Shown here: one piece after another, positions 1 through 64,000 of the stretch | Position numbering within the stretch: position 1 is the stretch's first letter | Layout: each line of letters opens with the position of its first letter | Source of the DNA: Corynebacterium sp. CNCTC7651 | Lineage (GTDB): Bacteria > Actinomycetota > Actinomycetes > Mycobacteriales > Mycobacteriaceae | Reading direction: 5' to 3' | Length of the DNA stretch: 64,000 nt | NCBI RefSeq assembly: GCF_021496665.1 | Contig: NZ_CP071246.1 | Coordinates: forward strand, 620,001-684,000 | Translations under genes and position numbers: made by a program | The notes under the pieces: generated by a model | Told to the model about the DNA's origin: nothing | What the model saw: only the letters and a program-made list of their open reading frames with translations | The model's database searches: none

Positions 1-528
1 GACGCGCTGAAGGTCGCGCGCGCTGATCTTGGTGTAGAGCCCACGGCCCTGGTGGCTAACTTGCCGTACAACGTCTCCGTGCCGGTGCTGCTGCACTTGC
101 TGGCGGAGTTTCCCTCTATCCGTCGCGTGCTGGTGATGGTGCAGAAGGAAGTCGCGGACCGCCTCGCCGCCCAGCCGGGTTCCAAGATTTACGGCGTGCC
201 CAGCGTCAAGGCCGCGTTCTACGGCGACGTGTCGCGCGCCGGCACCATTGGAAAGAATGTGTTCTGGCCGGCGCCGAACATTGAATCGGGGCTTGTGCGT
301 ATCGACGTCACCGATCAGCGCGATCGCTCCCTGCGAAACGCGGTCTTCCCCTTGGTGGATGCCGCGTTTGCCCAGCGGCGCAAGACGCTGCGCTCCACGT
401 TGGCTAGTGTGTACGGCTCGCCCGCCGCCGCAGAGGAGGCACTGCGCGCCGCCGGGATTGATCCGGGCCTGCGCGGCGAGGCGCTGACGGTGGATGACTT
501 CGTGCGGCTGGGTGAGCAGCGTGCCTAG
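1..528 (+). CDS. rsmA: 16S rRNA (adenine-N6,N6)-dimethyltransferase, C-terminal part
   Basis: The reading frame is open from base 1, so the 5' part of the gene lies outside the window. The product dimethylates two adjacent adenines near the 3' end of 16S rRNA during small-subunit maturation, using S-adenosylmethionine. The family-specific catalytic motif NLPYNVS is visible at about 58-78 and the C-terminal helical domain follows, including the [10 protein letters not shown] stretch. The stop overlaps the start of ispE, a pairing conserved in actinobacteria. The SAM-binding N-terminus is not visible. Confidence 0.95.
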
Positions 529-1498
529 GACCGTGTTTGCTGCCAGCGCGCCGGCGAAGGTGAACCTGCACCTTGGTGTCGGGGAGGAGCGCGCGGACGG
601 GTACCACGACCTAGTTACCGTCTTTCAGGCCGTGGACCAGCGCGACCAGGTCAGGTTGATCGTCGAAGACGGTGGAGCGAGCGAAAGCAGTGTGGTCGCA
701 CGCATGGCGACCGAGCTGCTGCTGAACGTGCAGTTGGATGAGGATTTGGACACCCCGGCCAACCTTGCGTGGCGCGCGGTGGACGCTGCCGTTGATGCGT
801 TCCGGTCCGACCACCCCGGTGCGGCTCTTCCGCCGGTCCGCATCGAGGTGGCCAAGTCTATCTTCGTCGCCGGCGGCATGGCGGGCGGCTCCGCAGACGC
901 CGCCGCGGCGCTGGTGGCGGCGAATGCGTACCTTGAGCACTTCGGTGGGGCTTCGCTTGCCGACGATCAACTTCTCGCCCTTGCCAGACAGCTCGGCGCC
1001 GATGTGCCCTTCGCGCTCATGGGAGGCAACGCGCTTGGCACCGGTCGCGGCGACGATCTTGTTGCGATGCTGGGCCGCGGGGAATACTGGTGGTTGTTCA
1101 TCAACCCAGGCACCACCATCAGCACCGGCAAGGCGTTCGGCTTGCTGGACGATATGCGCCACAACAACCCCGCGCTTGTCCCGCACCTGGACACCACCAG
1201 GGTTGCGCAGGCGCTCACGTCGGGAGACGCGAAGCAGCTCGGGGCCGCGCTGCACAATGATCTGCAGCCGGCCGCGTTAGCAATGCGCCCGCGGATCAAG
1301 CAGATCATCGACCTCGCGGCGGCGGAGGGGGGATACGCCCTGGTTTCCGGCTCGGGCCCGACCATCGCGGTGCTCTGCGAAGACCGCGAGCACGCCCAGC
1401 GCGCCTCCGAGACGATCCGGGAGCAGCTCGAAGAGGCCATGGACCTCCTCATGGCATCGGGCCCGGCCGATGGGGCACGACTTGAAGGGGAACGCTAG
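521..1498 (+). CDS. ispE: 4-diphosphocytidyl-2-C-methyl-D-erythritol kinase
   Basis: This GHMP-family kinase phosphorylates CDP-methylerythritol at the 2-hydroxyl in the MEP isoprenoid pathway. Visible motifs are APAKVNLHL near the N-terminus, the glycine-rich phosphate loop [14 protein letters not shown] in the middle and the C-terminal [12 protein letters not shown] chose GTG 521, inside the last codons of rsmA, because the known N-terminus begins shortly before the PAKVN motif. An upstream in-frame ATG at 494 would add nine residues. The 8-nt overlap with rsmA indicates translational coupling. Isoprenoid supply also feeds the carotenoid and Z-prenyl genes elsewhere in the window. Confidence 0.93.
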
Positions 1499-1546
1499 TT
1501 CGAACAGCGTGCCGGTGGCTCCGAACCATCGTCTAGCGTTTGGCCC

Positions 1547-2218
1547 ATGGCTTTAATCGATGCGCTGAGGCAGTATCTGGACGGCAACACGGTGACCGTC
1601 GATAAGCAGCATGCCCCGGTGGTCCCGCAACCCGCCCGCGGACGGCCGGCCGCCTATATCCCGCCGCTGCCCAGGCTCATGCGCGACGAGTTCGTGGCGG
1701 TTGATTTTGAGACCGCGAACCGCGTCGGCGGCGCCTCCGCGTGCCAAGTTGCCATGGTGAAGGTGCGCGGTGGGGACGTGGTTGACCAATTCTGCACGTA
1801 TCTGCGCCCGCCGGAGGAGCATATTGCGTTTGAGTTCAGCCACATCCACGGCATCTACCGGGGCGATGTGGAGGATGCGCCGAGTTGGTTCGACATTGCG
1901 GATGATGTTGTGGAGTTTGTGGGGGACGCGCCCGTGTACGCGCACAACGCCACGTTTGATGCGGCAGTGTGGCGCGGGCTGGACCGCTACTTTTTCACCG
2001 GCACCTTCCCGCGGGAGTTCTATTGCACCGCCAGGATGGCGCGCCGCCTGATGCCGGAGCTGCCGAATCACAAGCTGCCCACTGTCACCGCGTATTGCGC
2101 GCCGGGCTACCAGCTGGAGCATCACCGGGCGGATTCGGACGCGTTGGCGTGCGCGCACATTGTGGCCCAGTTTCAGCGCAGCCATGCACTGCACCCGCTG
2201 CTGCCGCCGGGGACGTAG
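1547..2218 (+). CDS. DEDDh-family 3'-5' exonuclease (DNA polymerase III epsilon-like)
   Basis: A protein of about 223 residues with an exonuclease fold. ExoI is VDFETAN (D and E metal ligands), ExoII is in VYAHNATFDAAV, and ExoIII is HRADSDALA with the H and final D. This is the DEDDh set of proofreading and RNase T-like exonucleases. About 45 residues precede the domain, with no BRCT or polymerase domain. A TAGCGT box ends 8 nt before the ATG, suggesting a leaderless transcript separate from ispE. The natural substrate (DNA or RNA ends) cannot be told from sequence. Confidence 0.85.
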   Translation: MALIDALRQYLDGNTVTVDKQHAPVVPQPARGRPAAYIPPLPRLMRDEFVAVDFETANRVGGASACQVAMVKVRGGDVVDQFCTYLRPPEEHIAFEFSHIHGIYRGDVEDAPSWFDIADDVVEFVGDAPVYAHNATFDAAVWRGLDRYFFTGTFPREFYCTARMARRLMPELPNHKLPTVTAYCAPGYQLEHHRADSDALACAHIVAQFQRSHALHPLLPPGT

Positions 2219-2232
2219 AATGAGCAGCCGCT

Positions 2233-4044
2233 ATGTCTAACCTGATCAACCTCGAAAATGTCTCCAAAACCTGGGGGCTGAAAACGCTCCTGGACGGCGT
2301 GTCCCTCGGTGTGCAGACGGGCGACCGCATCGGCATCGTCGGCGTCAACGGCGGTGGCAAGACCACGCTGTTGGAGGTGCTGACTGGCATTGAGCCGCCG
2401 GATGCCGGCCGCGTGTCCCACAACTCCTCCCTGCGCATGGCGGTGGTGACGCAGCGCTTCGAGCTTGAGGACACGTTGACGGTGGGCCAAGCCGTCGTCG
2501 AACCGTTGGGGCTGCAAACCTTTGAGTGGGCATCCAACGCCAAGGTGCGCGAGGTACTGCAGGGCACCGGCGTGGCCGCGCTGGGGCTAGATACGCCAGT
2601 TGGTCAGCTCTCCGGCGGCGAGCGCCGGCGCGTCAACCTTGCCGCCGCCCTGGTGCAGGACCTGGACCTGGTGGTGTTGGATGAGCCGACGAACCACCTG
2701 GACGTGGAGGGCGTGCAGTGGCTGGCGGACCATCTGCTGAGCCGCAAGCTTGCTGTCGTTGTGGTGACGCACGATCGCTGGTTCTTGGACACCGTGGCCA
2801 CCCTGACGTGGGAGGTGCACGACGGGCAGGTTGATGTGTACGAGGGCGGGTACAACGACTGGACTTTCGCCCGCGCGGAACGCGCCCGGCAGGCGGATGC
2901 GGTGGAGCAGCGCCGCCGCAACCTGGCCCGCAAGGAGCTGGCGTGGCTGCGCCGCGGCGCGCCGGCGCGCACCTCCAAGCCGCGCTACCGCATTGAAGCC
3001 GCCGAAGCGCTGATCGCAGACGTGCCCGCGCCGCGCGACTCTGTGGAGCTCATGGCGTTTTCGAAGCAGCGTCAGGGCCGTGTGGTCATTGAGCTGGAGG
3101 ATGCCCGCATTGACGCGCCGGACGGGCGCACGCTGGTGGACCATCTCACGTGGCGACTTGCCCCTGGCGAGCGCATTGGCCTGGTGGGCGTCAACGGTTC
3201 CGGCAAGACCACGCTGCTTCGCACGCTGGCGGGGGAGTACCCGCTGGCGGCAGGCAAGCGCATAGAGGGGCAGACCACGCGCATCGGCTGGCTGTGCCAG
3301 GAGCTCGACGACCTGGATCCCACACGCCGTGTGATCGATTCGATTGAGGATGTGGCCACGTATATCGAGCTGGGCAAAGGGCAGTTGTCTGCCTCCCAGC
3401 TGGCGGAGCGCCTCGGCTTCAGCCCGAAGCGCCAGCGTACCCCGGTGGGTGACCTCTCCGGTGGTGAGCGCCGCCGACTGCAGCTCACGCGCGTGCTTAT
3501 GAGCGAGCCGAATGTGCTGCTGCTCGACGAGCCGACGAATGATCTGGACATTGACACCCTCCAGGAGCTCGAAGACCTGCTGGACAACTGGCCGGGCACG
3601 CTCGTGGTCATTTCGCACGACCGCTACTTGATTGAGCGCATCGCCGACGTCACCTACGCGCTCTTCGGTGACGGGCAGCTGACCAACCTCCCGGGCGGCA
3701 TCCAGCAGTACCTTGACCGCCGCGCCGCTGCCCAGGGCCAAGCTGGGGTGCTGGATTTGGGCGACGGGGTGAAAGCGAACGTCGAAAAGCCCAGTAAGCC
3801 CAGCGCCCTTTCCTCCCAGGAGGAGCGGGAGCTGCGGAAACGGATGAACGCGCTGGAAAAGAAGATCGAGAAGGCCGATGCGCAGGCCGAGGCGCTGGAG
3901 GCGGAGATCGGGGAGTTGTCTGCCGCGGCGGCCCCGGATTTTGAGGCGATCGGCGCCAAGACGCGCGAGCTGTCCCAAGCGCGGGACGCGCGCGATGAAT
4001 TGGAGATGGAATGGCTTGAACTGGGGGAGCGGCTGGAAGGGTAG
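2233..4044 (+). CDS. ABC-F family ATPase (Uup/EttA-like)
   Basis: Two ABC ATPase domains are fused in one soluble chain with no membrane segments. The first has Walker A GVNGGGKTT and signature LSGGERRRVNL; the second has Walker A GVNGSGKTT and signature LSGGERRRLQL. Each has Walker B followed by DEPTN. A charged linker rich in Arg and Ala joins them, and a C-terminal coiled-coil-like tail (about the last 70 residues, Lys/Glu-rich) resembles Uup. Members of this family act on ribosomes or branched nucleic acids. The gene follows the exonuclease by 14 bases; a TAGAAT box at 2216-2221 may drive it. Confidence 0.88.
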   Translation: MSNLINLENVSKTWGLKTLLDGVSLGVQTGDRIGIVGVNGGGKTTLLEVLTGIEPPDAGRVSHNSSLRMAVVTQRFELEDTLTVGQAVVEPLGLQTFEWASNAKVREVLQGTGVAALGLDTPVGQLSGGERRRVNLAAALVQDLDLVVLDEPTNHLDVEGVQWLADHLLSRKLAVVVVTHDRWFLDTVATLTWEVHDGQVDVYEGGYNDWTFARAERARQADAVEQRRRNLARKELAWLRRGAPARTSKPRYRIEAAEALIADVPAPRDSVELMAFSKQRQGRVVIELEDARIDAPDGRTLVDHLTWRLAPGERIGLVGVNGSGKTTLLRTLAGEYPLAAGKRIEGQTTRIGWLCQELDDLDPTRRVIDSIEDVATYIELGKGQLSASQLAERLGFSPKRQRTPVGDLSGGERRRLQLTRVLMSEPNVLLLDEPTNDLDIDTLQELEDLLDNWPGTLVVISHDRYLIERIADVTYALFGDGQLTNLPGGIQQYLDRRAAAQGQAGVLDLGDGVKANVEKPSKPSALSSQEERELRKRMNALEKKIEKADAQAEALEAEIGELSAAAAPDFEAIGAKTRELSQARDARDELEMEWLELGERLEG

Positions 4045-4094
4045 CTCGGCGCGTCGCGCGTTACTGCTGTGATTTATGTGCCACAATCTGTCGC

Positions 4095-4742
4095 ATGTGG
4101 AATAACGGACATAATCGCGGAACGGCGGCGGGTATCGGAGCGCTCGCCCTCGCCGCCGCGCTCACCTTCGGCGCGACTCCGGCCTTCGCGCAGGACACCA
4201 GCTCCGACAGCACTCTGCCCAAGCCCATCGCATCCATCGAGCTCAACGGGCTTTCCTCCCGCGCAAACATCACCATCCCGCAACTGCCGGACATTGAAAT
4301 TCCGCGCGGCGTCATCGACGGCGCGAAAAAAGTGGGCATCACCCTGCCGGACCGCATTTCGCTGACCGGCCGCACCACGGAAGAGGTGCAGCGCAGCACA
4401 GAGCAGACGCTTCTCGACGAATCCGAGAAACAACTTGCCAAAGAGGGCCACCGCAAGGACCCGGAGGCGCAGGCAATTGCAGAGCAGTGGGCGCAGCAGG
4501 CCGCTCGGGGCGAAGCAAAGTTCACCGGTGATGTCGGCCGCGGGGTGACGGCGACGGACCGCGGAACGGGCAACATCTACAAGCTGGGCCCGCAGGACGC
4601 GCAGGAGCGTATCGGCTTCCTGACCAAGGAAGAGGTCATCGACGCCGTAGAGACGACGCCAACGAAGGAGCCGAAGCGCTTCGGCGTTGCCGTGGCCCGC
4701 GACGGGGACACGATCTACCTTGCCGAGTACTTCCTGAACTAG
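4095..4742 (+). CDS. secreted protein of unknown function
   Basis: 215 residues with a clear signal peptide: positive N-terminus, hydrophobic Ala/Leu run at about residues 12-28, and a likely cleavage after AFA before QDTSSD. The mature part has no motif I recognise. It is hydrophilic with Glu/Arg-rich helical stretches in its middle and ends with an LAEYFLN tail. A CACAAT-like box 7 nt before the ATG fits a leaderless transcript. It lies between the ABC-F gene and ppk2 on the same strand, with no obvious functional link. Confidence 0.8.
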   Translation: MWNNGHNRGTAAGIGALALAAALTFGATPAFAQDTSSDSTLPKPIASIELNGLSSRANITIPQLPDIEIPRGVIDGAKKVGITLPDRISLTGRTTEEVQRSTEQTLLDESEKQLAKEGHRKDPEAQAIAEQWAQQAARGEAKFTGDVGRGVTATDRGTGNIYKLGPQDAQERIGFLTKEEVIDAVETTPTKEPKRFGVAVARDGDTIYLAEYFLN

Positions 4743-4784
4743 CCGGCAAAATGCCCCCGCAACCGATCCGTTACGGTTGTGGGT

Positions 4785-5630
4785 ATGAGCGATAAGAAAC
4801 CCCCGAAGCTATCCCGCAAGGCCTACGAGAAGGAGCTGCTCCGGCTCCAGGCTGAGCTGGTGGCCATGCAGCACTGGGTTGTGGAGACGGGCGCGCGCCT
4901 TGTCATCATCATGGAAGGCCGCGACGCCGCAGGTAAGGGCTCCGCAATCAAGCGCATCACGCAGTACATGAACCCGCGCACCTGTCGCATCGAGGCGCTG
5001 CCGAAGCCGACCGAGCGCGAGCAGGGCCAGTGGTACTTCCTCCAGCGCTACGTGGAAAAGCTCCCCGCCGCAGGCGAGATCGTGATCTTTGACCGCTCCT
5101 GGTACAACCGCGCCGGCGTGGAGCGCGTCATGGGCTTCTGCACCTCCCAGGAGTACCGCCGCTTCCTGCACCAGGCTCCGATCTTCGAGCGCCTGCTGGT
5201 GGAGGACGGCATCATGCTCCGCAAGTACTGGTTCTCCGTGTCTGATGAGGAGCAGTACAACCGCTTCGTCTCCCGCCGCGAGGATCCGCTGCGCCAGTGG
5301 AAGCTCTCCCCGATGGACCTGGAATCCATCACCAAATGGGAGGAGTACTCCCGAGCGAAGGATGAGATGTTCATCCACACCGACATCCCCTCCGCGCCGT
5401 GGTACACGGTGGAGAGCGAGGACAAGAAGCGCTCCCGCATCAACGTGATCTCGCACCTTTTGTCCACCATCCCGTACGAGCACATCCAGCCGGAGCTGCC
5501 GGAGATCCCGCCGCGCCCGGAGACCACGGATTACGAGCGCCCCCCGCGCGACGAGTTCCGCTACGTGCCGGATGCCGCCGCCAAGCTCGAGGAGCCGAAG
5601 AAGCACAAGAAGAAGTCCAAGAAAAACTAG
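4785..5630 (+). CDS. ppk2: polyphosphate kinase 2
   Basis: PPK2 transfers phosphate between polyphosphate and nucleoside phosphates. The sequence shows Walker A GRDAAGKGS at about residue 44, the lid-associated EREQGQWYFLQRYV, and the Walker B-like FDRSWYNRAGVERVMGF that defines the family. At about 281 residues it is a single-domain class I enzyme. I start it at ATG 4785 because a TACGGT box lies 7 nt upstream (leaderless); an in-frame GTG at 4779 is less likely. The C-terminus is strongly basic (KKHKKKSKKN). The stop overlaps that of the convergent DNA glycosylase gene. Confidence 0.93.
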   Translation: MSDKKPPKLSRKAYEKELLRLQAELVAMQHWVVETGARLVIIMEGRDAAGKGSAIKRITQYMNPRTCRIEALPKPTEREQGQWYFLQRYVEKLPAAGEIVIFDRSWYNRAGVERVMGFCTSQEYRRFLHQAPIFERLLVEDGIMLRKYWFSVSDEEQYNRFVSRREDPLRQWKLSPMDLESITKWEEYSRAKDEMFIHTDIPSAPWYTVESEDKKRSRINVISHLLSTIPYEHIQPELPEIPPRPETTDYERPPRDEFRYVPDAAAKLEEPKKHKKKSKKN

Positions 5631-6187
5631 CGTGGGTAGCCGCGCGGTGTGGATACCGTGCGGTTGCCCGGGATCCAGAACCGCAGCGGTGCGCCGGCAT
5701 TCTTGGAAATGCCGATGCGCGGGCCGGCCACCCATTCCGGCTCACTGTCTCGCATGGTGAGCTGCACCGGCGTCCCGTTGTCCACCAGCTGCAGCCCCAG
5801 GGCCTGGCCGAGGTTGCCGGGCCCGCGCGCGAGGTTGTCGTAAGGGATCGGTGCCCGCTCCGGGCGCTGCCTTCGCTCCCGCGCCAAATCCTCGCCCGCC
5901 ACGACCTCGCCGCCGCGCATGAGGCAGCCCTGGCCGTCGCCCTCCGGCGCGCAGACGATATTGCCGTTGTGGTGGATGCCGTAGGAGAAGTACACGTACA
6001 GTCGCCCGGGCGGGCCGAACATCGCCGCGTTCCGGGCTGTTTTGCCGTTGAACGTGTGCGCTGCCGAATCTGCCGCGCCGAGGTACGCCTCCACCTCAGT
6101 GAGCCTGATGCTCACCCCGTTCATGGTGATCACGCAGCCGAGCAGCTGCGGCGCCACCACGTCGGCGGGTTGGAAGAAGTCGATCAC
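5627..6187 (-). CDS. mpg: DNA-3-methyladenine glycosylase (AAG/MPG family)
   Basis: The product excises alkylated purines. AAG-type motifs are present: LLGCVI at the start, RLTEVEAYLG with the catalytic Glu, SAAHTFNGKTARNAAMFGPPG, and LYVYFSYGIHHNGNIVC. About 186 residues, normal for the bacterial family. The GTG at 6187 overlaps the stop of the upstream HAD gene in a GTGA arrangement, so the two are probably co-translated; the open frame continues further upstream but inside the HAD gene. It converges on ppk2 with overlapping stops. Confidence 0.9.
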   Translation of the reverse strand: MIDFFQPADVVAPQLLGCVITMNGVSIRLTEVEAYLGAADSAAHTFNGKTARNAAMFGPPGRLYVYFSYGIHHNGNIVCAPEGDGQGCLMRGGEVVAGEDLARERRQRPERAPIPYDNLARGPGNLGQALGLQLVDNGTPVQLTMRDSEPEWVAGPRIGISKNAGAPLRFWIPGNRTVSTPRGYPR

Positions 6188-6978
6188 TTGAGCCACGCAC
6201 CAAGCTTTTCGACGGCAGCTTCTTCCGCGCAATTCCCAATAACCTCATCCGCAATGGCTTTGAGGTCCTCATGGGCGTTGCCCATCGCCACCGCGTAGCC
6301 CGCGGCTTTGAGCATGCCGTAATCGTTCAGGTAATCACCGATCGCTGCCGTGTCGTTGTGGTGGATCGAAAGAGCGTCGGCAAGCGCGGTAAGCGCAGCA
6401 CCCTTATCCGCGTCCGGGTGCATGATGTCCAGCCAATGCTTCGAGCTCACAAGCGCGCGCAGCTCCGGAACCAGCGCTTCGACCCAGGGAAGCGCATCCG
6501 CTTCCGCGTCGGATTGCACGTAGAGGGCGATCTTGATGATGTTGTCCAGCGGGGCATCCGTCAGCGAGGTGAGCGTTTCGCGGGAATGGTAGTACTTGGC
6601 AATTTCCTCTTCGATCTCGGCGGGGAGATCGTCGCTGGTGAAACACACCTCGGGTGCGCAGATCACGGCGTAGGCGGTAAACGGCGCATCCTCGAGCGCG
6701 GCGACAAGGCGCGAGACGGGCGATTCCGCCATTGGGGTGGTGGAAACAACCTCGCCCTGGTGCCACACCACCGCGCCGTTTTCTGCGATAAACGTCTCCG
6801 GTGCGTCGCGGCTGAACATGTCCCGCAGCGTGGCCAGCTGGCGGCCGGAGGCGGGGGCGACGAGCATGCCGGCCCGGCGGGCATCCGCAAGCACCTGCCA
6901 AAACCTGTCCGGGATCTCACCCGCCGGGGTGAGCAACGTGCCATCCATGTCCAAAGCTACGAGTTTCGGTGAATTCAC
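6184..6978 (-). CDS. HAD-superfamily phosphatase, Cof type
   Basis: 264 residues. Motif I is LDMDGTLLT at the N-terminus with both catalytic Asp residues. The C-terminal IGDYLNDYGMLKAAGYAVAMGNA is motif IV plus the Cof signature, and a type IIB cap lies between. The family dephosphorylates sugar phosphates, flavin or pyridoxal phosphates; the substrate is not predictable here. It lies upstream of and overlaps the mpg gene, and is divergent from the enoyl-CoA hydratase-family gene 50 bases away. Confidence 0.88.
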   Translation of the reverse strand: MNSPKLVALDMDGTLLTPAGEIPDRFWQVLADARRAGMLVAPASGRQLATLRDMFSRDAPETFIAENGAVVWHQGEVVSTTPMAESPVSRLVAALEDAPFTAYAVICAPEVCFTSDDLPAEIEEEIAKYYHSRETLTSLTDAPLDNIIKIALYVQSDAEADALPWVEALVPELRALVSSKHWLDIMHPDADKGAALTALADALSIHHNDTAAIGDYLNDYGMLKAAGYAVAMGNAHEDLKAIADEVIGNCAEEAAVEKLGAWLK

Positions 6979-7028
6979 GCCCCGCAGCCTACCTGCGCAG
7001 CAGGGGTGTGATGTGGAACACTAGTCGC

Positions 7029-8021
7029 ATGACTGAACCGAACGAACAATTTGTGATTGCTGAAGTGCGCGGCACCACCGGTGTGCTCACCCTCAACCGC
7101 CCCAAAGCGCTGAATTCGCTCAACTACGACATGGTCACGGCCATCGATGCAGCGCTGCGCGAGTGGGCAACCGACGACGCCGTGGAACAGGTGGTCATCC
7201 ACTCCAACTCCAAGCACTTCTGCTCCGGCGGGGACGTGAAGTCCGCCCGCCAAGAGATTCTGGACGGTAACGAGGCGTACATCGACGAGTTCTTCGCATT
7301 CGAGTATGCGATGAACAACTACATCGCCGAGTTTCCGAAGCCGTATGTGGCGCTGATCTCCGGCGTGAACATGGGCGGCGGCATGGGTGTTTCGGCCCAT
7401 GGTTCCCACTTTGTGGTGGCGGAGGGTGCGTTCGCTTCCATGCCGGAAATGAACATCGGCTACGTCACGGACGTGGGCATGAGCTGGACACTGCAGAATC
7501 TGCCGAAGCGCCCGTCGACCAACTTGGGCAAGTTCCTGGGTTTGACCGGCTACCGCCTCACGCCGGATGACATGCTCGCTCTCGGCCTGGCCACGCACAA
7601 GGTGGAAACGGTGGAGGGCCTGGTGGACCGTATTGCGGAGGACGGCCTTGGAGTGCTGGATGAGGTTGCCCTCGAGGCCGGCGACAGCGAGCTTGCCCGC
7701 TGGTTCGACGACATCGAGGCAGCTTTCGGCGGTTCCTGGGAGGAGATCGAAGCGCGTCTCGACGGCGAGTTCAAGACCTTCGTGGAGGAACTCACCGCCA
7801 AGGCTTCGCCGTCAGCCCTCGTCGCCGCCGCGGAGCTGTTCGAGGCGAACGCGAAGCTCGACCTCGCCGGTGCGCTGGAGAATGAGCGCGTGCTGGGCGA
7901 GCTGATGCGCCGCGAACCGGACTTCGCCGAGGGCGTGCGCGCCGTGCTGGTGGATAAAGACCAGTCGGCGCAGTTCGAGCCCCAGCCGGACCCGGCGAAG
8001 TACCGCGAGGTGCTGCGCTAA
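7029..8021 (+). CDS. enoyl-CoA hydratase-family protein, probably 3-hydroxyisobutyryl-CoA hydrolase
   Basis: 330 residues with a crotonase fold. TLNRPKALNSL comes first, then SNSKHFCSGGDVKS (oxyanion hole), then GVNMGGGMGVSAHGSHFVVAE and FASMPEMNIGYVTDVG. The long C-terminal part and MPE-N-G pattern match 3-hydroxyisobutyryl-CoA hydrolases of valine degradation better than the shorter hydratases. The start is ATG 7029; an open frame upstream to 6969 lacks a sensible N-terminus. It stands alone, so pathway context is absent and the precise acyl-CoA substrate is uncertain. Confidence 0.85.
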   Translation: MTEPNEQFVIAEVRGTTGVLTLNRPKALNSLNYDMVTAIDAALREWATDDAVEQVVIHSNSKHFCSGGDVKSARQEILDGNEAYIDEFFAFEYAMNNYIAEFPKPYVALISGVNMGGGMGVSAHGSHFVVAEGAFASMPEMNIGYVTDVGMSWTLQNLPKRPSTNLGKFLGLTGYRLTPDDMLALGLATHKVETVEGLVDRIAEDGLGVLDEVALEAGDSELARWFDDIEAAFGGSWEEIEARLDGEFKTFVEELTAKASPSALVAAAELFEANAKLDLAGALENERVLGELMRREPDFAEGVRAVLVDKDQSAQFEPQPDPAKYREVLR

Positions 8022-9847
8022 TTACAACGGCAGCTTCGGCAGCGGGAGTGCGGCGAGATCGAGGAGTCCCAGCTGCACGGCACCGAAGCCGAGAACCGCA
8101 AGAAGCGCGATGATTCCGCCGACGGCAGCTGCGACGGTGCCAGCGGTCGAAGATCCCTGAGGCTGCGTCCCGCCCAGCTCGGGGCGCGCCTTCGAGTGAT
8201 CGGAGACCGCGCCAAGTGGCAGACAAGCCTCAAGCTCTTCGATAGTAGAAGGTCGAATCATCCATCACCGGCATGCAGCCTGCGTGGAACGGAATCTCTG
8301 CCTCGTTATAGAGCATGCGCACCAAGGTCACGCCCTCAGCGTTCTGGAATGCATCCCACTGAATGTTCGCGGCCATCGGAGAAACCCTGTCGCCGCGCCA
8401 ATCGGAGTTGGAGTAATCCATCACCTGATCAGCTGGAACGCCCTTCTGGGAGCCTGGGAGCTTCAGCAATGCGGCGAGCGGAATAATTGTTTCAGCATGG
8501 CCGAAGCGGTATTCCGCAGCGACCTTGCCACCCGACGCGCGGTCCTTGACGCCGTTGATCATGTGCTCCAGCAACGGAACAAAGTTGTCGTACGCTACGG
8601 TCTGGCCTTCGATGGCTGGGCCCTTCTCGTAGTAGTCCTCGACATCCAACAGGTAGGCAAACGTGGGGCCATCCTGGTCGTCCATGTACTGATCAAAGAT
8701 CCAGCCCTCAGCAGGCTTAGCGGCCTCATTCTCCATCGCCGGCGCGATGATGTAAAGGTTGTAGAACTGCAGCGCTGCGTCGACAACGCCGGTGACAGTC
8801 TTTTCTTGGTCACCGCGTCCGACGTACTTCGGTTCAGCGGACTCCATCTCCAAGTCTGCAATCCTGGTCGTCCATGTACTGATCAAAGATCCAGCCCTCA
8901 GCAGGCTTAGCGGCCTCATTCTCCATCGCCGGCGCGATGATGTAAAGGTTGTAGAACTGCAGCGCTGCGTCGACAACGCCGGTGACAGTCTTTTCTTGGT
9001 CACCGCGTCCGACGTACTTCGGTTCAGCGGACTCCATCTCCAAGTCTGCAATGAACTCAGGGGTGAAAATCTTTCCCAGGAGCGCCTTCGCTGCCTTCTG
9101 GGAGTCCGGTTTGACATACGCAGCGTCTACCTTCGCCTTGAGTTCGTCGCCGTTCTTCCATGCGTTGTAGGCCTTGTAAGAATCTGACTTTTTGTCCTTG
9201 TGTGCGTAGAGGAGGTCCTTTCGTGCCTCCAGCTTCACAGTCTCGCCGTCGACGCCATCGACCAAATTGTCGGCAATCCCCGGGGCCTTCTCAAGAAGAC
9301 CAGCGCCGAACTGCTGGCCAGATTCGATTGCGCGATCCTCTCCAGAGGACATGAACTTGACGGAGAGGTTCTGGGCCTCAATGTCCTTGAGCAACGCTGC
9401 ATTTCGCTCAGCGTTGCGCTGACCAATCCCGCGGAGTTCTTTGCGGCCGAAAGCGGTCAAGCTGCCGTAGCCGGGCTCTCCCGGGCCGGTGAGTGCCTCG
9501 TTGGCCTTGATCATGGCCTCAACCTGCGGGATCAAACGCTCACCGAGCTCAGTGAGCTGACCCTTTGCCTTAGCGTCCTCCAGCATCTGCTGAGCTAGGT
9601 CATCGTATTTGAAGCTGGAAAGACCACGAGAGCCATGGCGGTCGACTGAGGAAGTGTAAATCTGCGTAAAGCCAGCGGGAGCCTTGCTGTAGCTAGAGAT
9701 AGTGGCAGCCGGAGAGTATGGCTGCTTAGTGGAGTAGTAAGTGGTGCCATCAGCAGCAGCCGCTGGCGTGGCCGCGAGTGGGGCGATCAATGCAGCGGCG
9801 AGGATTGCTGCAGAGAGCGAGCGGGATGGGGAGGTGACGGTGGACAT
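8022..9847 (-). pseudogene. secreted, membrane-anchored histidine phosphatase (MINPP/phytase-like), broken
   Basis: The intact ancestor would be a signal-peptide protein (cleavage after AAA near residue 33) with the histidine-phosphatase motif DRHGSRG, the second motif GHAET (the HAE proton donor of inositol-polyphosphate phosphatases), and a C-terminal hydrophobic anchor ending LPLPKLPL. The frame is broken twice. A perfect 190-bp tandem duplication (8671-9050) shifts the frame by one. A second shift occurs at about 8241-8250, where the body frame ends in FYYRRA while the anchor continues in another frame (TIEELEACL). ATG 9847 is preceded by an AGGAGC ribosome-binding site. Either a recent pseudogene or an assembly artefact. 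Confidence 0.85.
8671..9050. repeat. perfect 190-bp direct tandem duplication
   Basis: Copies 8671-8860 and 8861-9050 are identical by eye, and the dinucleotide AT is shared at the junctions. The unit lies inside the histidine phosphatase gene. Because 190 is not a multiple of three it shifts the frame. Removing one copy rejoins the N-terminal half to the GHAET half. Confidence 0.97.
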
Positions 9848-9991
9848 AGGAGCTCCTTGCTTAGGGAAAGCTATGACACCCCTGAAAATACGCTCCAAAC
9901 GTTACATTACAGTGAACTCTGGGTAAACAGCACCGGGGTGCACGCGGGGAGTTTCAAACTCAAAGGGGGCCCGCTAGGAGGGCGGAAACGT

Positions 9992-10050
9992 TAGACTTGG
10001 GGGTGACCTACGGGCGTTATCTGCCCCCGAGTCTCACATTGTTAAGGAGC
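9992..10050 (+). promoter_or_regulatory. putative promoter -10 box and ribosome-binding site of gap
   Basis: A TAGACT hexamer at 9992-9997 fits the actinobacterial -10 consensus. AAGGAGC at 10044-10050 sits directly before GTG 10054, implying a 5' leader of about 50 bases, unlike the leaderless neighbours. The region between the divergent phosphatase start (9847) and this box is otherwise featureless. Confidence 0.45.
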
Positions 10051-10053
10051 GAC

Positions 10054-11505
10054 GTGACCGAGACCACCAACCCCCGCGATGACTGGAACCGCAAGCTTGA
10101 GCTTGCGCAGGAGATGCTGCCGCTGATCAGCCGCCTGCACCGCGAGCACAACGCGGTGACCTCGATCTACGGCCGCCTCTTGATCGGTGTGACGGACATC
10201 GACATCATTAAGGCGCACCGCTACGCACGCCGCATCGAGGAGAAGGAGCTGCCTCTGGATGAGACGCTGCCGATCCTCAAGGAGCTCGTCGAGATGGATC
10301 TGGGCACCGCTTCCATCGACCTCGGCCGTCTCGCCCGCGAGTACCGCAAGTCCGAGGGCCAGGACCTGCGCGCGTTCTTGGAGCAGGAGCTTGCCGACGT
10401 CGTGGGCACCTCTTCCGAGCTCGAGGCTCGCGACGTTGTGCTGTACGGCTTCGGCCGCATCGGCCGCCTGCTAGCTCGCATCCTCATCGCCCGCGAGGCA
10501 ACCTACGGTGGCGTGCGCCTGCGCGCTGTTGTGGTGCGGAAGAAGGGCGACGAGGACATTGTGAAGCGCGCGTCCCTCCTGCGCCGCGACTCCGTCCACG
10601 GCGCCTTCAACGGCACTATCACCGTTGACCGTGACAACGACATCATTTGGGCCAACGGCACCCCGATCCAGATGATCTACGCCAACAACCCGTCCGAGAT
10701 CGACTACACCCAGTACGGCATCGACAACGCCATCGTGGTGGACAACACCGGCGCATGGCGCGACCGCGAAGGCCTGTCCCGCCACCTCGAGGCCAAGGGC
10801 GTGGACCGTGTGCTGCTCACCGCCCCGGGCAAGGGCGACATCCCGAACATTGTCTACGGCATCAACCAGGACATGATCGGCGACAACCGCGTCCTCTCCG
10901 CAGCCTCCTGCACCACCAACGGCATCACCCCGGTGCTGAAGGTGATCAACGACCGTTACGGTGTCACCCACGGCCACGTGGAGACCGTCCACTCCTACAC
11001 CAACGACCAGAACCTGGCCGACAACTTCCACAAGGGCCCGCGCCGCGGCCGCGCTGCTGGCCTGAACATGGTGCTCACCGAGACCGGTGCCGCCAAGGCC
11101 GTGTCCAAGGCGCTGCCGGAATTCGCCGGCAAGCTCACCGGTAACGCCATCCGCGTGCCCACGCCGGATGTGTCCATGGCCGTGATCAACCTCGAGCTGG
11201 AGACCGAGGTTGAGAAGGAAGAGGTCAACAACTTCTTGCGCCGTGTGTCCACGGACTCCAACCTGCGCCAGCAGATCGACTACATCAACTCCCCGGAGGT
11301 TGTGTCAACCGACCTGCTCGGCTCCACCCACGCCGGTGTGGTCGACGGCCTGGCTACCATCGCCTCCGGCAAGCACCTGGTGCTGTACGTCTGGTACGAC
11401 AACGAGTACGGCTACTCCAACCAGGTCGTCCGCGTTGTGGAGGAGATCGCAGGCGTGCGCCCGAAGATCTACCCGGCCCGCAAGGAGCCGAGCGAGATCC
11501 AGTAG
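10054..11505 (+). CDS. gap: glyceraldehyde-3-phosphate dehydrogenase, long form
   Basis: 483 residues, about 140 longer than classical GAPDH, with an N-terminal helical extension before the Rossmann motif LYGFGRIGRLLAR. The catalytic Cys is about residue 286 in SAASCTTNGITP. Substrate-binding His and Arg residues are in the following segments (VHSYTND, GRAAGLN) and the C-terminal WYDNEYGYSNQ is intact. This matches the corynebacterial GapB-type enzyme, which works mainly in gluconeogenesis. GTG 10054 is chosen from its AAGGAG site; an open frame upstream to 9997 has no such signal. Confidence 0.93.
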   Translation: MTETTNPRDDWNRKLELAQEMLPLISRLHREHNAVTSIYGRLLIGVTDIDIIKAHRYARRIEEKELPLDETLPILKELVEMDLGTASIDLGRLAREYRKSEGQDLRAFLEQELADVVGTSSELEARDVVLYGFGRIGRLLARILIAREATYGGVRLRAVVVRKKGDEDIVKRASLLRRDSVHGAFNGTITVDRDNDIIWANGTPIQMIYANNPSEIDYTQYGIDNAIVVDNTGAWRDREGLSRHLEAKGVDRVLLTAPGKGDIPNIVYGINQDMIGDNRVLSAASCTTNGITPVLKVINDRYGVTHGHVETVHSYTNDQNLADNFHKGPRRGRAAGLNMVLTETGAAKAVSKALPEFAGKLTGNAIRVPTPDVSMAVINLELETEVEKEEVNNFLRRVSTDSNLRQQIDYINSPEVVSTDLLGSTHAGVVDGLATIASGKHLVLYVWYDNEYGYSNQVVRVVEEIAGVRPKIYPARKEPSEIQ

Positions 11506-11523
11506 TTTGCTACCCTCGCCTGC

Positions 11524-12396
11524 ATGAAACGAGCCGCCATCATTGCCGCCTGCATAGTGGCGGCTCTTGTCATTGCGTTCGCCGGGTTTGTGGGATTCAT
11601 GCAGTGGGTTCACGCAGACAGCGTCACCGGGGACGATGGCGTTGCCGCAGGGTACGCCGACCACGTCGAAACGGGCGGTCCGATCGAGGCGGCGTACCAA
11701 GCTCCGGGGCCTCACGCTGTAACGGTGAACCTCGTGGATGATTACACCGTGGCGGTGCCTGAAGGTGACGGCCCTTGGCCAACGGTGGTGATGGTCAACG
11801 GCACCTCAACGCCGGCCAGTGACTATTTGCCGATCCTCGAGCACCTCGCGAGCTGGGGGTTCGTGGTGGTCGGCAATGAAGAACCGCATGCCGGTGACGC
11901 GCAGTCAACGCTGCGAACCATTGATGCGCTCTCCAGCCTCGAACCGCGGGCCGATGTGGAGCGAATTGCGCTCTACGGTCACTCCCAGGGCGGGGTAGGC
12001 GCGTTCAACGCCACCGCGGAAAACGGCGCTATCGATGCCGTGTATGTGGCCAGCCCGGCCTCGGCGAACATTGCAAAAAACAACGGCTGGCCCTACCGCG
12101 TCAACGAGGTAGAGGTGCCGGTGTTCATCATGGCGGGCGACGGGCGCCAAGACCGCATGATGGTCAGCCCGTGGAAGGGCGTGCAAGAAGCGTTCGACGC
12201 GACGACCGGCCCCGGCGTTCTCGCCCGGCGCCTCGGTGCGGATCACCCCGACGTGCTCGAGTTCGGCGACCCGTACGCCACCGCGTGGTTGCGCTGGCAG
12301 CTTCACGACGATTCCTCCGCCGCCCCGGCCTTCAGCGGCCCCGCGCCCGAGATCGCCGAGAACCCGAACTGGGCCGAGGTGGCAACCCGCGGCTAG
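11524..12396 (+). CDS. membrane-anchored alpha/beta hydrolase
   Basis: 290 residues. An N-terminal hydrophobic segment (about residues 4-27) acts as a signal anchor, so the domain is extracytoplasmic. The nucleophile elbow is GHSQGG, and a DH pair near residues 238-240 (ADHPDVL) may supply the acid or His. The layout resembles cutinase-like or dienelactone-hydrolase-like esterases. A TACCCT box lies 8 nt before the ATG, so a leaderless transcript separate from gap is plausible. Its last bases overlap the stop of the convergent glycosyltransferase. Substrate unknown. Confidence 0.8.
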   Translation: MKRAAIIAACIVAALVIAFAGFVGFMQWVHADSVTGDDGVAAGYADHVETGGPIEAAYQAPGPHAVTVNLVDDYTVAVPEGDGPWPTVVMVNGTSTPASDYLPILEHLASWGFVVVGNEEPHAGDAQSTLRTIDALSSLEPRADVERIALYGHSQGGVGAFNATAENGAIDAVYVASPASANIAKNNGWPYRVNEVEVPVFIMAGDGRQDRMMVSPWKGVQEAFDATTGPGVLARRLGADHPDVLEFGDPYATAWLRWQLHDDSSAAPAFSGPAPEIAENPNWAEVATRG

Positions 12397-13352
12397 CAGG
12401 ACCCGGTCTCACCGTCCGCGACGACGAAGGGGAGTCCGCCCGCGTTTGCCGCAACCACCGGCACGCCGGACGCGAAGGCCTCGAGCGCCGCGAACCCCAG
12501 CGTTTCCGTCGTTGACGGGAAGAGCAGCGCGTCGCCGGATGCGTAGGCCGCGTGCAGATCCGCACCCGACAGGTAGCCGGTGAACGTGATCCAGTCCCGG
12601 TCGAAGCGGCGCTGCAGCTCCTCATACATCGGACCTGCGCCGATCAGCGCGAGGCGCGCCTCCGGCACCCGCTCCCGCAGCGCCTCCAAGATGGGCAGCG
12701 TGCGCTCGACTGACTTCTCGGCAGAAATGCGGCCCACAAAGATCACCAGCGGCGCATCGGGGTGCCCGCCGGTGAGGCGTGCGCGCATCTCGTCGGATCG
12801 CGCGTCCGGGGTGAAGCTCACCGTGTCCACGGCCTTCGGCCACAGCTCGACGTTCTCGATGCCGTACTGCGCGGCTTTTTCCATCATTGGGCCGGACGTG
12901 ACCAGGTTGTACTCGCACGTGCCGTGGAAGGTGCGCAGGCCCCATTCGGAGATCGGCTTCACCCACGGAATGCCCAGCTTAAGGCAGTACTCCGGCACAT
13001 CGGTGTGGAAAGACCCCACGATAGGCAGGCCCTGCCGCTGCGCAATGAGCGTGGACCAGCCGGCCGTCCAGATCGGGTTCACGGCGTGCACCACATCCGG
13101 CTCGAACTGCGCGAGGCGGCGCGGCAAACGTGGCCCCAGCAGGCCGAACTTGATCTCGGGGTAGACGGGCCACAGGCTTAACGACGGCAGCTTCACCACC
13201 TCAAAGCCCGCATACTCCTTCGGGGCGTCACCGGTGGCGAAGATGAGCACCTCGTGGCCCATCTCCGCCAGTTGCTCCAGGTGGCGGGTGGTGCGGGTGA
13301 CTACGCCGTCGATCTTGGGGAGGAAGACTTCGGTGAGAACCGCGATGCGCAC
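12393..13352 (-). CDS. SQD2/SqdX-like family 4 glycosyltransferase, C-terminally short
   Basis: A GT-B glycosyltransferase starting RIAVLTEVFLPKIDGV. It has the donor-binding half FVGRISAEKS, the ASGDALLFPSTTETLGFAALEA box and SGVPVVAANAGG. The wording around LWPKAVDTVSFTP resembles the sulfoquinovosyltransferase that makes sulfolipid SQDG; alpha-mannosyltransferases are the alternative. It ends abruptly at DGETGSC, about 50-60 residues short of the family length, where the convergent hydrolase gene ends. GTG 13352 overlaps the TAG of the upstream SQD1-like gene by one base, so the two form an operon. Whether the shortened protein folds is uncertain. Confidence 0.8.
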   Translation of the reverse strand: MRIAVLTEVFLPKIDGVVTRTTRHLEQLAEMGHEVLIFATGDAPKEYAGFEVVKLPSLSLWPVYPEIKFGLLGPRLPRRLAQFEPDVVHAVNPIWTAGWSTLIAQRQGLPIVGSFHTDVPEYCLKLGIPWVKPISEWGLRTFHGTCEYNLVTSGPMMEKAAQYGIENVELWPKAVDTVSFTPDARSDEMRARLTGGHPDAPLVIFVGRISAEKSVERTLPILEALRERVPEARLALIGAGPMYEELQRRFDRDWITFTGYLSGADLHAAYASGDALLFPSTTETLGFAALEAFASGVPVVAANAGGLPFVVADGETGSC

Positions 13353-14548
13353 TACTTCTCGCCCTCGGGCACGCCCTCGTGCTGCTGCTTCGTCCACAGG
13401 GAACGAGCCGGGATCTTGGAGCGGTCCACGCGGTCCGCGTACTTGCGGGCGACGTCCTCCACCTCTTCGAGCAGGCCCTCTGCGAGGAAGGTCGGCTCGA
13501 GGCCGAGTCCGATGAAGGTGTCGTTTGCTACGTGGAGCTCATTCTCCGCGGCCTCGTTTCGCGGATTGGGCACCATCTGCACCTCGGCGCCGGAGATCTT
13601 GCCGATCAGGTTGGCCAGGTCGCGCACGCGGTGGGTCTCGGTCATCTGGTTGATGATCATCACGCGGTCACCCTTCGCCGGCGGGTTCTCCACCGCCAGC
13701 TGGATGCACTTGGCCATGTCGCGGATGTGGATGAAGGCGCGGGTCTGGCCGCCGGTGCCGTGCACCGTCATCGGGTAGCCCACTGCTGCCTGCATGAGGA
13801 AGCGGTTGAGCACGGTGCCGTAATCGCCGTCGTAGTCGAAGCGGTTGATCAGGCGCTCATCGCGCTCCGTCTGCGGGGTGTGGGTGCCCCAGATGATGCC
13901 CTGGTGCAGGTCGGTGATGCGCAGCTGGTCGTTCTTGGCAAAGTACGCGAACATGTTCTGATCCAGCACCTTGGTCATGTGGTAGACCGAGCCCGGGTTG
14001 GTCGGGTAGAGGATCTGCTGCTCAACAATGCCGTTCTCGCCCGCGTCCACCTGCACGTCCAGGTAGCCCTCCGGGATCTGCATGCCCGCGGTGCCGTAGC
14101 CGTACACGCCCATGGTGCCCAGGTGCACAATGTGGATGTCCAGGCCGGACTCCACCACGGCAACCAGGAGGTTGTGGGTGGCGTTGACGTTGTTGTCCAC
14201 CGTGTAGCGCTTCGTGCGGTGGTTCTTCATGGAGTACGGCGCGGCCCGCTGCTCGGCGAAGTGGATGATTGCGTCCGGCTGGTACTCGGTGATGAAGGTG
14301 TACAGGCCCTCGTAGTCCTGGGCCACGTCGATGTTCTGGAAGCCGATCTCCTTGCCGGAGACTTCCTTCCACGCCGCGAGGCGGTCCTCGATGGACGCGA
14401 TCGGGGTCAGGGATTCTGCGCCGAGTTCTTCATCGATGGCGCGGCGGGAGAGGTTGTCCACGATGACCACGTCGTGGCCAATGTCAGAGAGGTGCAGCGA
14501 TGCGGGCCAACCACAAAAACCATCCCCACCGAGAACTGCAATTTTCAC
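13352..14548 (-). CDS. sqdB: UDP-sulfoquinovose synthase-like NAD-dependent epimerase (SQD1/SqdB)
   Basis: 398 residues. The NAD-binding motif GGDGFCGWP is the diagnostic SQD1 variant of the SDR glycine motif. The active site shows LGTMGVYG and YHMTK (Tyr-x3-Lys), and the long insertion FDYDGDYGTVLNRF is characteristic. SQD1 converts UDP-glucose and sulfite to UDP-sulfoquinovose. GTG 14548 follows a GGAGCG site by 5 nt; an upstream ATG at 14575 lacks one. It is translationally coupled to the SQD2-like gene, which supports a sulfolipid role. No sulfolipid is proved. Confidence 0.87.
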   Translation of the reverse strand: MKIAVLGGDGFCGWPASLHLSDIGHDVVIVDNLSRRAIDEELGAESLTPIASIEDRLAAWKEVSGKEIGFQNIDVAQDYEGLYTFITEYQPDAIIHFAEQRAAPYSMKNHRTKRYTVDNNVNATHNLLVAVVESGLDIHIVHLGTMGVYGYGTAGMQIPEGYLDVQVDAGENGIVEQQILYPTNPGSVYHMTKVLDQNMFAYFAKNDQLRITDLHQGIIWGTHTPQTERDERLINRFDYDGDYGTVLNRFLMQAAVGYPMTVHGTGGQTRAFIHIRDMAKCIQLAVENPPAKGDRVMIINQMTETHRVRDLANLIGKISGAEVQMVPNPRNEAAENELHVANDTFIGLGLEPTFLAEGLLEEVEDVARKYADRVDRSKIPARSLWTKQQHEGVPEGEK

Positions 14549-14621
14549 GTGAACGCTCCAAGCTTCCAAAGACAAAACAACTTCCCGGATACGTTACCCG
14601 CGCCAGTGCGCCCCCGCAGCA

Positions 14622-14819
14622 CTAGAAGAAGAGCATGATTGCGCGCACGAGCGAGTCCCACAAACCGGTCACGGAGTAGCTGAGGTCGGTGAGCGATTGC
14701 TGCCACGAGGTGGGCAACCACTGGTCAGCCGGCCCGCTCCAGGCGATCGAGCGCAGATCCTCCGCGCCGGAGTGGAAGTTGACGTTCAACATAGAGCTCA
14801 AAGGGGTCATGGGGGCCAT
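14622..14819 (-). CDS. small protein of unknown function
   Basis: 65 residues from ATG 14819 with a GAGGGG ribosome-binding site just upstream. The sequence is rich in Ser, Leu and Trp, with no signal peptide, and ends in a short hydrophobic AIMLFF tail. It lies between the 711-bp unknown gene and the sulfolipid-like operon on the same strand. I do not recognise a family, and such short genes may be spurious. Confidence 0.45.
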   Translation of the reverse strand: MAPMTPLSSMLNVNFHSGAEDLRSIAWSGPADQWLPTSWQQSLTDLSYSVTGLWDSLVRAIMLFF

Positions 14820-14871
14820 GGTAGGCCCCTCGCGCAAAATCCGGCAGCGGACCGGCTTTAGGGCTTGTGCT

Positions 14872-15582
14872 TTACGACGCCTGCTGACCCGCAAATTCCT
14901 CCACCATCTCCACTGCTTGGTCAAGTGCGTCGTGAATATGCGGCGCGTCAATGGAGGGAATGCCCATAGAGCGGAATTGCGGCCCCATGTTCTTGAACGG
15001 GGTGATCACGCCGGGGCTGGGGTCCATGTGCGCTGTCGCGATCTGCTTGAACAGCTGGTCCAGCCGCTTGCCCACGATTTTCTGCTGCCTCCGGTCGTAC
15101 CCCCGCGGCGCGAGCGGATTCTCCGGGCCGTACACGTGGCTAACCAGTCGGCTCACCCGCGGGTCGTACACAAAGACAGCCACCGGGAACCAATTAGGCA
15201 AGCGCAGGTTCGGGCGGAACTCAATGATGAAGGCGAGGAACAGCTTCGTTTCACCCGAGTCATTCGCAATGGCGTAGGTAGCCGTAGACAAGTCCTCTGC
15301 TTCAAACGGTGCGCCTCGACGCAGCGTGAACGCGGGATCTGTCGGGTCGTTGATCTCGATGGTGTGGTCGTCTTTCCCCTGCAGGATGGCCTGCAGCTGT
15401 TCGATCACGCGTTCCGCGTGCTCGTCCCCGAACCATTTCGGCGCAGATGGCGTGCCCGGTTTCGCAAGTGCCACATCCACCTCTTGGGTGGTGATGTCGT
15501 GGACGATGATGGCCACCTTCTCGCCGTCATCCGCAATGGAGTCGGCGGTGCGGTAGAACAATTCGTACGCAATAAAAGGCAT
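14872..15582 (-). CDS. conserved-looking protein of unknown function
   Basis: 236 residues, soluble, with no signal peptide or membrane segment. It shows alternating beta-like stretches (VAIIVHDITT, LFLAFIIEFRPN, FPVAVFVYDPRV) and a helical C-terminus. I recognise no domain. I prefer ATG 15582, preceded by GGGGGA; another ATG at 15606 is also possible. The stop TAA lies within one of the CGTCGnnAAGC motifs. It is divergent from the ABC exporter pair. Confidence 0.65.
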   Translation of the reverse strand: MPFIAYELFYRTADSIADDGEKVAIIVHDITTQEVDVALAKPGTPSAPKWFGDEHAERVIEQLQAILQGKDDHTIEINDPTDPAFTLRRGAPFEAEDLSTATYAIANDSGETKLFLAFIIEFRPNLRLPNWFPVAVFVYDPRVSRLVSHVYGPENPLAPRGYDRRQQKIVGKRLDQLFKQIATAHMDPSPGVITPFKNMGPQFRSMGIPSIDAPHIHDALDQAVEMVEEFAGQQAS

Positions 15583-15715
15583 GGTGAATCCCCCCAAGTC
15601 AGGCATCGCGCACCCCCTGCGCGCGTTGCTCGCTTCGAAACACTAGCAGCAGTGCTGCTAGGCCGCACGGGATACAGTCTCACTGACATCATCCGCTCCC
15701 TTTAGGAACCCAGTT

Positions 15716-17152
15716 TTGCACTACACCCCACCGTCGCTGCCCCGCGCCGATGACCCCCGCTGGCTGATCAAGACCATCAACAGCCGGTGGCGCTATACGG
15801 TCCCGGCAGCGCTCGGCATCACCGCCATGATGGTTACCAACGCCTCCGCGCCCGTGATTGTCGGCCGTGCCATCGATAACGCCATCGCCTCACAATCCCT
15901 GGCGGACCTCTGGCGCTACATCCTGCTCCTCGCCGCGGTGATGGCCGTCGGTGCTGTGGGTGGCTGGTTCGGCCGCGGTTGGCTGTCCAAGGGAATGCTG
16001 ACGGTTGGGCACGACCTGCGCATGGCCGTGACCGGCCGCATTCTGGATCCGCGCGGGGTGGGCGGGAAGCGCTACACCCCGGGCGAGCTGCTTTCCATCG
16101 CGTCCACCGACGTCAAGCGCGTCTCAAACGCTGTCATGCTCATGGTGTTCCCGGTGGGGTACCTGCTTACCATCACCTACGTGGCGTATGTGGTCGGCTC
16201 TATTCATCTCTGGCTGGGTATTGCGATTCTCGCCGGCGGGCCCCTCGTCGTCTTCGGCACCATCGCAGCAGGCAGACCGCTGCGGCATACGTCGGGTAAG
16301 CGGCAAAAGGCCCTCGCCGAGGCTGCCGCCACAGCCACCGATGTGGTGGAGGGCCTGCGCATTATCAAGGGCCTCGGCGCGGTGGATGTGGTCAGTGGGA
16401 GGTACAAGGAAGCGTCGATACGCGCGCGCCAAGCGACGATCCGTGCCAACGCCTCCCACGCGAAGCTGGATGCCACCACGGAGGCGCTGGGCACGATTTA
16501 CGTCATCGCGGCGTCGATCCTCGCGGCGCTTTTCGCGGTCCGCGAGACGATCACGGTCGGGGACTTGATCACCATCATCGGCGTCACGCAGTTTGTCATC
16601 ACCCCGATGACCATCTTGGGCAAAGACATCGCCGCAAACTGGGCTCCGGCACAGGCGAGCGCCGCGCGCATCACACGGCTGCTCTTGGAGCCCCCGCTTT
16701 TCAGCGCTTACTTGCCCGCCCCCACCTTTCCAACCGGCCTCACCGTCATCGATAGCGCCCCGCCGGCGGACCTTGCGCAGATCGACCGTGCGCAGGCCTT
16801 GGTTGTACCGCACGGCGCCCACCTTTTCGAGGGCACGGTGCTGAACAACGTCGCGGATGATCCAAGCGCCGCCCGCGCAGCTCTCGAGGTTGCCGCGGGC
16901 CAGGACATCCTCGCCGCCGCGGAACGCGAGGTGGGGGAGCACGGTGCGGGCCTGTCAGGTGGGCAGCGCCAGCGCGTCGCACTTGCCCGCGCGATCGCGC
17001 AGGACCCAGACGTGCTGATTCTGCAGGATCCCACCACGGCCGTGGACTCGGTGACGGAGCAGGCGATTGCGGAGAACGTGGCCACCCATCGCGCCGGGCG
17101 CACCACCGTGGTCTACACCTCTTCACCAGCGTGGAAGGCGGTGGCGGAGTAA
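15716..17152 (+). CDS. ABC exporter half-transporter, subunit with degenerate nucleotide-binding domain
   Basis: 478 residues. Residues 25-320 are an exporter-type transmembrane domain with about six hydrophobic segments. The ATPase part (about 340-478) is shortened: no Walker A is present, and the text runs directly into a Q-loop-distal [15 protein letters not shown] perfect LSGGQRQR signature at 413 follows, then a Walker B ending in QDP instead of DEP and no switch His (YTSSP). It cannot hydrolyse ATP alone but can lend its signature to the partner site. The start is a TTG with AGGA about 10 bases upstream. The stop overlaps the next start (TAATG). Confidence 0.85.
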
Positions 17153-18900
17153 TGCGTTTCCCCACGGCGACTGGCGCAGAGGTGCGCCACGAGATCTCCC
17201 GCCAGCTGCGTGGGCTGCCTCAAGCCCGCAGCCGGTTCTGGCTCTCGGTCTTGGTGCTTTCCCTCGGCGCGGCTGCCTCGATGGCGGTGCCGCTCCTGCT
17301 CGGACGCGTTGTTGACGTGGTGCTTGACGGCGGCGATGTTGTTGGCCGCATCCTGTGGATCGGTATCGCAGTATCGCTCGCCGCGATCGCCTCCGCCGCA
17401 CTCAACGCGGCCGGGTTCTACATCCTGTCCACCGTTGCGGAGCGCGCGATTGCCAACCTTCGCGAGGACATGGTGGATACCGCCCTGCACCTGCCCACGC
17501 ACCGAGTCGAGGAGGCCGGCTCCGGGGACCTGTTGTCCCGCTCCACCGACGATGTCGCGGAGCTCTCCAGCTCCATCTCGGACGCGCTGCCTGCCGTCAC
17601 GTCTGCGGTGTTTGTCCTCATCGCCACCGCCATCACGCTGGTGGGCTTGGATCCGTACTATCTCGTAGTCCCGCTCTTCGCCGCGCCGGCGTACTACTTG
17701 AGCTTCCGCCAGTACCTGAAGTCCGCGCCTGAACGCTACGCCAAGGAGCGTGCCTCCATGGCGGAGCGCGCCACCCGCGTGCTCGAATCCATCCACGGCC
17801 TGGAAACGCTGCACGCCTTCCAGCGGGAAGACCGGGCCCAGGCGAGCATCGGCGACGCGTCCTACCGAGTGGTGGAGAACGGCTACTCCGCCCGCAGCAC
17901 CATGATGGTCACGCAGGCCCAAATGGCCGCGATCGAGTTGGGCATGCTTGTCGCCGGTCTTGCCATGAGCTACCTCGCGGTGCGCGGCGGCCAGCTGACC
18001 ATCGGCGAAGTCACCGGCGCGATGATGATCATCATCCGCATCAAGCGCCCCATGATGGGCATCATCCACACTCTGGACACCCTCAACTCCGGCTATGCCT
18101 CGCTGGCCCGCATCGTCGGCGTGGTGCACAACCCGCCGCCGCGGGTGCCGGACTGCGGCGCGCCGCCCCCGCAGGGCCGCATCGACCTCGAGGATGTCTG
18201 GTTCAGTTACGACGGTAACTGGGCCGTCCGCGACATTGACCTCCGCGTTGCGCCGGGGGAGAAGGTCGCGCTCGTCGGCGCGTCCGGCGCAGGCAAGAGC
18301 ACGGTCGCCGCCCTCATCGCGGGTCTGCGCGTCCCCGATTCGGGGCTCGTGCTTATCGACGGCACCGAAGTCACCCAATTGTCCGATTCCGAGCGCGTTG
18401 CCCGCCTGGCCCTCGTTTCCCAGGACGTCCACGTGTTTTCGGGAACGTTGCGTGAGGATATGACCGTCGCCAAGCCGGATGCCAGCGACGATGAGCTGTG
18501 CGAGGCGCTGGACGCCGTCGGAGCGGAGTGGTACCGCGAGTTCCCGGACGGGCTGGACACCGTAGTTGGCTCTCGCGGCGAGCGCCTGGACCCAGTGCAG
18601 GCGCAGCAGCTCGCGCTCGCGCGCGTTTTCCTCATGGACCCCGCGATCGTGGTGATGGATGAGGCTACCGCCGAGGCGGGCTCAGCCGGCGCCGGTGCCC
18701 TCGAGGACGCGGCCAGCGTGATCACCGATGGTCGCTCCAGCGTTGTCATCGCCCACCGCCTCGATCAAGCCGCCGACGCGGACCTCATCCTGGTGATGGA
18801 CGCAGGCGAGATCGTGGAGCGCGGCACACACGAAGAACTCCTTGCCGTAGGCGGGCGCTACGCCAAACTCTGGGGAGCCTGGTCGCGGGGGAGGGGTTAA
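17152..18900 (+). CDS. ABC exporter half-transporter, catalytic partner
   Basis: 582 residues: transmembrane domain at about 25-310, ATPase domain at 340-582. Walker A GASGAGKST (376-384), Walker B VVMDEA with the catalytic Glu (about 503), and switch His (about 535, IAHRL) are intact. The signature is lost (LDPVQ at 479-483 instead of LSGGQ). This is the mirror image of the upstream subunit's defects, so the pair should form a heterodimer with exactly one composite ATP site. ATG 17152 overlaps the preceding TAA by one base. Substrate unknown. The stop overlaps that of the convergent accessory gene. Confidence 0.87.
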   Translation: MRFPTATGAEVRHEISRQLRGLPQARSRFWLSVLVLSLGAAASMAVPLLLGRVVDVVLDGGDVVGRILWIGIAVSLAAIASAALNAAGFYILSTVAERAIANLREDMVDTALHLPTHRVEEAGSGDLLSRSTDDVAELSSSISDALPAVTSAVFVLIATAITLVGLDPYYLVVPLFAAPAYYLSFRQYLKSAPERYAKERASMAERATRVLESIHGLETLHAFQREDRAQASIGDASYRVVENGYSARSTMMVTQAQMAAIELGMLVAGLAMSYLAVRGGQLTIGEVTGAMMIIIRIKRPMMGIIHTLDTLNSGYASLARIVGVVHNPPPRVPDCGAPPPQGRIDLEDVWFSYDGNWAVRDIDLRVAPGEKVALVGASGAGKSTVAALIAGLRVPDSGLVLIDGTEVTQLSDSERVARLALVSQDVHVFSGTLREDMTVAKPDASDDELCEALDAVGAEWYREFPDGLDTVVGSRGERLDPVQAQQLALARVFLMDPAIVVMDEATAEAGSAGAGALEDAASVITDGRSSVVIAHRLDQAADADLILVMDAGEIVERGTHEELLAVGGRYAKLWGAWSRGRG

Positions 18901-20012
18901 ACGCTGAAGGGCTCACCGAGGAACGTGAATTTACTGTTAGCCGGTGGCCCATCCTCACCCCCGGCTTCCAGGTATTCGTCCCTCATCTTCGGGAAAGCCC
19001 TCCGGAGGTTATTCCCGCTCAAAGCCCGGGTTTGGGAACTGGCGAACGTGTATAAAAGGCCAGCATCCAAGAGCCTGCCCATGGAGTGACGAAGCCTCTC
19101 GTTTGCAGTCTGCTTGAGGAAGTAATCAAGTTGTGCACCTCCGCGAACCACAAAGATCCTGGATCTTTCTGGTCTTATGACATCCCCTTCAGCTCCTTCG
19201 AGCGTGTCCTCTGCCAAGGCGATGATTAGGGCCTGCGCCTTTTTTACCGACTCGAAGTGGTCGAACTGGTTTTTCACGCTAGCCGGGATGTCGGGCCACC
19301 TGACTGACTGATACGGGAACAATTCAATTTCCGCGAAACATTCCAGATTCTCAAACGTCAATCCAGGCAAGTCCGGTTCGGTTTGGGTGTAGAGCTTGAC
19401 CTGATCAGTCCAATTTCTCCAGCGGTCCTTAAATGCGAGGTCTGCATCGGTGAGCGATGCCAGAATTTCGCCCTGCTCGAGCAAGCGGTTTAACTGCTCC
19501 TTTTCGCTGGGAGGTGGCCAATCTATGAGTTGCTTGCCACTGTAGAGACTCGCGTAATGTTCCGAATTTTCGAGACTGAACGTTGCCCCAGTATCCAGAA
19601 GTGAGCGAATTTCCTCGCTACCGGGATTGAGCGAATCTGTCGAAATTCGCTGAAGGTGGGTATCCCTGCCGGGGTTCATCAAGATACTTACAAACCGCGC
19701 CCGACGTGGGTCGCCCTTAAAATGCTGCGGAACGTTAGGCCAGACCCGTCGAGCGTTCGGCTTGTTCATCTCCCCACCGAGCATGAAGTTGCGGATCCGC
19801 TGCATTTCCTTCCTAAGCCCGCGCTCCCCAAATGCTTCATAGTCCTTCTCGTGGAAAACCAATTTGTCGATGTCGCTACCCTCGGCCTCGATGACCTCGG
19901 ATGCCCAGGCGAGATACCGGCCGAAGGCAGTGGGCGCAGAATCCTGGGGGAACCGCTCAGCCCAAAATGAGCAGAGGGACCTAAACGCCTTGTCCACTTC
20001 GTTTCCTGGCAT
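18897..20012 (-). CDS. unknown protein, possibly uracil-DNA-glycosylase-fold, partner of AAA+ gene
   Basis: 371 residues, soluble, from ATG 20012 with a GAGGAAAG ribosome-binding site. I recognise no confident family. Three elements spaced as in the uracil-DNA-glycosylase superfamily catch the eye: ILMNPGR (about 110), AEIELFPYQS (about 226) and IFVVRGG (about 285). This is a weak resemblance and an inference. It starts 42 bases after the AAA+ gene stop and is clearly lower in GC than its surroundings, so the pair looks like an acquired two-gene module. It converges on the ABC exporter. Confidence 0.7.
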   Translation of the reverse strand: MPGNEVDKAFRSLCSFWAERFPQDSAPTAFGRYLAWASEVIEAEGSDIDKLVFHEKDYEAFGERGLRKEMQRIRNFMLGGEMNKPNARRVWPNVPQHFKGDPRRARFVSILMNPGRDTHLQRISTDSLNPGSEEIRSLLDTGATFSLENSEHYASLYSGKQLIDWPPPSEKEQLNRLLEQGEILASLTDADLAFKDRWRNWTDQVKLYTQTEPDLPGLTFENLECFAEIELFPYQSVRWPDIPASVKNQFDHFESVKKAQALIIALAEDTLEGAEGDVIRPERSRIFVVRGGAQLDYFLKQTANERLRHSMGRLLDAGLLYTFASSQTRALSGNNLRRAFPKMRDEYLEAGGEDGPPANSKFTFLGEPFSV

Positions 20013-20054
20013 GTCTTTCCTCGTTTCGCTGCTTCTTCAGTGGAGCCAAGATTA

Positions 20055-22847
20055 TTAAAACTGAAACCCGAGCGTGTGGCGCTGAACCCCGCGGGGCTCA
20101 GCTTCGAAATCCTGTGCGCATAACACTTGCCCGCCACCGCGCAGTGCCTGGTTTTCCAGAGCAGATTCGAGGAGTTGGCGTACGAACCGGGCGTTGCCGA
20201 AGTTATCGCTGCAACGCGCCTCTTCGATGATCGTCTCAACTTTCGCATACACATCCGGTTCCAGATCGAGCTTGTTCGCTGCCACCATGAGGTCCAGCAC
20301 CTCGATGAGTTCGTCGGTGCTGTAATCGGGGAAGGCGATGTGGTGCTTCACGCGGGAGTTGAAGCCGGGGTTGGCTGCGAAGAGACGCTCGAGGGGTTTC
20401 GGGTAGCCGGCGAAGATCACTACAACCTCGTTCCGGTAGTCCTCCATGTCCTTCACAATGGTGTCAATTGCTTCTTGGCCGAAGCCGCCGTTGCCCATAT
20501 CTAGGAGGGTGTAGGCCTCGTCGATGAACAACACGGAGCCTCGCGCTCGGCGAAACAGGCTATGTACTTTCGGTGCGGTTTGGCCGACGTACTGGCCGAC
20601 TAAGTCCTGGCGGCCGCATTCGACCAGGTCGCCCACCGACAGAATGCCCTCTTCCCGCAGGATGCGGGCGATCAGCCGTGCTACCTCAGTCTTGCCGGTT
20701 CCCGGATTGCCTTTGAACGCCATATGCATGGAAATTGGCATGGTAGGAAGCCCCGCATCGCGCCGCTGCTTCTGCGCTGATGCAAGGGCCACAAGCTTTT
20801 TCACCTGGGTTTTCACTTCCTCAAGCCCAATCAACATTTCCAACTCTGCGCGCGCAGATGGGGCAGATGCCAAAGCCACCGACTCGCCGTAGCCAGGCAC
20901 ATCCTTCGGCATCACCGTCCGCAAAACCTCCGGGGCGCAGGTTGACGGGTCCGGGTATTCCCGCTCGATTCGTAGCAATAGATTGCCCATTGTCTGTTCA
21001 AATACATCGCGGACGTGGCGGGCGTTGCCTTGGTCTTCCGGCCGCCCGGTGCGGGTCAGGATGTCTCGAACGGCTGGCAGTGCGGCGTCGTCAAGCAGGA
21101 GCCCCGCACCGGACACGAAACCGCGGAAGATCTCCACCATCTGTTCCGGCGTGTAATCCGGAAAATGCACCGTCACCCCGATGCGGGACTTAAAACCGGG
21201 GTTTGTCCGTAACAGGGCATCCATCTCGTCCTTGTACCCTGCAAGGATGACCACCGTATCAGTGCGATTGTTCTCCATCTGTGCGATCAGATCGGTGACG
21301 CTTTTCCCAATGAGTCCGTACGCCTCATCGATAAAGATCACCGATCCTTTCGCGCGCTTGAAAAGCTCGGTGAAGTTGGTCAAATGGGCACCGGAAACCT
21401 CAAAGACCCGGCCCTCCGAGACCACGCCTTCACTGCGGAGGATCTCGGCGTACAGTCGTGCGACCTCTGTCTTTCCTGTTCCTGGCGCACCGAGAAACGC
21501 GGCGTGCAATGACATCGGCGGGAGTTCGATCCCAGCCGCTCGGTAATGCGGGCGCATGCGGTGCTTTTGCACCGTTGCGTGAATCACGTGTTTCGCGTCG
21601 TCCAATCCAACGAGCTGATCCAGTCGATCCCATGCGGATGCGTCCGGCTCAGTCTCCGAGCCTTGGGGCACGTCGAGGTGGCTGTACTGAGGGTAAGCCT
21701 CGCGGATCAGCTTCTCTTGGCGCCATTGTTCAAACAACACCTGCGGTTCGGTGCCCGTAGCGAAGCTCTCTTCAACCAATTCGTCTAGGCGCTCGTCCGG
21801 GTGCAACCCCGCCTCCCTAGCGCGCTCCTGTAGCCACAGCACCGTCGCCTCAGGCTCATGGCGAAGGCTCGGGGCAGCGGTCGGCTCAAAGCCCAGGAAG
21901 GCACGGGGATAACTTGTTCGCATGCGCTTTTCGACGTTCCTCTTACCCGCTGGAACGACCAAAACCACCTGGATGGTTGGTTCAGCGTACAGTGCGCTCA
22001 ACAACGCGCGTACGGCTTGGTACTGGTCCGCGCTGTAATCGCTCTCATTGTCATGGTGGCCGTAGTGCACAACCACAGTCCCTCCGAGCAGGCTTTCGAC
22101 CAAGGATCTGTTAAGTTGCGCGGTGACACCCCTCTGCCGCTCGCCGGTGAACACTCGGCTATCCAGCGTGCGGTCCACGTAGTTGAGGTCGAAGTGGTAA
22201 ACGTGCGGGGTTGGCACCCGTCCAGCGCTGTAGAGCGCGGAAGTTAATGCGCGTACCGCATCGCGCCGCGGTGCCGCGGTTTCTTCTCGCACGAGGTAGT
22301 GCACTGGGACGCCGGCCCGGCGGAAGGCCCTTGGTTGGGAGTCAGCGAGAATGTACGCAAGCTCGTTGTCCAGCGGTTCGCCGTAGGTCGTGCCGGCGGC
22401 AATCGCTTGAGCCGTGGGAAGGTCGATTTCGGACGCTAGCTCTTCGTAACACAGATCCGGGAAGCGGTGAAGTGTGACGAGCTGAGAAAGATCGAGTGCA
22501 TGCGCCACATCCGCCATCTCTCGACGGTGCGGAAGTAGAGTCTCTCCACCGAATAGAGCATCCGCCGACGTGGCGGGACTGGTGGAGACGAGCTCAAATC
22601 GGGACACACCCCACTGACGCATGGCGGCCCCGACTGCGTCGTCCGCACCCATCTCATAGTTCGGATGGGGGATCGCAATGCCGAGGGGCACGGTGTAATC
22701 CTCGTCTCGCCGCATAGGGCTACCGTCGACACGCCGGAGTGCTACCCAGCACGAGCGCTCGAGCTCATCGAACAGGGGACCGGCGTTGGAGTTCAAGCGA
22801 CGGCCGTCGGCGGTGGGGACTTGGACTGTGGCGCTGTAGTACCTCAT
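20055..22847 (-). CDS. three-unit AAA+ ATPase of the CbbX/SpoVK/EccA type, first unit degenerate
   Basis: 930 residues from ATG 22847, which follows a TACGCT box by 8 nt (an upstream ATG at 22868 would add seven). Two intact AAA+ units carry Walker A GAPGTGKTE and Walker B IFIDEAYG (about 453-511), and GNPGTGKTE with LFIDEAYT (about 713-780). Each has NPGF-SR arginine-finger-type text and a helical lid. Residues about 185-325 align by eye with the same fold, but the P-loop reads EETAAPRRD and Walker B reads VVVHYGHH, so it should not bind ATP. Residues 1-180 are a novel N-terminal domain. Probably a remodelling ATPase acting with the downstream unknown protein. Confidence 0.85.
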   Translation of the reverse strand: MRYYSATVQVPTADGRRLNSNAGPLFDELERSCWVALRRVDGSPMRRDEDYTVPLGIAIPHPNYEMGADDAVGAAMRQWGVSRFELVSTSPATSADALFGGETLLPHRREMADVAHALDLSQLVTLHRFPDLCYEELASEIDLPTAQAIAAGTTYGEPLDNELAYILADSQPRAFRRAGVPVHYLVREETAAPRRDAVRALTSALYSAGRVPTPHVYHFDLNYVDRTLDSRVFTGERQRGVTAQLNRSLVESLLGGTVVVHYGHHDNESDYSADQYQAVRALLSALYAEPTIQVVLVVPAGKRNVEKRMRTSYPRAFLGFEPTAAPSLRHEPEATVLWLQERAREAGLHPDERLDELVEESFATGTEPQVLFEQWRQEKLIREAYPQYSHLDVPQGSETEPDASAWDRLDQLVGLDDAKHVIHATVQKHRMRPHYRAAGIELPPMSLHAAFLGAPGTGKTEVARLYAEILRSEGVVSEGRVFEVSGAHLTNFTELFKRAKGSVIFIDEAYGLIGKSVTDLIAQMENNRTDTVVILAGYKDEMDALLRTNPGFKSRIGVTVHFPDYTPEQMVEIFRGFVSGAGLLLDDAALPAVRDILTRTGRPEDQGNARHVRDVFEQTMGNLLLRIEREYPDPSTCAPEVLRTVMPKDVPGYGESVALASAPSARAELEMLIGLEEVKTQVKKLVALASAQKQRRDAGLPTMPISMHMAFKGNPGTGKTEVARLIARILREEGILSVGDLVECGRQDLVGQYVGQTAPKVHSLFRRARGSVLFIDEAYTLLDMGNGGFGQEAIDTIVKDMEDYRNEVVVIFAGYPKPLERLFAANPGFNSRVKHHIAFPDYSTDELIEVLDLMVAANKLDLEPDVYAKVETIIEEARCSDNFGNARFVRQLLESALENQALRGGGQVLCAQDFEAEPRGVQRHTLGFQF

Positions 22848-23023
22848 AGCCGTGCAGCGTAAAACCATCGACCGACAAGCCTTCGCATACGGGGAACGAA
22901 CGTTCTAATTTTTGAGAATTTTCACAACCTCCAGCTGGTGGTTCACTTTAAAGCAAGCTCTGCCGTGCCTGTCAGGACGATTAAAATGGGTGGTACCACC
23001 ACTTTTCGTCGAGGAGGTACCCC

Positions 23024-24529
23024 GTGTCTACGGCAACCACCACCGCTGCCGCTCCAACCGCCGACAAACCGAAAGAACGCTCGGCTGGGAAAAACATCGC
23101 GTTCTTCCTTTCTTTTGCCGCTTTGATCGCGGTGCTGCTTATCCCCATCCCGGGCCTTGACTGGCCCGGGAAGATCGCGCTCGCCATGCTCGCCTTCGCG
23201 GTCATCATGTGGGTGTCCGAAGCAGTGTCTTACCCGGTCAGCGCCGTAATGATCGTCGGCCTGATCTCACTGCTCCTGACATTCGCCCCGGACCCTGAGA
23301 ATCCGGGGCAGATCGTCGGCTCGAAGACCGCGCTGAACACCGCGATGACGGGCTTCTCCTCCTCCGCCGTCGCGCTTGTCGCCGCCGCCCTCGCCCTGGC
23401 CACAGCCATGCAGGCAACCGGCCTGCACCGCCGACTCGCGCTTTACGTGCTGAAGTTCGCGGGCGAGAAGGTCTCCCACATCGTCATTGGCGCGATCGTG
23501 ATCTCGATCATCCTGGCGTTCTTCGTCCCATCGGCCACCGCTCGCGCCGGCGCCGTCGTCCCGATCCTTCTGGGCATGGTCGCAGCCTTCGGCCTGCCCA
23601 CGGACTCGAAGCTCTCCGCCCTCCTCATCATCACCGCCACGCAGGCTGTCTCGATCTGGAACGTCGGTATCAAGACCGCCGCCGCGCAGAACCTCGTCGC
23701 CGTCGGCTTTATCGAGGATCAGATGGGGCAAACCATCTCGTGGGGCCAGTGGTTCCTCTGGGCGGCACCGTGGTCCGTGCTCATGTCCATCGCGCTCTAC
23801 TTCATCATGCGCTGGGCCATCAAGCCGGAAACTGAGTCCATTACGGGCGGAAAAGAGCTCGTCGAAAAGCAAATTGCGGAGATGGGGCCGATGACCGGCG
23901 CGGAGAAGCGCCTCACCGCCATCGCCGTTGCCCTGCTGTTCTTCTGGGCCACCGAGGACGTGCTGCACCCGATCAGCTCCGCCATCATCACCTTGGTCGC
24001 CGTCGGCATCATGCTGCTGCCGGGCATCGGTGTGATGACGTGGAAGTACGCTCAGGAGAAGATCAACTGGGGCACGCTCATCGTGTTTGCCGCCGGCATC
24101 TCGCTCGGCTCGTTCCTGCTGAAGACGGGCGCGGCAGCGTGGCTGTCCGAGGTCACGTTCGGCGCCATCGGCTTGGACAACCTGCCGATCCTGGCGACGA
24201 TCGCGCTGGTCTCCCTCTTCAACATCATCATCCACCTGGGCTTCGCCTCCGCCACCTCGCTCGCGTCCGCGCTGATCCCGGTGTTCATCGCGCTGGCCGC
24301 GACGCTGGATGCGCCCAACGGCGGCGTCGGCTTCGTGATCATCCAGCAGTTCGTGATCTGCTTCGGCTTCCTGCTCCCGGTGTCCGCGCCGCAGAACATG
24401 CTGGCCTACGGTACGGGCGCGTTCACGCCGCAGCAGTTCCTGCGCACCGGTATCCCGCTGACCATCGTGGGCTACCTGCTGATTCTGCTCCTGTCCGCAA
24501 CGTATTGGAACTGGATCGGGCTGGTCTAG
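23024..24529 (+). CDS. dccT: divalent anion:sodium symporter (DASS/SLC13), DccT-like dicarboxylate carrier
   Basis: 501 residues with about twelve hydrophobic segments. It matches the DASS family, including SNT-like and VPSATARAGAV stretches, AFFVPSATARAG and the C-terminal PVSAPQNMLAYGTG that corresponds to the second SNT/P-x-x motif. The closest known function is Corynebacterium DccT, importing succinate, fumarate and malate with sodium. GTG 23024 is preceded by a strong GAGGAGG site. It stands alone between the AAA+ module and a small convergent gene. Confidence 0.88.
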   Translation: MSTATTTAAAPTADKPKERSAGKNIAFFLSFAALIAVLLIPIPGLDWPGKIALAMLAFAVIMWVSEAVSYPVSAVMIVGLISLLLTFAPDPENPGQIVGSKTALNTAMTGFSSSAVALVAAALALATAMQATGLHRRLALYVLKFAGEKVSHIVIGAIVISIILAFFVPSATARAGAVVPILLGMVAAFGLPTDSKLSALLIITATQAVSIWNVGIKTAAAQNLVAVGFIEDQMGQTISWGQWFLWAAPWSVLMSIALYFIMRWAIKPETESITGGKELVEKQIAEMGPMTGAEKRLTAIAVALLFFWATEDVLHPISSAIITLVAVGIMLLPGIGVMTWKYAQEKINWGTLIVFAAGISLGSFLLKTGAAAWLSEVTFGAIGLDNLPILATIALVSLFNIIIHLGFASATSLASALIPVFIALAATLDAPNGGVGFVIIQQFVICFGFLLPVSAPQNMLAYGTGAFTPQQFLRTGIPLTIVGYLLILLLSATYWNWIGLV

Positions 24530-24916
24530 CTAGCCCAGCACCAGCCCCAGGTGAATACTCCCCAGCTCGTGCTCACCCGGCCCCGCCGGCAGCGCCTGCA
24601 GCTCGTGAGCCGTGGCAGGGGAGACTGGGATGATCCAGCCCTGGTGCGGATCCAGCACCGGGGCTATCGCGCTTTTCGACGGCACAAAGGTCACAGCCCG
24701 TTCGCCCTCTGACACCAACTGCACCGCGCCCCGCAGGTACCTGATCTCTTCCAGCGCCGCCGGCGTGGTGGAGAGAATGACAAGCTTCTCGTCCGTATCC
24801 GGGGAGAGGTTCGCGGTGTGGACGTGCAATTCTTGCACTTCCACACGCTCGAACTGTGTCGGCATCTCCACCAGTTGTTCGCGCCCAGTGCCCCGCAGCC
24901 AGTCCATAAAACCCAT
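24530..24916 (-). CDS. small soluble protein of unknown function
   Basis: 128 residues if started at ATG 24916; an ATG at 24907 is an alternative, and starts further upstream would overlap the divergent membrane-protein gene. It has no signal peptide, and short beta-like stretches (KLVILSTT, AVTFVPS, GWIIPVS) suggest a small beta-sandwich or barrel. I recognise no family. Its stop abuts that of dccT, and it is divergent from the YihY-type gene 39 bases away. Confidence 0.65.
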   Translation of the reverse strand: MGFMDWLRGTGREQLVEMPTQFERVEVQELHVHTANLSPDTDEKLVILSTTPAALEEIRYLRGAVQLVSEGERAVTFVPSKSAIAPVLDPHQGWIIPVSPATAHELQALPAGPGEHELGSIHLGLVLG

Positions 24917-24955
24917 GCGCGCGAGTGTAGCCACCAGCCCCCTAAAGTAATGGTC

Positions 24956-26107
24956 ATGCCGGAACCACAGCCCGACCAACCCCAAGAATCCATCTCCTAT
25001 CGCGCCGAGCTCATCATGCCCTACGGCGTGGGCGAGGTGGACCTTGTGCCGCCCGAGGCGAAGACGGTGGACCCGCTCGCTCGCGGCAACCGACTGTCGT
25101 GGCCGGGGTGGAAGCTGGTGTTCAAGCGGCTGGTGGCGGATTGGGGCACGGACGGCATGGTGGACCGCGGCGCCACCTTGACGTATTACTCCGTGCTTTC
25201 CGTCGCGCCGATGCTGCTTGCGGCATATTCAATCGCCACACTCCTGTTGCGGCGCGAGGAGGATGCCGCCAGCTCGCTGATGGCGGACGTGATCCACACG
25301 TACGTCCCGGAAGAGCTGCAGCCCCAAGCTTTTGAGCTGTTTTCAAACATTGTCGGCACCGCGGCGCAAAGCACGGTCGCCCTGGTGGTGTCACTGCTCA
25401 TTTCGCTGCTGTCCGCTTCTGCATACGTGCGCTCCTTCTCCCGCAACGCCAACTTGATCTACGGCCGCACCGAGGGCCGCAACATCGTCATCACGTGGCT
25501 CACCATGTGGGTGATCACGCTGGTGATGGTGGTCGGCGCCGTCATCATCCTCCTCGGCGCGCTGCTCACCGACAACATTGTTCAAGCGGTATTGGGCCCA
25601 ATTGCTGAACCGTTGAAGCTCCAGGGCACGCTGGACTACCTCACCGGCATCTTCCTCCCGGTATGGGCGTACCTGCGCGGCCCGGTGATCCTCTTCACCG
25701 CGATTGCTCTGGTCAGCGTGCTCTACTACCTTGCGCCGAACGTGAAGCCGGGCAAGTTCCGGCTGCTCACGCTTGGCTCCACCCTCGCGCTGACCGTAGT
25801 GATCCTCATCTGGGTGGCTTTCAGCTGGTACCTCAGCTACGTCGGCATCCGCTCCACCTACGGCGCGTTCGGAACCGTGCTGGCCATCCTGGGCCTTGTC
25901 TGGGTGATGAACATCGTGCTCCTGGAAGGCGTGAAGATCGACGCGGAGGTGCTGCGCGCCAAAGAAATCCAGGCTGGCATCGATTCCTCCCGCGTCATCC
26001 ACGCAGCCCCGCGTTCCAACGCGGGTGCCGCGTGGCGTCTCCAGCTTGAGCGGTGGATTGGTAAGTCCGTCAAAGAGCTGGAGGCACGCCGCGACCAGCA
26101 CGAGTAG
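24956..26107 (+). CDS. YihY/BrkB-family inner membrane protein
   Basis: 383 residues. A cytoplasmic N-terminus of about 60 residues precedes DRGATLTYYSVLSVAPMLL, the family hallmark, followed by about six membrane segments and VWMNIVLLEGVKIDAEVLRA at the end of the core. YihY/BrkB proteins are often misnamed ribonuclease BN; their transport or envelope role is not settled. A TAAAGT box 7 nt before ATG 24956 supports this start as leaderless; ATG 24950 is also in frame. The downstream SDR gene follows by 9 bases but has its own TAGTGT box. Confidence 0.87.
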   Translation: MPEPQPDQPQESISYRAELIMPYGVGEVDLVPPEAKTVDPLARGNRLSWPGWKLVFKRLVADWGTDGMVDRGATLTYYSVLSVAPMLLAAYSIATLLLRREEDAASSLMADVIHTYVPEELQPQAFELFSNIVGTAAQSTVALVVSLLISLLSASAYVRSFSRNANLIYGRTEGRNIVITWLTMWVITLVMVVGAVIILLGALLTDNIVQAVLGPIAEPLKLQGTLDYLTGIFLPVWAYLRGPVILFTAIALVSVLYYLAPNVKPGKFRLLTLGSTLALTVVILIWVAFSWYLSYVGIRSTYGAFGTVLAILGLVWVMNIVLLEGVKIDAEVLRAKEIQAGIDSSRVIHAAPRSNAGAAWRLQLERWIGKSVKELEARRDQHE

Positions 26108-26116
26108 TGTGGCCGC

Positions 26117-27001
26117 ATGGCACTTATTGATCCCCGCACGAAGTACCCAGCAGAGTTTCCCAAGGAAGACCGCCAGGAAAACCCGGGCCTCGATGTAGCA
26201 ATGACCACCGAGCCTGACCTCGGTCTTTCTACCTACAAGGGCTCCGGCAAGCTTGCCGGCCGCCGCGCCCTCATCACCGGCGGCGATTCCGGCATCGGCG
26301 CCGCCACCGCCATCGCGTTTGCTCGCGAGGGCGCTGACGTCGCCATCGCGTACCTCCCGGAGGAGCAGGAAGACGCAGACCGCATCATCGCCGCGATCGA
26401 AGAGGCCGGCCAGAAGGCAGTCGGCATTCCGGGCGACCTTACGGACCGCGAAACCTGCAGGACCACCGTCGAGCGCGCTGTCGAGGAGCTGGGCGGCCTG
26501 GACCTCCTGGTCAACAACGCCTCCCGCCAGGTGTACAACGAGGGGCTGCTGGACATTTCCGACGAAGACTTCGACGCCACCATGAAGACCAACATCTACT
26601 CGGCCTTCTACGTGACCAAGCAAGCCGTGCCGCACATGCCGCCGGGATCGTCCATCATCTTCTCCACGTCCATCCAGGCGTACGACCCGTCGCAGCCCCT
26701 GCTTGACTACGCCATCACGAAGGCGGCGTTCAACAACTTCGCTAAGGGCCTGTCCGGCGAGCTGCTGAAGGAGAAGGGCATCCGCGTCAACGCCGTGGCA
26801 CCGGGCCCGATCTGGACCGTCATCCAACCGGCGGAAGGCCAGCCGCAGGAGAAGGTGGACAAGTTCGGCCAAGACTCCGACATGGGTCGCCCCGGCCAGC
26901 CCGCGGAGCTCGCAGGTGCGTACGTGTTCCTCGCTTCCGAGGACGCGTCTTACATCTCCGGCGAGACCCTCGCCGTCACCGGAGGCCGCCTCACGCCGTA
27001 G
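26117..27001 (+). CDS. short-chain dehydrogenase/reductase, general-stress type
   Basis: 294 residues. An N-terminal extension of about 45 residues precedes the NAD(P) motif TGGDSGIGAA. NNAS and the catalytic Tyr-x3-Lys (YAITK) with an upstream Ser (FSTSIQAY) follow, ending VTGG. The extension and overall pattern match the YhdF/GSP39-like SDRs induced by stress in Bacillus. The physiological substrate is unknown. TAGTGT lies 8 nt before the ATG, so it may be transcribed leaderless as well as by readthrough from the YihY-type gene. Confidence 0.88.
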   Translation: MALIDPRTKYPAEFPKEDRQENPGLDVAMTTEPDLGLSTYKGSGKLAGRRALITGGDSGIGAATAIAFAREGADVAIAYLPEEQEDADRIIAAIEEAGQKAVGIPGDLTDRETCRTTVERAVEELGGLDLLVNNASRQVYNEGLLDISDEDFDATMKTNIYSAFYVTKQAVPHMPPGSSIIFSTSIQAYDPSQPLLDYAITKAAFNNFAKGLSGELLKEKGIRVNAVAPGPIWTVIQPAEGQPQEKVDKFGQDSDMGRPGQPAELAGAYVFLASEDASYISGETLAVTGGRLTP

Positions 27002-27004
27002 CGC

Positions 27005-28591
27005 CTAGTCCGCTACCAGCGGCTCCATGGTGAGCTCGGGGTGCTCCTTTTCGACGAAAGCTAGCTTCCACTTATCGCCGAAGAGCGCGATGAGCTCGCC
27101 GTCCGAGCGCGTGAAGATCTCCACGCCGCGCTGGCGCCCGAGTTCGGGCGCGCTCTCCGCATCCGTGCGGCGGGCGACGGAGTAGGGTACGGGCTCCGTA
27201 ATGGTCTCCACGTTGTACTCCAGCTCCATGCGCGCCTGCATGACCTCGAACTGCATGGGGCCGACGGCAGCCATGATCGGTGCGGCATCGCCGCGTGCGT
27301 CGTTACGCAGGATCTGCACCACGCCTTCCGCGTCCAGCTGGTCGAGGCCCTTGCGGAACTGCTTGTACTTGCCCAGGGACTTCGCGCGCAGCGTGCGGAA
27401 GTGCTCCGGCGCGAACTGCGGCATCGGTGGGTACTGCACCTTCTTGCCCGCGTAAATCGTGTCGCCAGGTGCAAGCGCACCCGCGTTCACCAGGCCGATG
27501 ATGTCGCCCGGGTAGGCCGTCTCCACGGTATCGCGGGTGCGGCCGAAGACGGTCAGGGCGTACTTCGTGGAAAAGCCACGGCCGGACTGCGCGTGCGTCA
27601 CCTGCATGCCCCGGTCGAACTCGCCGGACACCACGCGCATGAACGCGAGGGTGTCGCGGTGGTTGCGGTCCATGCCTGCTTGGACTTTGAAGACGACTCC
27701 GGAGAAATCGTCGTCAAGCGAGCGGCCCTCGCGCGACTGCGGTGCCGGGGCGATGGCGCAGAGCGTGTCCAGGATCTGGTGCACGCCAAAGTTCAGCATC
27801 GCGGAAGCGAAGATGATGGGGGAGGTGATGCACTGCTCGAAGAGCTGCTGGTCGTGCACGGCGCCGTCGTCAAGCAAAAGTGCAGCTTCCTCGACTGCGG
27901 TGTCCCACGCGTCACCCTCCTTCGCGGCGGCTTCGTCGGGGGAGAAGTGCTCCTCGGGTGCGATGGTGGAGCCGCCCGCGGTGCGGATAAAGTGCACGTA
28001 CCCGTCCACCTCACCGTCCTCGCTGACGTGGGCCAGCCCGCGGAAATCGCCGGCCTCGCCCACCGGCCAGTAGAGCGGGGTGGGCTGGAGGTCGATTTCG
28101 GTAACAATTTCATCCACCAGCTCCAACGGCTCGCGGCCGATGCGGTCCCACTTGTTAATCACCGTGACAATCGGCAAGCCGCGCGCCTTGCACACGCGGA
28201 ACAACTTGAGGGTCTGCGGCTCGAGGCCCTTCGCCGCGTCAATCAGCATCACGGCGGCGTCGACGGCGGAGAGCACGCGGTAGGTGTCCTCGGAGAAGTC
28301 GGCGTGGCCCGGGGTATCAACCAGGTTGATCACAAACGGCTCGCCCTCGTGGCCCTCCGGTGAGTACTCGAACTGCAGGGCGGACGACGCGATTGAGATA
28401 CCGCGGTCTTTCTCCATTTCCATCCAGTCCGACACCGTGGACTTGCGCCCAGCCTTGCCGTGCACCGCTCCGGCCTCTGAAATCATGTGCGCGTGCAGCG
28501 CCAGCGCCTCCGTCAACGTCGACTTACCGGCGTCCGGGTGGGCGATGACGGCGAACGTGCGGCGGCGGTTGGCTTCGGCGAGGGTGCTCAT
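27005..28591 (-). CDS. prfC: peptide chain release factor 3
   Basis: 528 residues. This translational GTPase recycles release factors 1 and 2. G1 is AHPDAGKSTL, G3 is DTPGHADFSEDTYR, and G4 is NKWDR, in the usual order. The internal GRKSTVSDWMEMEKDRGISI stretch (switch I) is typical for RF3, and domains II and III follow. The length is normal. It converges on the SDR gene, with only three bases between their stops. Two of the CGTCGnnAAGC motifs fall within it, 156 bases apart. Confidence 0.95.
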   Translation of the reverse strand: MSTLAEANRRRTFAVIAHPDAGKSTLTEALALHAHMISEAGAVHGKAGRKSTVSDWMEMEKDRGISIASSALQFEYSPEGHEGEPFVINLVDTPGHADFSEDTYRVLSAVDAAVMLIDAAKGLEPQTLKLFRVCKARGLPIVTVINKWDRIGREPLELVDEIVTEIDLQPTPLYWPVGEAGDFRGLAHVSEDGEVDGYVHFIRTAGGSTIAPEEHFSPDEAAAKEGDAWDTAVEEAALLLDDGAVHDQQLFEQCITSPIIFASAMLNFGVHQILDTLCAIAPAPQSREGRSLDDDFSGVVFKVQAGMDRNHRDTLAFMRVVSGEFDRGMQVTHAQSGRGFSTKYALTVFGRTRDTVETAYPGDIIGLVNAGALAPGDTIYAGKKVQYPPMPQFAPEHFRTLRAKSLGKYKQFRKGLDQLDAEGVVQILRNDARGDAAPIMAAVGPMQFEVMQARMELEYNVETITEPVPYSVARRTDAESAPELGRQRGVEIFTRSDGELIALFGDKWKLAFVEKEHPELTMEPLVAD

Positions 28592-28711
28592 AACCTTGCG
28601 ATTCTACGTACCATCGGCCGCATGGCTGTTATCGGTGTATTTCTTGGTTCCGTGCGCGACGGCCGATTTGGCGAGTCCGTGGCGCAGTAGTACAACCACT
28701 CCGTGCCGGGC

Positions 28712-30152
28712 GAGAGTGTCCGATTGTTTGTGTGCGGGGGCTTGGTTTACACGTAGTCCGCGAATCGGTCGGGGTATGCCACGGCTAGTTGGTTGATGGC
28801 TTGTTTCCACCCGGTGGCTTTCGCCCCTTCAATATAGCCGTTGCACTCAGTTGCCCGTTTCGCCTTCTTCGCACGCTGGGCGGCACGCTTGTCTTCGATG
28901 TTGCAGATCATCAACCACAGCGTCTTCAGCGCCGCAGTGTCGTTCGGGAACTGGCCCCGGTTGCGGGTGGCTTTCCGCAATTCCGCGTTGAGCGACTCGA
29001 TGGAGTTCGTGGTGTAGAGCACCCGGCGGGCTGCCGGCGGGAACTGCAGAAACGGCACGAACCGATCCCACGCGTCGCGCCATACCTTCACCGACTGGGG
29101 GTAGCGCCGCCCAAGTTCAGATGCTTCGAACGCGTCTAGGGCGGCGCGCGCGGTGTCTTCGTTGGGTGCGGTGTAGACCTCCCGCAGTGCGCTGGAGACG
29201 GGTTTGCGGTCCTGGTAGGACACCCACCTGTTCGCCGCCCGAATCAGGTGCACGATTCAGGTCTGCACCATGGAACTCGGCCAGGTTGCCTCCACCGCCT
29301 CGGGCAGGCCCTTGAGCCCGTCGCAGCAGACGATGAACACGTCCTGCACCCCACGGTTTGCAAGGTCAGCGCACACGGACGCCCAGAATGCGGCACCTTC
29401 GGTATCGGCGATCCACAAGCCCAGGATGTGTTTGATGCCGTCCATGTCCACACCGACGGCCATGTAGCAGGACTTGTTGACCACGCGGTGGCCGTCGCGG
29501 ATCTTGACCCGCAACGCGTCGAGGAAGATCACCGGGTAGAACTCATCTAACTGGCGGTTCTGCCAGATCATCACCTCATCGAGCACCGCGTCGGTGATCG
29601 TGCTGATGGTATCCGGGCTCATATCCACACCCAGGGTGGTTGCAAGGTGATGCTGGATATCGCGCACGGTCATCCCACCCGCGTACAGGGAGATGATCAT
29701 GTCATCGAGCTCGGTGAGCCGGCGAGCGCCCTTGGGCACCATCTGCGGCCGGAACGTGCCCGCCCGATCCCTGGGCACGGTCACTTCCAGCGGACCGTAG
29801 CCGGAATCCACGGTCTTGGTGTACGACCCATTGCGGTGGTTACCACCACCCCGGGCATCGACCTGGGCTTTGGCTTTGCGGTCGGAGTGCTCGTAGCCCA
29901 AATGAGCATCCATCTCCGCCTGCAGGCCAGCGTTGATCGATGCTTGTAGAAGACCCTTCACCAGCTCGCTGGCGTCATCGGTGGAGGTGGAGAGCTCCCC
30001 GATGAGCTTAGCGAGCTCGGGGTTATTCATCAGCTTCTCGCTGATCGCGTTGACCCTCGACGGGTCATAGCCTTTCTTTGGTGACACCGTAGTCATTATC
30101 GGTGAAACTCCATTCAGATCAGAGCCTCACACACAAAACTCCTGACACCCTC
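28712..30152 (-). mobile_element. IS256-family insertion sequence (1441 bp)
   Basis: Imperfect terminal inverted repeats of about 25 bp start GAGAGTGTC on the left (28712) and GAGGGTGTC on the right (30152, reverse strand). They are flanked by identical 8-bp direct repeats TGCCGGGC at 28704-28711 and 30153-30160, the expected IS256 target duplication. The single transposase frame runs on the minus strand. The intact target duplication indicates a fairly recent simple insertion into the FMN reductase remnant. Confidence 0.95.
28747..30096 (-). pseudogene. IS256-family transposase with an in-frame stop
   Basis: The Mutator-like DDE transposase frame spans 449 codons. The acidic triad can be placed in VIFLDALR, IVCCDGLKG and NSIESLNAELRK. 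At 29257-29259 a TGA replaces the Cys codon of the conserved QTCIVHLIR motif, splitting the gene into 279- and about 168-residue parts in the same frame. It is probably inactive unless the stop is read through. The GTG following the stop (29253) is not a convincing start. Confidence 0.93.
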
Positions 30153-30230
30153 TGCCGGGCACCAGGAAGAACGCGTTCGACTCCTTTTACAGCGAATGGC
30201 TGGCCAAGCCTGTGGCGTTCGTCAGCTCAG

Positions 30231-30815
30231 CTAACGCGCTGCGTGGATCTCGTTCTGCGCCTTAGTGAGCCCCTCGCTGACGATCAGGCGCACCGCCTCG
30301 GCGGCGAGGTCAATGTTTTCCTCGCCGCTCACCGGCCCCAGCACCCAATCCGGCACTGCCACCCCTTGCGGCGGCCGCCCGATGCCGACGCGCACCCGCA
30401 CGTAGTCGCGCGTGCCCAGCTGCTCCGTCAGCGACTTCAGCCCGTTGTGGCCGTTCTCGTTCCCGCCGAGCTTCACGCGCACCTTGCCCGCAGGCAGATC
30501 TAGCTCGTCGTGCACCACAATGATGCGCTCCGGCGCGATCCCCAGCGGCGCGATCGCCTCGCCGGAGGTGTTCATGTAGGTCGTCGACCTCGCGTACGCC
30601 ACTCCGTCACGCACCGCCACCTGCACCGGCACGCCGCGCACTCGCTCAAGCGTCAAACCATCCAGCAGCTGATCCACCGTCATGTAGCCCACGTTGTGCT
30701 TCGTGGCCTCGTACTTGGCGCCGGGGTTGCCCAGGCCAACCACCAGCCACTCCGCGTCGATGGGCTGGGGCTTTTGTCGTCGCAAGAATCCGAACACGCC
30801 CCATAATGTACCCAT
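30231..30815 (-). CDS. pth: peptidyl-tRNA hydrolase, paralogue 1
   Basis: About 194 residues. The enzyme releases peptides from stalled peptidyl-tRNA. Motifs: VVGLGNPGAKYEATKHNVGY (with the catalytic His), STTYMNTSGEAI, VVHDELDLPAGKVRVKLGGNENGHNGLKS (with the catalytic Asp) and VRVGIGRPP. The ATG at 30815 overlaps the ATG of the divergent nitronate monooxygenase gene, sharing the palindrome CATG; an internal GTG at 30797 is an alternative start. An IS element lies 78 bases past the stop. Confidence 0.9.
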   Translation of the reverse strand: MGTLWGVFGFLRRQKPQPIDAEWLVVGLGNPGAKYEATKHNVGYMTVDQLLDGLTLERVRGVPVQVAVRDGVAYARSTTYMNTSGEAIAPLGIAPERIIVVHDELDLPAGKVRVKLGGNENGHNGLKSLTEQLGTRDYVRVRVGIGRPPQGVAVPDWVLGPVSGEENIDLAAEAVRLIVSEGLTKAQNEIHAAR

Positions 30816-31722
30816 GCCCGTAACTCTGCCCCGCGCCGTCGCCGCGCCCATGGCCGGCGGCCCCACTACGCCCGCACTGGTCAATGCCGTCACCTTCGGC
30901 TTCCTCGCCCTCGGCACCTGCTCCGCCGCCGAAGCCCGGGAGTGGCTCGCCGCCTGCCGCGCACCGTTCGGCGCGAACCTCTTCCTTCCGCAGCCGGAGC
31001 CCTTGCTTGCCGACGTTCACTCCACCGCCACCAAGCTCAACAAAGACATCCCCAAAGCTGATGCGACCTCTGGTTTTGCCGAGAAGTTCGCTGCGGTTCT
31101 CGAGGTGGCCCCTGCCATCGTCTCCTCCACGTTCGGCTGCTTCACGGATGCGCAGATTGCGCAGCTGCACGAGTTCGGATCAGAGGCGTGGGCGACCGTG
31201 ACCACCACCGAGGAAGCGGAAACCGCAATCACCCGCGGCATTGACGGCCTCATCGTCCAAGGGCCGCTCGCTGGCGGCCACCGCGGCACGTGGTCGCCTA
31301 CCGCCGAGCCGGGTACGGATAGCCTCGAGACCCTGCTCGGTTCAATCATCCCGCTGGGCAAACCGGTGATTGCTGCGGGCGGGGTGAGGTCTAAAGCGGA
31401 CGTCGATAAGCTTCTTGCCCTCGGTGCGACGAGCGTCGCATGCGGGACTGCCTTCCTGCTCGCGCGGGAAGCGGGGACCTCCGCGAGGAACCGCGAACTG
31501 CTGCGTTCCAGCCGTCCCGACGTGCTGAGCCGGGCGTTCTCTGGACGTTGGGCCCGCGGAATCGAAACCGAGTTCACGCGCACGCACCCGGACTTGCCCT
31601 GGGTGTACCCCTATTTGCGGCCGATGACCTCGGAGAATGACTACTGCCTCGTCGGCGCGGACCGCGGCGAACTCATGGAGGCGCCGGCAGCGGACATCGA
31701 GACCATGTTGAGTGGTTACTAA
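30814..31722 (+). CDS. nitronate monooxygenase family (2-nitropropane dioxygenase-like)
   Basis: 302 residues, an FMN-dependent TIM barrel. [13 protein letters not shown] starts the barrel, and [12 protein letters not shown] is the substrate/FMN-binding motif. [30 protein letters not shown] is the C-terminal phosphate-binding strand set. The family oxidises alkyl nitronates such as propionate 3-nitronate to aldehydes, a detoxification role. A CATAAT box 6 nt before ATG 30814 suggests leaderless expression. The stop overlaps that of the convergent FAH-family gene. Confidence 0.87.
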
Positions 31723-32534
31723 ACCACGCGCGTGGTGTTCTCGATCGCGCCCAGTCCGTCGATCTCCACCCGCACCGTCTCGCCGTTCTGGATGTAGCGC
31801 TTCGGGTCGCGCGCGTGCCCAACGCCGTCCGGCGTGCCCGTGGCAATCACATCGCCCGGCTCCAGCGGGTAGATGTGCGAGATGAACTCGATCAGCTTCG
31901 CGGGGCTAAATACCAGGTCATCGGTGGGGGAGTGCTGCATGATTGTGCCCTCCAGCGTCGTCGTGATCGCGGGACCCGGCTGCCATTCCGTATCCAGCCA
32001 CGGGCCGAACCCAGCCGTCTTTTCCAGCGATTTGCCCTGGTGCCACTGCTGCGTGCGCTTCTGGTACCCGCGCTGCGTGTAGTCGTTGATTACGGCGTAC
32101 CCAGCGATGTATTCCGCCGCATCCGCCTCAGCCACGTGCCGCGCCCGCTTGCCGACGATCACCGCAAGCTCACCTTCAAAGTCCAACGTATCCGCATTGA
32201 ACGCGGGCACCTCGACATTGTCGTACGGGCCGATCAGCGCCTCGGGAAACTTGATGAACAGCGTCGGCACATCCGGCCTCTCGTGCCCCATCTCATCGAT
32301 GTGCTTCGCATAATTCAATCCGACACAAATGATCTTGCCCGGCCGGGGAATCACCGGCGCGAAATCCCTGGGGGAGGGGGTCAGCTCCGTGCCGTCGACA
32401 AGCGCGAGCTCCTGCCAAGAATCTTGGGCAAGGAGCGTGCCGACGTCCGGATAATTAAGCGCGATCGCCGTCCCATCGCTGGTCATGCGGGCGGCGGTGG
32501 TGCCTGTGGCGGTGCGAAGTGTTGCAAGTCTCAT
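31719..32534 (-). CDS. fumarylacetoacetate hydrolase-family protein
   Basis: 271 residues. The core metal-binding pattern is visible as [40 protein letters not shown] and the C-terminal [18 protein letters not shown]. This superfamily includes 2-hydroxyhepta-2,4-diene-1,7-dioate isomerases, acylpyruvases and oxaloacetate decarboxylases. No aromatic catabolic genes lie nearby, so a housekeeping acylpyruvase-type role is as likely as ring degradation. The start is ATG 32534. Confidence 0.87.
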
Positions 32535-32685
32535 GCCAACTCAGCGTAGCGCGTGTGTTCGATTGTTGCGCCGATGGCGGGTTGGGGACGTGTTCTAGAG
32601 TTCTGGATATCGTGCCCGGCCTAGTGGTGGAGACGTAGAACGTAGTATCTAAACGAGTAAGAAAAAATATGGCTGGAGTATTGCG

Positions 32686-32708
32686 TGTCGAACACTATAT
32701 CTATATGA
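32686..32708 (+). promoter_or_regulatory. upstream element shared by both DUF222-HNH genes, copy 1
   Basis: TGTCGAACACTATATCTA aligns with TGTCGAATACATTATCTA upstream of the second DUF222-HNH gene. It lies 50 bases before ATG 32736 and includes TANNNT-like -10 candidates. The surrounding 32535-32735 stretch is AT-rich and holds no other gene. Confidence 0.5.
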
Positions 32709-32735
32709 TGTGTGGTAACGGAAAGGGGGGATTGT

Positions 32736-34247
32736 ATGGTCACCACAGTGAAACTGGCGCCGCGCTTTCGCACGCAGCGCCCAGGAGACGCGGAAGCTGC
32801 GGCTGGGCAACTGGCGCGTGATGCCCACTGGGCCGTCTTCTCCCGTTACGCGCAACCCGGCGCCACTGTAGAAGACCTGGAGCTTGAAGTTGCCCGCATC
32901 ATGTCCGCCACCCGCTGGGGCAAAGGCATGATTGAGCAGGGGATTCTTTCGCACAGCCGCCTGCAGTCCCTGCCGCTGCTTCGGGAGCTCCAGGCAGAAA
33001 CAAAGGTGCTCGACTTCAGTCACCTGTGCGCTATCGATGGGGTCTTGAATGAGCTTGGCCCGGACGTGACGGAGGAGACCCTCCAGGAGTTCGATGTCAT
33101 GCTGGCGCGCACGTTCACCCCCACGCGCGTTGACCAAGAGCTGCCGCACCGCGCCACGGTGACAAAGCGCATGCGGGACATCATCAAACGCCTCGATCCC
33201 TCCCGCGCCTATGACCCGAAAAAGCGTAAGCGTCGCACCGGCGAGGCAGCGGACGAAGTAACTTTCGAAACCTTCATCGCCGGCGGGGCCGCGCGCGGAA
33301 TGATGCAGCTGCTCACCAACTCGGTGAGCGCGTACCGCATCAAGCAACACCTCCTGGCCACGGCTCGCGAGCATTCGGTGTCAATGCCGGAGGCGGCGAT
33401 CAAGTTGCTGACGGGTGAGATTGAAGCGTCGTCACGCGTGGCGCTCCAAATCTTCGCGCCGAGGGACAGGAAAGCCGGCGAGCCAGCGTATATTCCCGGC
33501 TTTGGATGGACAGGTCCGGACGACACTGTTGTGCTGGATGAGTGGCTGAACAGGGTTAACCCGAAAGTTGTGGACCTGGACGAGATATCTCAGCAGACCA
33601 CCGAGGCGTACAAACCCACACCTGCAATGCGCGCAGCTGTCGTCGCACGAGACGGTACGTGCATTTTCCCAGGCTGTCGGCGGCCAGCCGAGAACTGCCA
33701 GCTTGACCACCGGATCCCCTTCGATGAAGGCGGCGCCACCACGCCGTCCAACCTGTTTGCCCTGTGCCAGACGCACCATAACTGCAAAACCGATCATCGT
33801 GCGTATTACATCCGGGACCCGGAAACGGGTGAAGTGGTGTGGCTCTTTGCGGACGGCACCTACGAAATCGTCAAACCCGATGGAATCCTGGACCAAGTCA
33901 CGCCGACCTGCCCGCAGTGGCGCACCAGCCTGGAAGGTGCGCGCCGCAACCGCGCTCTATCTGCAGAATTCCACGCGAAAGGACACAAGATCCTCGATGA
34001 TTTTGAGGTGGACCTTGACCTAGGGCGCGCGGAACAGCGTATCGCGGCACTGGAAAAGGAATACGGGATGGACTTTCCAATCAAAGCCACGCTGCCGGAA
34101 GTTCCCCCAATCCCGGAGGAACCTGACTTTGAGGAACCGCCGTACCCGGACCGCCAATTGCACGATCCGGAGTCGCTACCGCCGGAAAGCAACGTGGAGG
34201 AACTCCTGGCGCGCTTACTGTACAAACACCCGGGTTGGGCGGCCTAA
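32736..34247 (+). CDS. DUF222 / HNH endonuclease domain protein (13E12-repeat type), paralogue 1
   Basis: 503 residues from ATG 32736, 5 nt after an AAAGGGGGG site. The N-terminal two thirds form the helical DUF222 region. The C-terminal HNH motif is CIFPGCRRPAENCQLDHRIPF then NLFALCQTHHNCKTDH, with Cys pairs for zinc. It continues with the conserved LFADGTYEIV and ends in a Pro/Glu-rich tail. Such proteins are multicopy in corynebacteria and mycobacteria; nuclease activity is presumed but rarely tested. The last 4 bases overlap the convergent pth gene. Confidence 0.9.
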   Translation: MVTTVKLAPRFRTQRPGDAEAAAGQLARDAHWAVFSRYAQPGATVEDLELEVARIMSATRWGKGMIEQGILSHSRLQSLPLLRELQAETKVLDFSHLCAIDGVLNELGPDVTEETLQEFDVMLARTFTPTRVDQELPHRATVTKRMRDIIKRLDPSRAYDPKKRKRRTGEAADEVTFETFIAGGAARGMMQLLTNSVSAYRIKQHLLATAREHSVSMPEAAIKLLTGEIEASSRVALQIFAPRDRKAGEPAYIPGFGWTGPDDTVVLDEWLNRVNPKVVDLDEISQQTTEAYKPTPAMRAAVVARDGTCIFPGCRRPAENCQLDHRIPFDEGGATTPSNLFALCQTHHNCKTDHRAYYIRDPETGEVVWLFADGTYEIVKPDGILDQVTPTCPQWRTSLEGARRNRALSAEFHAKGHKILDDFEVDLDLGRAEQRIAALEKEYGMDFPIKATLPEVPPIPEEPDFEEPPYPDRQLHDPESLPPESNVEELLARLLYKHPGWAA

Positions 34248-34807
34248 CGCGAAACCTCGCCGACCAGCACATCGGCCGCGTCCGCCACAGCGATCGCCAA
34301 ATCCACCTGCTCTTTCGCACCGAAGGGTTTCAGCACATAGTCTGCCGGTGCCATCCGCCCAGGCGGGCGGCCGATCCCCACCGCCACCTTGTGGTACGGC
34401 TTCCCGCCAAGGGACTTGGTCACGGACTTCAGCCCGTTATGGCCATGATCGCCCCCGCCCAGGCGGAGCTTCACTTCGCCAAGCTCCAAATCCAACTCGT
34501 CGTACACCACGTACAGATCACCAGGCGCGACGCGGAAATAATCCATCAGTGCCTTCACTGGCCCCCCGGACAAGTTCATAAACGCCCGCGTCCGCGCGAG
34601 CACCACCTGACGCCCAGGCACCAAGCGGCCTGCAGCCAGCTCCGCCACCTCAGTATTTGTGCGCTTATGCGCAGACAGCAAAGCCGGCATGGGGGTGACT
34701 CGGGAGCACAGCTCCTGGATCACCACCACACCGGCATTGTGGCGCGTGGCCTCGTATTGGGGGCCCGGGTTACCCAGGCCAACGATGAGCGCGGGGGAGT
34801 CAGACAT
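34244..34807 (-). CDS. pth: peptidyl-tRNA hydrolase, paralogue 2
   Basis: 187 residues. VGLGNPGPQYEATRHNAG carries the catalytic His, RTRAFMNLSGG and VYDELDLELGEVKLRLGGGDHGHNGLKS the Asp, and VAVGIGRPPGRM follows. Its ATG is 18 bases after the rplY stop, the order rplY-pth conserved in actinobacteria, so this is the canonical copy. It differs substantially from the paralogue at 30231-30815. Confidence 0.93.
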   Translation of the reverse strand: MSDSPALIVGLGNPGPQYEATRHNAGVVVIQELCSRVTPMPALLSAHKRTNTEVAELAAGRLVPGRQVVLARTRAFMNLSGGPVKALMDYFRVAPGDLYVVYDELDLELGEVKLRLGGGDHGHNGLKSVTKSLGGKPYHKVAVGIGRPPGRMAPADYVLKPFGAKEQVDLAIAVADAADVLVGEVSR

Positions 34808-34825
34808 GGCTCCCCATGCTAGCGC

Positions 34826-35503
34826 TTACTCGGAAGCGCCCTCGTCGCCCTCGCCACCATCGGCGATCTCAACGTCGTGCGGGTTGTCGGCGTCAGCACC
34901 AGCCTCAGCGCCGCCTTCCTCAGCGTCCTCTGCAGCGGCCTCGAGCTCCTCGTCAACCTGCTCGAAGGTGACGTTGACCAGCAGGGTCTCCGGGTCGGAG
35001 AGCAGCTCTGCGCCAGCCGGCATGGTGATGTCGGATGCGAAGATCTGGTCGCCGATCTCCTTGCCCTCGATGGAAACGGTGATCTCGTCCGGAATCTGCA
35101 GCGCGTCGACCTCGATCTCGAGCTCGGTGACTTCCTGCAGCACCACAGCGTCGTCAGCGGCCTCGCCCTCGGTGACAACCGGGACGGAGACGGTGACCTT
35201 CTCGCCGCGCTTGATGCCCAGCAGGTCGATGTGGTCGATCTCCAAGGTGAGCACGTTCTGGTCGATGTACTTCACCATGGACAGCAGCTTGTCGCCGTCA
35301 ACCTCGAGCTCGAGGATGGCGTTTGCGCCGTCGTTACGCACAAGCGCGGTCATCTCGATGCGGTCCACGGCGAAGTGCACGTTCTCCATACCGGACTCGT
35401 ACAGCACGCCCGGGATCTTGCCGTCGCGGCGCAGGCGGCGGGCGGAACCCTTACCGAACTCTTCGCGCTTCTCTGCCTTAATAACGGGAGGGGTGGTAGC
35501 CAT
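34826..35503 (-). CDS. rplY: 50S ribosomal protein L25 (general stress protein Ctc type)
   Basis: 225 residues. The 5S rRNA-binding N-terminal domain (about 1-95) shows REEFGKGSARRLRRDGKIPGVLYESG; the C-terminal TL5/Ctc domain follows. An acidic, low-complexity tail of about 40 residues (Glu/Ala/Asp) is typical of actinobacterial L25. ATG 35503 follows an AAGGAGA site. An imperfect hairpin lies about 50 bases upstream in the presumed leader. It is followed by pth. Confidence 0.93.
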   Translation of the reverse strand: MATTPPVIKAEKREEFGKGSARRLRRDGKIPGVLYESGMENVHFAVDRIEMTALVRNDGANAILELEVDGDKLLSMVKYIDQNVLTLEIDHIDLLGIKRGEKVTVSVPVVTEGEAADDAVVLQEVTELEIEVDALQIPDEITVSIEGKEIGDQIFASDITMPAGAELLSDPETLLVNVTFEQVDEELEAAAEDAEEGGAEAGADADNPHDVEIADGGEGDEGASE

Positions 35504-35550
35504 AATGGTCTCCTTCTTGGTTTCGAAGGGCCGCTTGCTTTACGACGAAA

Positions 35551-35596
35551 GCCTGCGACCACTTAACGGTTCTGTGCTCGTCGAGTGATCGCAGGC
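35551..35596 (-). promoter_or_regulatory. hairpin in the rplY leader region
   Basis: GCCTGCGACCACT at 35551-35563 pairs with AGTGATCGCAGGC at 35584-35596, giving a 13-bp stem with one mismatch and a 20-base loop. It sits 48 bases before the rplY start on the transcribed strand and is not followed by a T-run. An autoregulatory ribosomal-protein leader or a transcription-factor site are both possible. Confidence 0.4.
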
Positions 35597-35670
35597 CGCA
35601 AAGAATACGCAGGTCTGTGATGCAAGAATCGCGCCGATAACGGCCCAGTCAAGGGCCCTCGCCGAGACTG

Positions 35671-37029
35671 CTACATCCTAACAGCGGGCTGTTGCCACAC
35701 AAAATGTCCTTGGGCCTGCAGCGCCTCGTGCTCGTGGCCGAGCGGGATGCCCTTGCGTTCGCGCATGAGCAGGGAGACCGCGAGGCCGATAAGGGTCATC
35801 GCCATTAGGTACACCGTGATCGCTCGAGTGCTGCCGGTGGCCTCGTACAGGCTGGCGGCGATCGTCGGGGCGAACGCGCCGCCGAGGATTGCACCGAGCG
35901 CGTAGCTGATAGAGGCGCCCGAGGCGCGGACTGATGCAGGGAAGAACTCCGCGTACAGCGCCGCGATCTGACCGTAGGACAGGCCTAGACCCAGCGACAG
36001 GAAGATCAGTGCAACGTAGATCTTAGGTACTTCGCCGGTATCCACCAGCGGGAACAGCACCGCCACGCCAATAGCCTGCACGATGAAGCCCAGGGTGAGG
36101 GTGCGGGTGCGCCCCATGCGGTCGGACAGCCAGCCGGCAAAGGCGGTGCTAAGCATCCACGTCGCGGCCGAGGCGGTGACCGCCCAGAGGATGTCGCCGC
36201 GCGGGACCGCCAGTCCGTCCGGATTGGTCACGTAATTCTGCACGTAGCCGCCGGTAGTCATGTAACCCACCGCATTGTTCGCCGCGAAGGCCAGCGCGGC
36301 TGCCAGCACGAGCGGGAAGTGCCGCTTGAACAGCGCGCCCACGGGGTTGGTGGTCTCGTGTGAGCGGTCCTGCGCCATCTCGGCGTACACGGGGGATTCC
36401 TCGACACCGGTGCGAATCCACCAGCCCAGCAGCATCAGCAGGAAGGAGAACAGGAACGGCACGCGCCACCCCCACTCCACGAAGGCATCGCCAGGCGCCA
36501 CCATATTCATCACGGCAAGGGCACCGGAGGACAGCAGGAGACCGGCAGGCGCGCCCACCTGCGGTCCTGCACCGTAGAGCCCACGCTTATCGACGGGCGC
36601 ATGTTCCACCGACATGAGCACAGCCGAACCCCATTCACCTCCGGCCGAAATGCCCTGGATGATGCGCAGCAGCACAAGGGCAGCTGGAGCGAGCCAGCCG
36701 ATTTGCGCGTACGTGGGCAGCAGGCCGATGAGCGTGGTGGCCAGGCCCATGGAGAACAGCGTCACCATCAGCACGGTGCGGCGGCCCACCTTGTCGGCGA
36801 AGTGGCCGGCCAGAATCGCGCCGAGGGGGCGGAACAGGAAGGACAGGCCGACGGTGAGGAAGCTGACAATGGTGGCCGCCGCGGGGCCGAGTGGGCCGAA
36901 CATGACGGACTTGAACACCAAGCCGGCAACGGCAGCGTAAAGGAAGTAGTCGTACCACTCAATGGCGGTGCCGATGGTGGTAGCGGCGACGACGCGGCGG
37001 CGTTCGCTGCTGGATGTAGTGGCTGTCAT
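35671..37029 (-). CDS. MFS transporter, metabolite:H+ symporter (MHS) family
   Basis: 452 residues with twelve membrane segments. The N-terminus WYDYFLYAAVAGLVF, the loop GHFADKVGRRTVL, and RIIQGISAGGEWGSAVL are MHS-family signatures (shikimate, proline/betaine and alpha-ketoglutarate carriers). ATG 37029 has a GAAAGG site; the open frame upstream to 37104 would overlap the divergent dehydrogenase gene. The substrate is unknown. Divergence from a succinate-semialdehyde dehydrogenase is not diagnostic. Confidence 0.87.
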   Translation of the reverse strand: MTATTSSSERRRVVAATTIGTAIEWYDYFLYAAVAGLVFKSVMFGPLGPAAATIVSFLTVGLSFLFRPLGAILAGHFADKVGRRTVLMVTLFSMGLATTLIGLLPTYAQIGWLAPAALVLLRIIQGISAGGEWGSAVLMSVEHAPVDKRGLYGAGPQVGAPAGLLLSSGALAVMNMVAPGDAFVEWGWRVPFLFSFLLMLLGWWIRTGVEESPVYAEMAQDRSHETTNPVGALFKRHFPLVLAAALAFAANNAVGYMTTGGYVQNYVTNPDGLAVPRGDILWAVTASAATWMLSTAFAGWLSDRMGRTRTLTLGFIVQAIGVAVLFPLVDTGEVPKIYVALIFLSLGLGLSYGQIAALYAEFFPASVRASGASISYALGAILGGAFAPTIAASLYEATGSTRAITVYLMAMTLIGLAVSLLMRERKGIPLGHEHEALQAQGHFVWQQPAVRM

Positions 37030-37088
37030 GGCGGCCTTTCGGTTTCGAAGGAACGTCGGAAAGCATAATGCCCTGGTAAAACGGAGGA

Positions 37089-38564
37089 ATGGATACCAAA
37101 GCACTTCTGAGCAAAGTAGAGACTCGACTGTTTATCGGCGGCGAGTGGGTAAACGGTACGGATGGGGAAACCTACGAGGTCCACAACCCCGCTACCGGCG
37201 AGCTGTTGGCCGTTATGGCTTCCGGCACGAAAGAAGACGCGGTGAAGGCCCTCGACGCCGCGGTTGCCGCGCGCCGCGAGTGGGAGCGCACCGCCCCGCG
37301 CACGCGTGCGGAGATCCTGCGTAAGGGCTATGACCTGGTGAAAGAACGCAAGGATGAGTTCGCTGCGCTGATGACCATGGAGATGGGCAAGTCCCTCACC
37401 GAGGCCAAGGGAGAGGTGGATTACGGCGCGGATTACCTGCTGTGGTTCTCGGAGGAGGCGAACCACTTCTTCGGAGACACGAACCACTACCCGGCCAAGC
37501 CGAACCGGATGCTGACGGTGCGCAAGCCGGTCGGCCCGTGCCTGTTGATCACGCCGTGGAACTTCCCGCTGTCCATGGCCACCCGCAAGATCGCGCCCGC
37601 GCTCGCGGCTGGCAACACGGTGGTGATCAAGCCGGCGAAGCTTACTCCGCTGACCATGCAGTACTTTGTGCAGACGATGGTGGAGGCCGGGGTGCCGGAC
37701 GGCGTGATCAACATCGTTTCGGCCAAGTCCGCCTCCGACGTGTCTGGCCCGATCATGGCGGATCCGCGTTGCCGCAAGGTGTCATTTACCGGGTCGACAC
37801 CGGTGGGCTCGAAGCTGATGGAGCAGGCGGCGGAGCACATTCTGCGCATTTCTCTCGAACTCGGCGGCAACGCGCCGGCGATTGTGTTCGCCGACGCGGA
37901 TATTGATCTTGCGGTTGAGGGCGTGAAGGCGGCCAAGATGCGCAACATCGGCGAGGCATGCACGGCGGCGAACCGCATTCTGGTGCACGAATCGGTGGTG
38001 GATGAGTTCGCGGATAAATTCACCGCAGCGGTGAGCGCGATGAAGGTGGGAAACGGGCTGGAGGAAGGAGTGGAGGTCGGCCCCTTGGTCGAGGCCAGCG
38101 CCGTGGACCGGATGGAAGAGCTGGTGGCTGACGCGGTTGCCCGGGGCGGCGAGATTCTCACCGGCGGCAAGCGCATCGAGGGCGACGGCTTCTTCTTCGA
38201 GCCGACCGTGATCCGCGGTGCCTCCCGCGAAGCCCGCGTGTTCACCGAGGAGATCTTCGGCCCGATCGCGCCGATCTTCACCTTCGCTACCGAAGAGGAG
38301 GCGTGGGAGATGGCCAACGATACGGAGTACGGCCTGGCCTCCTACGTGTTCTCGGAGGACCCGGACATGCTGTGGCGCGCGTCCGACAACTTGGAGTTTG
38401 GTCTGCTCGGCTTCAACTCGGGTGTGATCTCGGATGCGTCGGTGCCGTTCGGCGGCGTGAAGGCATCGGGCCTGGGCCGTGAGGGCGCCCGCGAGGGCAT
38501 GCTCGAGTACACCGAGGTGCAGATGATCGGTGTGCGCGACCCCTACGCGAGAGTTACCAAGTAA
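37089..38564 (+). CDS. gabD: NAD(P)-dependent succinate-semialdehyde dehydrogenase family
   Basis: 491 residues of the aldehyde dehydrogenase fold. TPWNFPLSMATRKIAPALAAGN binds the cofactor, then FTGSTPVGS, the catalytic Glu in LELGGNAP and the nucleophile Cys in IGEACTAANRI. The C-terminal PFGGVKASGLGREGAREGMLEYTEVQ is the GabD-type ending. It oxidises succinate semialdehyde or related aldehydes. No GABA aminotransferase is in the window. The ATG follows an AACGGAGGA site. It is followed at once by a remnant of another aldehyde dehydrogenase. Confidence 0.88.
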   Translation: MDTKALLSKVETRLFIGGEWVNGTDGETYEVHNPATGELLAVMASGTKEDAVKALDAAVAARREWERTAPRTRAEILRKGYDLVKERKDEFAALMTMEMGKSLTEAKGEVDYGADYLLWFSEEANHFFGDTNHYPAKPNRMLTVRKPVGPCLLITPWNFPLSMATRKIAPALAAGNTVVIKPAKLTPLTMQYFVQTMVEAGVPDGVINIVSAKSASDVSGPIMADPRCRKVSFTGSTPVGSKLMEQAAEHILRISLELGGNAPAIVFADADIDLAVEGVKAAKMRNIGEACTAANRILVHESVVDEFADKFTAAVSAMKVGNGLEEGVEVGPLVEASAVDRMEELVADAVARGGEILTGGKRIEGDGFFFEPTVIRGASREARVFTEEIFGPIAPIFTFATEEEAWEMANDTEYGLASYVFSEDPDMLWRASDNLEFGLLGFNSGVISDASVPFGGVKASGLGREGAREGMLEYTEVQMIGVRDPYARVTK

Positions 38565-38573
38565 GGAGTGACC

Positions 38574-38698
38574 ATGGCTTCCTCCGACCGCGAGCGGGCC
38601 CTCGAGGTCGCGGCGCCAAGAGCTCCGGCTACGGCGTGGAGTTCGGCGTCGAGGGCTTGAAGGCCCTCGGCCAGCCGCACGTGATCACGATCAACTAG
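38574..38698 (+). pseudogene. aldehyde dehydrogenase remnant (ends only)
   Basis: After a GGAGTG site an ATG opens MASSDRERALEVAAP, which soon leaves frame. In another frame the stretch AKSSGYGVEFGVEGLKALGQ continues to a stop at 38698, which is the typical C-terminal tail of an aldehyde dehydrogenase different from the intact gene upstream. About 430 codons between the two ends are gone. The stop overlaps that of the convergent decarboxylase. Confidence 0.75.
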
Positions 38699-40350
38699 GG
38701 GTTGCGGGGCCCGCGCGGACCGAAGTCGAACTCGGCCGTTGCGGGCCCGAACTTCTGCAGTCCGGCGGGTGCGTCGAACGGGTCGAGGTGGAGTTCGATG
38801 AAGGCGCCCCCGCGAACGTCGGCAAGCACCTGCTCCAGCTCGCCCTCGGTGCGCGCCTGGAATGTCTGCATCCCGGAGCCCGGCGCGAAAACTTCCACCA
38901 AGTCGGCGTACTTCCAATTGGCGACGTCGTTGTACTCGCGCTTCATGCCGAGGATGAAGCGCTCGATGGTGTAGCCGCGGTTGTTCACCAGGAAGATGAT
39001 CGGTTCTTGGCCCTCGCGCAGGATCGTGGAGAGCTCTTGGACGGTGAGCTGGAAGGAGCCGTCGCCGATAAAGAGCAGGTGCCGGCGTTTTGGTGCCGCC
39101 ATCTGGCTGCCCAGGAGTGCGGGGAGGGTGAAGCCGATCGAGCCCCAGATCGGAGAGTTGATGTACTGCACGCCGTCCGGCAAGCGGATGGGCCCGAGGC
39201 CGATGTTGGACGTGCCGGCCTCAGCGATGACGACGTCGCCCTCGCGGATGAATTCGCCGATCTGCTGCCACACGCGCGCCTGGGTGAGCGGGGCATCGGG
39301 CTGCGGGTGGAAGGGTTCGGGCTGGAAAGATGCACCTTCGATGGGCTGAACGGGCAGCGCCGCAACCACATCCTGCAGCACGTCGAGGGAGTTGATGCCC
39401 ACGTAGAACTCACCGTCCATGCTGATGTGCTGGTTGCCGATGTTCACCACGTGATCCTCCGGGAGTTGGTGGGTGAAGCTGCCGGAATTCGCCTCAATGA
39501 AGCGCGGGTTGAAGGTGACCAGGAAGTCCGAGTTTTCCACCCGCTCGCGCACGCCGGGGGAGGACGCTTCGCCGTTGTAGGTGCCTAGGCACAGCGGGTG
39601 GCGCTCGCTGAGCAGCCCCTTGCCGGACGACATGTGTGCGTAGGGGATCCCGCGCTCTACCAGGGCTTCCAGCAGCGGCAGGAACCCGTGGCGGTCCGCA
39701 TCCTGGTCCAGGAGCAGCACGGGGCGTTCCGCGGCGTCCAGCAGCGCGAGGATCTTGTGCACTGCTGCTTGCCGACGCTCACTATCACTACCCGGCAGCT
39801 CCCAATCAAACGGTGCGTCCGGGGCCTCGATCTCGAGGTGCGTGATGTCCGAAGGGATCTGGATGTGCACCGGGCGCTTCTCGCGCAGGCAGGCGCGCAG
39901 CGCGCGGTCCACCTCCTCGACCGCGTTCATGGGGAAGAGGCGGGTAGCCACCTCGGTGAAGGGGCTGATGGCGTCCAGCATGTTGGTGTAGTCGCCGTTT
40001 GCTAGGGAGTGGTGCAAGTTCCAGCGGTATTCGGTGGCGTACTGCGGGGGAGCGCCGGCGATAGACACCACCGGCACGTGCTCCGCGCGCGAACCCGCGA
40101 TGCCGTTCAGGGCGGAGAGCTCGCCCACGCCGTAGGTGGTGAGCAGCGCGCCCACACCGCGCTGGCGGGCGTAGCCGTCTGCCGCGTACGCGGCGTTGAG
40201 CTCGTTGCAGGCGCCGACGAAGCGGATGCCGTCCGCTTCCTCGATCTGCTCCAGCCAGCTCAGGTTGAAATCGCCCGGCACGCCGATGATCTCGGTGATG
40301 CCGATGGCCTTGAGGCGGTCGATGAGGAACTCGCCGATAGTCATTTTCAT
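38695..40350 (-). CDS. 2-keto-acid decarboxylase (indolepyruvate/phenylpyruvate decarboxylase-like)
   Basis: 551 residues. A thiamine-diphosphate enzyme with the activating Glu in GACNELNAAYAADGYAR. Its cofactor motif is GDGSFQLTVQELSTI ending in LVNNRGYTIE, and the catalytic HH pair is in WNLHHSLA. These match KdcA/IpdC-type decarboxylases rather than acetolactate synthase. ATG 40350 overlaps the stop of the upstream aminotransferase (ATGA), so the two are co-translated. Together they would convert an aromatic amino acid to an aryl aldehyde (Ehrlich route). Which 2-oxo acid is preferred is not predictable. Confidence 0.87.
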   Translation of the reverse strand: MKMTIGEFLIDRLKAIGITEIIGVPGDFNLSWLEQIEEADGIRFVGACNELNAAYAADGYARQRGVGALLTTYGVGELSALNGIAGSRAEHVPVVSIAGAPPQYATEYRWNLHHSLANGDYTNMLDAISPFTEVATRLFPMNAVEEVDRALRACLREKRPVHIQIPSDITHLEIEAPDAPFDWELPGSDSERRQAAVHKILALLDAAERPVLLLDQDADRHGFLPLLEALVERGIPYAHMSSGKGLLSERHPLCLGTYNGEASSPGVRERVENSDFLVTFNPRFIEANSGSFTHQLPEDHVVNIGNQHISMDGEFYVGINSLDVLQDVVAALPVQPIEGASFQPEPFHPQPDAPLTQARVWQQIGEFIREGDVVIAEAGTSNIGLGPIRLPDGVQYINSPIWGSIGFTLPALLGSQMAAPKRRHLLFIGDGSFQLTVQELSTILREGQEPIIFLVNNRGYTIERFILGMKREYNDVANWKYADLVEVFAPGSGMQTFQARTEGELEQVLADVRGGAFIELHLDPFDAPAGLQKFGPATAEFDFGPRGPRNP

Positions 40351-41387
40351 TGCGTCTTCTCCCACGCCGCCATGCAGGCGTCCGCCTCAGCTTCGTTGGT
40401 CACGGTGATGCGGATACCCTCGTCAAAAGCGCGCACGAGCACGCCCGCATCCGCAAGCGCGGCGGCGAACTCCTGCGGCGTGGTGTTCAGCGCGCCTGCC
40501 GGCACCCACACGAAGTTGGTCTCCGAGTGCGGGGTGCCGGAGGCGGCGAAGAACTCCTCCAAGCGGTCGCGCTGCGCGCAGGTGGCGTCGACGCGGGCGG
40601 CGAGCTCGCTCTCAAGCGGCAGCGATGCCAGCGCACCCGCCTGCGCCGCGGTGCTGACGGAAAACGGCACGGCCACCTTGTTCAGGGCTGCGATGATGGG
40701 CTCCGGGCCAAAGGCGTAGCCCACGCGCGCGCCGGCGAGGCCGTACGCCTTGGAAAACGTGCGGAGCCCCACCACGTTGGGGTAGCGGGTGATCTCTTGC
40801 GTAGCGACGGGCGTGTCCTCAGCCCGGTTGTACTCGAAGTAGGCCTCATCCAGAGCGACGATCACGTCTGCCGGAACCTGCGCCATGAACTCGTTCCACA
40901 CCTGTGTGGAGATGGTGGTGCCGGTGGGGTTGTTCGGGTTGCAGACGAATACCAGGCGGGTTTGCTCCGTGATGGCGGCGGCCATGGCGGGGAGGTCGAG
41001 CCCGTGGTCGCTGCCAAGCGGAACTGGCACCGGGGTCGCGCCGGCGATGCGGGCGAAGATGGGGTACGCCTCGAAGGAGCGCCAGGGGAACACCACCTCG
41101 TCCCCCGGGCCCGCGGCGGCGGTGACCAGCTGCTGGCACAGGGCCGAGGAGCCGGTGCCCACGGCCACCTGATCGAAGCTAACGCCAAGGTGCTCCGCGA
41201 GCGCAGTGCGGAGCTCGGCGACACCCATGTCCGGGTAGCGGTTCACGTCCGCGAGTGCGTCCACCATCGCCTGCGTCACGGTTGGCAGGGGTGCCTCGGC
41301 GCATTCGTTGGAGGAAAGTTTGACGGCTTGCTCATTGCGCGCGCCGGGAACATAGGCCGGCAGCTGGTCGAGATCGGGGCGGAACAT
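40347..41387 (-). CDS. pat: aromatic amino acid aminotransferase (HisC-like, Pat)
   Basis: 346 residues, a class I/II PLP enzyme. KLSSNECAEAPLP and NRYPDMG start it, then the PLP-contacting CNPNNPTG, DEAYFEY and the lysine site TFSKAYGLAGARVGY. The short N-terminus and NE at the substrate loop match corynebacterial Pat, which transaminates phenylalanine, tyrosine and tryptophan, rather than true HisC. ATG 41387 is preceded by TACGAT at 7 nt, fitting a leaderless transcript. Co-translated with the decarboxylase downstream. Confidence 0.88.
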   Translation of the reverse strand: MFRPDLDQLPAYVPGARNEQAVKLSSNECAEAPLPTVTQAMVDALADVNRYPDMGVAELRTALAEHLGVSFDQVAVGTGSSALCQQLVTAAAGPGDEVVFPWRSFEAYPIFARIAGATPVPVPLGSDHGLDLPAMAAAITEQTRLVFVCNPNNPTGTTISTQVWNEFMAQVPADVIVALDEAYFEYNRAEDTPVATQEITRYPNVVGLRTFSKAYGLAGARVGYAFGPEPIIAALNKVAVPFSVSTAAQAGALASLPLESELAARVDATCAQRDRLEEFFAASGTPHSETNFVWVPAGALNTTPQEFAAALADAGVLVRAFDEGIRITVTNEAEADACMAAWEKTQ

Positions 41388-41457
41388 GCGCCCTATCGTA
41401 CGGCGCGACAAGGAACGCCACCAGCACGCCGGGGCCGGCGTAACCGGGCCACGTGTG

Positions 41458-42435
41458 TTACGCCTGGCCCTCAAACAGGGTGGTCACGGAGCCGTTCTCG
41501 AAGATCTCGCGGATGGTCTTCGCCAGAAGCGGGGCGATGGAGAGCACCGTGAGGTTCTTCCAGCCCTCGGTGTCCTGCGGCAGGGTGTCGGTGGTGATGA
41601 CTTCCTCCGCGCCGCAGTCGTTCAAGCGCTCGCGCGCCGGGTCGGAGAACACGCCGTGGGTGCAGGCGATGACGACGGACTTGGCACCGGCCTCCTTCAG
41701 CACGCCGACGGCGCCGGCGATGGTGCCGCCGGTGTCAATCATGTCATCCATGAGGATGCAGTCCTTGCCCTCGACCTCACCGACCACGCGGTTGGACACG
41801 ACCTTGTTCGCGGCGTCGATGTCGCGGGTCTTGTGCACGAACGCCATCGGGGCGTCGCCCAGCGAGTTCGCCCACTTCTCCGCGGACTTCACGCGGCCGG
41901 CGTCCGGGGAGACCACCACGAGGTTGTCCAGCGGGTACTTGGACTTGATGTAGTCCACCAAGATCGGCATTGCGTGCATGTGGTCCACCGGGCCGTCGAA
42001 GAAGCCCTGGATCTGGTCCGTGTGCAGGTCCACGGAGACAATGCGGTCCGCGCCGGCCGCGGTGAGCAGGTCGGCGATGAGGCGGGCGGAAATCGGCTCG
42101 CGGCCGCGGTGCTTCTTGTCCTGGCGGGCGTAGGGGTAGAACGGCAGGATCGCGGTGATGCGCTTGGCGGAACCGCGTTTCAGCGCATCAATCATGATGA
42201 GTTGCTCCACCAGCCACTTGTTCAGCGGCTGCGCGTGGGACTGCATGACAAAGCAGTCGGATCCGCGGACAGACTCCTCGAAGCGGATGAAGATTTCGCC
42301 GTTGGCGAAGTCCCGCGCCGTGGTCGGCACAAGGTCAATGCCCAACTCCTTGGCAACCGCCTCCGCGAGCTCTGGGTGAGCGCGGCCGGAGAAGACCTTG
42401 AGGTCCTTGTGGCTTTCAGTCGAGTAACCAGTCAT
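41458..42435 (-). CDS. prs: ribose-phosphate pyrophosphokinase
   Basis: 325 residues. Makes PRPP for nucleotide, histidine and arabinan synthesis. Class I features: FSGRAHPELAEAVAKELG, NGEIFIRFEESVRG, the PRPP-binding loop DDMIDTGGTIAGA, and VVVSPDAGRVKSAEKWA. It lies 11 bases downstream of glmU, the conserved actinobacterial order glmU-prs. Confidence 0.95.
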   Translation of the reverse strand: MTGYSTESHKDLKVFSGRAHPELAEAVAKELGIDLVPTTARDFANGEIFIRFEESVRGSDCFVMQSHAQPLNKWLVEQLIMIDALKRGSAKRITAILPFYPYARQDKKHRGREPISARLIADLLTAAGADRIVSVDLHTDQIQGFFDGPVDHMHAMPILVDYIKSKYPLDNLVVVSPDAGRVKSAEKWANSLGDAPMAFVHKTRDIDAANKVVSNRVVGEVEGKDCILMDDMIDTGGTIAGAVGVLKEAGAKSVVIACTHGVFSDPARERLNDCGAEEVITTDTLPQDTEGWKNLTVLSIAPLLAKTIREIFENGSVTTLFEGQA

Positions 42436-42446
42436 GCGTATCCTGC

Positions 42447-43886
42447 CTAACTTTCTCGTGCTTTTCGTGCGGCCTCAGCCGCGTCGGTGCCGGGGCGGTT
42501 GGCTTCCACCCAGCCTTCAATGTTGCGCTGGCGGCCCTCCTTGATAGCCAGGGCTCCCGGCGGAACATCCTGAGTCAACACTGTACCCGCGCCGGTGTAG
42601 GCGCCATCACCCACGGTCACGGGTGCAACGAACATGGTGTCGGAGCCGGTGCGGCAGTAATCGCCGATGACGGTGTGGTGCTTCTTCACGCCGTCGTAGT
42701 TCGCAAACACGCTGGAGGCGCCGATGTTGGTTTCCTTGCCAATCGTCGCGTCGCCCACGTAGGTCAGGTGCGGCACCTTGGAGCCCTCGCCGATCTTTGC
42801 GTTCTTGGACTCCACGAAGCCGCCGAGCTTGCCGCGCGCGCCCAGCTCGGTGCCGGGGCGGATGTAGGTGAACGGGCCGACGGATGCTTCCTCGCCGATA
42901 ACGCCCAGCTCGCCCTGCGTACGTACGACCTTGGCGCGGGCACCGACCTCCATGTCGGTGAGCGTGGTGTCCGGGCCGATGACCGCGCCGTCGCCAATCA
43001 CGGTGGAACCCCACAGCTGGGTGTTCGGGTGGATGATAACGTCGCGGCCAATCTCCACCTCGACGCCGATCCAGGTGGTCGCCGGATCAATCACCGTCGC
43101 GCCGGCGCGCATCGCGCGCTCCACCAGGCGGCGGTTGAGTTCCTTGCCCGCGGCGGCGAGCTGCACGCGGTCGTTCACGCCGGCGAGCTCGCGCGCATCG
43201 GGGGCGGTGAAGGCGGCGACCTTCTTGCCGTCGGCACGCGCAATGCCCAACACGTCCGTGATGTAGAGCTCGCCCTGCGCGTTGTCGGTGGTGATGCGGG
43301 TCAGTGCGTCACGCAGCACGGCGCCGTCGAACGCGAAGACGCCGGAGTTGACCTCGCGCACGCGGCGCTGCTCTTCGTTCGCGTCCTTTTCCTCCACGAT
43401 CTCTTGGACGTTGCCGTCCGCGTCGCGGATGATGCGCCCGTAGCCGGTGGGGTTGGAAAACTCGAGGGAGAGCACCGTCACGGCCGCTTCCTCGAGCTCG
43501 TGCTTTTCCACGAGCGCTTGGATTGTCTCAGGCTGCAGCAGCGGCACGTCCGCGTTGGTCACCACCACGGTGCCCTGGAAGTCCGGAATCGCGGAAAGGC
43601 CCACCTGCACTGCGTGGCCGGTGCCGTTCTGCTCCTCCTGCACCGCCTGCAGGATGGTCACGTGCATAGCCTCTGCGATGCTGTCTACGGCAGGGGAGAC
43701 CTGGTCGCGCTGGTGGCCAACCACGGCAACCAGATAATCCGGCGAAACACCGGCCGCGGCGTGGAGGGAGTGGGACAGTAGGCTGCGCCCGCCGATTTCG
43801 TGCAGCGTCTTTTGGCGGTCCGATTTCATGCGGGTACCCGCACCCGCGGCGAGCACCACAACGGCGCGTTCTGAATGGGTAGGCAT
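42447..43886 (-). CDS. glmU: bifunctional N-acetylglucosamine-1-phosphate uridyltransferase / glucosamine-1-phosphate acetyltransferase
   Basis: 479 residues. The N-terminal pyrophosphorylase domain starts LAAGAGTRMKSDRQKTLHEIGG and includes VVTNADVPLL. The C-terminal half shows left-handed beta-helix hexapeptides (GVEVEIGRDVIIHPN onward) for the acetyltransferase. It makes UDP-GlcNAc for peptidoglycan and mycothiol. ATG 43886, four codons inside the longest frame, follows GGTGGG. Operon with prs. Confidence 0.95.
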   Translation of the reverse strand: MPTHSERAVVVLAAGAGTRMKSDRQKTLHEIGGRSLLSHSLHAAAGVSPDYLVAVVGHQRDQVSPAVDSIAEAMHVTILQAVQEEQNGTGHAVQVGLSAIPDFQGTVVVTNADVPLLQPETIQALVEKHELEEAAVTVLSLEFSNPTGYGRIIRDADGNVQEIVEEKDANEEQRRVREVNSGVFAFDGAVLRDALTRITTDNAQGELYITDVLGIARADGKKVAAFTAPDARELAGVNDRVQLAAAGKELNRRLVERAMRAGATVIDPATTWIGVEVEIGRDVIIHPNTQLWGSTVIGDGAVIGPDTTLTDMEVGARAKVVRTQGELGVIGEEASVGPFTYIRPGTELGARGKLGGFVESKNAKIGEGSKVPHLTYVGDATIGKETNIGASSVFANYDGVKKHHTVIGDYCRTGSDTMFVAPVTVGDGAYTGAGTVLTQDVPPGALAIKEGRQRNIEGWVEANRPGTDAAEAARKARES

Positions 43887-43903
43887 GCCCACCAGCATAA
43901 CGC

Positions 43904-45138
43904 TTAGGCAGTGTCGGCCGAGACGTCCTTGAGCCGCGACGCGCCGACAACTCCGGCGAAACCGATCGCCGCGAGGAAGAGTAGCGCAGCCTGCGGGCCG
44001 AGCATGGAAACCGCCGACGAAACCGCGCCCACCACCAGCAGCACCACGCCCATCACGGTGTTGGACGCGCCGGTAATCACGGTGCGGCGATCCCCCTCCG
44101 CCATATCAACCAGGTACGTCTTGCGGCTCACCCGCACAGCGGTGTGTGCGAGGTTGACAAGGAAGAACCCGAGCGGGAACACCCACGCGTTGACCCCTTC
44201 CGGTGCCAGGCGCGCGCTGAGCACTAGAAGCACGAGCACCACGGAGGCCACGCCCGCAGCCCAGGCCATCGTGCTTTTCGACGATCGATCCGACCACAGC
44301 CCCGAAATCCGCCCACCCAAAAGCGATGCGCCGCCCGAGGCGATGATGAATGCGCCGAGGCCGGTCAGGTCTGCCCCCTCCGCGCTGGCCAGCACCACGA
44401 TGAACGGCGTGGACAGCCCGTGACCAGCATCAGGGAACGCACAAGCAGGAAGCGCTGCAGGTCGCTGTCGCTTTTGACCAGTTCCCATGTGTCGCGCAGG
44501 CTGCTGCCCCCGCCCTTGGTGCCGTCGGTCTCCGCCTCAGGTTCTTTGATGCCTCGGAATACGAGGAGGGAGGCGAAGGCCCACGTCGAGGCGCCCGCCG
44601 CGAGGAGGGCGGCGGCAGCCCACTGGGGCAGCTCGTTGGGCAGAAACGTCAGGACAAGACCGATTACCAGGGTGAACGCTCCCGCGAGAGCCGTAGCCCG
44701 GCCGGTGATCTCCCCGCGGCGGCCCTTGGAAATCGTGCGGCCCTGGACGTCCTTGCCGGCGATGGAGCATAGAGCGCGAAAGACGGCCAAGACCGCGAGC
44801 AGGAAAAGGACGAGGAGGCCGAGCAAGGTGCCGTCGAAAAGCAGGGCACTCAGGGCGATACCTGCGGCGGCCGCGGCCTGCCCCCAGGAGCCGATGAGCC
44901 ACACGCGTTTGCGGGAGCGCTGCGATGTCACCCACGGGGTGAGCGCGGCCTGGGGGAGCATGGAGCCGGATTCGCGGATGGGGACGAGGAAGGAGGTGAA
45001 GATTGCGGGCACGCCTGCGGCGGTGAACAGCCACGGCAGCACGGTTTTCGGGGCGACGATCTGGCCGCCGATGTTCTGCAGGCCGTTCGACCAGATGAAC
45101 CGGCGCGCGTTGCGGTCTTCGTTGGGCAGCTTCGACAC
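43904..45138 (-). pseudogene. MFS permease with a frameshift
   Basis: Two frames together make about 411 residues with some ten to twelve hydrophobic segments. The first frame ends its sensible sequence at LVRSLMLVTG and the next continues LSTPFIVVLASAEG, with the junction at the CCC run 44417-44419 (plus strand), consistent with loss of one base. Restoring it gives a continuous carrier. Substrate unknown. Either a real mutation or a homopolymer sequencing error. The gene is divergent from the multicopper oxidase. Confidence 0.8.
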
Positions 45139-45206
45139 AACTTCCGGATAGTAGGGTCTGGCGTAGCCTTGTGCTTTATAAGTGTCGGCTTACCGGGAGG
45201 TTCTAC

Positions 45207-46664
45207 GTGGCTCAGTTCAGCAGGCGGACGTTCGTGAAAGGGGCGGTGCTGACTGCGGCCGCCGTCCTTGCAGGCTGCGCGGCCCCGCGCACGTCATTCG
45301 AGCAGCCGCGGCCGCTGCCCATCCCACCGCTGGAGGAGGGGGAGTTGGACGGCGCCACCCGCCGCTTCGAACTGACGGCGCAGGCCGGCGAGCACGAGAT
45401 TCTGCCAGGCAAGCACACGCCGACCTGGGGTTTCAACGGTGCCTGGCTCGGCCCGACGCTGTACATGCGCCGCGGGGAGCGCATCGAGATGCGCGTGCGC
45501 AACGGCGTGGATGAGCCGACGGTGGTGCACTGGCACGGCCTGCACTTGCCGGCGGCGGCGGACGGCGGCCCGGCGCTCGCTTTCGGTCCGGGCGAGACCT
45601 GGGAGCCGGCATGGGACGTGGATCAGCCCGCCGCAACCTGCTGGTACCACCCGCACCCGCACGCAATGTCCGCGCTGCACGCGTACCGCGGGTTGGCGGG
45701 CGGCATTATTGTGGCGGACGATCCCTCGGACGCGCTGGGGCTGCCGCAACATTACGGGGTGGACGACATCCCCGTCATCATCACCGACGCGAAGTTCACC
45801 GCGGACGGCCACCTCGACGAAACGATCGACCCCACGTACGGCCTGTTGGGGGACACGCCGGTAGTTAACGGCATCACGCAGCCGCGGTTCGACGCTGCCA
45901 CGCGCCGGGTGCGCCTGCGCCTAGTCAACGGCGCGACGATGCGCTTCCACAATCTGGCGCTGGGTGTGCCGTTTAACGTGGTGGCGACGGATCAGGGCCT
46001 GCTGCCCGCGCCTGTGGAGGTGGATGAGATCCTGCTCAGCCCCGGGGAGCGCGCCGAGATCATCGTGGACCTGGAACCGGGCAAGGATCTCATGCTCCGC
46101 AGCGTGGGCATCCCCCGCCGGGGCGGTTTGCCGGCGGAGGCGGCGAAGGGGTTCGGCTTCGCGGACACCTTCGACTTGCTCGAAATTAAGGCCCCGCTCG
46201 CCGACACCGCCGAGCCGGCCCCGCTGCCGGAAACATTGAGCGCCGAAGCGGTCACCTTGGACGGCGCCGTGGAGGAGCGCGAGTTCCGCCTGAACGGCTT
46301 CCAGATCAACGAGCAGACGATGGACATGAACCGCGTGGACTTTGTGGTGGACCATGCGGGGCGCGAGCTCTGGCGAGTGGCCAATGAAAACGACGATTGG
46401 CCGCACAACTTCCACATCCACAACGCCCGCTTCGCGGTGGTTGAGGTGGAAGGCGGCGCAATTGCCTTGCCCGACGGCTGGCACGACACCATCGTCATCC
46501 CGCCGCTGGCGACGGTGACCCTGCTGGTTGAGATCGGCTACTACCCGGATCCCACCTTGGCCTACATGTACCACTGCCACATGCTCTTCCACGAGGACTC
46601 CGGCATGATGGGCCAGTTCGTCGTGGTCGAGCCGGGGCAGCAGCCGGCGCTACAGAAGCACTAG
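45207..46664 (+). CDS. multicopper oxidase, Tat-exported, CueO-like
   Basis: 485 residues. The N-terminus has the twin-arginine motif SRRTFVKGA and a lipobox-like LAGC. Copper ligands appear as HWHGLHLP, WYHPHPH, HNFHIHN and HCHMLFHEDSGMMGQ, giving the complete T1 and T2/T3 sets. Likely function is oxidation of Cu(I) or siderophore/phenolic substrates outside the membrane. I use GTG 45207 with GGGAGG upstream, because the longer frame to 45171 would put a basic segment before the Tat signal. No copper regulator is adjacent. Confidence 0.92.
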   Translation: MAQFSRRTFVKGAVLTAAAVLAGCAAPRTSFEQPRPLPIPPLEEGELDGATRRFELTAQAGEHEILPGKHTPTWGFNGAWLGPTLYMRRGERIEMRVRNGVDEPTVVHWHGLHLPAAADGGPALAFGPGETWEPAWDVDQPAATCWYHPHPHAMSALHAYRGLAGGIIVADDPSDALGLPQHYGVDDIPVIITDAKFTADGHLDETIDPTYGLLGDTPVVNGITQPRFDAATRRVRLRLVNGATMRFHNLALGVPFNVVATDQGLLPAPVEVDEILLSPGERAEIIVDLEPGKDLMLRSVGIPRRGGLPAEAAKGFGFADTFDLLEIKAPLADTAEPAPLPETLSAEAVTLDGAVEEREFRLNGFQINEQTMDMNRVDFVVDHAGRELWRVANENDDWPHNFHIHNARFAVVEVEGGAIALPDGWHDTIVIPPLATVTLLVEIGYYPDPTLAYMYHCHMLFHEDSGMMGQFVVVEPGQQPALQKH

Positions 46665-46930
46665 TTCGCGGCGGTGGTGGTCTCGCCTGCGGTGGCGGTC
46701 ACCTCCGCGGTGGGGGAGGTCGGCTGCTCCTGATCGCCGCCGCTGCAGGAGCGGAAGCCGAAGAACAGCAGGATCGCGGCGAGCAGCAGGCCAACCCACC
46801 ACAGCCACCTGTTGGAGCCGCCGCCGGCGTTGGTGCTCACGTGCTCTTCAGTGTTCGAGTCGGTGGCGCGGGTCTGTGCAGCGTCGCCGGTGCGCTTCGG
46901 ATCGTTCGGGTTCGGGGTTGCGGTGGACAT
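46661..46930 (-). CDS. small single-pass membrane protein of unknown function
   Basis: 89 residues: a polar, Asn/Thr-rich N-terminus, a single hydrophobic segment WLWWVGLLLAAILLFFGF at about 43-60, then a short Thr-rich tail (TAEVTATAGETTTAAN). ATG 46930 has a GAAAGGAAG site. Stops overlap with the multicopper oxidase. No family recognised. Confidence 0.65.
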   Translation of the reverse strand: MSTATPNPNDPKRTGDAAQTRATDSNTEEHVSTNAGGGSNRWLWWVGLLLAAILLFFGFRSCSGGDQEQPTSPTAEVTATAGETTTAAN

Positions 46931-47017
46931 GGCGCTTCCTTTCCGTGCTTGTTGCGAGATTGGGTACCTCACCTGCCGAAAGTAGCGCGAAATAGGCCGA
47001 AAAGTTGCCCGAAAAAT

Positions 47018-47031
47018 ACCCCCGCGGGGGT
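47018..47031 (-). terminator. probable terminator of the tRNA-Gln gene
   Basis: ACCCCCGCGGGGGT is a perfect 14-bp palindrome. On the minus strand it follows the tRNA by about 15 bases and is followed by ATTTTTC, the layout of a factor-independent terminator. Confidence 0.6.
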
Positions 47032-47045
47032 GAAAGTGTGTTGGC

Positions 47046-47115
47046 TTCCCCACATGGACTCGAACCATGAATGACGGTACCAAAAACCGTAGTGTTGCCA
47101 ATTACACCATGGGGA
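47046..47115 (-). tRNA. tRNA-Gln (anticodon TTG)
   Basis: Read on the minus strand, the acceptor TCCCCAT pairs with GTGGGGA. The anticodon stem ACGGT/ACCGT encloses the loop TTTTGGT with anticodon TTG, and the T-arm has TTCGAGT. CCA is not encoded immediately after the discriminator base. The divergent TetR gene starts 80 bases away. Confidence 0.9.
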
Positions 47116-47195
47116 AAGAACAGTTGGTCAGTGTATCCGATCCTCAGGTGAACCCCAAGCAGCGGTACATGAACTGGGACGTAAGCTTGTGTGTC

Positions 47196-47819
47196 ATGGC
47201 CCGTCAGCGAATGACCGGTGCGCAGCGCCGGGAGCAACTCATCCTTATCGGCCGCGCCACCTTCGCGGAACGCGGGTTCGAAGGCACGACGGTGGAGGAG
47301 ATTGCGGCCCGGGCGGGGGTATCCAAGCCGGTGGTGTACGAGCACTTCGGCGGCAAGGAGGGCCTCTACCGCGCCGTGGTGGAGCGTGAGATGCAGCGCT
47401 TGCACGACGCTATTGTGGACGTGATCCAGGAGGGACGCTGGCGCGAGCGCATTGAGAACGGCGTGCTGGCGCTGCTGACGTTCGTCGAAGAGGAGACGGA
47501 CGGCTTCATCATCCTGGCCCACGGCCAGCTGCCGGGGGAGGAGCGGACGTACTCCACCATCTTGAACATGGTCACCGCGCAGGTGTCCTACCTCCTGGCG
47601 CAGGCCTTCCAGCACCGCGGATTGGATGAGGGCGCGGCCACGCTGTACGGTCAGGCCCTCGTTGGCACCGTGTCCAACACTGCATTGTGGTGGTTGGATG
47701 AGCGTAAGCCGGACAAGTATTCCACGGCCCAGCACATCGCTAACCTGTGCTGGAACGGGCTGCGCGGGCTGGAGGCGCTGCCGCACGTCGCAGATGTTGA
47801 GACCGAGAAGGACGCATGA
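47196..47819 (+). CDS. TetR-family transcriptional regulator
   Basis: 207 residues. The N-terminal helix-turn-helix reads FAERGFEGTTVEEIAARAGVSKPVVYEHFGGKEGLY; the C-terminal ligand domain is unremarkable. ATG 47196 follows TAAGCT by 8 nt. Its stop overlaps the mfd start (ATGA), the same neighbour as the mycobacterial Rv1019-type regulator, so it may influence mfd expression or its own operon. Ligand unknown. Confidence 0.88.
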   Translation: MARQRMTGAQRREQLILIGRATFAERGFEGTTVEEIAARAGVSKPVVYEHFGGKEGLYRAVVEREMQRLHDAIVDVIQEGRWRERIENGVLALLTFVEEETDGFIILAHGQLPGEERTYSTILNMVTAQVSYLLAQAFQHRGLDEGAATLYGQALVGTVSNTALWWLDERKPDKYSTAQHIANLCWNGLRGLEALPHVADVETEKDA

Positions 47820-50800
47820 CCACACGCACACCGCAGGACATCCCGCCGCTTGCCGGGGTACTCACCGCCGCGCTGACGGATCCGAAGCTCAAGGGTGTCC
47901 GCGCCCGTGTTGGGGACGAGGCGCTGCACATCACCGCCATCGATCAGGCACGCGCCTGGGTGGCGGGCGCCATTGCACGCGAGACACCGGTCCTTGTGGT
48001 CACGCCCACCAGCCACGAGGCGGAGGATCTTGCCGGCGAGTTGTGCGCCATCGCTGGCGAGGACAACGTCGGCCACTACCCGGCGATTGAGACCCTGCCG
48101 CACGAGCGCCTTTCCCCGGCCGCGGACGTGGTGGGCCGCCGCGCCAAGGTTGCGTGGGAGATGCCGCGCGTCATCGTCGCGCCGGCCCGCGCCGTGTGCC
48201 AGCCTGCGCTGCCCCCAGTTGAGCCGATCACGGTTGCGTTAGACCAGGAGCAGGACTTCGAGGCGCTGATCCGCCGCATCGAGCGCTTCGCTTACGAGCA
48301 TGTGGACATGGTGGCCAAGCGCGGCGAATTTGCCACCCGCGGCATTATCGACGTCTTTCCCACCACCGCCTCCAACCCGGTGCGCATTGAATTCTGGGGC
48401 GACGAGGTCACCGACATCCGCAGCTTCGCGGTGGCGGACCAGCGCACGATCGAAGAGGTCGGCACCGTCGAGCTCTTCCCCGCGAGGCAATTGCTTATCG
48501 ACGATTCCGTTGCCCGCCGCGCCGACGAACTCGCCCGCCAATTCCCCTCCAACCCCACGCTTGTCAGTCTGCTGACCAGGATCAGCGAATCCACCCATGC
48601 GGACGGCGAAGAGGCCCTGCTTCCTGCGCTGACCAACGAGGCGTGGAGTGTGCTGCCGGAGCTCATGCCGTCCGGGTCCGTGGTGCTGGTGACCGCACCG
48701 GAGAAGGTGCGCGCCCGCATTGAGGACCTGCAGTCCACCGACCGCGAATTCCTCGAGGCCGGTTGGGAGGCTGCGGCAATGGGCGCGGAGGGGCCAGTGG
48801 CAGTGGAGGGCCTCGACGTTTCCGCGTCCTCCTACCGTTCCTACGAGTCCCTGCAGGTCTCCGCCCGCAAGGCCGGCAACGCCTGGTGGACGTACGCGCC
48901 ACCGGGCATGTTCGTGGCGGACGATACGCAGACGCTGCCGTTGGAATTCGAATCCGCGCCCGCACCGAAGGGCGAGCCGAAGGCGATCGAGCAGCTCTAC
49001 GCCACCCTGAAGCTGCACGTGCAGGACAACCACGGCAAGGTCGCCTTCATCGCCCCGGCGAAGGGCACCATTGACCGCACTGCGGAGCGCCTGCGCGAGC
49101 ACGGGATCTCTGCCCGCGTTGCCACCCCGGGCCTTGAGCCCGTGGAGGGCGCAGTCACCCTGTACCAGGCGCTATCCCACAGCGGTGTTGTGTTCGGCGG
49201 CCCGGGCCTGGTGGTGGTGACCGAGACCGATGTCACCGGCAACCGCGTCGGCGACATCGCCGGAGCCAAGCGCCGCGCCCCGCGCCGCCGCAACCGCGTC
49301 GACCCGCTGGCGCTCACGCCGGGGGATTACGTGGTGCATGAAACGCACGGCATCGGCAAGTTTGTGAAGATGGCGGAGCGCACCATCGCAGATTCCCGCC
49401 GCGAATACATTGTGCTGGAGTACCAGCCCGCCAAGCGCGGGCAGCCGGGCGACCAGCTGTGGGTGCCCATGGAGTCGCTGGACCTGCTGTCGAAGTATTC
49501 GGGTGGGGAGCAGCCGTCGTTAAGCAAAATGGGCGGAAGCGACTGGAAGAACACCAAGCGCAAGGCGCGTGCGGCGGTGCGGGAGATCGCCGGCGAGCTC
49601 GTGGAGCTGTACGCGAAGCGCCAAGCGGCGCCGGGGCACGCATTCGCCCCGGATACGCCGTGGCAGCACGAGATGGAGGATGCGTTCCCGTTTGTGGAGA
49701 CGGAGGACCAGCTCGCCGCCATCGAGGCCGTGAAGGAAGACATGGAGAAGCCGGTGCCGATGGACCGGGTGATCGTGGGCGACGTCGGCTTCGGCAAGAC
49801 CGAGGTGGCGGTGCGCGCCGCGTTCAAGGCGGTGCAGGACGGCATGCAAGTCGCGGTGCTCGTACCGACGACGCTCTTGGCCCAGCAGCACTACGCCACA
49901 TTCTCCGAGCGCATGGACGGTTTCGGCGTCACGGTGCGCGAACTGTCCCGTTTTACTTCTGCGACGGAGTCGAAGGAGATCATCAAGGGGCTGGCGGACG
50001 GCTCCGTCGACGTGGTGATTGGCACCCACCGCCTCTTGGCAACTGGCGTGCAGTGGAAGAACCTCGGCCTGATTGTGGTGGATGAGGAGCAGCGCTTCGG
50101 CGTGGAGCACAAGGAGCACATCAAGGCGCTGAAGAGCCACGTGGACGTGCTGACCATGACCGCGACGCCGATCCCGCGCACCCTCGAGATGAGCTTGACG
50201 GGCATCCGCGAGATGACCTCCATCACCACCCCACCGGAGGACCGCCACCCCGTGCTCACCTACGTGGGCCCCCTACGAGGACAAGCAGGTGGCTGCCGCG
50301 ATCCGCCGCGAGCTGTTGCGCGACGGCCAGGTCTTCTACATCCACAACAAGGTCTCCGACATTGAAAAAACCGCGCGTCAGCTGCGAGAATTGGTGCCGG
50401 AGGCGCGCGTGGTGGTGGCGCACGGCCAGATGAGCGAGCAGCTGCTGGAGCAGACGGTGCAGGGTTTCTGGGACCGCGAGTACGACGTGCTGGTGTGCAC
50501 CACCATCGTGGAAACCGGCCTGGATATCGCTAACGCGAACACCTTAATCGTGGAAAACGCGCAGAACATGGGCCTGAGCCAGCTGCACCAGCTGCGCGGC
50601 CGTGTGGGCCGCTCCCGCGAGCGCGCATACGCCTACTTCTTGTACCCGAAGGACAAGACGCTCACGGAGACGAGCTATGACCGCCTAGCCACCATCGCCC
50701 AGAACAACGACCTCGGCGCCGGTATTGCCGTTGCGCAGAAGGATCTTGAGATGCGCGGCGCCGGCAACGTGCTGGGCGCGGAGCAGTCCGGCCACATCGC

Positions 50801-51431
50801 CGGTGTCGGTTTCGACATGTACGTGCGCCTTGTCGGCGAGGCGGTGGAGGCCTACAAGGCTTTGATGCAGGGCACGCTTGTCGACGCTACCGATCAAGCC
50901 CCCAAGGAAATCCGCATCGACCTGCCCGTTGACGCGCACATTCCGGAGGGCTTCATCAGCGCGGAGCGGCTGCGCCTCGAGGTGTACCGCAAGCTTGCGG
51001 AGGCCCGCAGCGAAGATGACCTGCAGAAGGTGGCCGACGAGATGGTGGACCGCTTCGGCCCCTTGCCGACGGAGGTGGAGCACCTCATGGCTGTGGCGCG
51101 CCTGCGCCACCAGGCACGTGCGGTGGGGGTTGCGGATATTCTGAGCCAGGGCACGCGCATTAAGTTCCACCCGGTGGAGCTGCCGGACTCCAAGCAGGTG
51201 CGTTTGAAGCGCCTGTACCCGGGCGCGAACTTCCGTGCCGCGGCGAAGACGCTGCAGGTCCCGATGCCGCGCGAGTCCAAAGCCATCAACAGCCCGAACC
51301 TGCGCGATACGGAGTTGGTGCAGTGGGTGGCCGATTTCCTCACCGACATGTTCGACGCCCCCGCCGTGGCCGTCGGTGGTTCGACGGCCGTCGGCGAGGG
51401 CGGCGGGAAGGTGTTCAGCTTCAGTGAGTAG
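47816..51431 (+). pseudogene. mfd: transcription-repair coupling factor, frameshifted
   Basis: Mfd displaces stalled RNA polymerase and recruits UvrA. All domains can be read: the UvrB-homology module, the CarD-like RNA-polymerase-interaction domain (TPGDYVVHETHGIGKF), helicase Walker A GDVGFGKTEV, the VVDEEQRFG box, and the TRG/C-terminal part. The frame breaks at a run of five C at 50269-50273. With four C the text reads [20 protein letters not shown] and the product would be about 1204 residues, the normal length. So either a one-base insertion inactivates the gene or the run is a sequencing error. Confidence 0.9.
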
Positions 51432-51881
51432 TTACTCCTGGTGGCTGCCCATGTTCAGCACCGCGTTCTGCCAGAGCTGGAACTCCTCCGGGTTGTCCTC
51501 GCGGTAATTGCGCACCGCGCGGATGGCCTGCTTAATCTGCTCTACGATGTCGTCGTCGATGCTCTTGCCGCCGCGGCCCAGGAAGATCACCGGGCCGGAG
51601 ATGGCATTCGTCGGGTCGGTGAGGAAGTCCGGGTTATCGGTGGTCGCGGTGTTCAGTGCCATGGAGGCGAGCGGGTTCGGCAGCGCGCAGTTTTCGCGCG
51701 CTTCCGGAGAGAAGACGGCATCGAACTGGTTGTCCTGCTGGACGAAAGCGACGCGGACCGTCTCGTGGACCACCGGTCCGAGGAACTGGTTCGCAGCATC
51801 GGTGTTGAAGATGATTCGGCGGTAGGTCAAATCCGGGTTGACCATGAAGCCGAAGCGTTCGCGATCATTGCGAGCATTCAT
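51432..51881 (-). CDS. conserved-looking soluble protein of unknown function
   Basis: 149 residues from ATG 51881, with AAGGAG 8 nt upstream; an in-frame GTG three codons earlier is less likely. It contains NPDLTYRRIIFNTD, a Pro/Asn-rich middle and a helical C-terminus; no motif recognised. It lies between the second DUF222-HNH gene (45 bases upstream, same strand) and the mfd stop. Confidence 0.7.
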   Translation of the reverse strand: MNARNDRERFGFMVNPDLTYRRIIFNTDAANQFLGPVVHETVRVAFVQQDNQFDAVFSPEARENCALPNPLASMALNTATTDNPDFLTDPTNAISGPVIFLGRGGKSIDDDIVEQIKQAIRAVRNYREDNPEEFQLWQNAVLNMGSHQE

Positions 51882-51926
51882 ATTGCGCACTCCTTAAGTG
51901 GGTTGAAGCCACCCCCACCGTAGTAC

Positions 51927-53342
51927 TTAAAACGGGACTGCGCCCTCGGGGTTCTCTGCGTCTTCTGCAGCTTCCAGGGTGTCCCAGTACGGGTCGTCCT
52001 CGTCGGGGCCGAGTGGCCAGTAGTCGAAGCGCTTGCCAAACTGCTTCTCCAGCGCGTCGAGCTCCGTGTAGCACTCCCAGAGGTCCCGGGAGTGCTCGTA
52101 CTTTTCGACGGCAGCATGGCAACGCGCATCGAACTCTGCAGCGTCCGCGAGTCTCTGCTGCTTTTGGGCAAGGGTGGTGGCCCATCGTGGTGACGTGGGG
52201 GCGGTGAATCTGGTGAGAATGCCTTCGGGTTGTGTGGTGGCGTAGGTGCCGTCCGCGAAGAGCCACACGATGTCTCCGGTGGCGGGATCGGGCAGGTAGA
52301 ACGCCTTTTTATCGGTTTTCCTGTTGTGATGTGTTGCACAGAGGCAGAAGAGGTTTGATGCGGTGGTGGGGCCGCCAGCCCCGAAGGGGATCCTGTGGTC
52401 CAGTTGGCACTTCGTTGCCGGTTTATCGCAGTTTGGATAGATGCAGTGGCCGTCACGGGCCTGAACGAAGGCTTTCATCGCCGCCGTGGGCGTGTAGGAC
52501 TCCGTGGTGGCTTCGGCTGCGACGTCTAAGTCAACGATCTTTGGCGGGCGCTCCTCCATGAGGGCATCCAGCTCCGCCGTGCCGCTGCTATCGGTCCACC
52601 CGAAGTTGGGGAGGTAGTAGGAGGAGCGGTCGTCCTTCGGCGCGAAGACGTGGAGAACCACCTTGGGGGCGGTACCGCCCCGGCCGGTGAACACGGTCTT
52701 GGCGGCCTCGGCGAGAGGCAAGTTGAGGGCTCTGGCGACATCGTTGATGTAGGTGTGGACCTGTTCGAGGGTGCCTGCATCGCTGGTGAACGTCATGGAA
52801 GATTCGAGCTCGTTGAAACCGAAGAAGTCGATCGAACTGGTGGGGAACTCGCGTTCCTGAGCTTCCTTGCGTTCCTTCTTCTTCCTGGGGTTTGGGGCGA
52901 GTGCGGCATCAATGCGGCGCAACCGCATGTTGAGGCGACGGCGGATGGCGGCAGGGGAAGGCATTGCTTGTGCCACTTTGGTGGGGGTGAACATGTCCAC
53001 CAGCACCTGGTCGAACTCCTGCCAAATCTCTGCCTCGTTCAGGTTGAACAGGATAAGTGCAGTTTCTGCAATGGCTTCAACGCGGGAGATGTCAAGGCGG
53101 CGGGTGTCGCGCTGCAACGCAACTAGGCGGGGAAAGATCTGCAGGGCGTGGTACGCCATGATGCAGCCTTCCGCCCAGCGTGTGCTGCGTCCTAAGGAAG
53201 TGGCAATGAGCAGCGCTTCCTGCTCAAGGTCTGCGAGCTCCCACCCGGGTTCCGCGAAGCGGCCAAAAACGGCAAACTCGGCATCGCGCATCGCCTGGCC
53301 GACCTTGCAAAGGTCATTGTTCATCTCTGTGGTGAAGTGCAC
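51927..53342 (-). CDS. DUF222 / HNH endonuclease domain protein, paralogue 2
   Basis: 471 residues from GTG 53342 after a strong GGAGGTGG site. The DUF222 region is followed by the HNH motif CIYPNCDKPATKCQLDHRIPF and NLFCLCATHHNRKTDKKAFY, then WLFADGTYATTQPEGIL. It shares the whole layout with the gene at 32736-34247 but is diverged along its length, so the two are old paralogues rather than a recent copy. They also share an upstream element. Confidence 0.9.
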   Translation of the reverse strand: MHFTTEMNNDLCKVGQAMRDAEFAVFGRFAEPGWELADLEQEALLIATSLGRSTRWAEGCIMAYHALQIFPRLVALQRDTRRLDISRVEAIAETALILFNLNEAEIWQEFDQVLVDMFTPTKVAQAMPSPAAIRRRLNMRLRRIDAALAPNPRKKKERKEAQEREFPTSSIDFFGFNELESSMTFTSDAGTLEQVHTYINDVARALNLPLAEAAKTVFTGRGGTAPKVVLHVFAPKDDRSSYYLPNFGWTDSSGTAELDALMEERPPKIVDLDVAAEATTESYTPTAAMKAFVQARDGHCIYPNCDKPATKCQLDHRIPFGAGGPTTASNLFCLCATHHNRKTDKKAFYLPDPATGDIVWLFADGTYATTQPEGILTRFTAPTSPRWATTLAQKQQRLADAAEFDARCHAAVEKYEHSRDLWECYTELDALEKQFGKRFDYWPLGPDEDDPYWDTLEAAEDAENPEGAVPF

Positions 53343-53376
53343 GATCCACCTCCGTTTCGTCCAGCACGTTTAACGT

Positions 53377-53397
53377 TACTAGATAATGTATTCGACA
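53377..53397 (-). promoter_or_regulatory. upstream element shared by both DUF222-HNH genes, copy 2
   Basis: Read on the minus strand, TGTCGAATACATTATCTA lies 55 bases before GTG 53342. It differs from the copy at 32686 by three bases in 18, although the two genes' other flanking DNA is unrelated. Confidence 0.5.
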
Positions 53398-53593
53398 TCA
53401 GAGTTGTTAGCAAGGTAAGTAGGGTAATAATTGGCTAAGAATTTCGATCACGGAAAGTGGAAGATTCGGATATGTCAAAGTTGGAGCCACTCTACGTGAT
53501 CTAACCGATTCGCCTGGCGGGCCTTTCGGTGGCATATTGCAGGGCGCGGGGTGGGGTGCCGTATGCTGCATGGAGTTTCGTCGATAAGCAAAG

Positions 53594-53667
53594 GCCCCTA
53601 TAGCCCAATTGGCAGAGGCAGCGGACTTAAAATCCGCCAAGTGTCGGTTCGAGTCCGACTGGGGGCA
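53594..53667 (+). tRNA. tRNA with anticodon TAA (Leu UUA codon) and a short variable arm
   Basis: A clean cloverleaf. Acceptor GCCCCTA pairs with TGGGGGC, anticodon stem GCGGA/TCCGC carries the loop CTTAAAA, and T-stem GTCGG/CCGAC has the loop TTCGAGT. The variable region is only CAAGT, five bases, so this is a class I tRNA. Standard bacterial tRNA-Leu is class II with a long variable arm. Its body resembles tRNA-Lys more than tRNA-Leu. Decoding identity is therefore uncertain. The 3' end is overlapped on the other strand by the crtI reading frame. Confidence 0.9.
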
Positions 53668-55216
53668 CCGATTCCAGCGGCCCGTGAGAGCGGTCGCCGC
53701 GCAAGCGCTTGAGCACGTTCTCGGCGGAGATGAGGCACATGGGAACGCCGACACCCGGCGCCGTCGTTGCGCCGGCGTAGTACAGGTTCTTCAACTTCTT
53801 TGAGCGGTTCGAGCCGCGTAGGAATGCGGATTGGCGCAGGGTGTGGGCGGGACCGATCGAGCCACCGGACCAGGCGTGATAGCGTTCGGCGAAGTCGGCG
53901 GGGCCGAGGGTGCGTCGCACCACCACTCGCTCAGCCAGGTCCTCGATGCCGCACCACTGGCCGATCTGCGCCACCGCCGCGTCCGCAATGCGCTCGACGG
54001 CTTCGGAACCGTCGCCGCGATACATGGTGCCGTGCCCGAGTGATTCGGCGGCTGCGACCGGGACCAGCACGAACAGGTTCTCGCAGCCGTCCGGGGCGGT
54101 CGACGGGTCGGTCGCGGAGGGCTTAGACACGTAGATGGAGCGCGAGGAGCCGAGCGGACGGGCGGCTGCCGGCGCGTTGAACACGGCGTCGAAATCGTCC
54201 TCCCAGTCCTCACTGAACAGCAGATTGTGGTGCTCGAGCTGCGGCAGCTCGCCGCGCACGCCGAGCATCACCAACACCGTGCCCAGGCCGGGATCGCGGG
54301 GGGCGAAGTAGGCCTCATCGTAGGTGCGCTTCGATTTCGGCAGCAGGCGCGTCTCGGTGAAGGGGAGGTCGGCGCAGGAGACGACGATGTCGGCCGCGAG
54401 TTCCTCGCCGTTGGTCAGGCGCACGCCGGTTGCGCGCGGGCCGGCGTAGGTGATCGCGGCAACGTCGGCGCCGCAGCGGATCTGCGCGCCGTTCGCCACC
54501 GCGAGCCGGTAGAGCGCATCCGTCACAGCGGCGAACCCGCCCTGCGGATACTGCACGCCCTGGGTGAGGTCCGTGTGGCTCATCAGGTGGTACAGCGATG
54601 GCGTGCGCGACGGCCGCGACGACAGGAACACCGCAGGATACGTCAGCATCTGCCGCAGCCGCGTATCCGCGAACCGCGCCTCCACGAAGCGATCCAAGGG
54701 CACCGCGAGGAACTTCGCCAGCTCACGGTATCGGGGGAGCATCCGCTTATCGACGAAAGATTTCACGCTGTCAAAGTTCGTATACAAGAACCGGTCGACG
54801 GCGATGTCGTAGGTCTGTGCGGCTGAATCGAGGTAGTCGGCCAATGCTGCTCCGGCGCCCGGCTCGATCGATTCGAACAGTGCCTGGGCTTCTGCGCGGC
54901 CGGAGGGAACGTCGATAGGCGCCCGGTGCTCCGGGAAGAGCCGGTATGCGGGGAAGAGGTCGACGAGGTCCAGCTCCGCCGCGGTGGACGTGCCCATGAG
55001 CTCGAAGAAGTGGTCGAACGCGTCTGGCATGAGGTACCAGGACGGGCCGGTGTCGAAGCGGAAGCCCTCGATGGTTTCTTCCCCGGCGCGGCCCCCGATG
55101 GTGTCTAGGCGCTCGAGCACCGTGACCCGGTAGCCCTCGCGGCTTAACAGTCCCGCGGTGGCAAGGCCCGCAACACCGGCGCCGATGATGATGGCGTGCT
55201 GTGTCTGCTGTGTCAT
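53627..55216 (-). CDS. crtI: phytoene desaturase
   Basis: 529 residues as read. FAD-binding IIIGAGVAGLATAGLLSREGYRVTVLER starts the protein, then GGRAG and FDTGPSWYLMPDAFDHFF, ending with the C-terminal dinucleotide motif GATTAPGVGVPMCLISAENVLKRL. It introduces double bonds into phytoene. ATG 55216 overlaps the crtB stop (ATGA). The last about 14 residues (ending PPVGLEPTLGGF) are translated from the antisense strand of the tRNA gene, so the true protein has an accidental tail. Confidence 0.92.
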   Translation of the reverse strand: MTQQTQHAIIIGAGVAGLATAGLLSREGYRVTVLERLDTIGGRAGEETIEGFRFDTGPSWYLMPDAFDHFFELMGTSTAAELDLVDLFPAYRLFPEHRAPIDVPSGRAEAQALFESIEPGAGAALADYLDSAAQTYDIAVDRFLYTNFDSVKSFVDKRMLPRYRELAKFLAVPLDRFVEARFADTRLRQMLTYPAVFLSSRPSRTPSLYHLMSHTDLTQGVQYPQGGFAAVTDALYRLAVANGAQIRCGADVAAITYAGPRATGVRLTNGEELAADIVVSCADLPFTETRLLPKSKRTYDEAYFAPRDPGLGTVLVMLGVRGELPQLEHHNLLFSEDWEDDFDAVFNAPAAARPLGSSRSIYVSKPSATDPSTAPDGCENLFVLVPVAAAESLGHGTMYRGDGSEAVERIADAAVAQIGQWCGIEDLAERVVVRRTLGPADFAERYHAWSGGSIGPAHTLRQSAFLRGSNRSKKLKNLYYAGATTAPGVGVPMCLISAENVLKRLRGDRSHGPLESVPPVGLEPTLGGF

Positions 55217-56049
55217 GGCCGCCCCGTTACCGCCCGGGCAGTGAGCACGAGCTTGCGGTGGGTGGGGACGCTGATGCGGGTGGTGGCCAGCACGGCGGCG
55301 GGGGTGCGGTCGGCGATATCGGTCAGCTCAGTGAACAGGGCAGCAGCCGCGGCGACGCCAGCGCGTGCAGAACGAGGCAGCAAGGGAATAGCTTCGTTCG
55401 CCTGGGCGAGTTCGGCGCGGATTTCGTCGATGACCGCGGCTTTCGTCGCGTCGTCGAGATCGTAGTAGCGGCGGCCCAGGGTGTCTCGGTCCTCGCCGTA
55501 GTCGCGCAGGAAGTTGATTTTCTGGAACGCTGACCCGAGGGCGCGGGCCCCGGCCTCCATCTCGGCGCGGGCGGCGGGGTCGGTGTCGCGGCCGGCCAGG
55601 AAAACGCCCAAGCACAGCAGGCCGATGACTTCCGCGGAGCCGTAGACGTATGTCTCCAGATCGCCATCGGCGTAGTCGGTTTGGGTGAGGTCGCTGCGCA
55701 TCGTCGCAAAGAATGCCCCCACGTGTTCCGGATCGAATCCGCAGCGCCGCGCGGTGGCCGCGTAGGCGTGGAGCACCGGATCGGTGTGGAAGCGCGTGCT
55801 CGGCGCGGCGAGCACCTGCGCCTCGTACGCGCTGAGTGCATCGGCTGGATCGACACCTGCAGCGGATGCTGTCCCATCTACGATTTCGTCCGCGATGCGC
55901 ACCATTGCGTACAGGTTGGCAATGTCGCGGCGTACCGGCGGCGCCAGGAACTTCGATGCCAGCGAGAAACTCGTGGAGTACCCTTCGATCACCTGGGCGG
56001 CCGCATGGTCGCACATGCGGTCGTAGCGCTTTAGGAAAGTGTCGGTCAC
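55213..56049 (-). CDS. crtB: phytoene synthase
   Basis: 278 residues. Condenses two geranylgeranyl diphosphates. The sequence shows YSTSFSLASKFLAPPVRRDIANLYAMVRIADEIVDG, with the first Asp-rich motif DEIVD in position, and FQKINFLRDYGEDRDTLGRRYY for the second (DYGED). GTG 56049 begins 6 bases after the GDSL gene stop, so GDSL, crtB and crtI likely form one operon. Genes for earlier prenyl chain synthesis (crtE) and later modification are not in the window. Confidence 0.92.
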   Translation of the reverse strand: MTDTFLKRYDRMCDHAAAQVIEGYSTSFSLASKFLAPPVRRDIANLYAMVRIADEIVDGTASAAGVDPADALSAYEAQVLAAPSTRFHTDPVLHAYAATARRCGFDPEHVGAFFATMRSDLTQTDYADGDLETYVYGSAEVIGLLCLGVFLAGRDTDPAARAEMEAGARALGSAFQKINFLRDYGEDRDTLGRRYYDLDDATKAAVIDEIRAELAQANEAIPLLPRSARAGVAAAAALFTELTDIADRTPAAVLATTRISVPTHRKLVLTARAVTGRP

Positions 56050-56055
56050 GGGGAA

Positions 56056-56928
56056 CTACAGCACCTGGGCGATCTGCTGGGCTACGTAGATGGAGCCGGC
56101 GCGCGCCGGGTGGAACGGCATTTGGTAGTGGGCGGTGGTGGTGTCAACGTATCCGGAGACCCAGCGGTCGCGGTCGCGCGCGCAGGTGTTGTTGCCCGTG
56201 GTCTGGCTCTTGATGTCGATGAAGTGGGCGCCGATCTCCCGCGCCGCATCCTCCTGGTTGTCGCGGACCCAGGATTCCACATCCTGCAGCAGCGGCAGCG
56301 GAACGCCCAACGGCACGTTCGGCACAACGTTGAGGACGCAGACGCTGTTGAGGCCGTACGGCTCGGAGATGGAGAGCATGCCCGGCATGATCAGTTTGGT
56401 GTACGGGGCCACCGTGCGGATCCGGGCTGCGACGGCGCGCATGTTGGCCGCGTACTCATCGTGGATGCGCCCAGGATCAAAACCCGGCCCGATCTCGTGG
56501 AGGCCGGTGGGCCAGAAATCGTTGAACCCGACGGCGAGGACTACCGCGCGGGTACCCGGGTTCAGGTCGCCCGCCTCGATCGGCATGTCGACCCGCTTCA
56601 TCATGTGCCGCGAGGCGATGCCGGAGCAGGACCAATCGCGTACGTCGTAACCGGTGATAAGGCCCAGCTGGCGCGGGTAGTTATCCGGGCCCTGGATGCA
56701 GTTGCCGGTGCGCGGGTAGTCCGCGATGTACGGCAGGTTGGAGGAGCCGGGGATCTTTGCAATCCTGTTGCGGTGCTGGTCCGGGTTTGCCGGGAAGGAG
56801 TCACCGAAGACCACCACGTTGCCCTGCTGGGCCTGGGCCGCGGGCGCTGCGATGCCTGCGAGACCCAGCAGGAAAGTGCACAGCACCACTACGATGGCGG
56901 CAGCGTGGGACGTACCTTGGCGTTGCAT
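56056..56928 (-). CDS. secreted SGNH/GDSL-family esterase
   Basis: 290 residues with a signal peptide (hydrophobic run about 12-28, cleavage after AQA). The catalytic Ser is in FGDSFPAN, the Gly/Asn oxyanion positions in SCSGIASRHM and VGFNDFW, and the C-terminal His is in FHPARAGSIYVA. The family hydrolyses acyl or acetyl esters of cell-wall or lipid substrates. A TAGGTT box lies 7 nt before the ATG, so a leaderless start. It sits just ahead of crtB; a role on carotenoid esters is unlikely since it is exported. Confidence 0.85.
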   Translation of the reverse strand: MQRQGTSHAAAIVVVLCTFLLGLAGIAAPAAQAQQGNVVVFGDSFPANPDQHRNRIAKIPGSSNLPYIADYPRTGNCIQGPDNYPRQLGLITGYDVRDWSCSGIASRHMMKRVDMPIEAGDLNPGTRAVVLAVGFNDFWPTGLHEIGPGFDPGRIHDEYAANMRAVAARIRTVAPYTKLIMPGMLSISEPYGLNSVCVLNVVPNVPLGVPLPLLQDVESWVRDNQEDAAREIGAHFIDIKSQTTGNNTCARDRDRWVSGYVDTTTAHYQMPFHPARAGSIYVAQQIAQVL

Positions 56929-56938
56929 ACGGTCGAAC

Positions 56939-57497
56939 CTACATGCCCCCGCGCATTTCCTTGTAACTTTCCAACGCTTGCCTGCGAGATTCTTTCACGT
57001 CCACCATCGGTTCTGGGTAGAGCGGGGTGAACGCCTCGGGCACCCAGCGGGTGGTGTACGTTCCCTCCGGGTCGAACTTCTCCTGCTGCAGTAATGGGTT
57101 GAAGATGGGGTGATGTCGGGGGCGGGGAGGGGCTGTGGGGGAACGTCGGCAAGCAAGGCCTGCACCGCTTTGGAGAAGGGCGTGAACACGCGAAACGGGG
57201 TGCCGGAGCCGGTGTTCACCGGTTCCACGTCACCCGCGCACCGAGCTCGGCGGCGATTCGCGGCACCACCTCCCGAGGGTCACCTTTCGCGCGGATCAGC
57301 GGGAGCTTCGTGCTTAACGACGCCTCACTGCGCGCCCTCCACCACCGAGCAGCCGCCCCGAGCGGCCGGCCGACGGTTTCATCGATCGTGAGGCCCACAA
57401 CAGGACCTCGCTCGGCTGCCCAGGCAAGCGCGGCGTTGTCCGTCAGGCGGCGATCGTCGCGGAACCAGACCAGAGTGGGTGTTTGCGAGTGCGGCAT
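56939..57497 (-). pseudogene. phr: DNA photolyase remnant with two internal deletions
   Basis: From ATG 57497 the N-terminus reads LVWFRDDRRLTDNAAL, the antenna-domain start of CPD photolyases, to ARVTW. It then jumps, in another frame, to EPVNTGSGTPFRVFTPFSKAVQALL. It jumps again to PIFNPLLQQEKFDPEGTYTTRWVPE and the C-terminal PLYPEPMVDVKESRRQALESY, stop at 56939. Roughly 300 of the about 460 residues, including the FAD-binding core, are missing. The start overlaps the SUFU gene stop (TAATG), so it was the second gene of that operon. Confidence 0.9.
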
Positions 57498-57813
57498 TAA
57501 CGGTCACCCACCACGTGGATCTCCACCGGCACGGTCCGAAGGCGGTACACGCCGGGGGTGGTGTCGAAGGTGGCTAGGAGTTCGTCGATAAGCGGGCGCG
57601 TCGCGGGGACCTGCAGGTGTGTGGCGCCGGCCTCGAACGGCGCGTCCGGGCCGAGCAGCAGCCACGTCTCGTCGCGCACCAGGGCGAAGGAGCGGCCGCG
57701 CCCCAGACGGTGCCGAGCCGCGCGCAGAAGCGCCTGCGCCGCGCGAGTGTCCATGTCGATGCGGCCCTTGCTGTCCACCGCCAGCAGCTTGGCGTGGGCC
57801 GCGCTTATCGACG
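57144..57813. repeat. cluster of four CGTCGnnAAGC motifs
   Basis: Copies at 57144 (forward), 57312 (reverse), 57583 (forward) and 57803 (reverse) lie in 670 bases covering the photolyase remnant and the 3' half of the SUFU gene. This is the densest part of a motif family scattered through the window. Confidence 0.8.
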
Positions 57814-58468
57814 ATCCATCCTCCAACGTCCCCGCCTCCACCCGCGCGCGGGCGTCGGGGTAGGACAGAATGGTTTCCCGCGCGGGGTCCGTGATACCCA
57901 GCGGCACATAATCGCCGAGCACCCCGGTGAACTTGGTCGGGTCCCAGGACAGTGCTGCGTCCAACTCTTGTGCCGTCACGCCTACGGCGTAGGTGAAGCG
58001 GACGACTCCTGTCGGCGTCTCAATAACACCCAGGATCGGGTCCGTGACAAAGGTGAAGCCGCAGATCGTCGCATCCTCGGTCACTGGCGCGGCGAGGCGC
58101 AGGTGGTGGCCCGGCGCAATTTCGTTGCCGGTCCGGCGGATCAAGGCGACCATGGCCGCGAGCTGTTCCGCGGGCCACGCGTAGGGGACAGGGGTGTCCG
58201 CCGGCACGCGCATGGTCAGCTCGGTCTGTGTGCCGGCGACAGGGACTGTCGAATTCACGCGGGATAGGCCGTACGTGGCGTACAGGGTGTGGGGCAGCGG
58301 CAGCTCCGCGTGGTAGGCGTGGACCTCGAACTCGTCGAAGCGGAAAATGAACGGGTCTGCCGCCGCGTTTGCGTCGCCTGTCGCCTCCGCGATGTGCTCG
58401 CGCACCACGTGCCCGCCTAGGCGCGGGCCTTGGCGCAGGCGCGCCGCATAGTCCGAAATCCACCGCAT
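57497..58468 (-). CDS. suppressor-of-fused (SUFU) domain protein
   Basis: 323 residues. YATYGLSRVN, YAWPAEQLAAMVALIRRTGNEIAPGHHLRL, FTFVTDPILGVIETPTGVVRF and VGVTAQELDAAL match the SUFU domain in order. In bacteria such domains often occur as immunity proteins to polymorphic toxins, but no toxin gene is nearby. TAGATT lies 7 nt before ATG 58468, supporting that start over the open frame to 58516. It is the first gene of a minus-strand run with the photolyase remnant, GDSL and crt genes. Confidence 0.85.
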   Translation of the reverse strand: MRWISDYAARLRQGPRLGGHVVREHIAEATGDANAAADPFIFRFDEFEVHAYHAELPLPHTLYATYGLSRVNSTVPVAGTQTELTMRVPADTPVPYAWPAEQLAAMVALIRRTGNEIAPGHHLRLAAPVTEDATICGFTFVTDPILGVIETPTGVVRFTYAVGVTAQELDAALSWDPTKFTGVLGDYVPLGITDPARETILSYPDARARVEAGTLEDGSSISAAHAKLLAVDSKGRIDMDTRAAQALLRAARHRLGRGRSFALVRDETWLLLGPDAPFEAGATHLQVPATRPLIDELLATFDTTPGVYRLRTVPVEIHVVGDR

Positions 58469-58591
58469 GCGCCCAAATCTACGCCGGGTGGCGTTGCGAA
58501 CTACCATTTTCAACAATCTGGGAACTAATCTGGCGGCCGAAGCGTTGGTAGAGGTGAGTTACATCACCGACAATGAAAGGAACGAGGGTAC

Positions 58592-59419
58592 GTGAGCAGC
58601 ACTAACCCTGTTTTGAAGAATTTGCCGGGGGCAGAGGTTCAGAATTCGCGCGGCGGTCAGCCGTACCAGCCCGGCTACGAATACGGATACGACCAGTACG
58701 GCGCCCCGATGGGGCAGCCGGTGTCCCGCCCGATGACGATTGATGATGTCACGGCGAAGACCGGCATCACCCTCGCGGTGATCATCGCCGCCGCCGTCGT
58801 GTCCTTCGGTCTGTGGGGCGCAGGTGTGCAGCCGCTCGCCGCGGTGCTGACGTTCGGCGGCGCCATCGCAGCCTTCATCACCGTTCTGGTCCACTCCTTT
58901 GGCAAGAAGTTCGGCTCCCCCACCATCACCCTGCTCTACGCCGTGTTTGAGGGCCTGTTCCTCGGCGGCTTCTCCTTCGCCGTGTCCGGCGCCTTCAGCG
59001 TTGGCGGCGCGGATGCCGGCATGATGATCGGCCAGGCCATCCTGGGCACCATCGGCGTGTTCATCGGCATGCTGGTTGTGTACCGCACCGGCGCGATCCG
59101 CGTGACCCCGCGCTTCAACCGCATCCTCACCGGCGTGATCTTCGGTGCCTTCATCATGGCGCTGGGCAACTTCCTGCTGTACCTGTTCACCGGCCTGTCC
59201 CCGCTGCGCGGCGGCGGCACCATGTCCATCCTGTTCGGCGTCTTCTGCGTGGTCCTCGCAGCTCTTGCATTCCTGCAGGACTTCGACCTGGCTGACAAGC
59301 TCGTGCGCACCAACGCACCGCAGGAGGCAGCGTGGGGCGTGGCCCTGGGCCTCGCGGTGACCCTGGTGTGGCTCTACACCGAGATCCTGCGACTGCTGTC
59401 GCTGCTGTCGGATCGCTAA
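58592..59419 (+). CDS. Bax inhibitor-1/YccA-family membrane protein
   Basis: 275 residues. A Gly/Tyr/Gln-rich cytoplasmic N-terminus (about 1-45) precedes seven hydrophobic segments, ending in LALGLAVTLVWLYTEILRLL, the conserved family C-terminus with an acidic Glu in the last helix. BI-1 proteins are pH-sensitive calcium leak channels in the one bacterial member studied. GTG 58592 has an AGGAACGAGG site. It is followed by a bidirectional terminator hairpin. Confidence 0.9.
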   Translation: MSSTNPVLKNLPGAEVQNSRGGQPYQPGYEYGYDQYGAPMGQPVSRPMTIDDVTAKTGITLAVIIAAAVVSFGLWGAGVQPLAAVLTFGGAIAAFITVLVHSFGKKFGSPTITLLYAVFEGLFLGGFSFAVSGAFSVGGADAGMMIGQAILGTIGVFIGMLVVYRTGAIRVTPRFNRILTGVIFGAFIMALGNFLLYLFTGLSPLRGGGTMSILFGVFCVVLAALAFLQDFDLADKLVRTNAPQEAAWGVALGLAVTLVWLYTEILRLLSLLSDR

Positions 59420-59441
59420 CAAGCGAACGTCGGCAAGCAAA

Positions 59442-59468
59442 AAGCCCTGCACAGTGCGTGCAGGGCTT
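59442..59468. terminator. bidirectional terminator hairpin
   Basis: AAGCCCTGCAC pairs perfectly with GTGCAGGGCTT around a 5-base loop. An A-run precedes it and TATTT follows, so it can serve both the BI-1 gene and the convergent lipoprotein gene. Confidence 0.85.
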
Positions 59469-59483
59469 ATTTCGTGTCCGCTT

Positions 59484-60029
59484 TTAGTAGTTGGACTCCG
59501 GGTTGATGGAGTTGCCGCCGACGGAGATGACGGTGAAGACCAGGCGGCCGTCAACCTCCTTCGGTGCGCCGAGGGTCACGGTCTCGCCCTCGATGACGCG
59601 GTCCGGGTCAACGGTGATGCGGGTTGCGGTGCCCTTCGCGCCGTTCGCGTCCCAGGAATCCCACACGATGTCCTCGAGGTACTCGCGGTTGTCCTTGCAA
59701 TCCAGGCTCAAGGAGGTCGGGCGCTCCAAGCCCAGCTGGTCGCAGTTGTTGAACTGCGGGGTGCCGTCCGCAGCCTTCAGCGCGGTCGCGGTCTCGCTCG
59801 CCGTCTCGGAAGCGCGCACGGAGGAAGCCTCAGCAACGTTGGTAGCTGCAGCTGCGGAGGTCTCGCCGCTCAGGCCGGAGGATGCGAGAGCGCTCGGGTT
59901 CTGGCTCGTCGCGGTGTCGATCTTCTGGTCAGAATCGTTCTGGTTCGGCGGGGAGCAGGCAGCGATGCCGAGGGCTGCGAGCGCTGCGAGGGCGGCGGCG
60001 GCAGTTTTACGTGCGGGGGAGGAAGTCAC
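59484..60029 (-). CDS. lipoprotein of unknown function
   Basis: 181 residues. The signal peptide ends in the lipobox LGIAAC, so the mature protein is lipidated. A Ser/Ala/Thr-rich linker (about 45-85) precedes a small C-terminal domain with two Cys (NNCDQLG, SLDCKDN) that could form a disulfide, and ends in beta-like strands. No family recognised. It starts 46 bases after greA and may be co-transcribed with it. Confidence 0.8.
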   Translation of the reverse strand: MTSSPARKTAAAALAALAALGIAACSPPNQNDSDQKIDTATSQNPSALASSGLSGETSAAAATNVAEASSVRASETASETATALKAADGTPQFNNCDQLGLERPTSLSLDCKDNREYLEDIVWDSWDANGAKGTATRITVDPDRVIEGETVTLGAPKEVDGRLVFTVISVGGNSINPESNY

Positions 60030-60075
60030 GGGTTCTATCCTTCAATCTTCAGTACGTGCAAGGCAATAAGCGACG

Positions 60076-60597
60076 CTACTTCGCGCGCGGCGTGGAGGCC
60101 TTATCAGAATCATAAGGCTCAGCGGAGATCACCGTCACCGAAATCTCGCGACCATTCGGCGCGGTGTAGGTGCGGGTCTCGCCCTCAGCGGCGCCGACCA
60201 CAGCGGCACCCAGCGGAGAGTTCTCGGAGTAGGTTTCCAAGTCCTTGTTGTCGGTGGAGGCGGCGCGGGTACCAATCAGGAACGTCTCGCGGTCATTCTC
60301 ATCCCCGTCGTAGTACACGTGCACCACGGAACCGACGTGTGCGACACCCTCGATGACGCCGGAGCGCTCCGTCGTGGAGTTAGCCAGGATCTCGGAGATC
60401 TGCTTAATGCGGGCCTCTTCCTGATCCTGCTGCTCACGAGCAGCGTCGTAGCCCGCGTTCTCCTTCAGGTCGCCTTCTTCGCGGCGCTCATTGATCTCGG
60501 CCGCGATCACCGGGCGGTTATCAATCAGCTGCTGGAGTTCCTTCTCCAGCTTGGCCTTCATTTCCGGGGTGATGTACTGCTGCTGAGTCTCAGCCAT
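60076..60597 (-). CDS. greA: transcription elongation factor GreA
   Basis: 173 residues. GreA rescues backtracked RNA polymerase by stimulating transcript cleavage. The N-terminal coiled coil carries the acidic tip INERREEGDLKENAGYDAAREQQ. The C-terminal FKBP-like domain has SPLGAAVVGAAEGE. Order DUF4307-greA on this strand and mca on the other is the same as in Mycobacterium tuberculosis. Confidence 0.95.
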   Translation of the reverse strand: MAETQQQYITPEMKAKLEKELQQLIDNRPVIAAEINERREEGDLKENAGYDAAREQQDQEEARIKQISEILANSTTERSGVIEGVAHVGSVVHVYYDGDENDRETFLIGTRAASTDNKDLETYSENSPLGAAVVGAAEGETRTYTAPNGREISVTVISAEPYDSDKASTPRAK

Positions 60598-60685
60598 GGG
60601 GTCTCAAACCTTCCCTCATACGTCAAACGAGCCCGCCCAAAGTGGGAGGGCCAGGCATCGTCGGGTTTTCCTTCAGCGAAGCTTA

Positions 60686-61144
60686 TCAGCGCGCGCTGAG
60701 GTAGGTGGTGCCGGTGTCCATATAGAACGGGATCTGCTGCGAACACCCGTAGATGCGCCCGGACGCTACCGGGCTGCGCGTTGGCAGCTCTACTGCGAGG
60801 CGCTGCAGTTTTTCCCCGCCGGCGGGGATGACAACCTCGCGGCGGCCGATCTCGTTGTGCTCATAATCCACCGCGAAGACAATGCAGTATGCATCCTGCT
60901 CCACGTCCTTGCGGTCTACCTCAATCCACAGCCGAGCCGTCGAATCATCCACCCGCTCCTGGGAAATGAATTCCGCAGTGATTGGGCGGGACTGCGCCTG
61001 GGTGAATGCGCGGATGCCCATGAACACCACCAGCGCCAACATGGCGACGGCGAAAATCGCCACCACCTTGCCACTCACACTGCTGCCGGTATTCGCCGCG
61101 GTAGAGCCGTAGCGCGAGCGGGGCGAAGGGGAGGACGTGGACAC
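60686..61144 (-). CDS. DUF4307-family membrane protein
   Basis: 152 residues. A Ser-rich N-terminus, one membrane segment at about 27-46 (VVAIFAVAMLALVVFMGI), and an extracytoplasmic beta-rich domain with two Cys (DAYCIVFAVDY, YGCSQQ). The family is restricted to actinobacteria and has no known function. It lies immediately divergent from mca and upstream of greA, its standard neighbours. Confidence 0.85.
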   Translation of the reverse strand: MSTSSPSPRSRYGSTAANTGSSVSGKVVAIFAVAMLALVVFMGIRAFTQAQSRPITAEFISQERVDDSTARLWIEVDRKDVEQDAYCIVFAVDYEHNEIGRREVVIPAGGEKLQRLAVELPTRSPVASGRIYGCSQQIPFYMDTGTTYLSAR

Positions 61145-61267
61145 GGCGTTGGAACCTCCGGGGACGGTGGGGTTGATCTGACAACGATGGTACTAAGATG
61201 GCGCGGTGATCCTGCATCACCCCCACGTCAACTAAGTCAACCCCGAAGACAGGAAGTTGGAGATCGA

Positions 61268-62164
61268 GTGACTGGTTTGCGCCTCATGGCAATCCACGCG
61301 CATCCGGACGATGAATCCTCAAAAGGTGCCGCCACCATGGCCAAGTACGCCGCTGAGGGGCACCGCGTCAAGGTGGTGACCTGCACCGACGGGCGCAGGG
61401 GCGATATTTTGAATCCGGCCATGGACCGCCCCGGCGTCCTGGAGAACATCTACGACGTGCGCAAGGATGAAATGGCCCGCGCCGTGGATGCGCTGGGCGT
61501 GGAGCACGAATGGCTGGGGTACGAAGATTCCGGCCTGCCGCAGGGTGACCCGCTGCCCCCGCTGCCTGAGGGGTGCTTTGCACTCCAGCCGGTGGAGGAG
61601 GTGGCGAAGCGCATCGTCGCGTCCATCCGGGAGTTCCGCCCCCACGTCATCATCACGTACGACGAAAACGGCGGCTACCCGCACCCGGACCACCTGATGG
61701 TGCACGCTATCTCCATGGTCGCCTGGGAAAAGGCCGGGGACCCCACCTTTGCCCCGGAGGCCGGTGAGCCGTGGACGCCGCTGAAGCTCTACTACACCCA
61801 CGGCTTCATCATGCAGCGCATGGTGCTTTTGCAGGAGCTGCTTCTGGAAGCTGGGAAGCCCAGCCCCTACGAGCTGATGATTAAGCGGTGGAAAGAGAAC
61901 AAGGCGGATGTGATGGAGCGGGTGACCACGCGGGTGAACTGCGCGGACTACTTTGAAAACCGCGCACGTGCACTTGCGGCCCACGCCACGCAGATTGACC
62001 CGGCGGGCGCGTTTTTGGCCAGCCCTGTAGAGGACCAGCAGCGCGTGTGGCCCACGGAAGAGTTTGAGCTTGCCCGCAGCCGGGTGGAAACCACGCTGCC
62101 GGAAGATGACCTGTTCGCCGGTATTACCCCCGAGGAGACCGGCATGAAGGAGGCAGACGCATGA
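61268..62164 (+). CDS. mca: mycothiol S-conjugate amidase
   Basis: 298 residues. Mca cleaves mycothiol adducts to release mercapturic acids. The zinc motif is AIHAHPDDESSKG and the second ligand set is in GGYPHPDHLMVH; TCTDGRRGD is also typical. MshB deacetylase is the close paralogue, but the length and mca-uppS neighbourhood favour Mca. GTG 61268 follows GGAGATCGA; the open frame extends far upstream without a start signal. Mycothiol metabolism confirms an actinobacterial host. Confidence 0.93.
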   Translation: MTGLRLMAIHAHPDDESSKGAATMAKYAAEGHRVKVVTCTDGRRGDILNPAMDRPGVLENIYDVRKDEMARAVDALGVEHEWLGYEDSGLPQGDPLPPLPEGCFALQPVEEVAKRIVASIREFRPHVIITYDENGGYPHPDHLMVHAISMVAWEKAGDPTFAPEAGEPWTPLKLYYTHGFIMQRMVLLQELLLEAGKPSPYELMIKRWKENKADVMERVTTRVNCADYFENRARALAAHATQIDPAGAFLASPVEDQQRVWPTEEFELARSRVETTLPEDDLFAGITPEETGMKEADA

Positions 62165-62463
62165 TCGCCCAACTGAACACCGCAGTGATCAACGCCAGCG
62201 GGTTCGTTCTTGCGCAGCAGCCGGCGCAGACGCCGGTGGGCCCGGACTTCGGCAAAGCCTCGCCGGTCGGGTTGCTGCTCATCGTCGCGCTGGCCGTTGT
62301 GGTGCTCTCCCTCGGCTATGCCTTCCACCGCCGCTATTCCCGCTTCCGCCGCCGCCAGGTGTTTGCGGAAATGCACGGCATCGACCCGTTCGATGAGGAG
62401 GCCGTGACGCGTGCAATGGCAGAGGCTGGCGTGCTGGACCGTCGCAAGAAGGGGTTCCTCTAG
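62161..62463 (+). CDS. small membrane protein, mca-associated
   Basis: 100 residues. Overlaps the mca stop (ATGA). One membrane segment at about 38-55 (VGLLLIVALAVVVLSLGYAF), then a basic stretch RRYSRFRRRQVF and a cytoplasmic tail with GIDPFDEEAV. A protein of this type follows mca in mycobacteria too (Rv1083 position). Function unknown. Confidence 0.8.
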   Translation: MIAQLNTAVINASGFVLAQQPAQTPVGPDFGKASPVGLLLIVALAVVVLSLGYAFHRRYSRFRRRQVFAEMHGIDPFDEEAVTRAMAEAGVLDRRKKGFL

Positions 62464-62489
62464 GCGGTCGCGCCAGTAATATTGGGGGC

Positions 62490-63260
62490 GTGGCTGTGCT
62501 TGAGACTCTCCTGTACCCGCTCTATGAGGCGCGGCTGAAACGCGAACTGCGCGGTAAGCCTCGGCCACGCCACATCGCGGTGATGGCGGATGGCAACCGT
62601 CGCTGGGCGCGGGAGTCCGGCTTTACCGATATTTCTCATGGCCACCGCGCGGGCGCCGCGAAGATCGGCGAGTTGGTGCGCTGGTCCGCAGAGATGGATG
62701 TGGATGTAGTCACCATCTACCTCCTGTCCACCGAGAACTTGAAGCGCACATCTGAGGAGGTGGAGCTCCTCTTCGCCATCATCTCGGATGTGATCGATGA
62801 CTTGGCTGCGGAGCACTATTCCTGCCGCGTGCGATTGGTCGGCCACCTCAACCTGCTCCCGCCGGAGGTTGCGCAGCGGATGCAGGCTTCTGCCGATGCC
62901 ACGACGGGCAAGGCAGGCCTGACCGTCAACATCGCCGTGGGCTACGGCGGCCGTCAGGAAATCGTGGATGCCGTGCGCGCGCTGATTGAGCGCGAGGCCG
63001 ACGCGGGCACGCCCGCCGCAGGCCTGGCGGACCGCGTCACCGTGGAATCCATCGGCGAGCACCTCTACACCTCCGGCCAGCCGGACCCGGACCTGGTGAT
63101 CCGCACCTCCGGCGAACAGCGCCTCTCCGGGTTCTTGATCTGGCAAGCCGCCTACTCCGAGATCTGGTTCACCGACACGTACTGGCCGGCCTTCCGCAAG
63201 ATCGACTTCCTGCGCGCGCTGCGCGACTACTCGCAGCGCAACCGTCGCTTTGGCAAGTAG
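62490..63260 (+). CDS. uppS: Z-isoprenyl diphosphate synthase (UppS family)
   Basis: 256 residues. The family hallmark HIAVMADGNRRWA comes at about 29-41, then GHRAGAAKIGELVRW, and PDPDLVIRTSGEQRLSGFLIWQAAYSE near the C-terminus. Its position after mca and before coaA matches Rv1086, which makes short-chain Z-farnesyl diphosphate, rather than the decaprenyl synthase located elsewhere in mycobacteria. TAATAT lies 7 nt before GTG 62490, supporting a leaderless start. Confidence 0.92.
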   Translation: MAVLETLLYPLYEARLKRELRGKPRPRHIAVMADGNRRWARESGFTDISHGHRAGAAKIGELVRWSAEMDVDVVTIYLLSTENLKRTSEEVELLFAIISDVIDDLAAEHYSCRVRLVGHLNLLPPEVAQRMQASADATTGKAGLTVNIAVGYGGRQEIVDAVRALIEREADAGTPAAGLADRVTVESIGEHLYTSGQPDPDLVIRTSGEQRLSGFLIWQAAYSEIWFTDTYWPAFRKIDFLRALRDYSQRNRRFGK

Positions 63261-63280
63261 GGGCTTTTCGCTTTACGACG

Positions 63281-64000
63281 TTAGATTTTGCGCATCCGCA
63301 CCCGCTGCACCGTGTGGTCGTGGCCCTTACGCAGTACCAGCGACGCGCGGACGCGCGTGGGCAGAATGTTTTCCACCAGGTTCGGCAGGTTGATGGTCTG
63401 CCAGAGCTCGCGGGCTTTGAGCGTGGCTTGGGAATCGTCCAAGTCCGCGTAGTTGGCAAAGTGGGCGCCGGGCTCCCGGAACGCTGTCTGGCGCAGTTTG
63501 AGGAAGCGGTCGATGTACCAGCGCTCAATGTCCTCGGTCTTCGCGTCCACGTAGATGGAGAAGTCGAACAGGTCCGACACCATGAGGGTGGGGCCGGTCT
63601 GCAGCACGTTCAAGCCCTCGAGGATCAAGATGTCCGGCTTGCGCACCTCAATGTGCTCGCCGGGAAGGATGTCGTAGGCCTTGTGGGAGTAAATGGGCGC
63701 GGTGACCAGCGGCTGGCCGGATTTCACCTCGGTGACAAAGCGCATGAGGTTACGCCGGTCGTAGGACTCCGGGAAGCCCTTGCGCTGCATCAGGCCGCGC
63801 TCTTTCAGCACCTCGGTGGGGTAGAGGAACCCGTCAGTGGTGATCAGGTCCACGCGAGGGTGGGATTCCCAGCGCTGCAATAGCACCTGGAGCACGCGGG
63901 CGGTGGTGGACTTGCCCACGGCGACGGACCCGGCGAGGCCGATAACAAAAGGGACGTGGCCCGGGTCGCCGCCGATAAAGCTTTCGGTGGAGGAGATGAG
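63281..64000 (-). CDS. coaA: type I pantothenate kinase, N-terminus outside the window
   Basis: The frame is open to the window end. The P-loop [17 protein letters not shown] is at about 63900-63950. [25 protein letters not shown], and the C-terminal [23 protein letters not shown] follow in the usual order. It catalyses the first step of coenzyme A synthesis. It converges on uppS, 20 bases between stops, with one CGTCGnnAAGC motif in the gap. Confidence 0.95.

Follow-up and report, generated by a model that had tools for sequence, protein, structure and literature searches.

Abundance and Arrangement of the Motif

The window analyzed here, a 64,000-nt stretch of the genome (C1:620001-684000), carried 40 exact copies of CGTCGNNAAGC, 18 on the forward and 22 on the reverse strand (Table 1). 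The motif is bipartite with a 2-base gap and is not palindromic. Dinucleotide shuffling of the window left a mean of 1.18 copies and a maximum of 4 (100 shuffles). The original prediction had claimed over-representation from 30 coordinates; all 30 were exact copies, 10 further ones had been overlooked, and the over-representation was borne out at a larger size than first stated. The genome-wide count was also checked, with the reversed pattern as the control. It was observed that the whole genome (2,453,109 bases) contained 1,418 copies, compared with 70 of the reversed pattern. These comprised 723 forward and 695 reverse copies, in agreement with the claim of no strand bias.

Table 1. Copies of the motif in the window
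Motif copy	Position	Strand
CGTCGGCAAGC	955..965	-
CGTCGATAAGC	1597..1607	+
CGTCGAAAAGC	3780..3790	+
CGTCGAGAAGC	4409..4419	-
CGTCGAAAAGC	6204..6214	-
CGTCGGCAAGC	6375..6385	+
CGTCGGCAAGC	10389..10399	-
CGTCGTGAAGC	12300..12310	-
CGTCGTTAAGC	13176..13186	-
CGTCGTAAAGC	14869..14879	-
CGTCGATAAGC	18351..18361	-
CGTCGCCAAGC	18465..18475	+
CGTCGTCAAGC	21086..21096	+
CGTCGAAAAGC	21926..21936	-
CGTCGAAAAGC	23860..23870	+
CGTCGAAAAGC	24671..24681	-
CGTCGTCAAGC	27709..27719	+
CGTCGTCAAGC	27865..27875	+
CGTCGGCAAGC	31005..31015	-
CGTCGATAAGC	31401..31411	+
CGTCGGCAAGC	32147..32157	-
CGTCGACAAGC	32393..32403	+
CGTCGTAAAGC	35537..35547	-
CGTCGATAAGC	36585..36595	-
CGTCGGAAAGC	37054..37064	+
CGTCGGCAAGC	38817..38827	+
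CGTCGGCAAGC	39767..39777	-
CGTCGAAAAGC	44273..44283	-
CGTCGAAAAGC	44832..44842	+
CGTCGATAAGC	48493..48503	-
CGTCGTTAAGC	49515..49525	+
CGTCGACAAGC	50876..50886	-
CGTCGATAAGC	53579..53589	+
CGTCGATAAGC	54745..54755	-
CGTCGGCAAGC	57144..57154	+
CGTCGTTAAGC	57312..57322	-
CGTCGATAAGC	57583..57593	+
CGTCGATAAGC	57803..57813	-
CGTCGGCAAGC	59428..59438	+
CGTCGTAAAGC	63270..63280	-

The arrangement of the copies was analyzed in a 464-kb sample of the genome. Summed by GC-skew halves, 133 and 130 copies were counted, and no polarity relative to origin and terminus and no replichore orientation was seen; by these halves there was likewise no strand bias towards the terminus of the kind that marks KOPS or architecture-imparting sequences. 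The gaps between copies had a CV of 0.87, with 8% shorter than 200 bases compared with 12% expected, and the counts per 20 kb were mildly over-dispersed rather than even (variance/mean 1.31). Inverted neighbor pairs were found 3 times within 50 bases and 4 times within 80 bases.

Mutation would be expected to surround an uptake sequence with a halo of one-mismatch copies. In this genome, 1,510 such copies were counted against 1,573 for the reversed pattern, a rough control, which amounted to no excess. By the same rough control, an excess was found in G088, G141, and G055, and also in G132 and G061, which are without the motif. Within the core, single-base variants were rare at most positions. 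In a Chi-like role, one of the options in the original prediction, the motif would steer a recombination nuclease and so shield self DNA. Such a role would suit a dense, species-specific motif that is nearly absent from the sampled mobile DNA (see below), but the rarity of core variants and the lack of replication orientation argue against it, and we consider it quite improbable.

Reading Frames and Codon Usage

Among the 263 copies in the 464-kb sample, 224 lay wholly inside called genes and 34 were intergenic. The earlier statement that copies fall between genes held, but without any special preference, since the intergenic fraction was close to the 12% of the sample that is non-coding. Copies were present in all six reading frames, as had been claimed, but unevenly: 132 of the 224 genic copies shared a single antisense frame (..G CTT NNC GAC G..), and 44 a single sense frame.

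The crowding of one antisense frame would fit a motif that is a by-product of codon usage or of a common Leu-x-Asp protein motif, and codon usage in one frame was the explanation that the original prediction itself had set against its claim. Synonymous shuffling of the genes refuted this origin: a mean of 19.4 and a maximum of 31 copies were left (200 shuffles), compared with 224 real copies, and in the favored antisense frame 8.0 were left, compared with 132. Within the context ..G-Leu-NNC-GAC-G.., the Leu codon was CTT in 132 of 174 cases, although CTT is an uncommon codon (1,204 of 12,469 overall). The presence of intergenic copies at the expected share also spoke against this origin, the probability of which is negligible.

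Spread over the Genus and Dialects

Conservation across Corynebacterium species, a check proposed with the original prediction, was examined in 161 genomes of the genus: 104 carried at least 345 copies of CGTCGNNAAGC, 4 were intermediate, 43 were without the motif, and in 10 the dominant spelling was CATCGNNAAGC, with 625-1,337 copies each. About two-thirds of the genomes examined were thus motif-bearing, with hundreds to nearly two thousand copies per genome. The forward-strand share in the 104 genomes rich in CGTCGNNAAGC was 46-53%. No enrichment outside Corynebacterium was found in the 30 other genera of the family sample (31 genera in all).

The two spellings differ by the exchange of CGTCG and CATCG at the second base of the motif and are referred to as CG and CA. 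In the synonymous-shuffle test, a CA species had 41 copies compared with 3.1 after shuffling, and a second CG species had 47 compared with 4.2. In a tree of 59 loci, CG (G004; G010 and G035) branched inside the CA clade; provided that this tree is right, the spelling must have changed two or more times. These results showed that the spellings behave as species dialects, in line with phylogeny and with a nested reversal. The flanking bases varied between species too; in G088, T stood at position -1 in 95% of 56 sites.

A scan of small samples (20-40 kb) of the remaining no-motif species gave other strong words, part of which were tested, and no third core dialect was found among them. Nearly all strong words of G032 lay within one 1-kb repeat, and the tested words of G146, G038, G132, G061, and G053 reached just 1.7-2.9 times the synonymous shuffle; both sets were rejected as dialects. 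The corresponding ratio of the motif in G088 and G142 was 11 to 13 times.

Conversion of Sites between Sister Species

G004 and G006 are sister species with different spellings. The other 8 bases were kept at 39 of 51 aligned motif sites, compared with 74 of 320 control sites (p = 2.7e-13). Among the kept motif sites, 33 of 39 differed by exactly the dialect base, compared with 28 of 74 kept control sites (p = 1.5e-6). A second-base G-to-A change is not special as such, because CGTCG outside the motif showed A in those 28 of 74 sites as well; the telling point is the contrast between motif and control. Collectively, the alignment showed in-place conversion of existing sites between the sister species.

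HIP1 of cyanobacteria is a very abundant short genomic palindrome of the GCGATCGC type, and a motif like it could owe its persistence to a bias in mutation, repair, or methylation instead of to uptake. The Corynebacterium motif is also very abundant and lies mostly within genes, and the exchange of CGTCG and CATCG is common outside it, all of which would be consistent with such a bias. The retention of the other 8 bases and the dialect-base switch, both far above the control, point the other way. In addition, the motif differs from HIP1 in not being palindromic and in having dialects that convert in place, and the sampled mobile DNA is nearly without it. A HIP1-like origin is very unlikely.

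Identity in the G004/G006 alignment was also low at position -8 (0.41), a point that speaks against the uptake reading.

Motif Content of Mobile DNA

Two Corynebacterium phages (80 kb) contained 1 motif copy and two plasmids (73 kb) contained 3 CG copies; the hosts of both may use a different dialect. A 17.8-kb stretch with an IS cluster, chosen for having the fewest copies of 23 pieces, contained none. The mobile DNA in this small sample was nearly motif-free, compared with 16 copies in a 20-kb Corynebacterium locus (L131, see below).

A site for a chromosome-organizing or nucleoid-associated protein, with a specificity differing between species, would agree with the wide spread of copies on both strands and with the small number of very short gaps. 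By itself it would leave the scarcity in phages, plasmids, and the IS-containing stretch unexplained, as well as the joint switch of the same base at many G004/G006 sites, and 43 of the 161 congeners are without the motif. We regard this role as unlikely.

Transformation Genes and Receptor Candidates

The comEA, comEC, and dprA genes and a tad locus were all present in this genome (G000), the prepilin-peptidase match of which was under the family cut-off. Matches were found for comEC in 161/161 Corynebacterium genomes, for comEA in 60/60, for DprA and the prepilin peptidase in 18/18, and for the Tad ATPase (TadA) in 158/161, in 155 of these 161 above the family cut-off. Because comEC, comEA, and tad were equally present without the motif, the presence of the machinery does not split the groups, and neither comEC nor the Tad ATPase was retained as a cause of the motif by its presence. 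TadA scores tended to be lower in deep no-motif lineages, a trend that tracks phylogeny, and broken or absent tad genes formed no consistent pattern in no-motif species. A tad pattern scan, in which one pattern was the ATP-binding loop, gave 80 loci, two of them Corynebacterium-titled. In L131 (Corynebacterium sp.), a TadA gene with 58% identity to that of this genome was surrounded by 16 motif copies within 20 kb, and L163, a 7.2-kb contig of a C. urealyticum MAG, had none.

In 10 sequences, the dialects were separated perfectly by 4 columns of ComEA and by 9 candidate columns of ComEC. ComEA residue 105, which was Asp in the 4 CG sequences and either Ala or Glu in the 6 CA sequences, failed as a dialect reader with 41 sequences, in which no ComEA column gave perfect separation (best 1.86 of 2). 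Among the other ten proteins compared, TadB residue 106 reached a raw score of 1.94 of 2 and tracked the three reversals but with mixed residues, and topA columns nearly matched this score. Among 94 G004/G006 orthologues, no tad or com protein stood out as a fast-evolving receptor, and TadF, Ssd, ComEA, and ComEC were only moderately fast-evolving (19th-24th percentile). No convincing dialect-linked residue or gene emerged from these comparisons.

Discussion

Among the three roles offered in the original prediction, the uptake sequence was supported, and the Chi-like and chromosome-organizing roles were disfavored. With a probability of roughly 0.78, Corynebacterium uses CGTCGNNAAGC as a DNA uptake sequence (DUS), which probably acts through the Tad pilus, ComEA, and ComEC. 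This option is favored because of the dialects, the in-place conversion, the scarcity in mobile DNA, the lack of replichore orientation, and the comEA/comEC/Tad set; the over-representation, the codon independence, and dprA belong to the same basis.

From these genomes, we infer an active machinery that prefers the motif, its route of uptake, and a receptor that determines the dialect. DNA in the spelling of the species would be bound by a receptor of the transformation machinery, at the surface or in the periplasm; the Tad pilus would draw the tagged DNA in, and ComEA and ComEC would hand it into the cell, where it would recombine. Damaged copies would be overwritten by incoming tagged DNA. 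Because tagged DNA would be preferentially taken up and recombined, copies would accumulate in both orientations, wherever the protein tolerates them. If the preference of the receptor shifted, the same drive would rewrite existing sites in place and produce dialects. With less assurance, we lean towards the wider proposal of a genus-wide self-DNA code, the first in a Gram-positive lineage, comprising two or more core dialects as well as flanking ones, Tad-based reading, a putative receptor, a spelling that was switched and reverted, sites retuned in place, and barriers to gene exchange between Corynebacterium species.

Searches of published open-access papers yielded no report of such a motif, of an actinobacterial DUS, or of natural transformation in Corynebacterium, and a text search for six motif spellings matched 9 papers, none of them on this subject by title. 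The original prediction had likewise known of no described corynebacterial element of this sequence.

Uptake sequences are known in Neisseriaceae and Pasteurellaceae. A genome holds from hundreds to thousands of them, according to the available text of PMC2346458. The Neisseriaceae DUS, quoted as GCCGTCTGAA in an excerpt of PMC6370729, has eight dialects that follow phylogeny, share a conserved core, and act as transformation barriers (PMC3630211, available sections). The Corynebacterium motif is similarly a strongly over-represented short word with a conserved core and phylogeny-following dialects. Unlike the Neisseriaceae DUS, it is unrelated in sequence and bipartite with a 2-base gap, its host is Gram-positive with a Tad/Flp pilus locus and a putative receptor, and its dialects include a reversal that sits inside a clade of the other spelling. 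The USS of H. influenzae occurs in about 1,300 copies of AAGTGCGGT (PMC5217627, in part). As far as the available portions of PMC2346458 and PMC5217627 describe it, the Pasteurellaceae USS resembles our motif in copy number and in the reading-frame bias of one orientation, but its sequence is different, and terminator-type inverted pairs are few in this genome (3 within 50 bases in 464 kb). In Micrococcus luteus, natural transformation depends on a Tad/Flp pilus, and comEA and comEC are tied to it (excerpts of PMC4322843 and PMC6370729). Corynebacterium is likewise an actinobacterium with comEA, comEC, and tad genes; it differs in pairing this gene set with a dense motif, and it is known here from genomes, whereas transformation was shown in M. 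luteus. Neither "uptake sequence" nor "specific sequence" appears in the available text of PMC4322843.

If the motif is a DUS, it would represent a third, independent uptake code, in Actinobacteria, in which a Tad pilus could replace the type IVa pilus. Many Corynebacterium species would be naturally transformable now or would have been so recently, and foreign DNA would be recognizable by its lack of tags. The G004/G006 pair would then be a natural experiment on the receptor and on the spread of a new dialect, and the motif would provide a directly testable handle on DNA uptake in Corynebacterium.

Abundance, frame and codon use of the motif

The bipartite 11-mer CGTCGNNAAGC, five bases and four bases around a two-base gap, occurred as 40 exact copies in the window (18 forward and 22 reverse), compared with a shuffle mean of 1.18. 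The 30 positions listed in the original prediction were all exact, and ten further copies had been overlooked. The whole genome (one contig, 2,453,109 bases) contained 723 + 695 copies, or one per 1.7 kb, and the pattern read backwards occurred 40 + 30 times. An own-genome sample of 464 kb, consisting of the window and 20 stretches of 20 kb, held 263 copies. It was observed that the counts per 20 kb spread slightly above Poisson (variance/mean 1.31) and that very short gaps between copies were somewhat scarcer than random (CV 0.87). Replication polarity was absent from this sample, with 133 vs. 130 copies by GC-skew halves, base 1 and 1.2 Mb being assumed as the approximate positions of origin and terminus.

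Genes in the sample were called with a simple codon model. The results indicated that 224 copies lay wholly within genes, 5 overlapped a gene in part and 34 were intergenic, the non-coding share of the sample being 12%. A single antisense frame held 132 of the genic copies and a single sense frame 44, with 48 spread across the other four. The dominant frame spells ..G-Leu-NNC-GAC-G.., with CTT as the Leu codon in 132/174, compared with 1,204 of all 12,469 Leu codons. In Pasteurellaceae and Neisseriae, a frame bias of one orientation is described for uptake sequences (PMC2346458). We then permuted codons among synonymous positions inside each gene. In 200 such shuffles of the own-genome sample, a mean of 19.4 and a maximum of 31 copies remained compared with the 224 seen, which ruled out codon use as the source of the motif. 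The same shuffle gave 3.1 against 41 seen in G142, a species with the second spelling, and 4.2 against 47 in the species G088. Since the motif stood far above the shuffle in three species, the DNA word itself is favoured, in the frame that the protein tolerates best.

Single-base variants at most core positions were scarce: 27 variants totalled 298 in the 464-kb sample vs. 311 reversed controls, and one-mismatch copies in the whole genome numbered 1,510 vs. 1,573 in the control, exact copies subtracted. Within the own-genome sample, CGTCGNNACGC was clearly over control (72 vs. 20, about 3.5-fold) and was read as a tolerated or secondary spelling in this genome, and the CGCCG, CGGCG and CGTGG forms were slightly over control. 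Two early-branching species (G012 and G076; loci L061, L062, L130, L065 and L066), with 280 and 301 motif copies, also carried CGTCGNNAAGA in excess (10 vs. 0.7 and 9 vs. 0.6 expected), perhaps as an older or weaker spelling. Scattered CTGCTNNNCGCC was observed in the GC-rich, no-motif G146 (L057, L058 and L124), with 22 genic copies vs. 7.9 by synonymous shuffle, a weak excess that perhaps came from protein composition only.

Distribution and dialects

Among 161 evenly drawn genomes of the genus, 104 had at least 345 motif copies (maximum 1,891), 4 had 280-301 and 43 had at most 134, the cut-offs being our own choice; reversed controls ranged from 22 to 106. The remaining 10 formed a second dialect. 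An over-represented word search in 40-kb samples of low-count species recovered CATCGNNAAGC in several of them, and this CA form was dominant in those 10 genomes, with 625 to 1,337 copies. Across the family, sampled with 151 genomes from 31 genera, the combined pattern CRTCGNNAAGC was strongly enriched in Corynebacterium only (7 of its 11 genomes) and reached at most about 2.7 times the control in other genera.

We placed the dialects on a phylogeny of 59 loci from the tad region (helicase, TadA, TopA, MarP and Nth, some loci being without some of these genes), which was read without support values. The no-motif species G146, G029, G134, G009 and G147 were deepest, most of the remaining branches carried the CG form, and one clade carried the CA form. 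G013, placed within the CA clade, had neither form, and several further no-motif species fell within the CG part. The CG form recurred inside the CA clade, in G010 with G035 and in G004. These three genomes retained 125-159 CA copies, compared with 20-100 in most CG genomes, which fits an earlier CA state.

The flanks also differed in composition. At -1, 95% of 56 G088 sites had T. At -2, G reached 74-100% in G004, G006, G142, G110, G052, G035 and the pooled CG set, and the own genome had A or G; about half of its sites carried A at +5. The upstream G pattern was partly periodic, and the part with a three-base period reflects codon positions.

In-place conversion between sister species

The close relatives G004 (CG 921, CA 125) and G006 (CG 97, CA 1,021) were aligned over 91 kb at 81.5% identity, with 51 ungapped and 4 gapped G004 CG sites. 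The other eight core bases were retained in G006 at 39 of the 51 motif sites vs. 74 of 320 control sites, defined as CGTCG without NNAAGC after it (p 2.7e-13). Of the 39 retained sites, 33 had A as the second base in G006 and 6 had G, compared with A in 28 of the 74 controls (p 1.5e-6). Identity at the second base was 0.25, compared with 0.83-0.96 at the remaining core bases. The exchange is easy because GAC and GAT are synonymous in the commonest frame. The contrast between motif and control sites in this alignment shows that sites were kept as wholes and respelled. At flank position -8, identity was 0.41, far under its neighbours; a cause was sought and none was found.

Mobile DNA and rival explanations

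The Corynebacterium phages phi673 and BFK20 (40,000 bases each) carried 0 and 1 copies. Of plasmid DNA, 50 kb from C. kefirresidentii carried 1 CG and 1 CA copy, and 23 kb from C. stationis carried 2 CG copies and 1 CA copy; these phage and plasmid counts were taken irrespective of host dialect. A chromosomal locus of 20 kb, from a record of Corynebacterium sp., carried 16 copies. In the own genome, a 17.8-kb stretch with an IS cluster of roughly 10 kb, chosen because its piece was the poorest of 23, had 0 copies with about ten expected. In Neisseria, a lowered DUS density is described for genomic islands (PMC7371117). Two transposase-like genes of the cluster on L017 shared identical first 70 residues, and pieces of it matched plasmid records of Corynebacterium, Cutibacterium and others.

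Coordinates of two features in extracted loci
Feature	Locus coordinates	Own-genome coordinates	Annotation
Cluster of transposase-like genes	L017:9300-20000	C1:1929300-1940000	IS256/IS1249-like by BLAST, others by eye
Flp-like pilin gene of the tad locus	L111:11011-11256		Matches DUF4244 (PF14029)

Three other explanations were considered, namely a nucleoid protein site, a Chi-like site and a HIP1-like bias. None of them accounts for all three of the dialect conversion, the missing polarity and the near absence from mobile DNA.

Transformation machinery

The own-genome tad locus, upstream of topA, encodes TadA (PF00437), two T2SSF proteins, a Flp-like pilin (PF14029, DUF4244) and a protein matching Tad (PF13400) just below cut-off; two further genes without a Pfam match were called Ssd and TadE from position alone. 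The comEA and comEC genes were located away from this locus. Matches were obtained for comEC in 161/161 genus genomes, for the TadA family in 158/161 (155 above cut-off), for comEA in 60/60 examined (some partial), and for DprA and prepilin peptidase in 18/18 examined, the latter below cut-off in the own genome. In Micrococcus luteus, transformation is reported to need tad genes, and comEA and comEC are also present (PMC4322843). The machinery also occurred in no-motif species and thus permits, but does not prove, the uptake reading.

Alignment columns of twelve proteins were compared with dialect, with no significance test, and neither these columns nor the G004/G006 divergence revealed a receptor tracking the dialect; no machinery component stood out in the protein divergence of the pair. 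Four ComEA columns were perfect in 10 sequences and failed in 41, and were rejected as determinants. Nine ComEC columns separated the dialects perfectly in the same 10 sequences, and one TadB residue was near-perfect but heterogeneous.

TadB was 351-393 aa long in five deep no-motif species (L123, L124, L229, L230 and L250) and about 200-230 aa in almost all the rest of the 60 (cf. L111), which places a change in the tad locus close to the origin of the motif-bearing clade. ComEC matches sat in open frames that frequently measured 650-795 aa in species without the motif and frequently 420-620 aa in those with it; there were exceptions, and phylogeny may account for the difference. In the own ComEC (530 aa), the Competence domain was the sole Pfam match. 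The pilin match on L111 suggests a pilin function for the DUF4244 family. In G137 (L300; 625 CA copies), the ComEA match was short, covering residues 3-59 of 215 in a 121-aa open frame, and the TadC call was 48 aa, which may reflect broken genes or a faulty assembly.

Interpretation

The motif is a densely repeated DNA word that is specific to species and whose dialects convert in place; we consider it probably a DNA uptake sequence, at a probability of 0.78. A receptor would bind motif-bearing DNA, the Tad pilus, ComEA and ComEC would bring it in, and subsequent recombination would spread and mend the word. We found no report in the open-access papers searched of a Corynebacterium uptake sequence or natural transformation, an actinobacterial DUS or the motif spellings. 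A 2017 spaced-motif scan, which targeted pentamer pairs, mentions Corynebacterium five times in its main text, always for CRISPR repeats (PMC5217627). The element would group with uptake sequences in its function, and it forms a separate variant in its sequence, its host phylum and its probable machinery.
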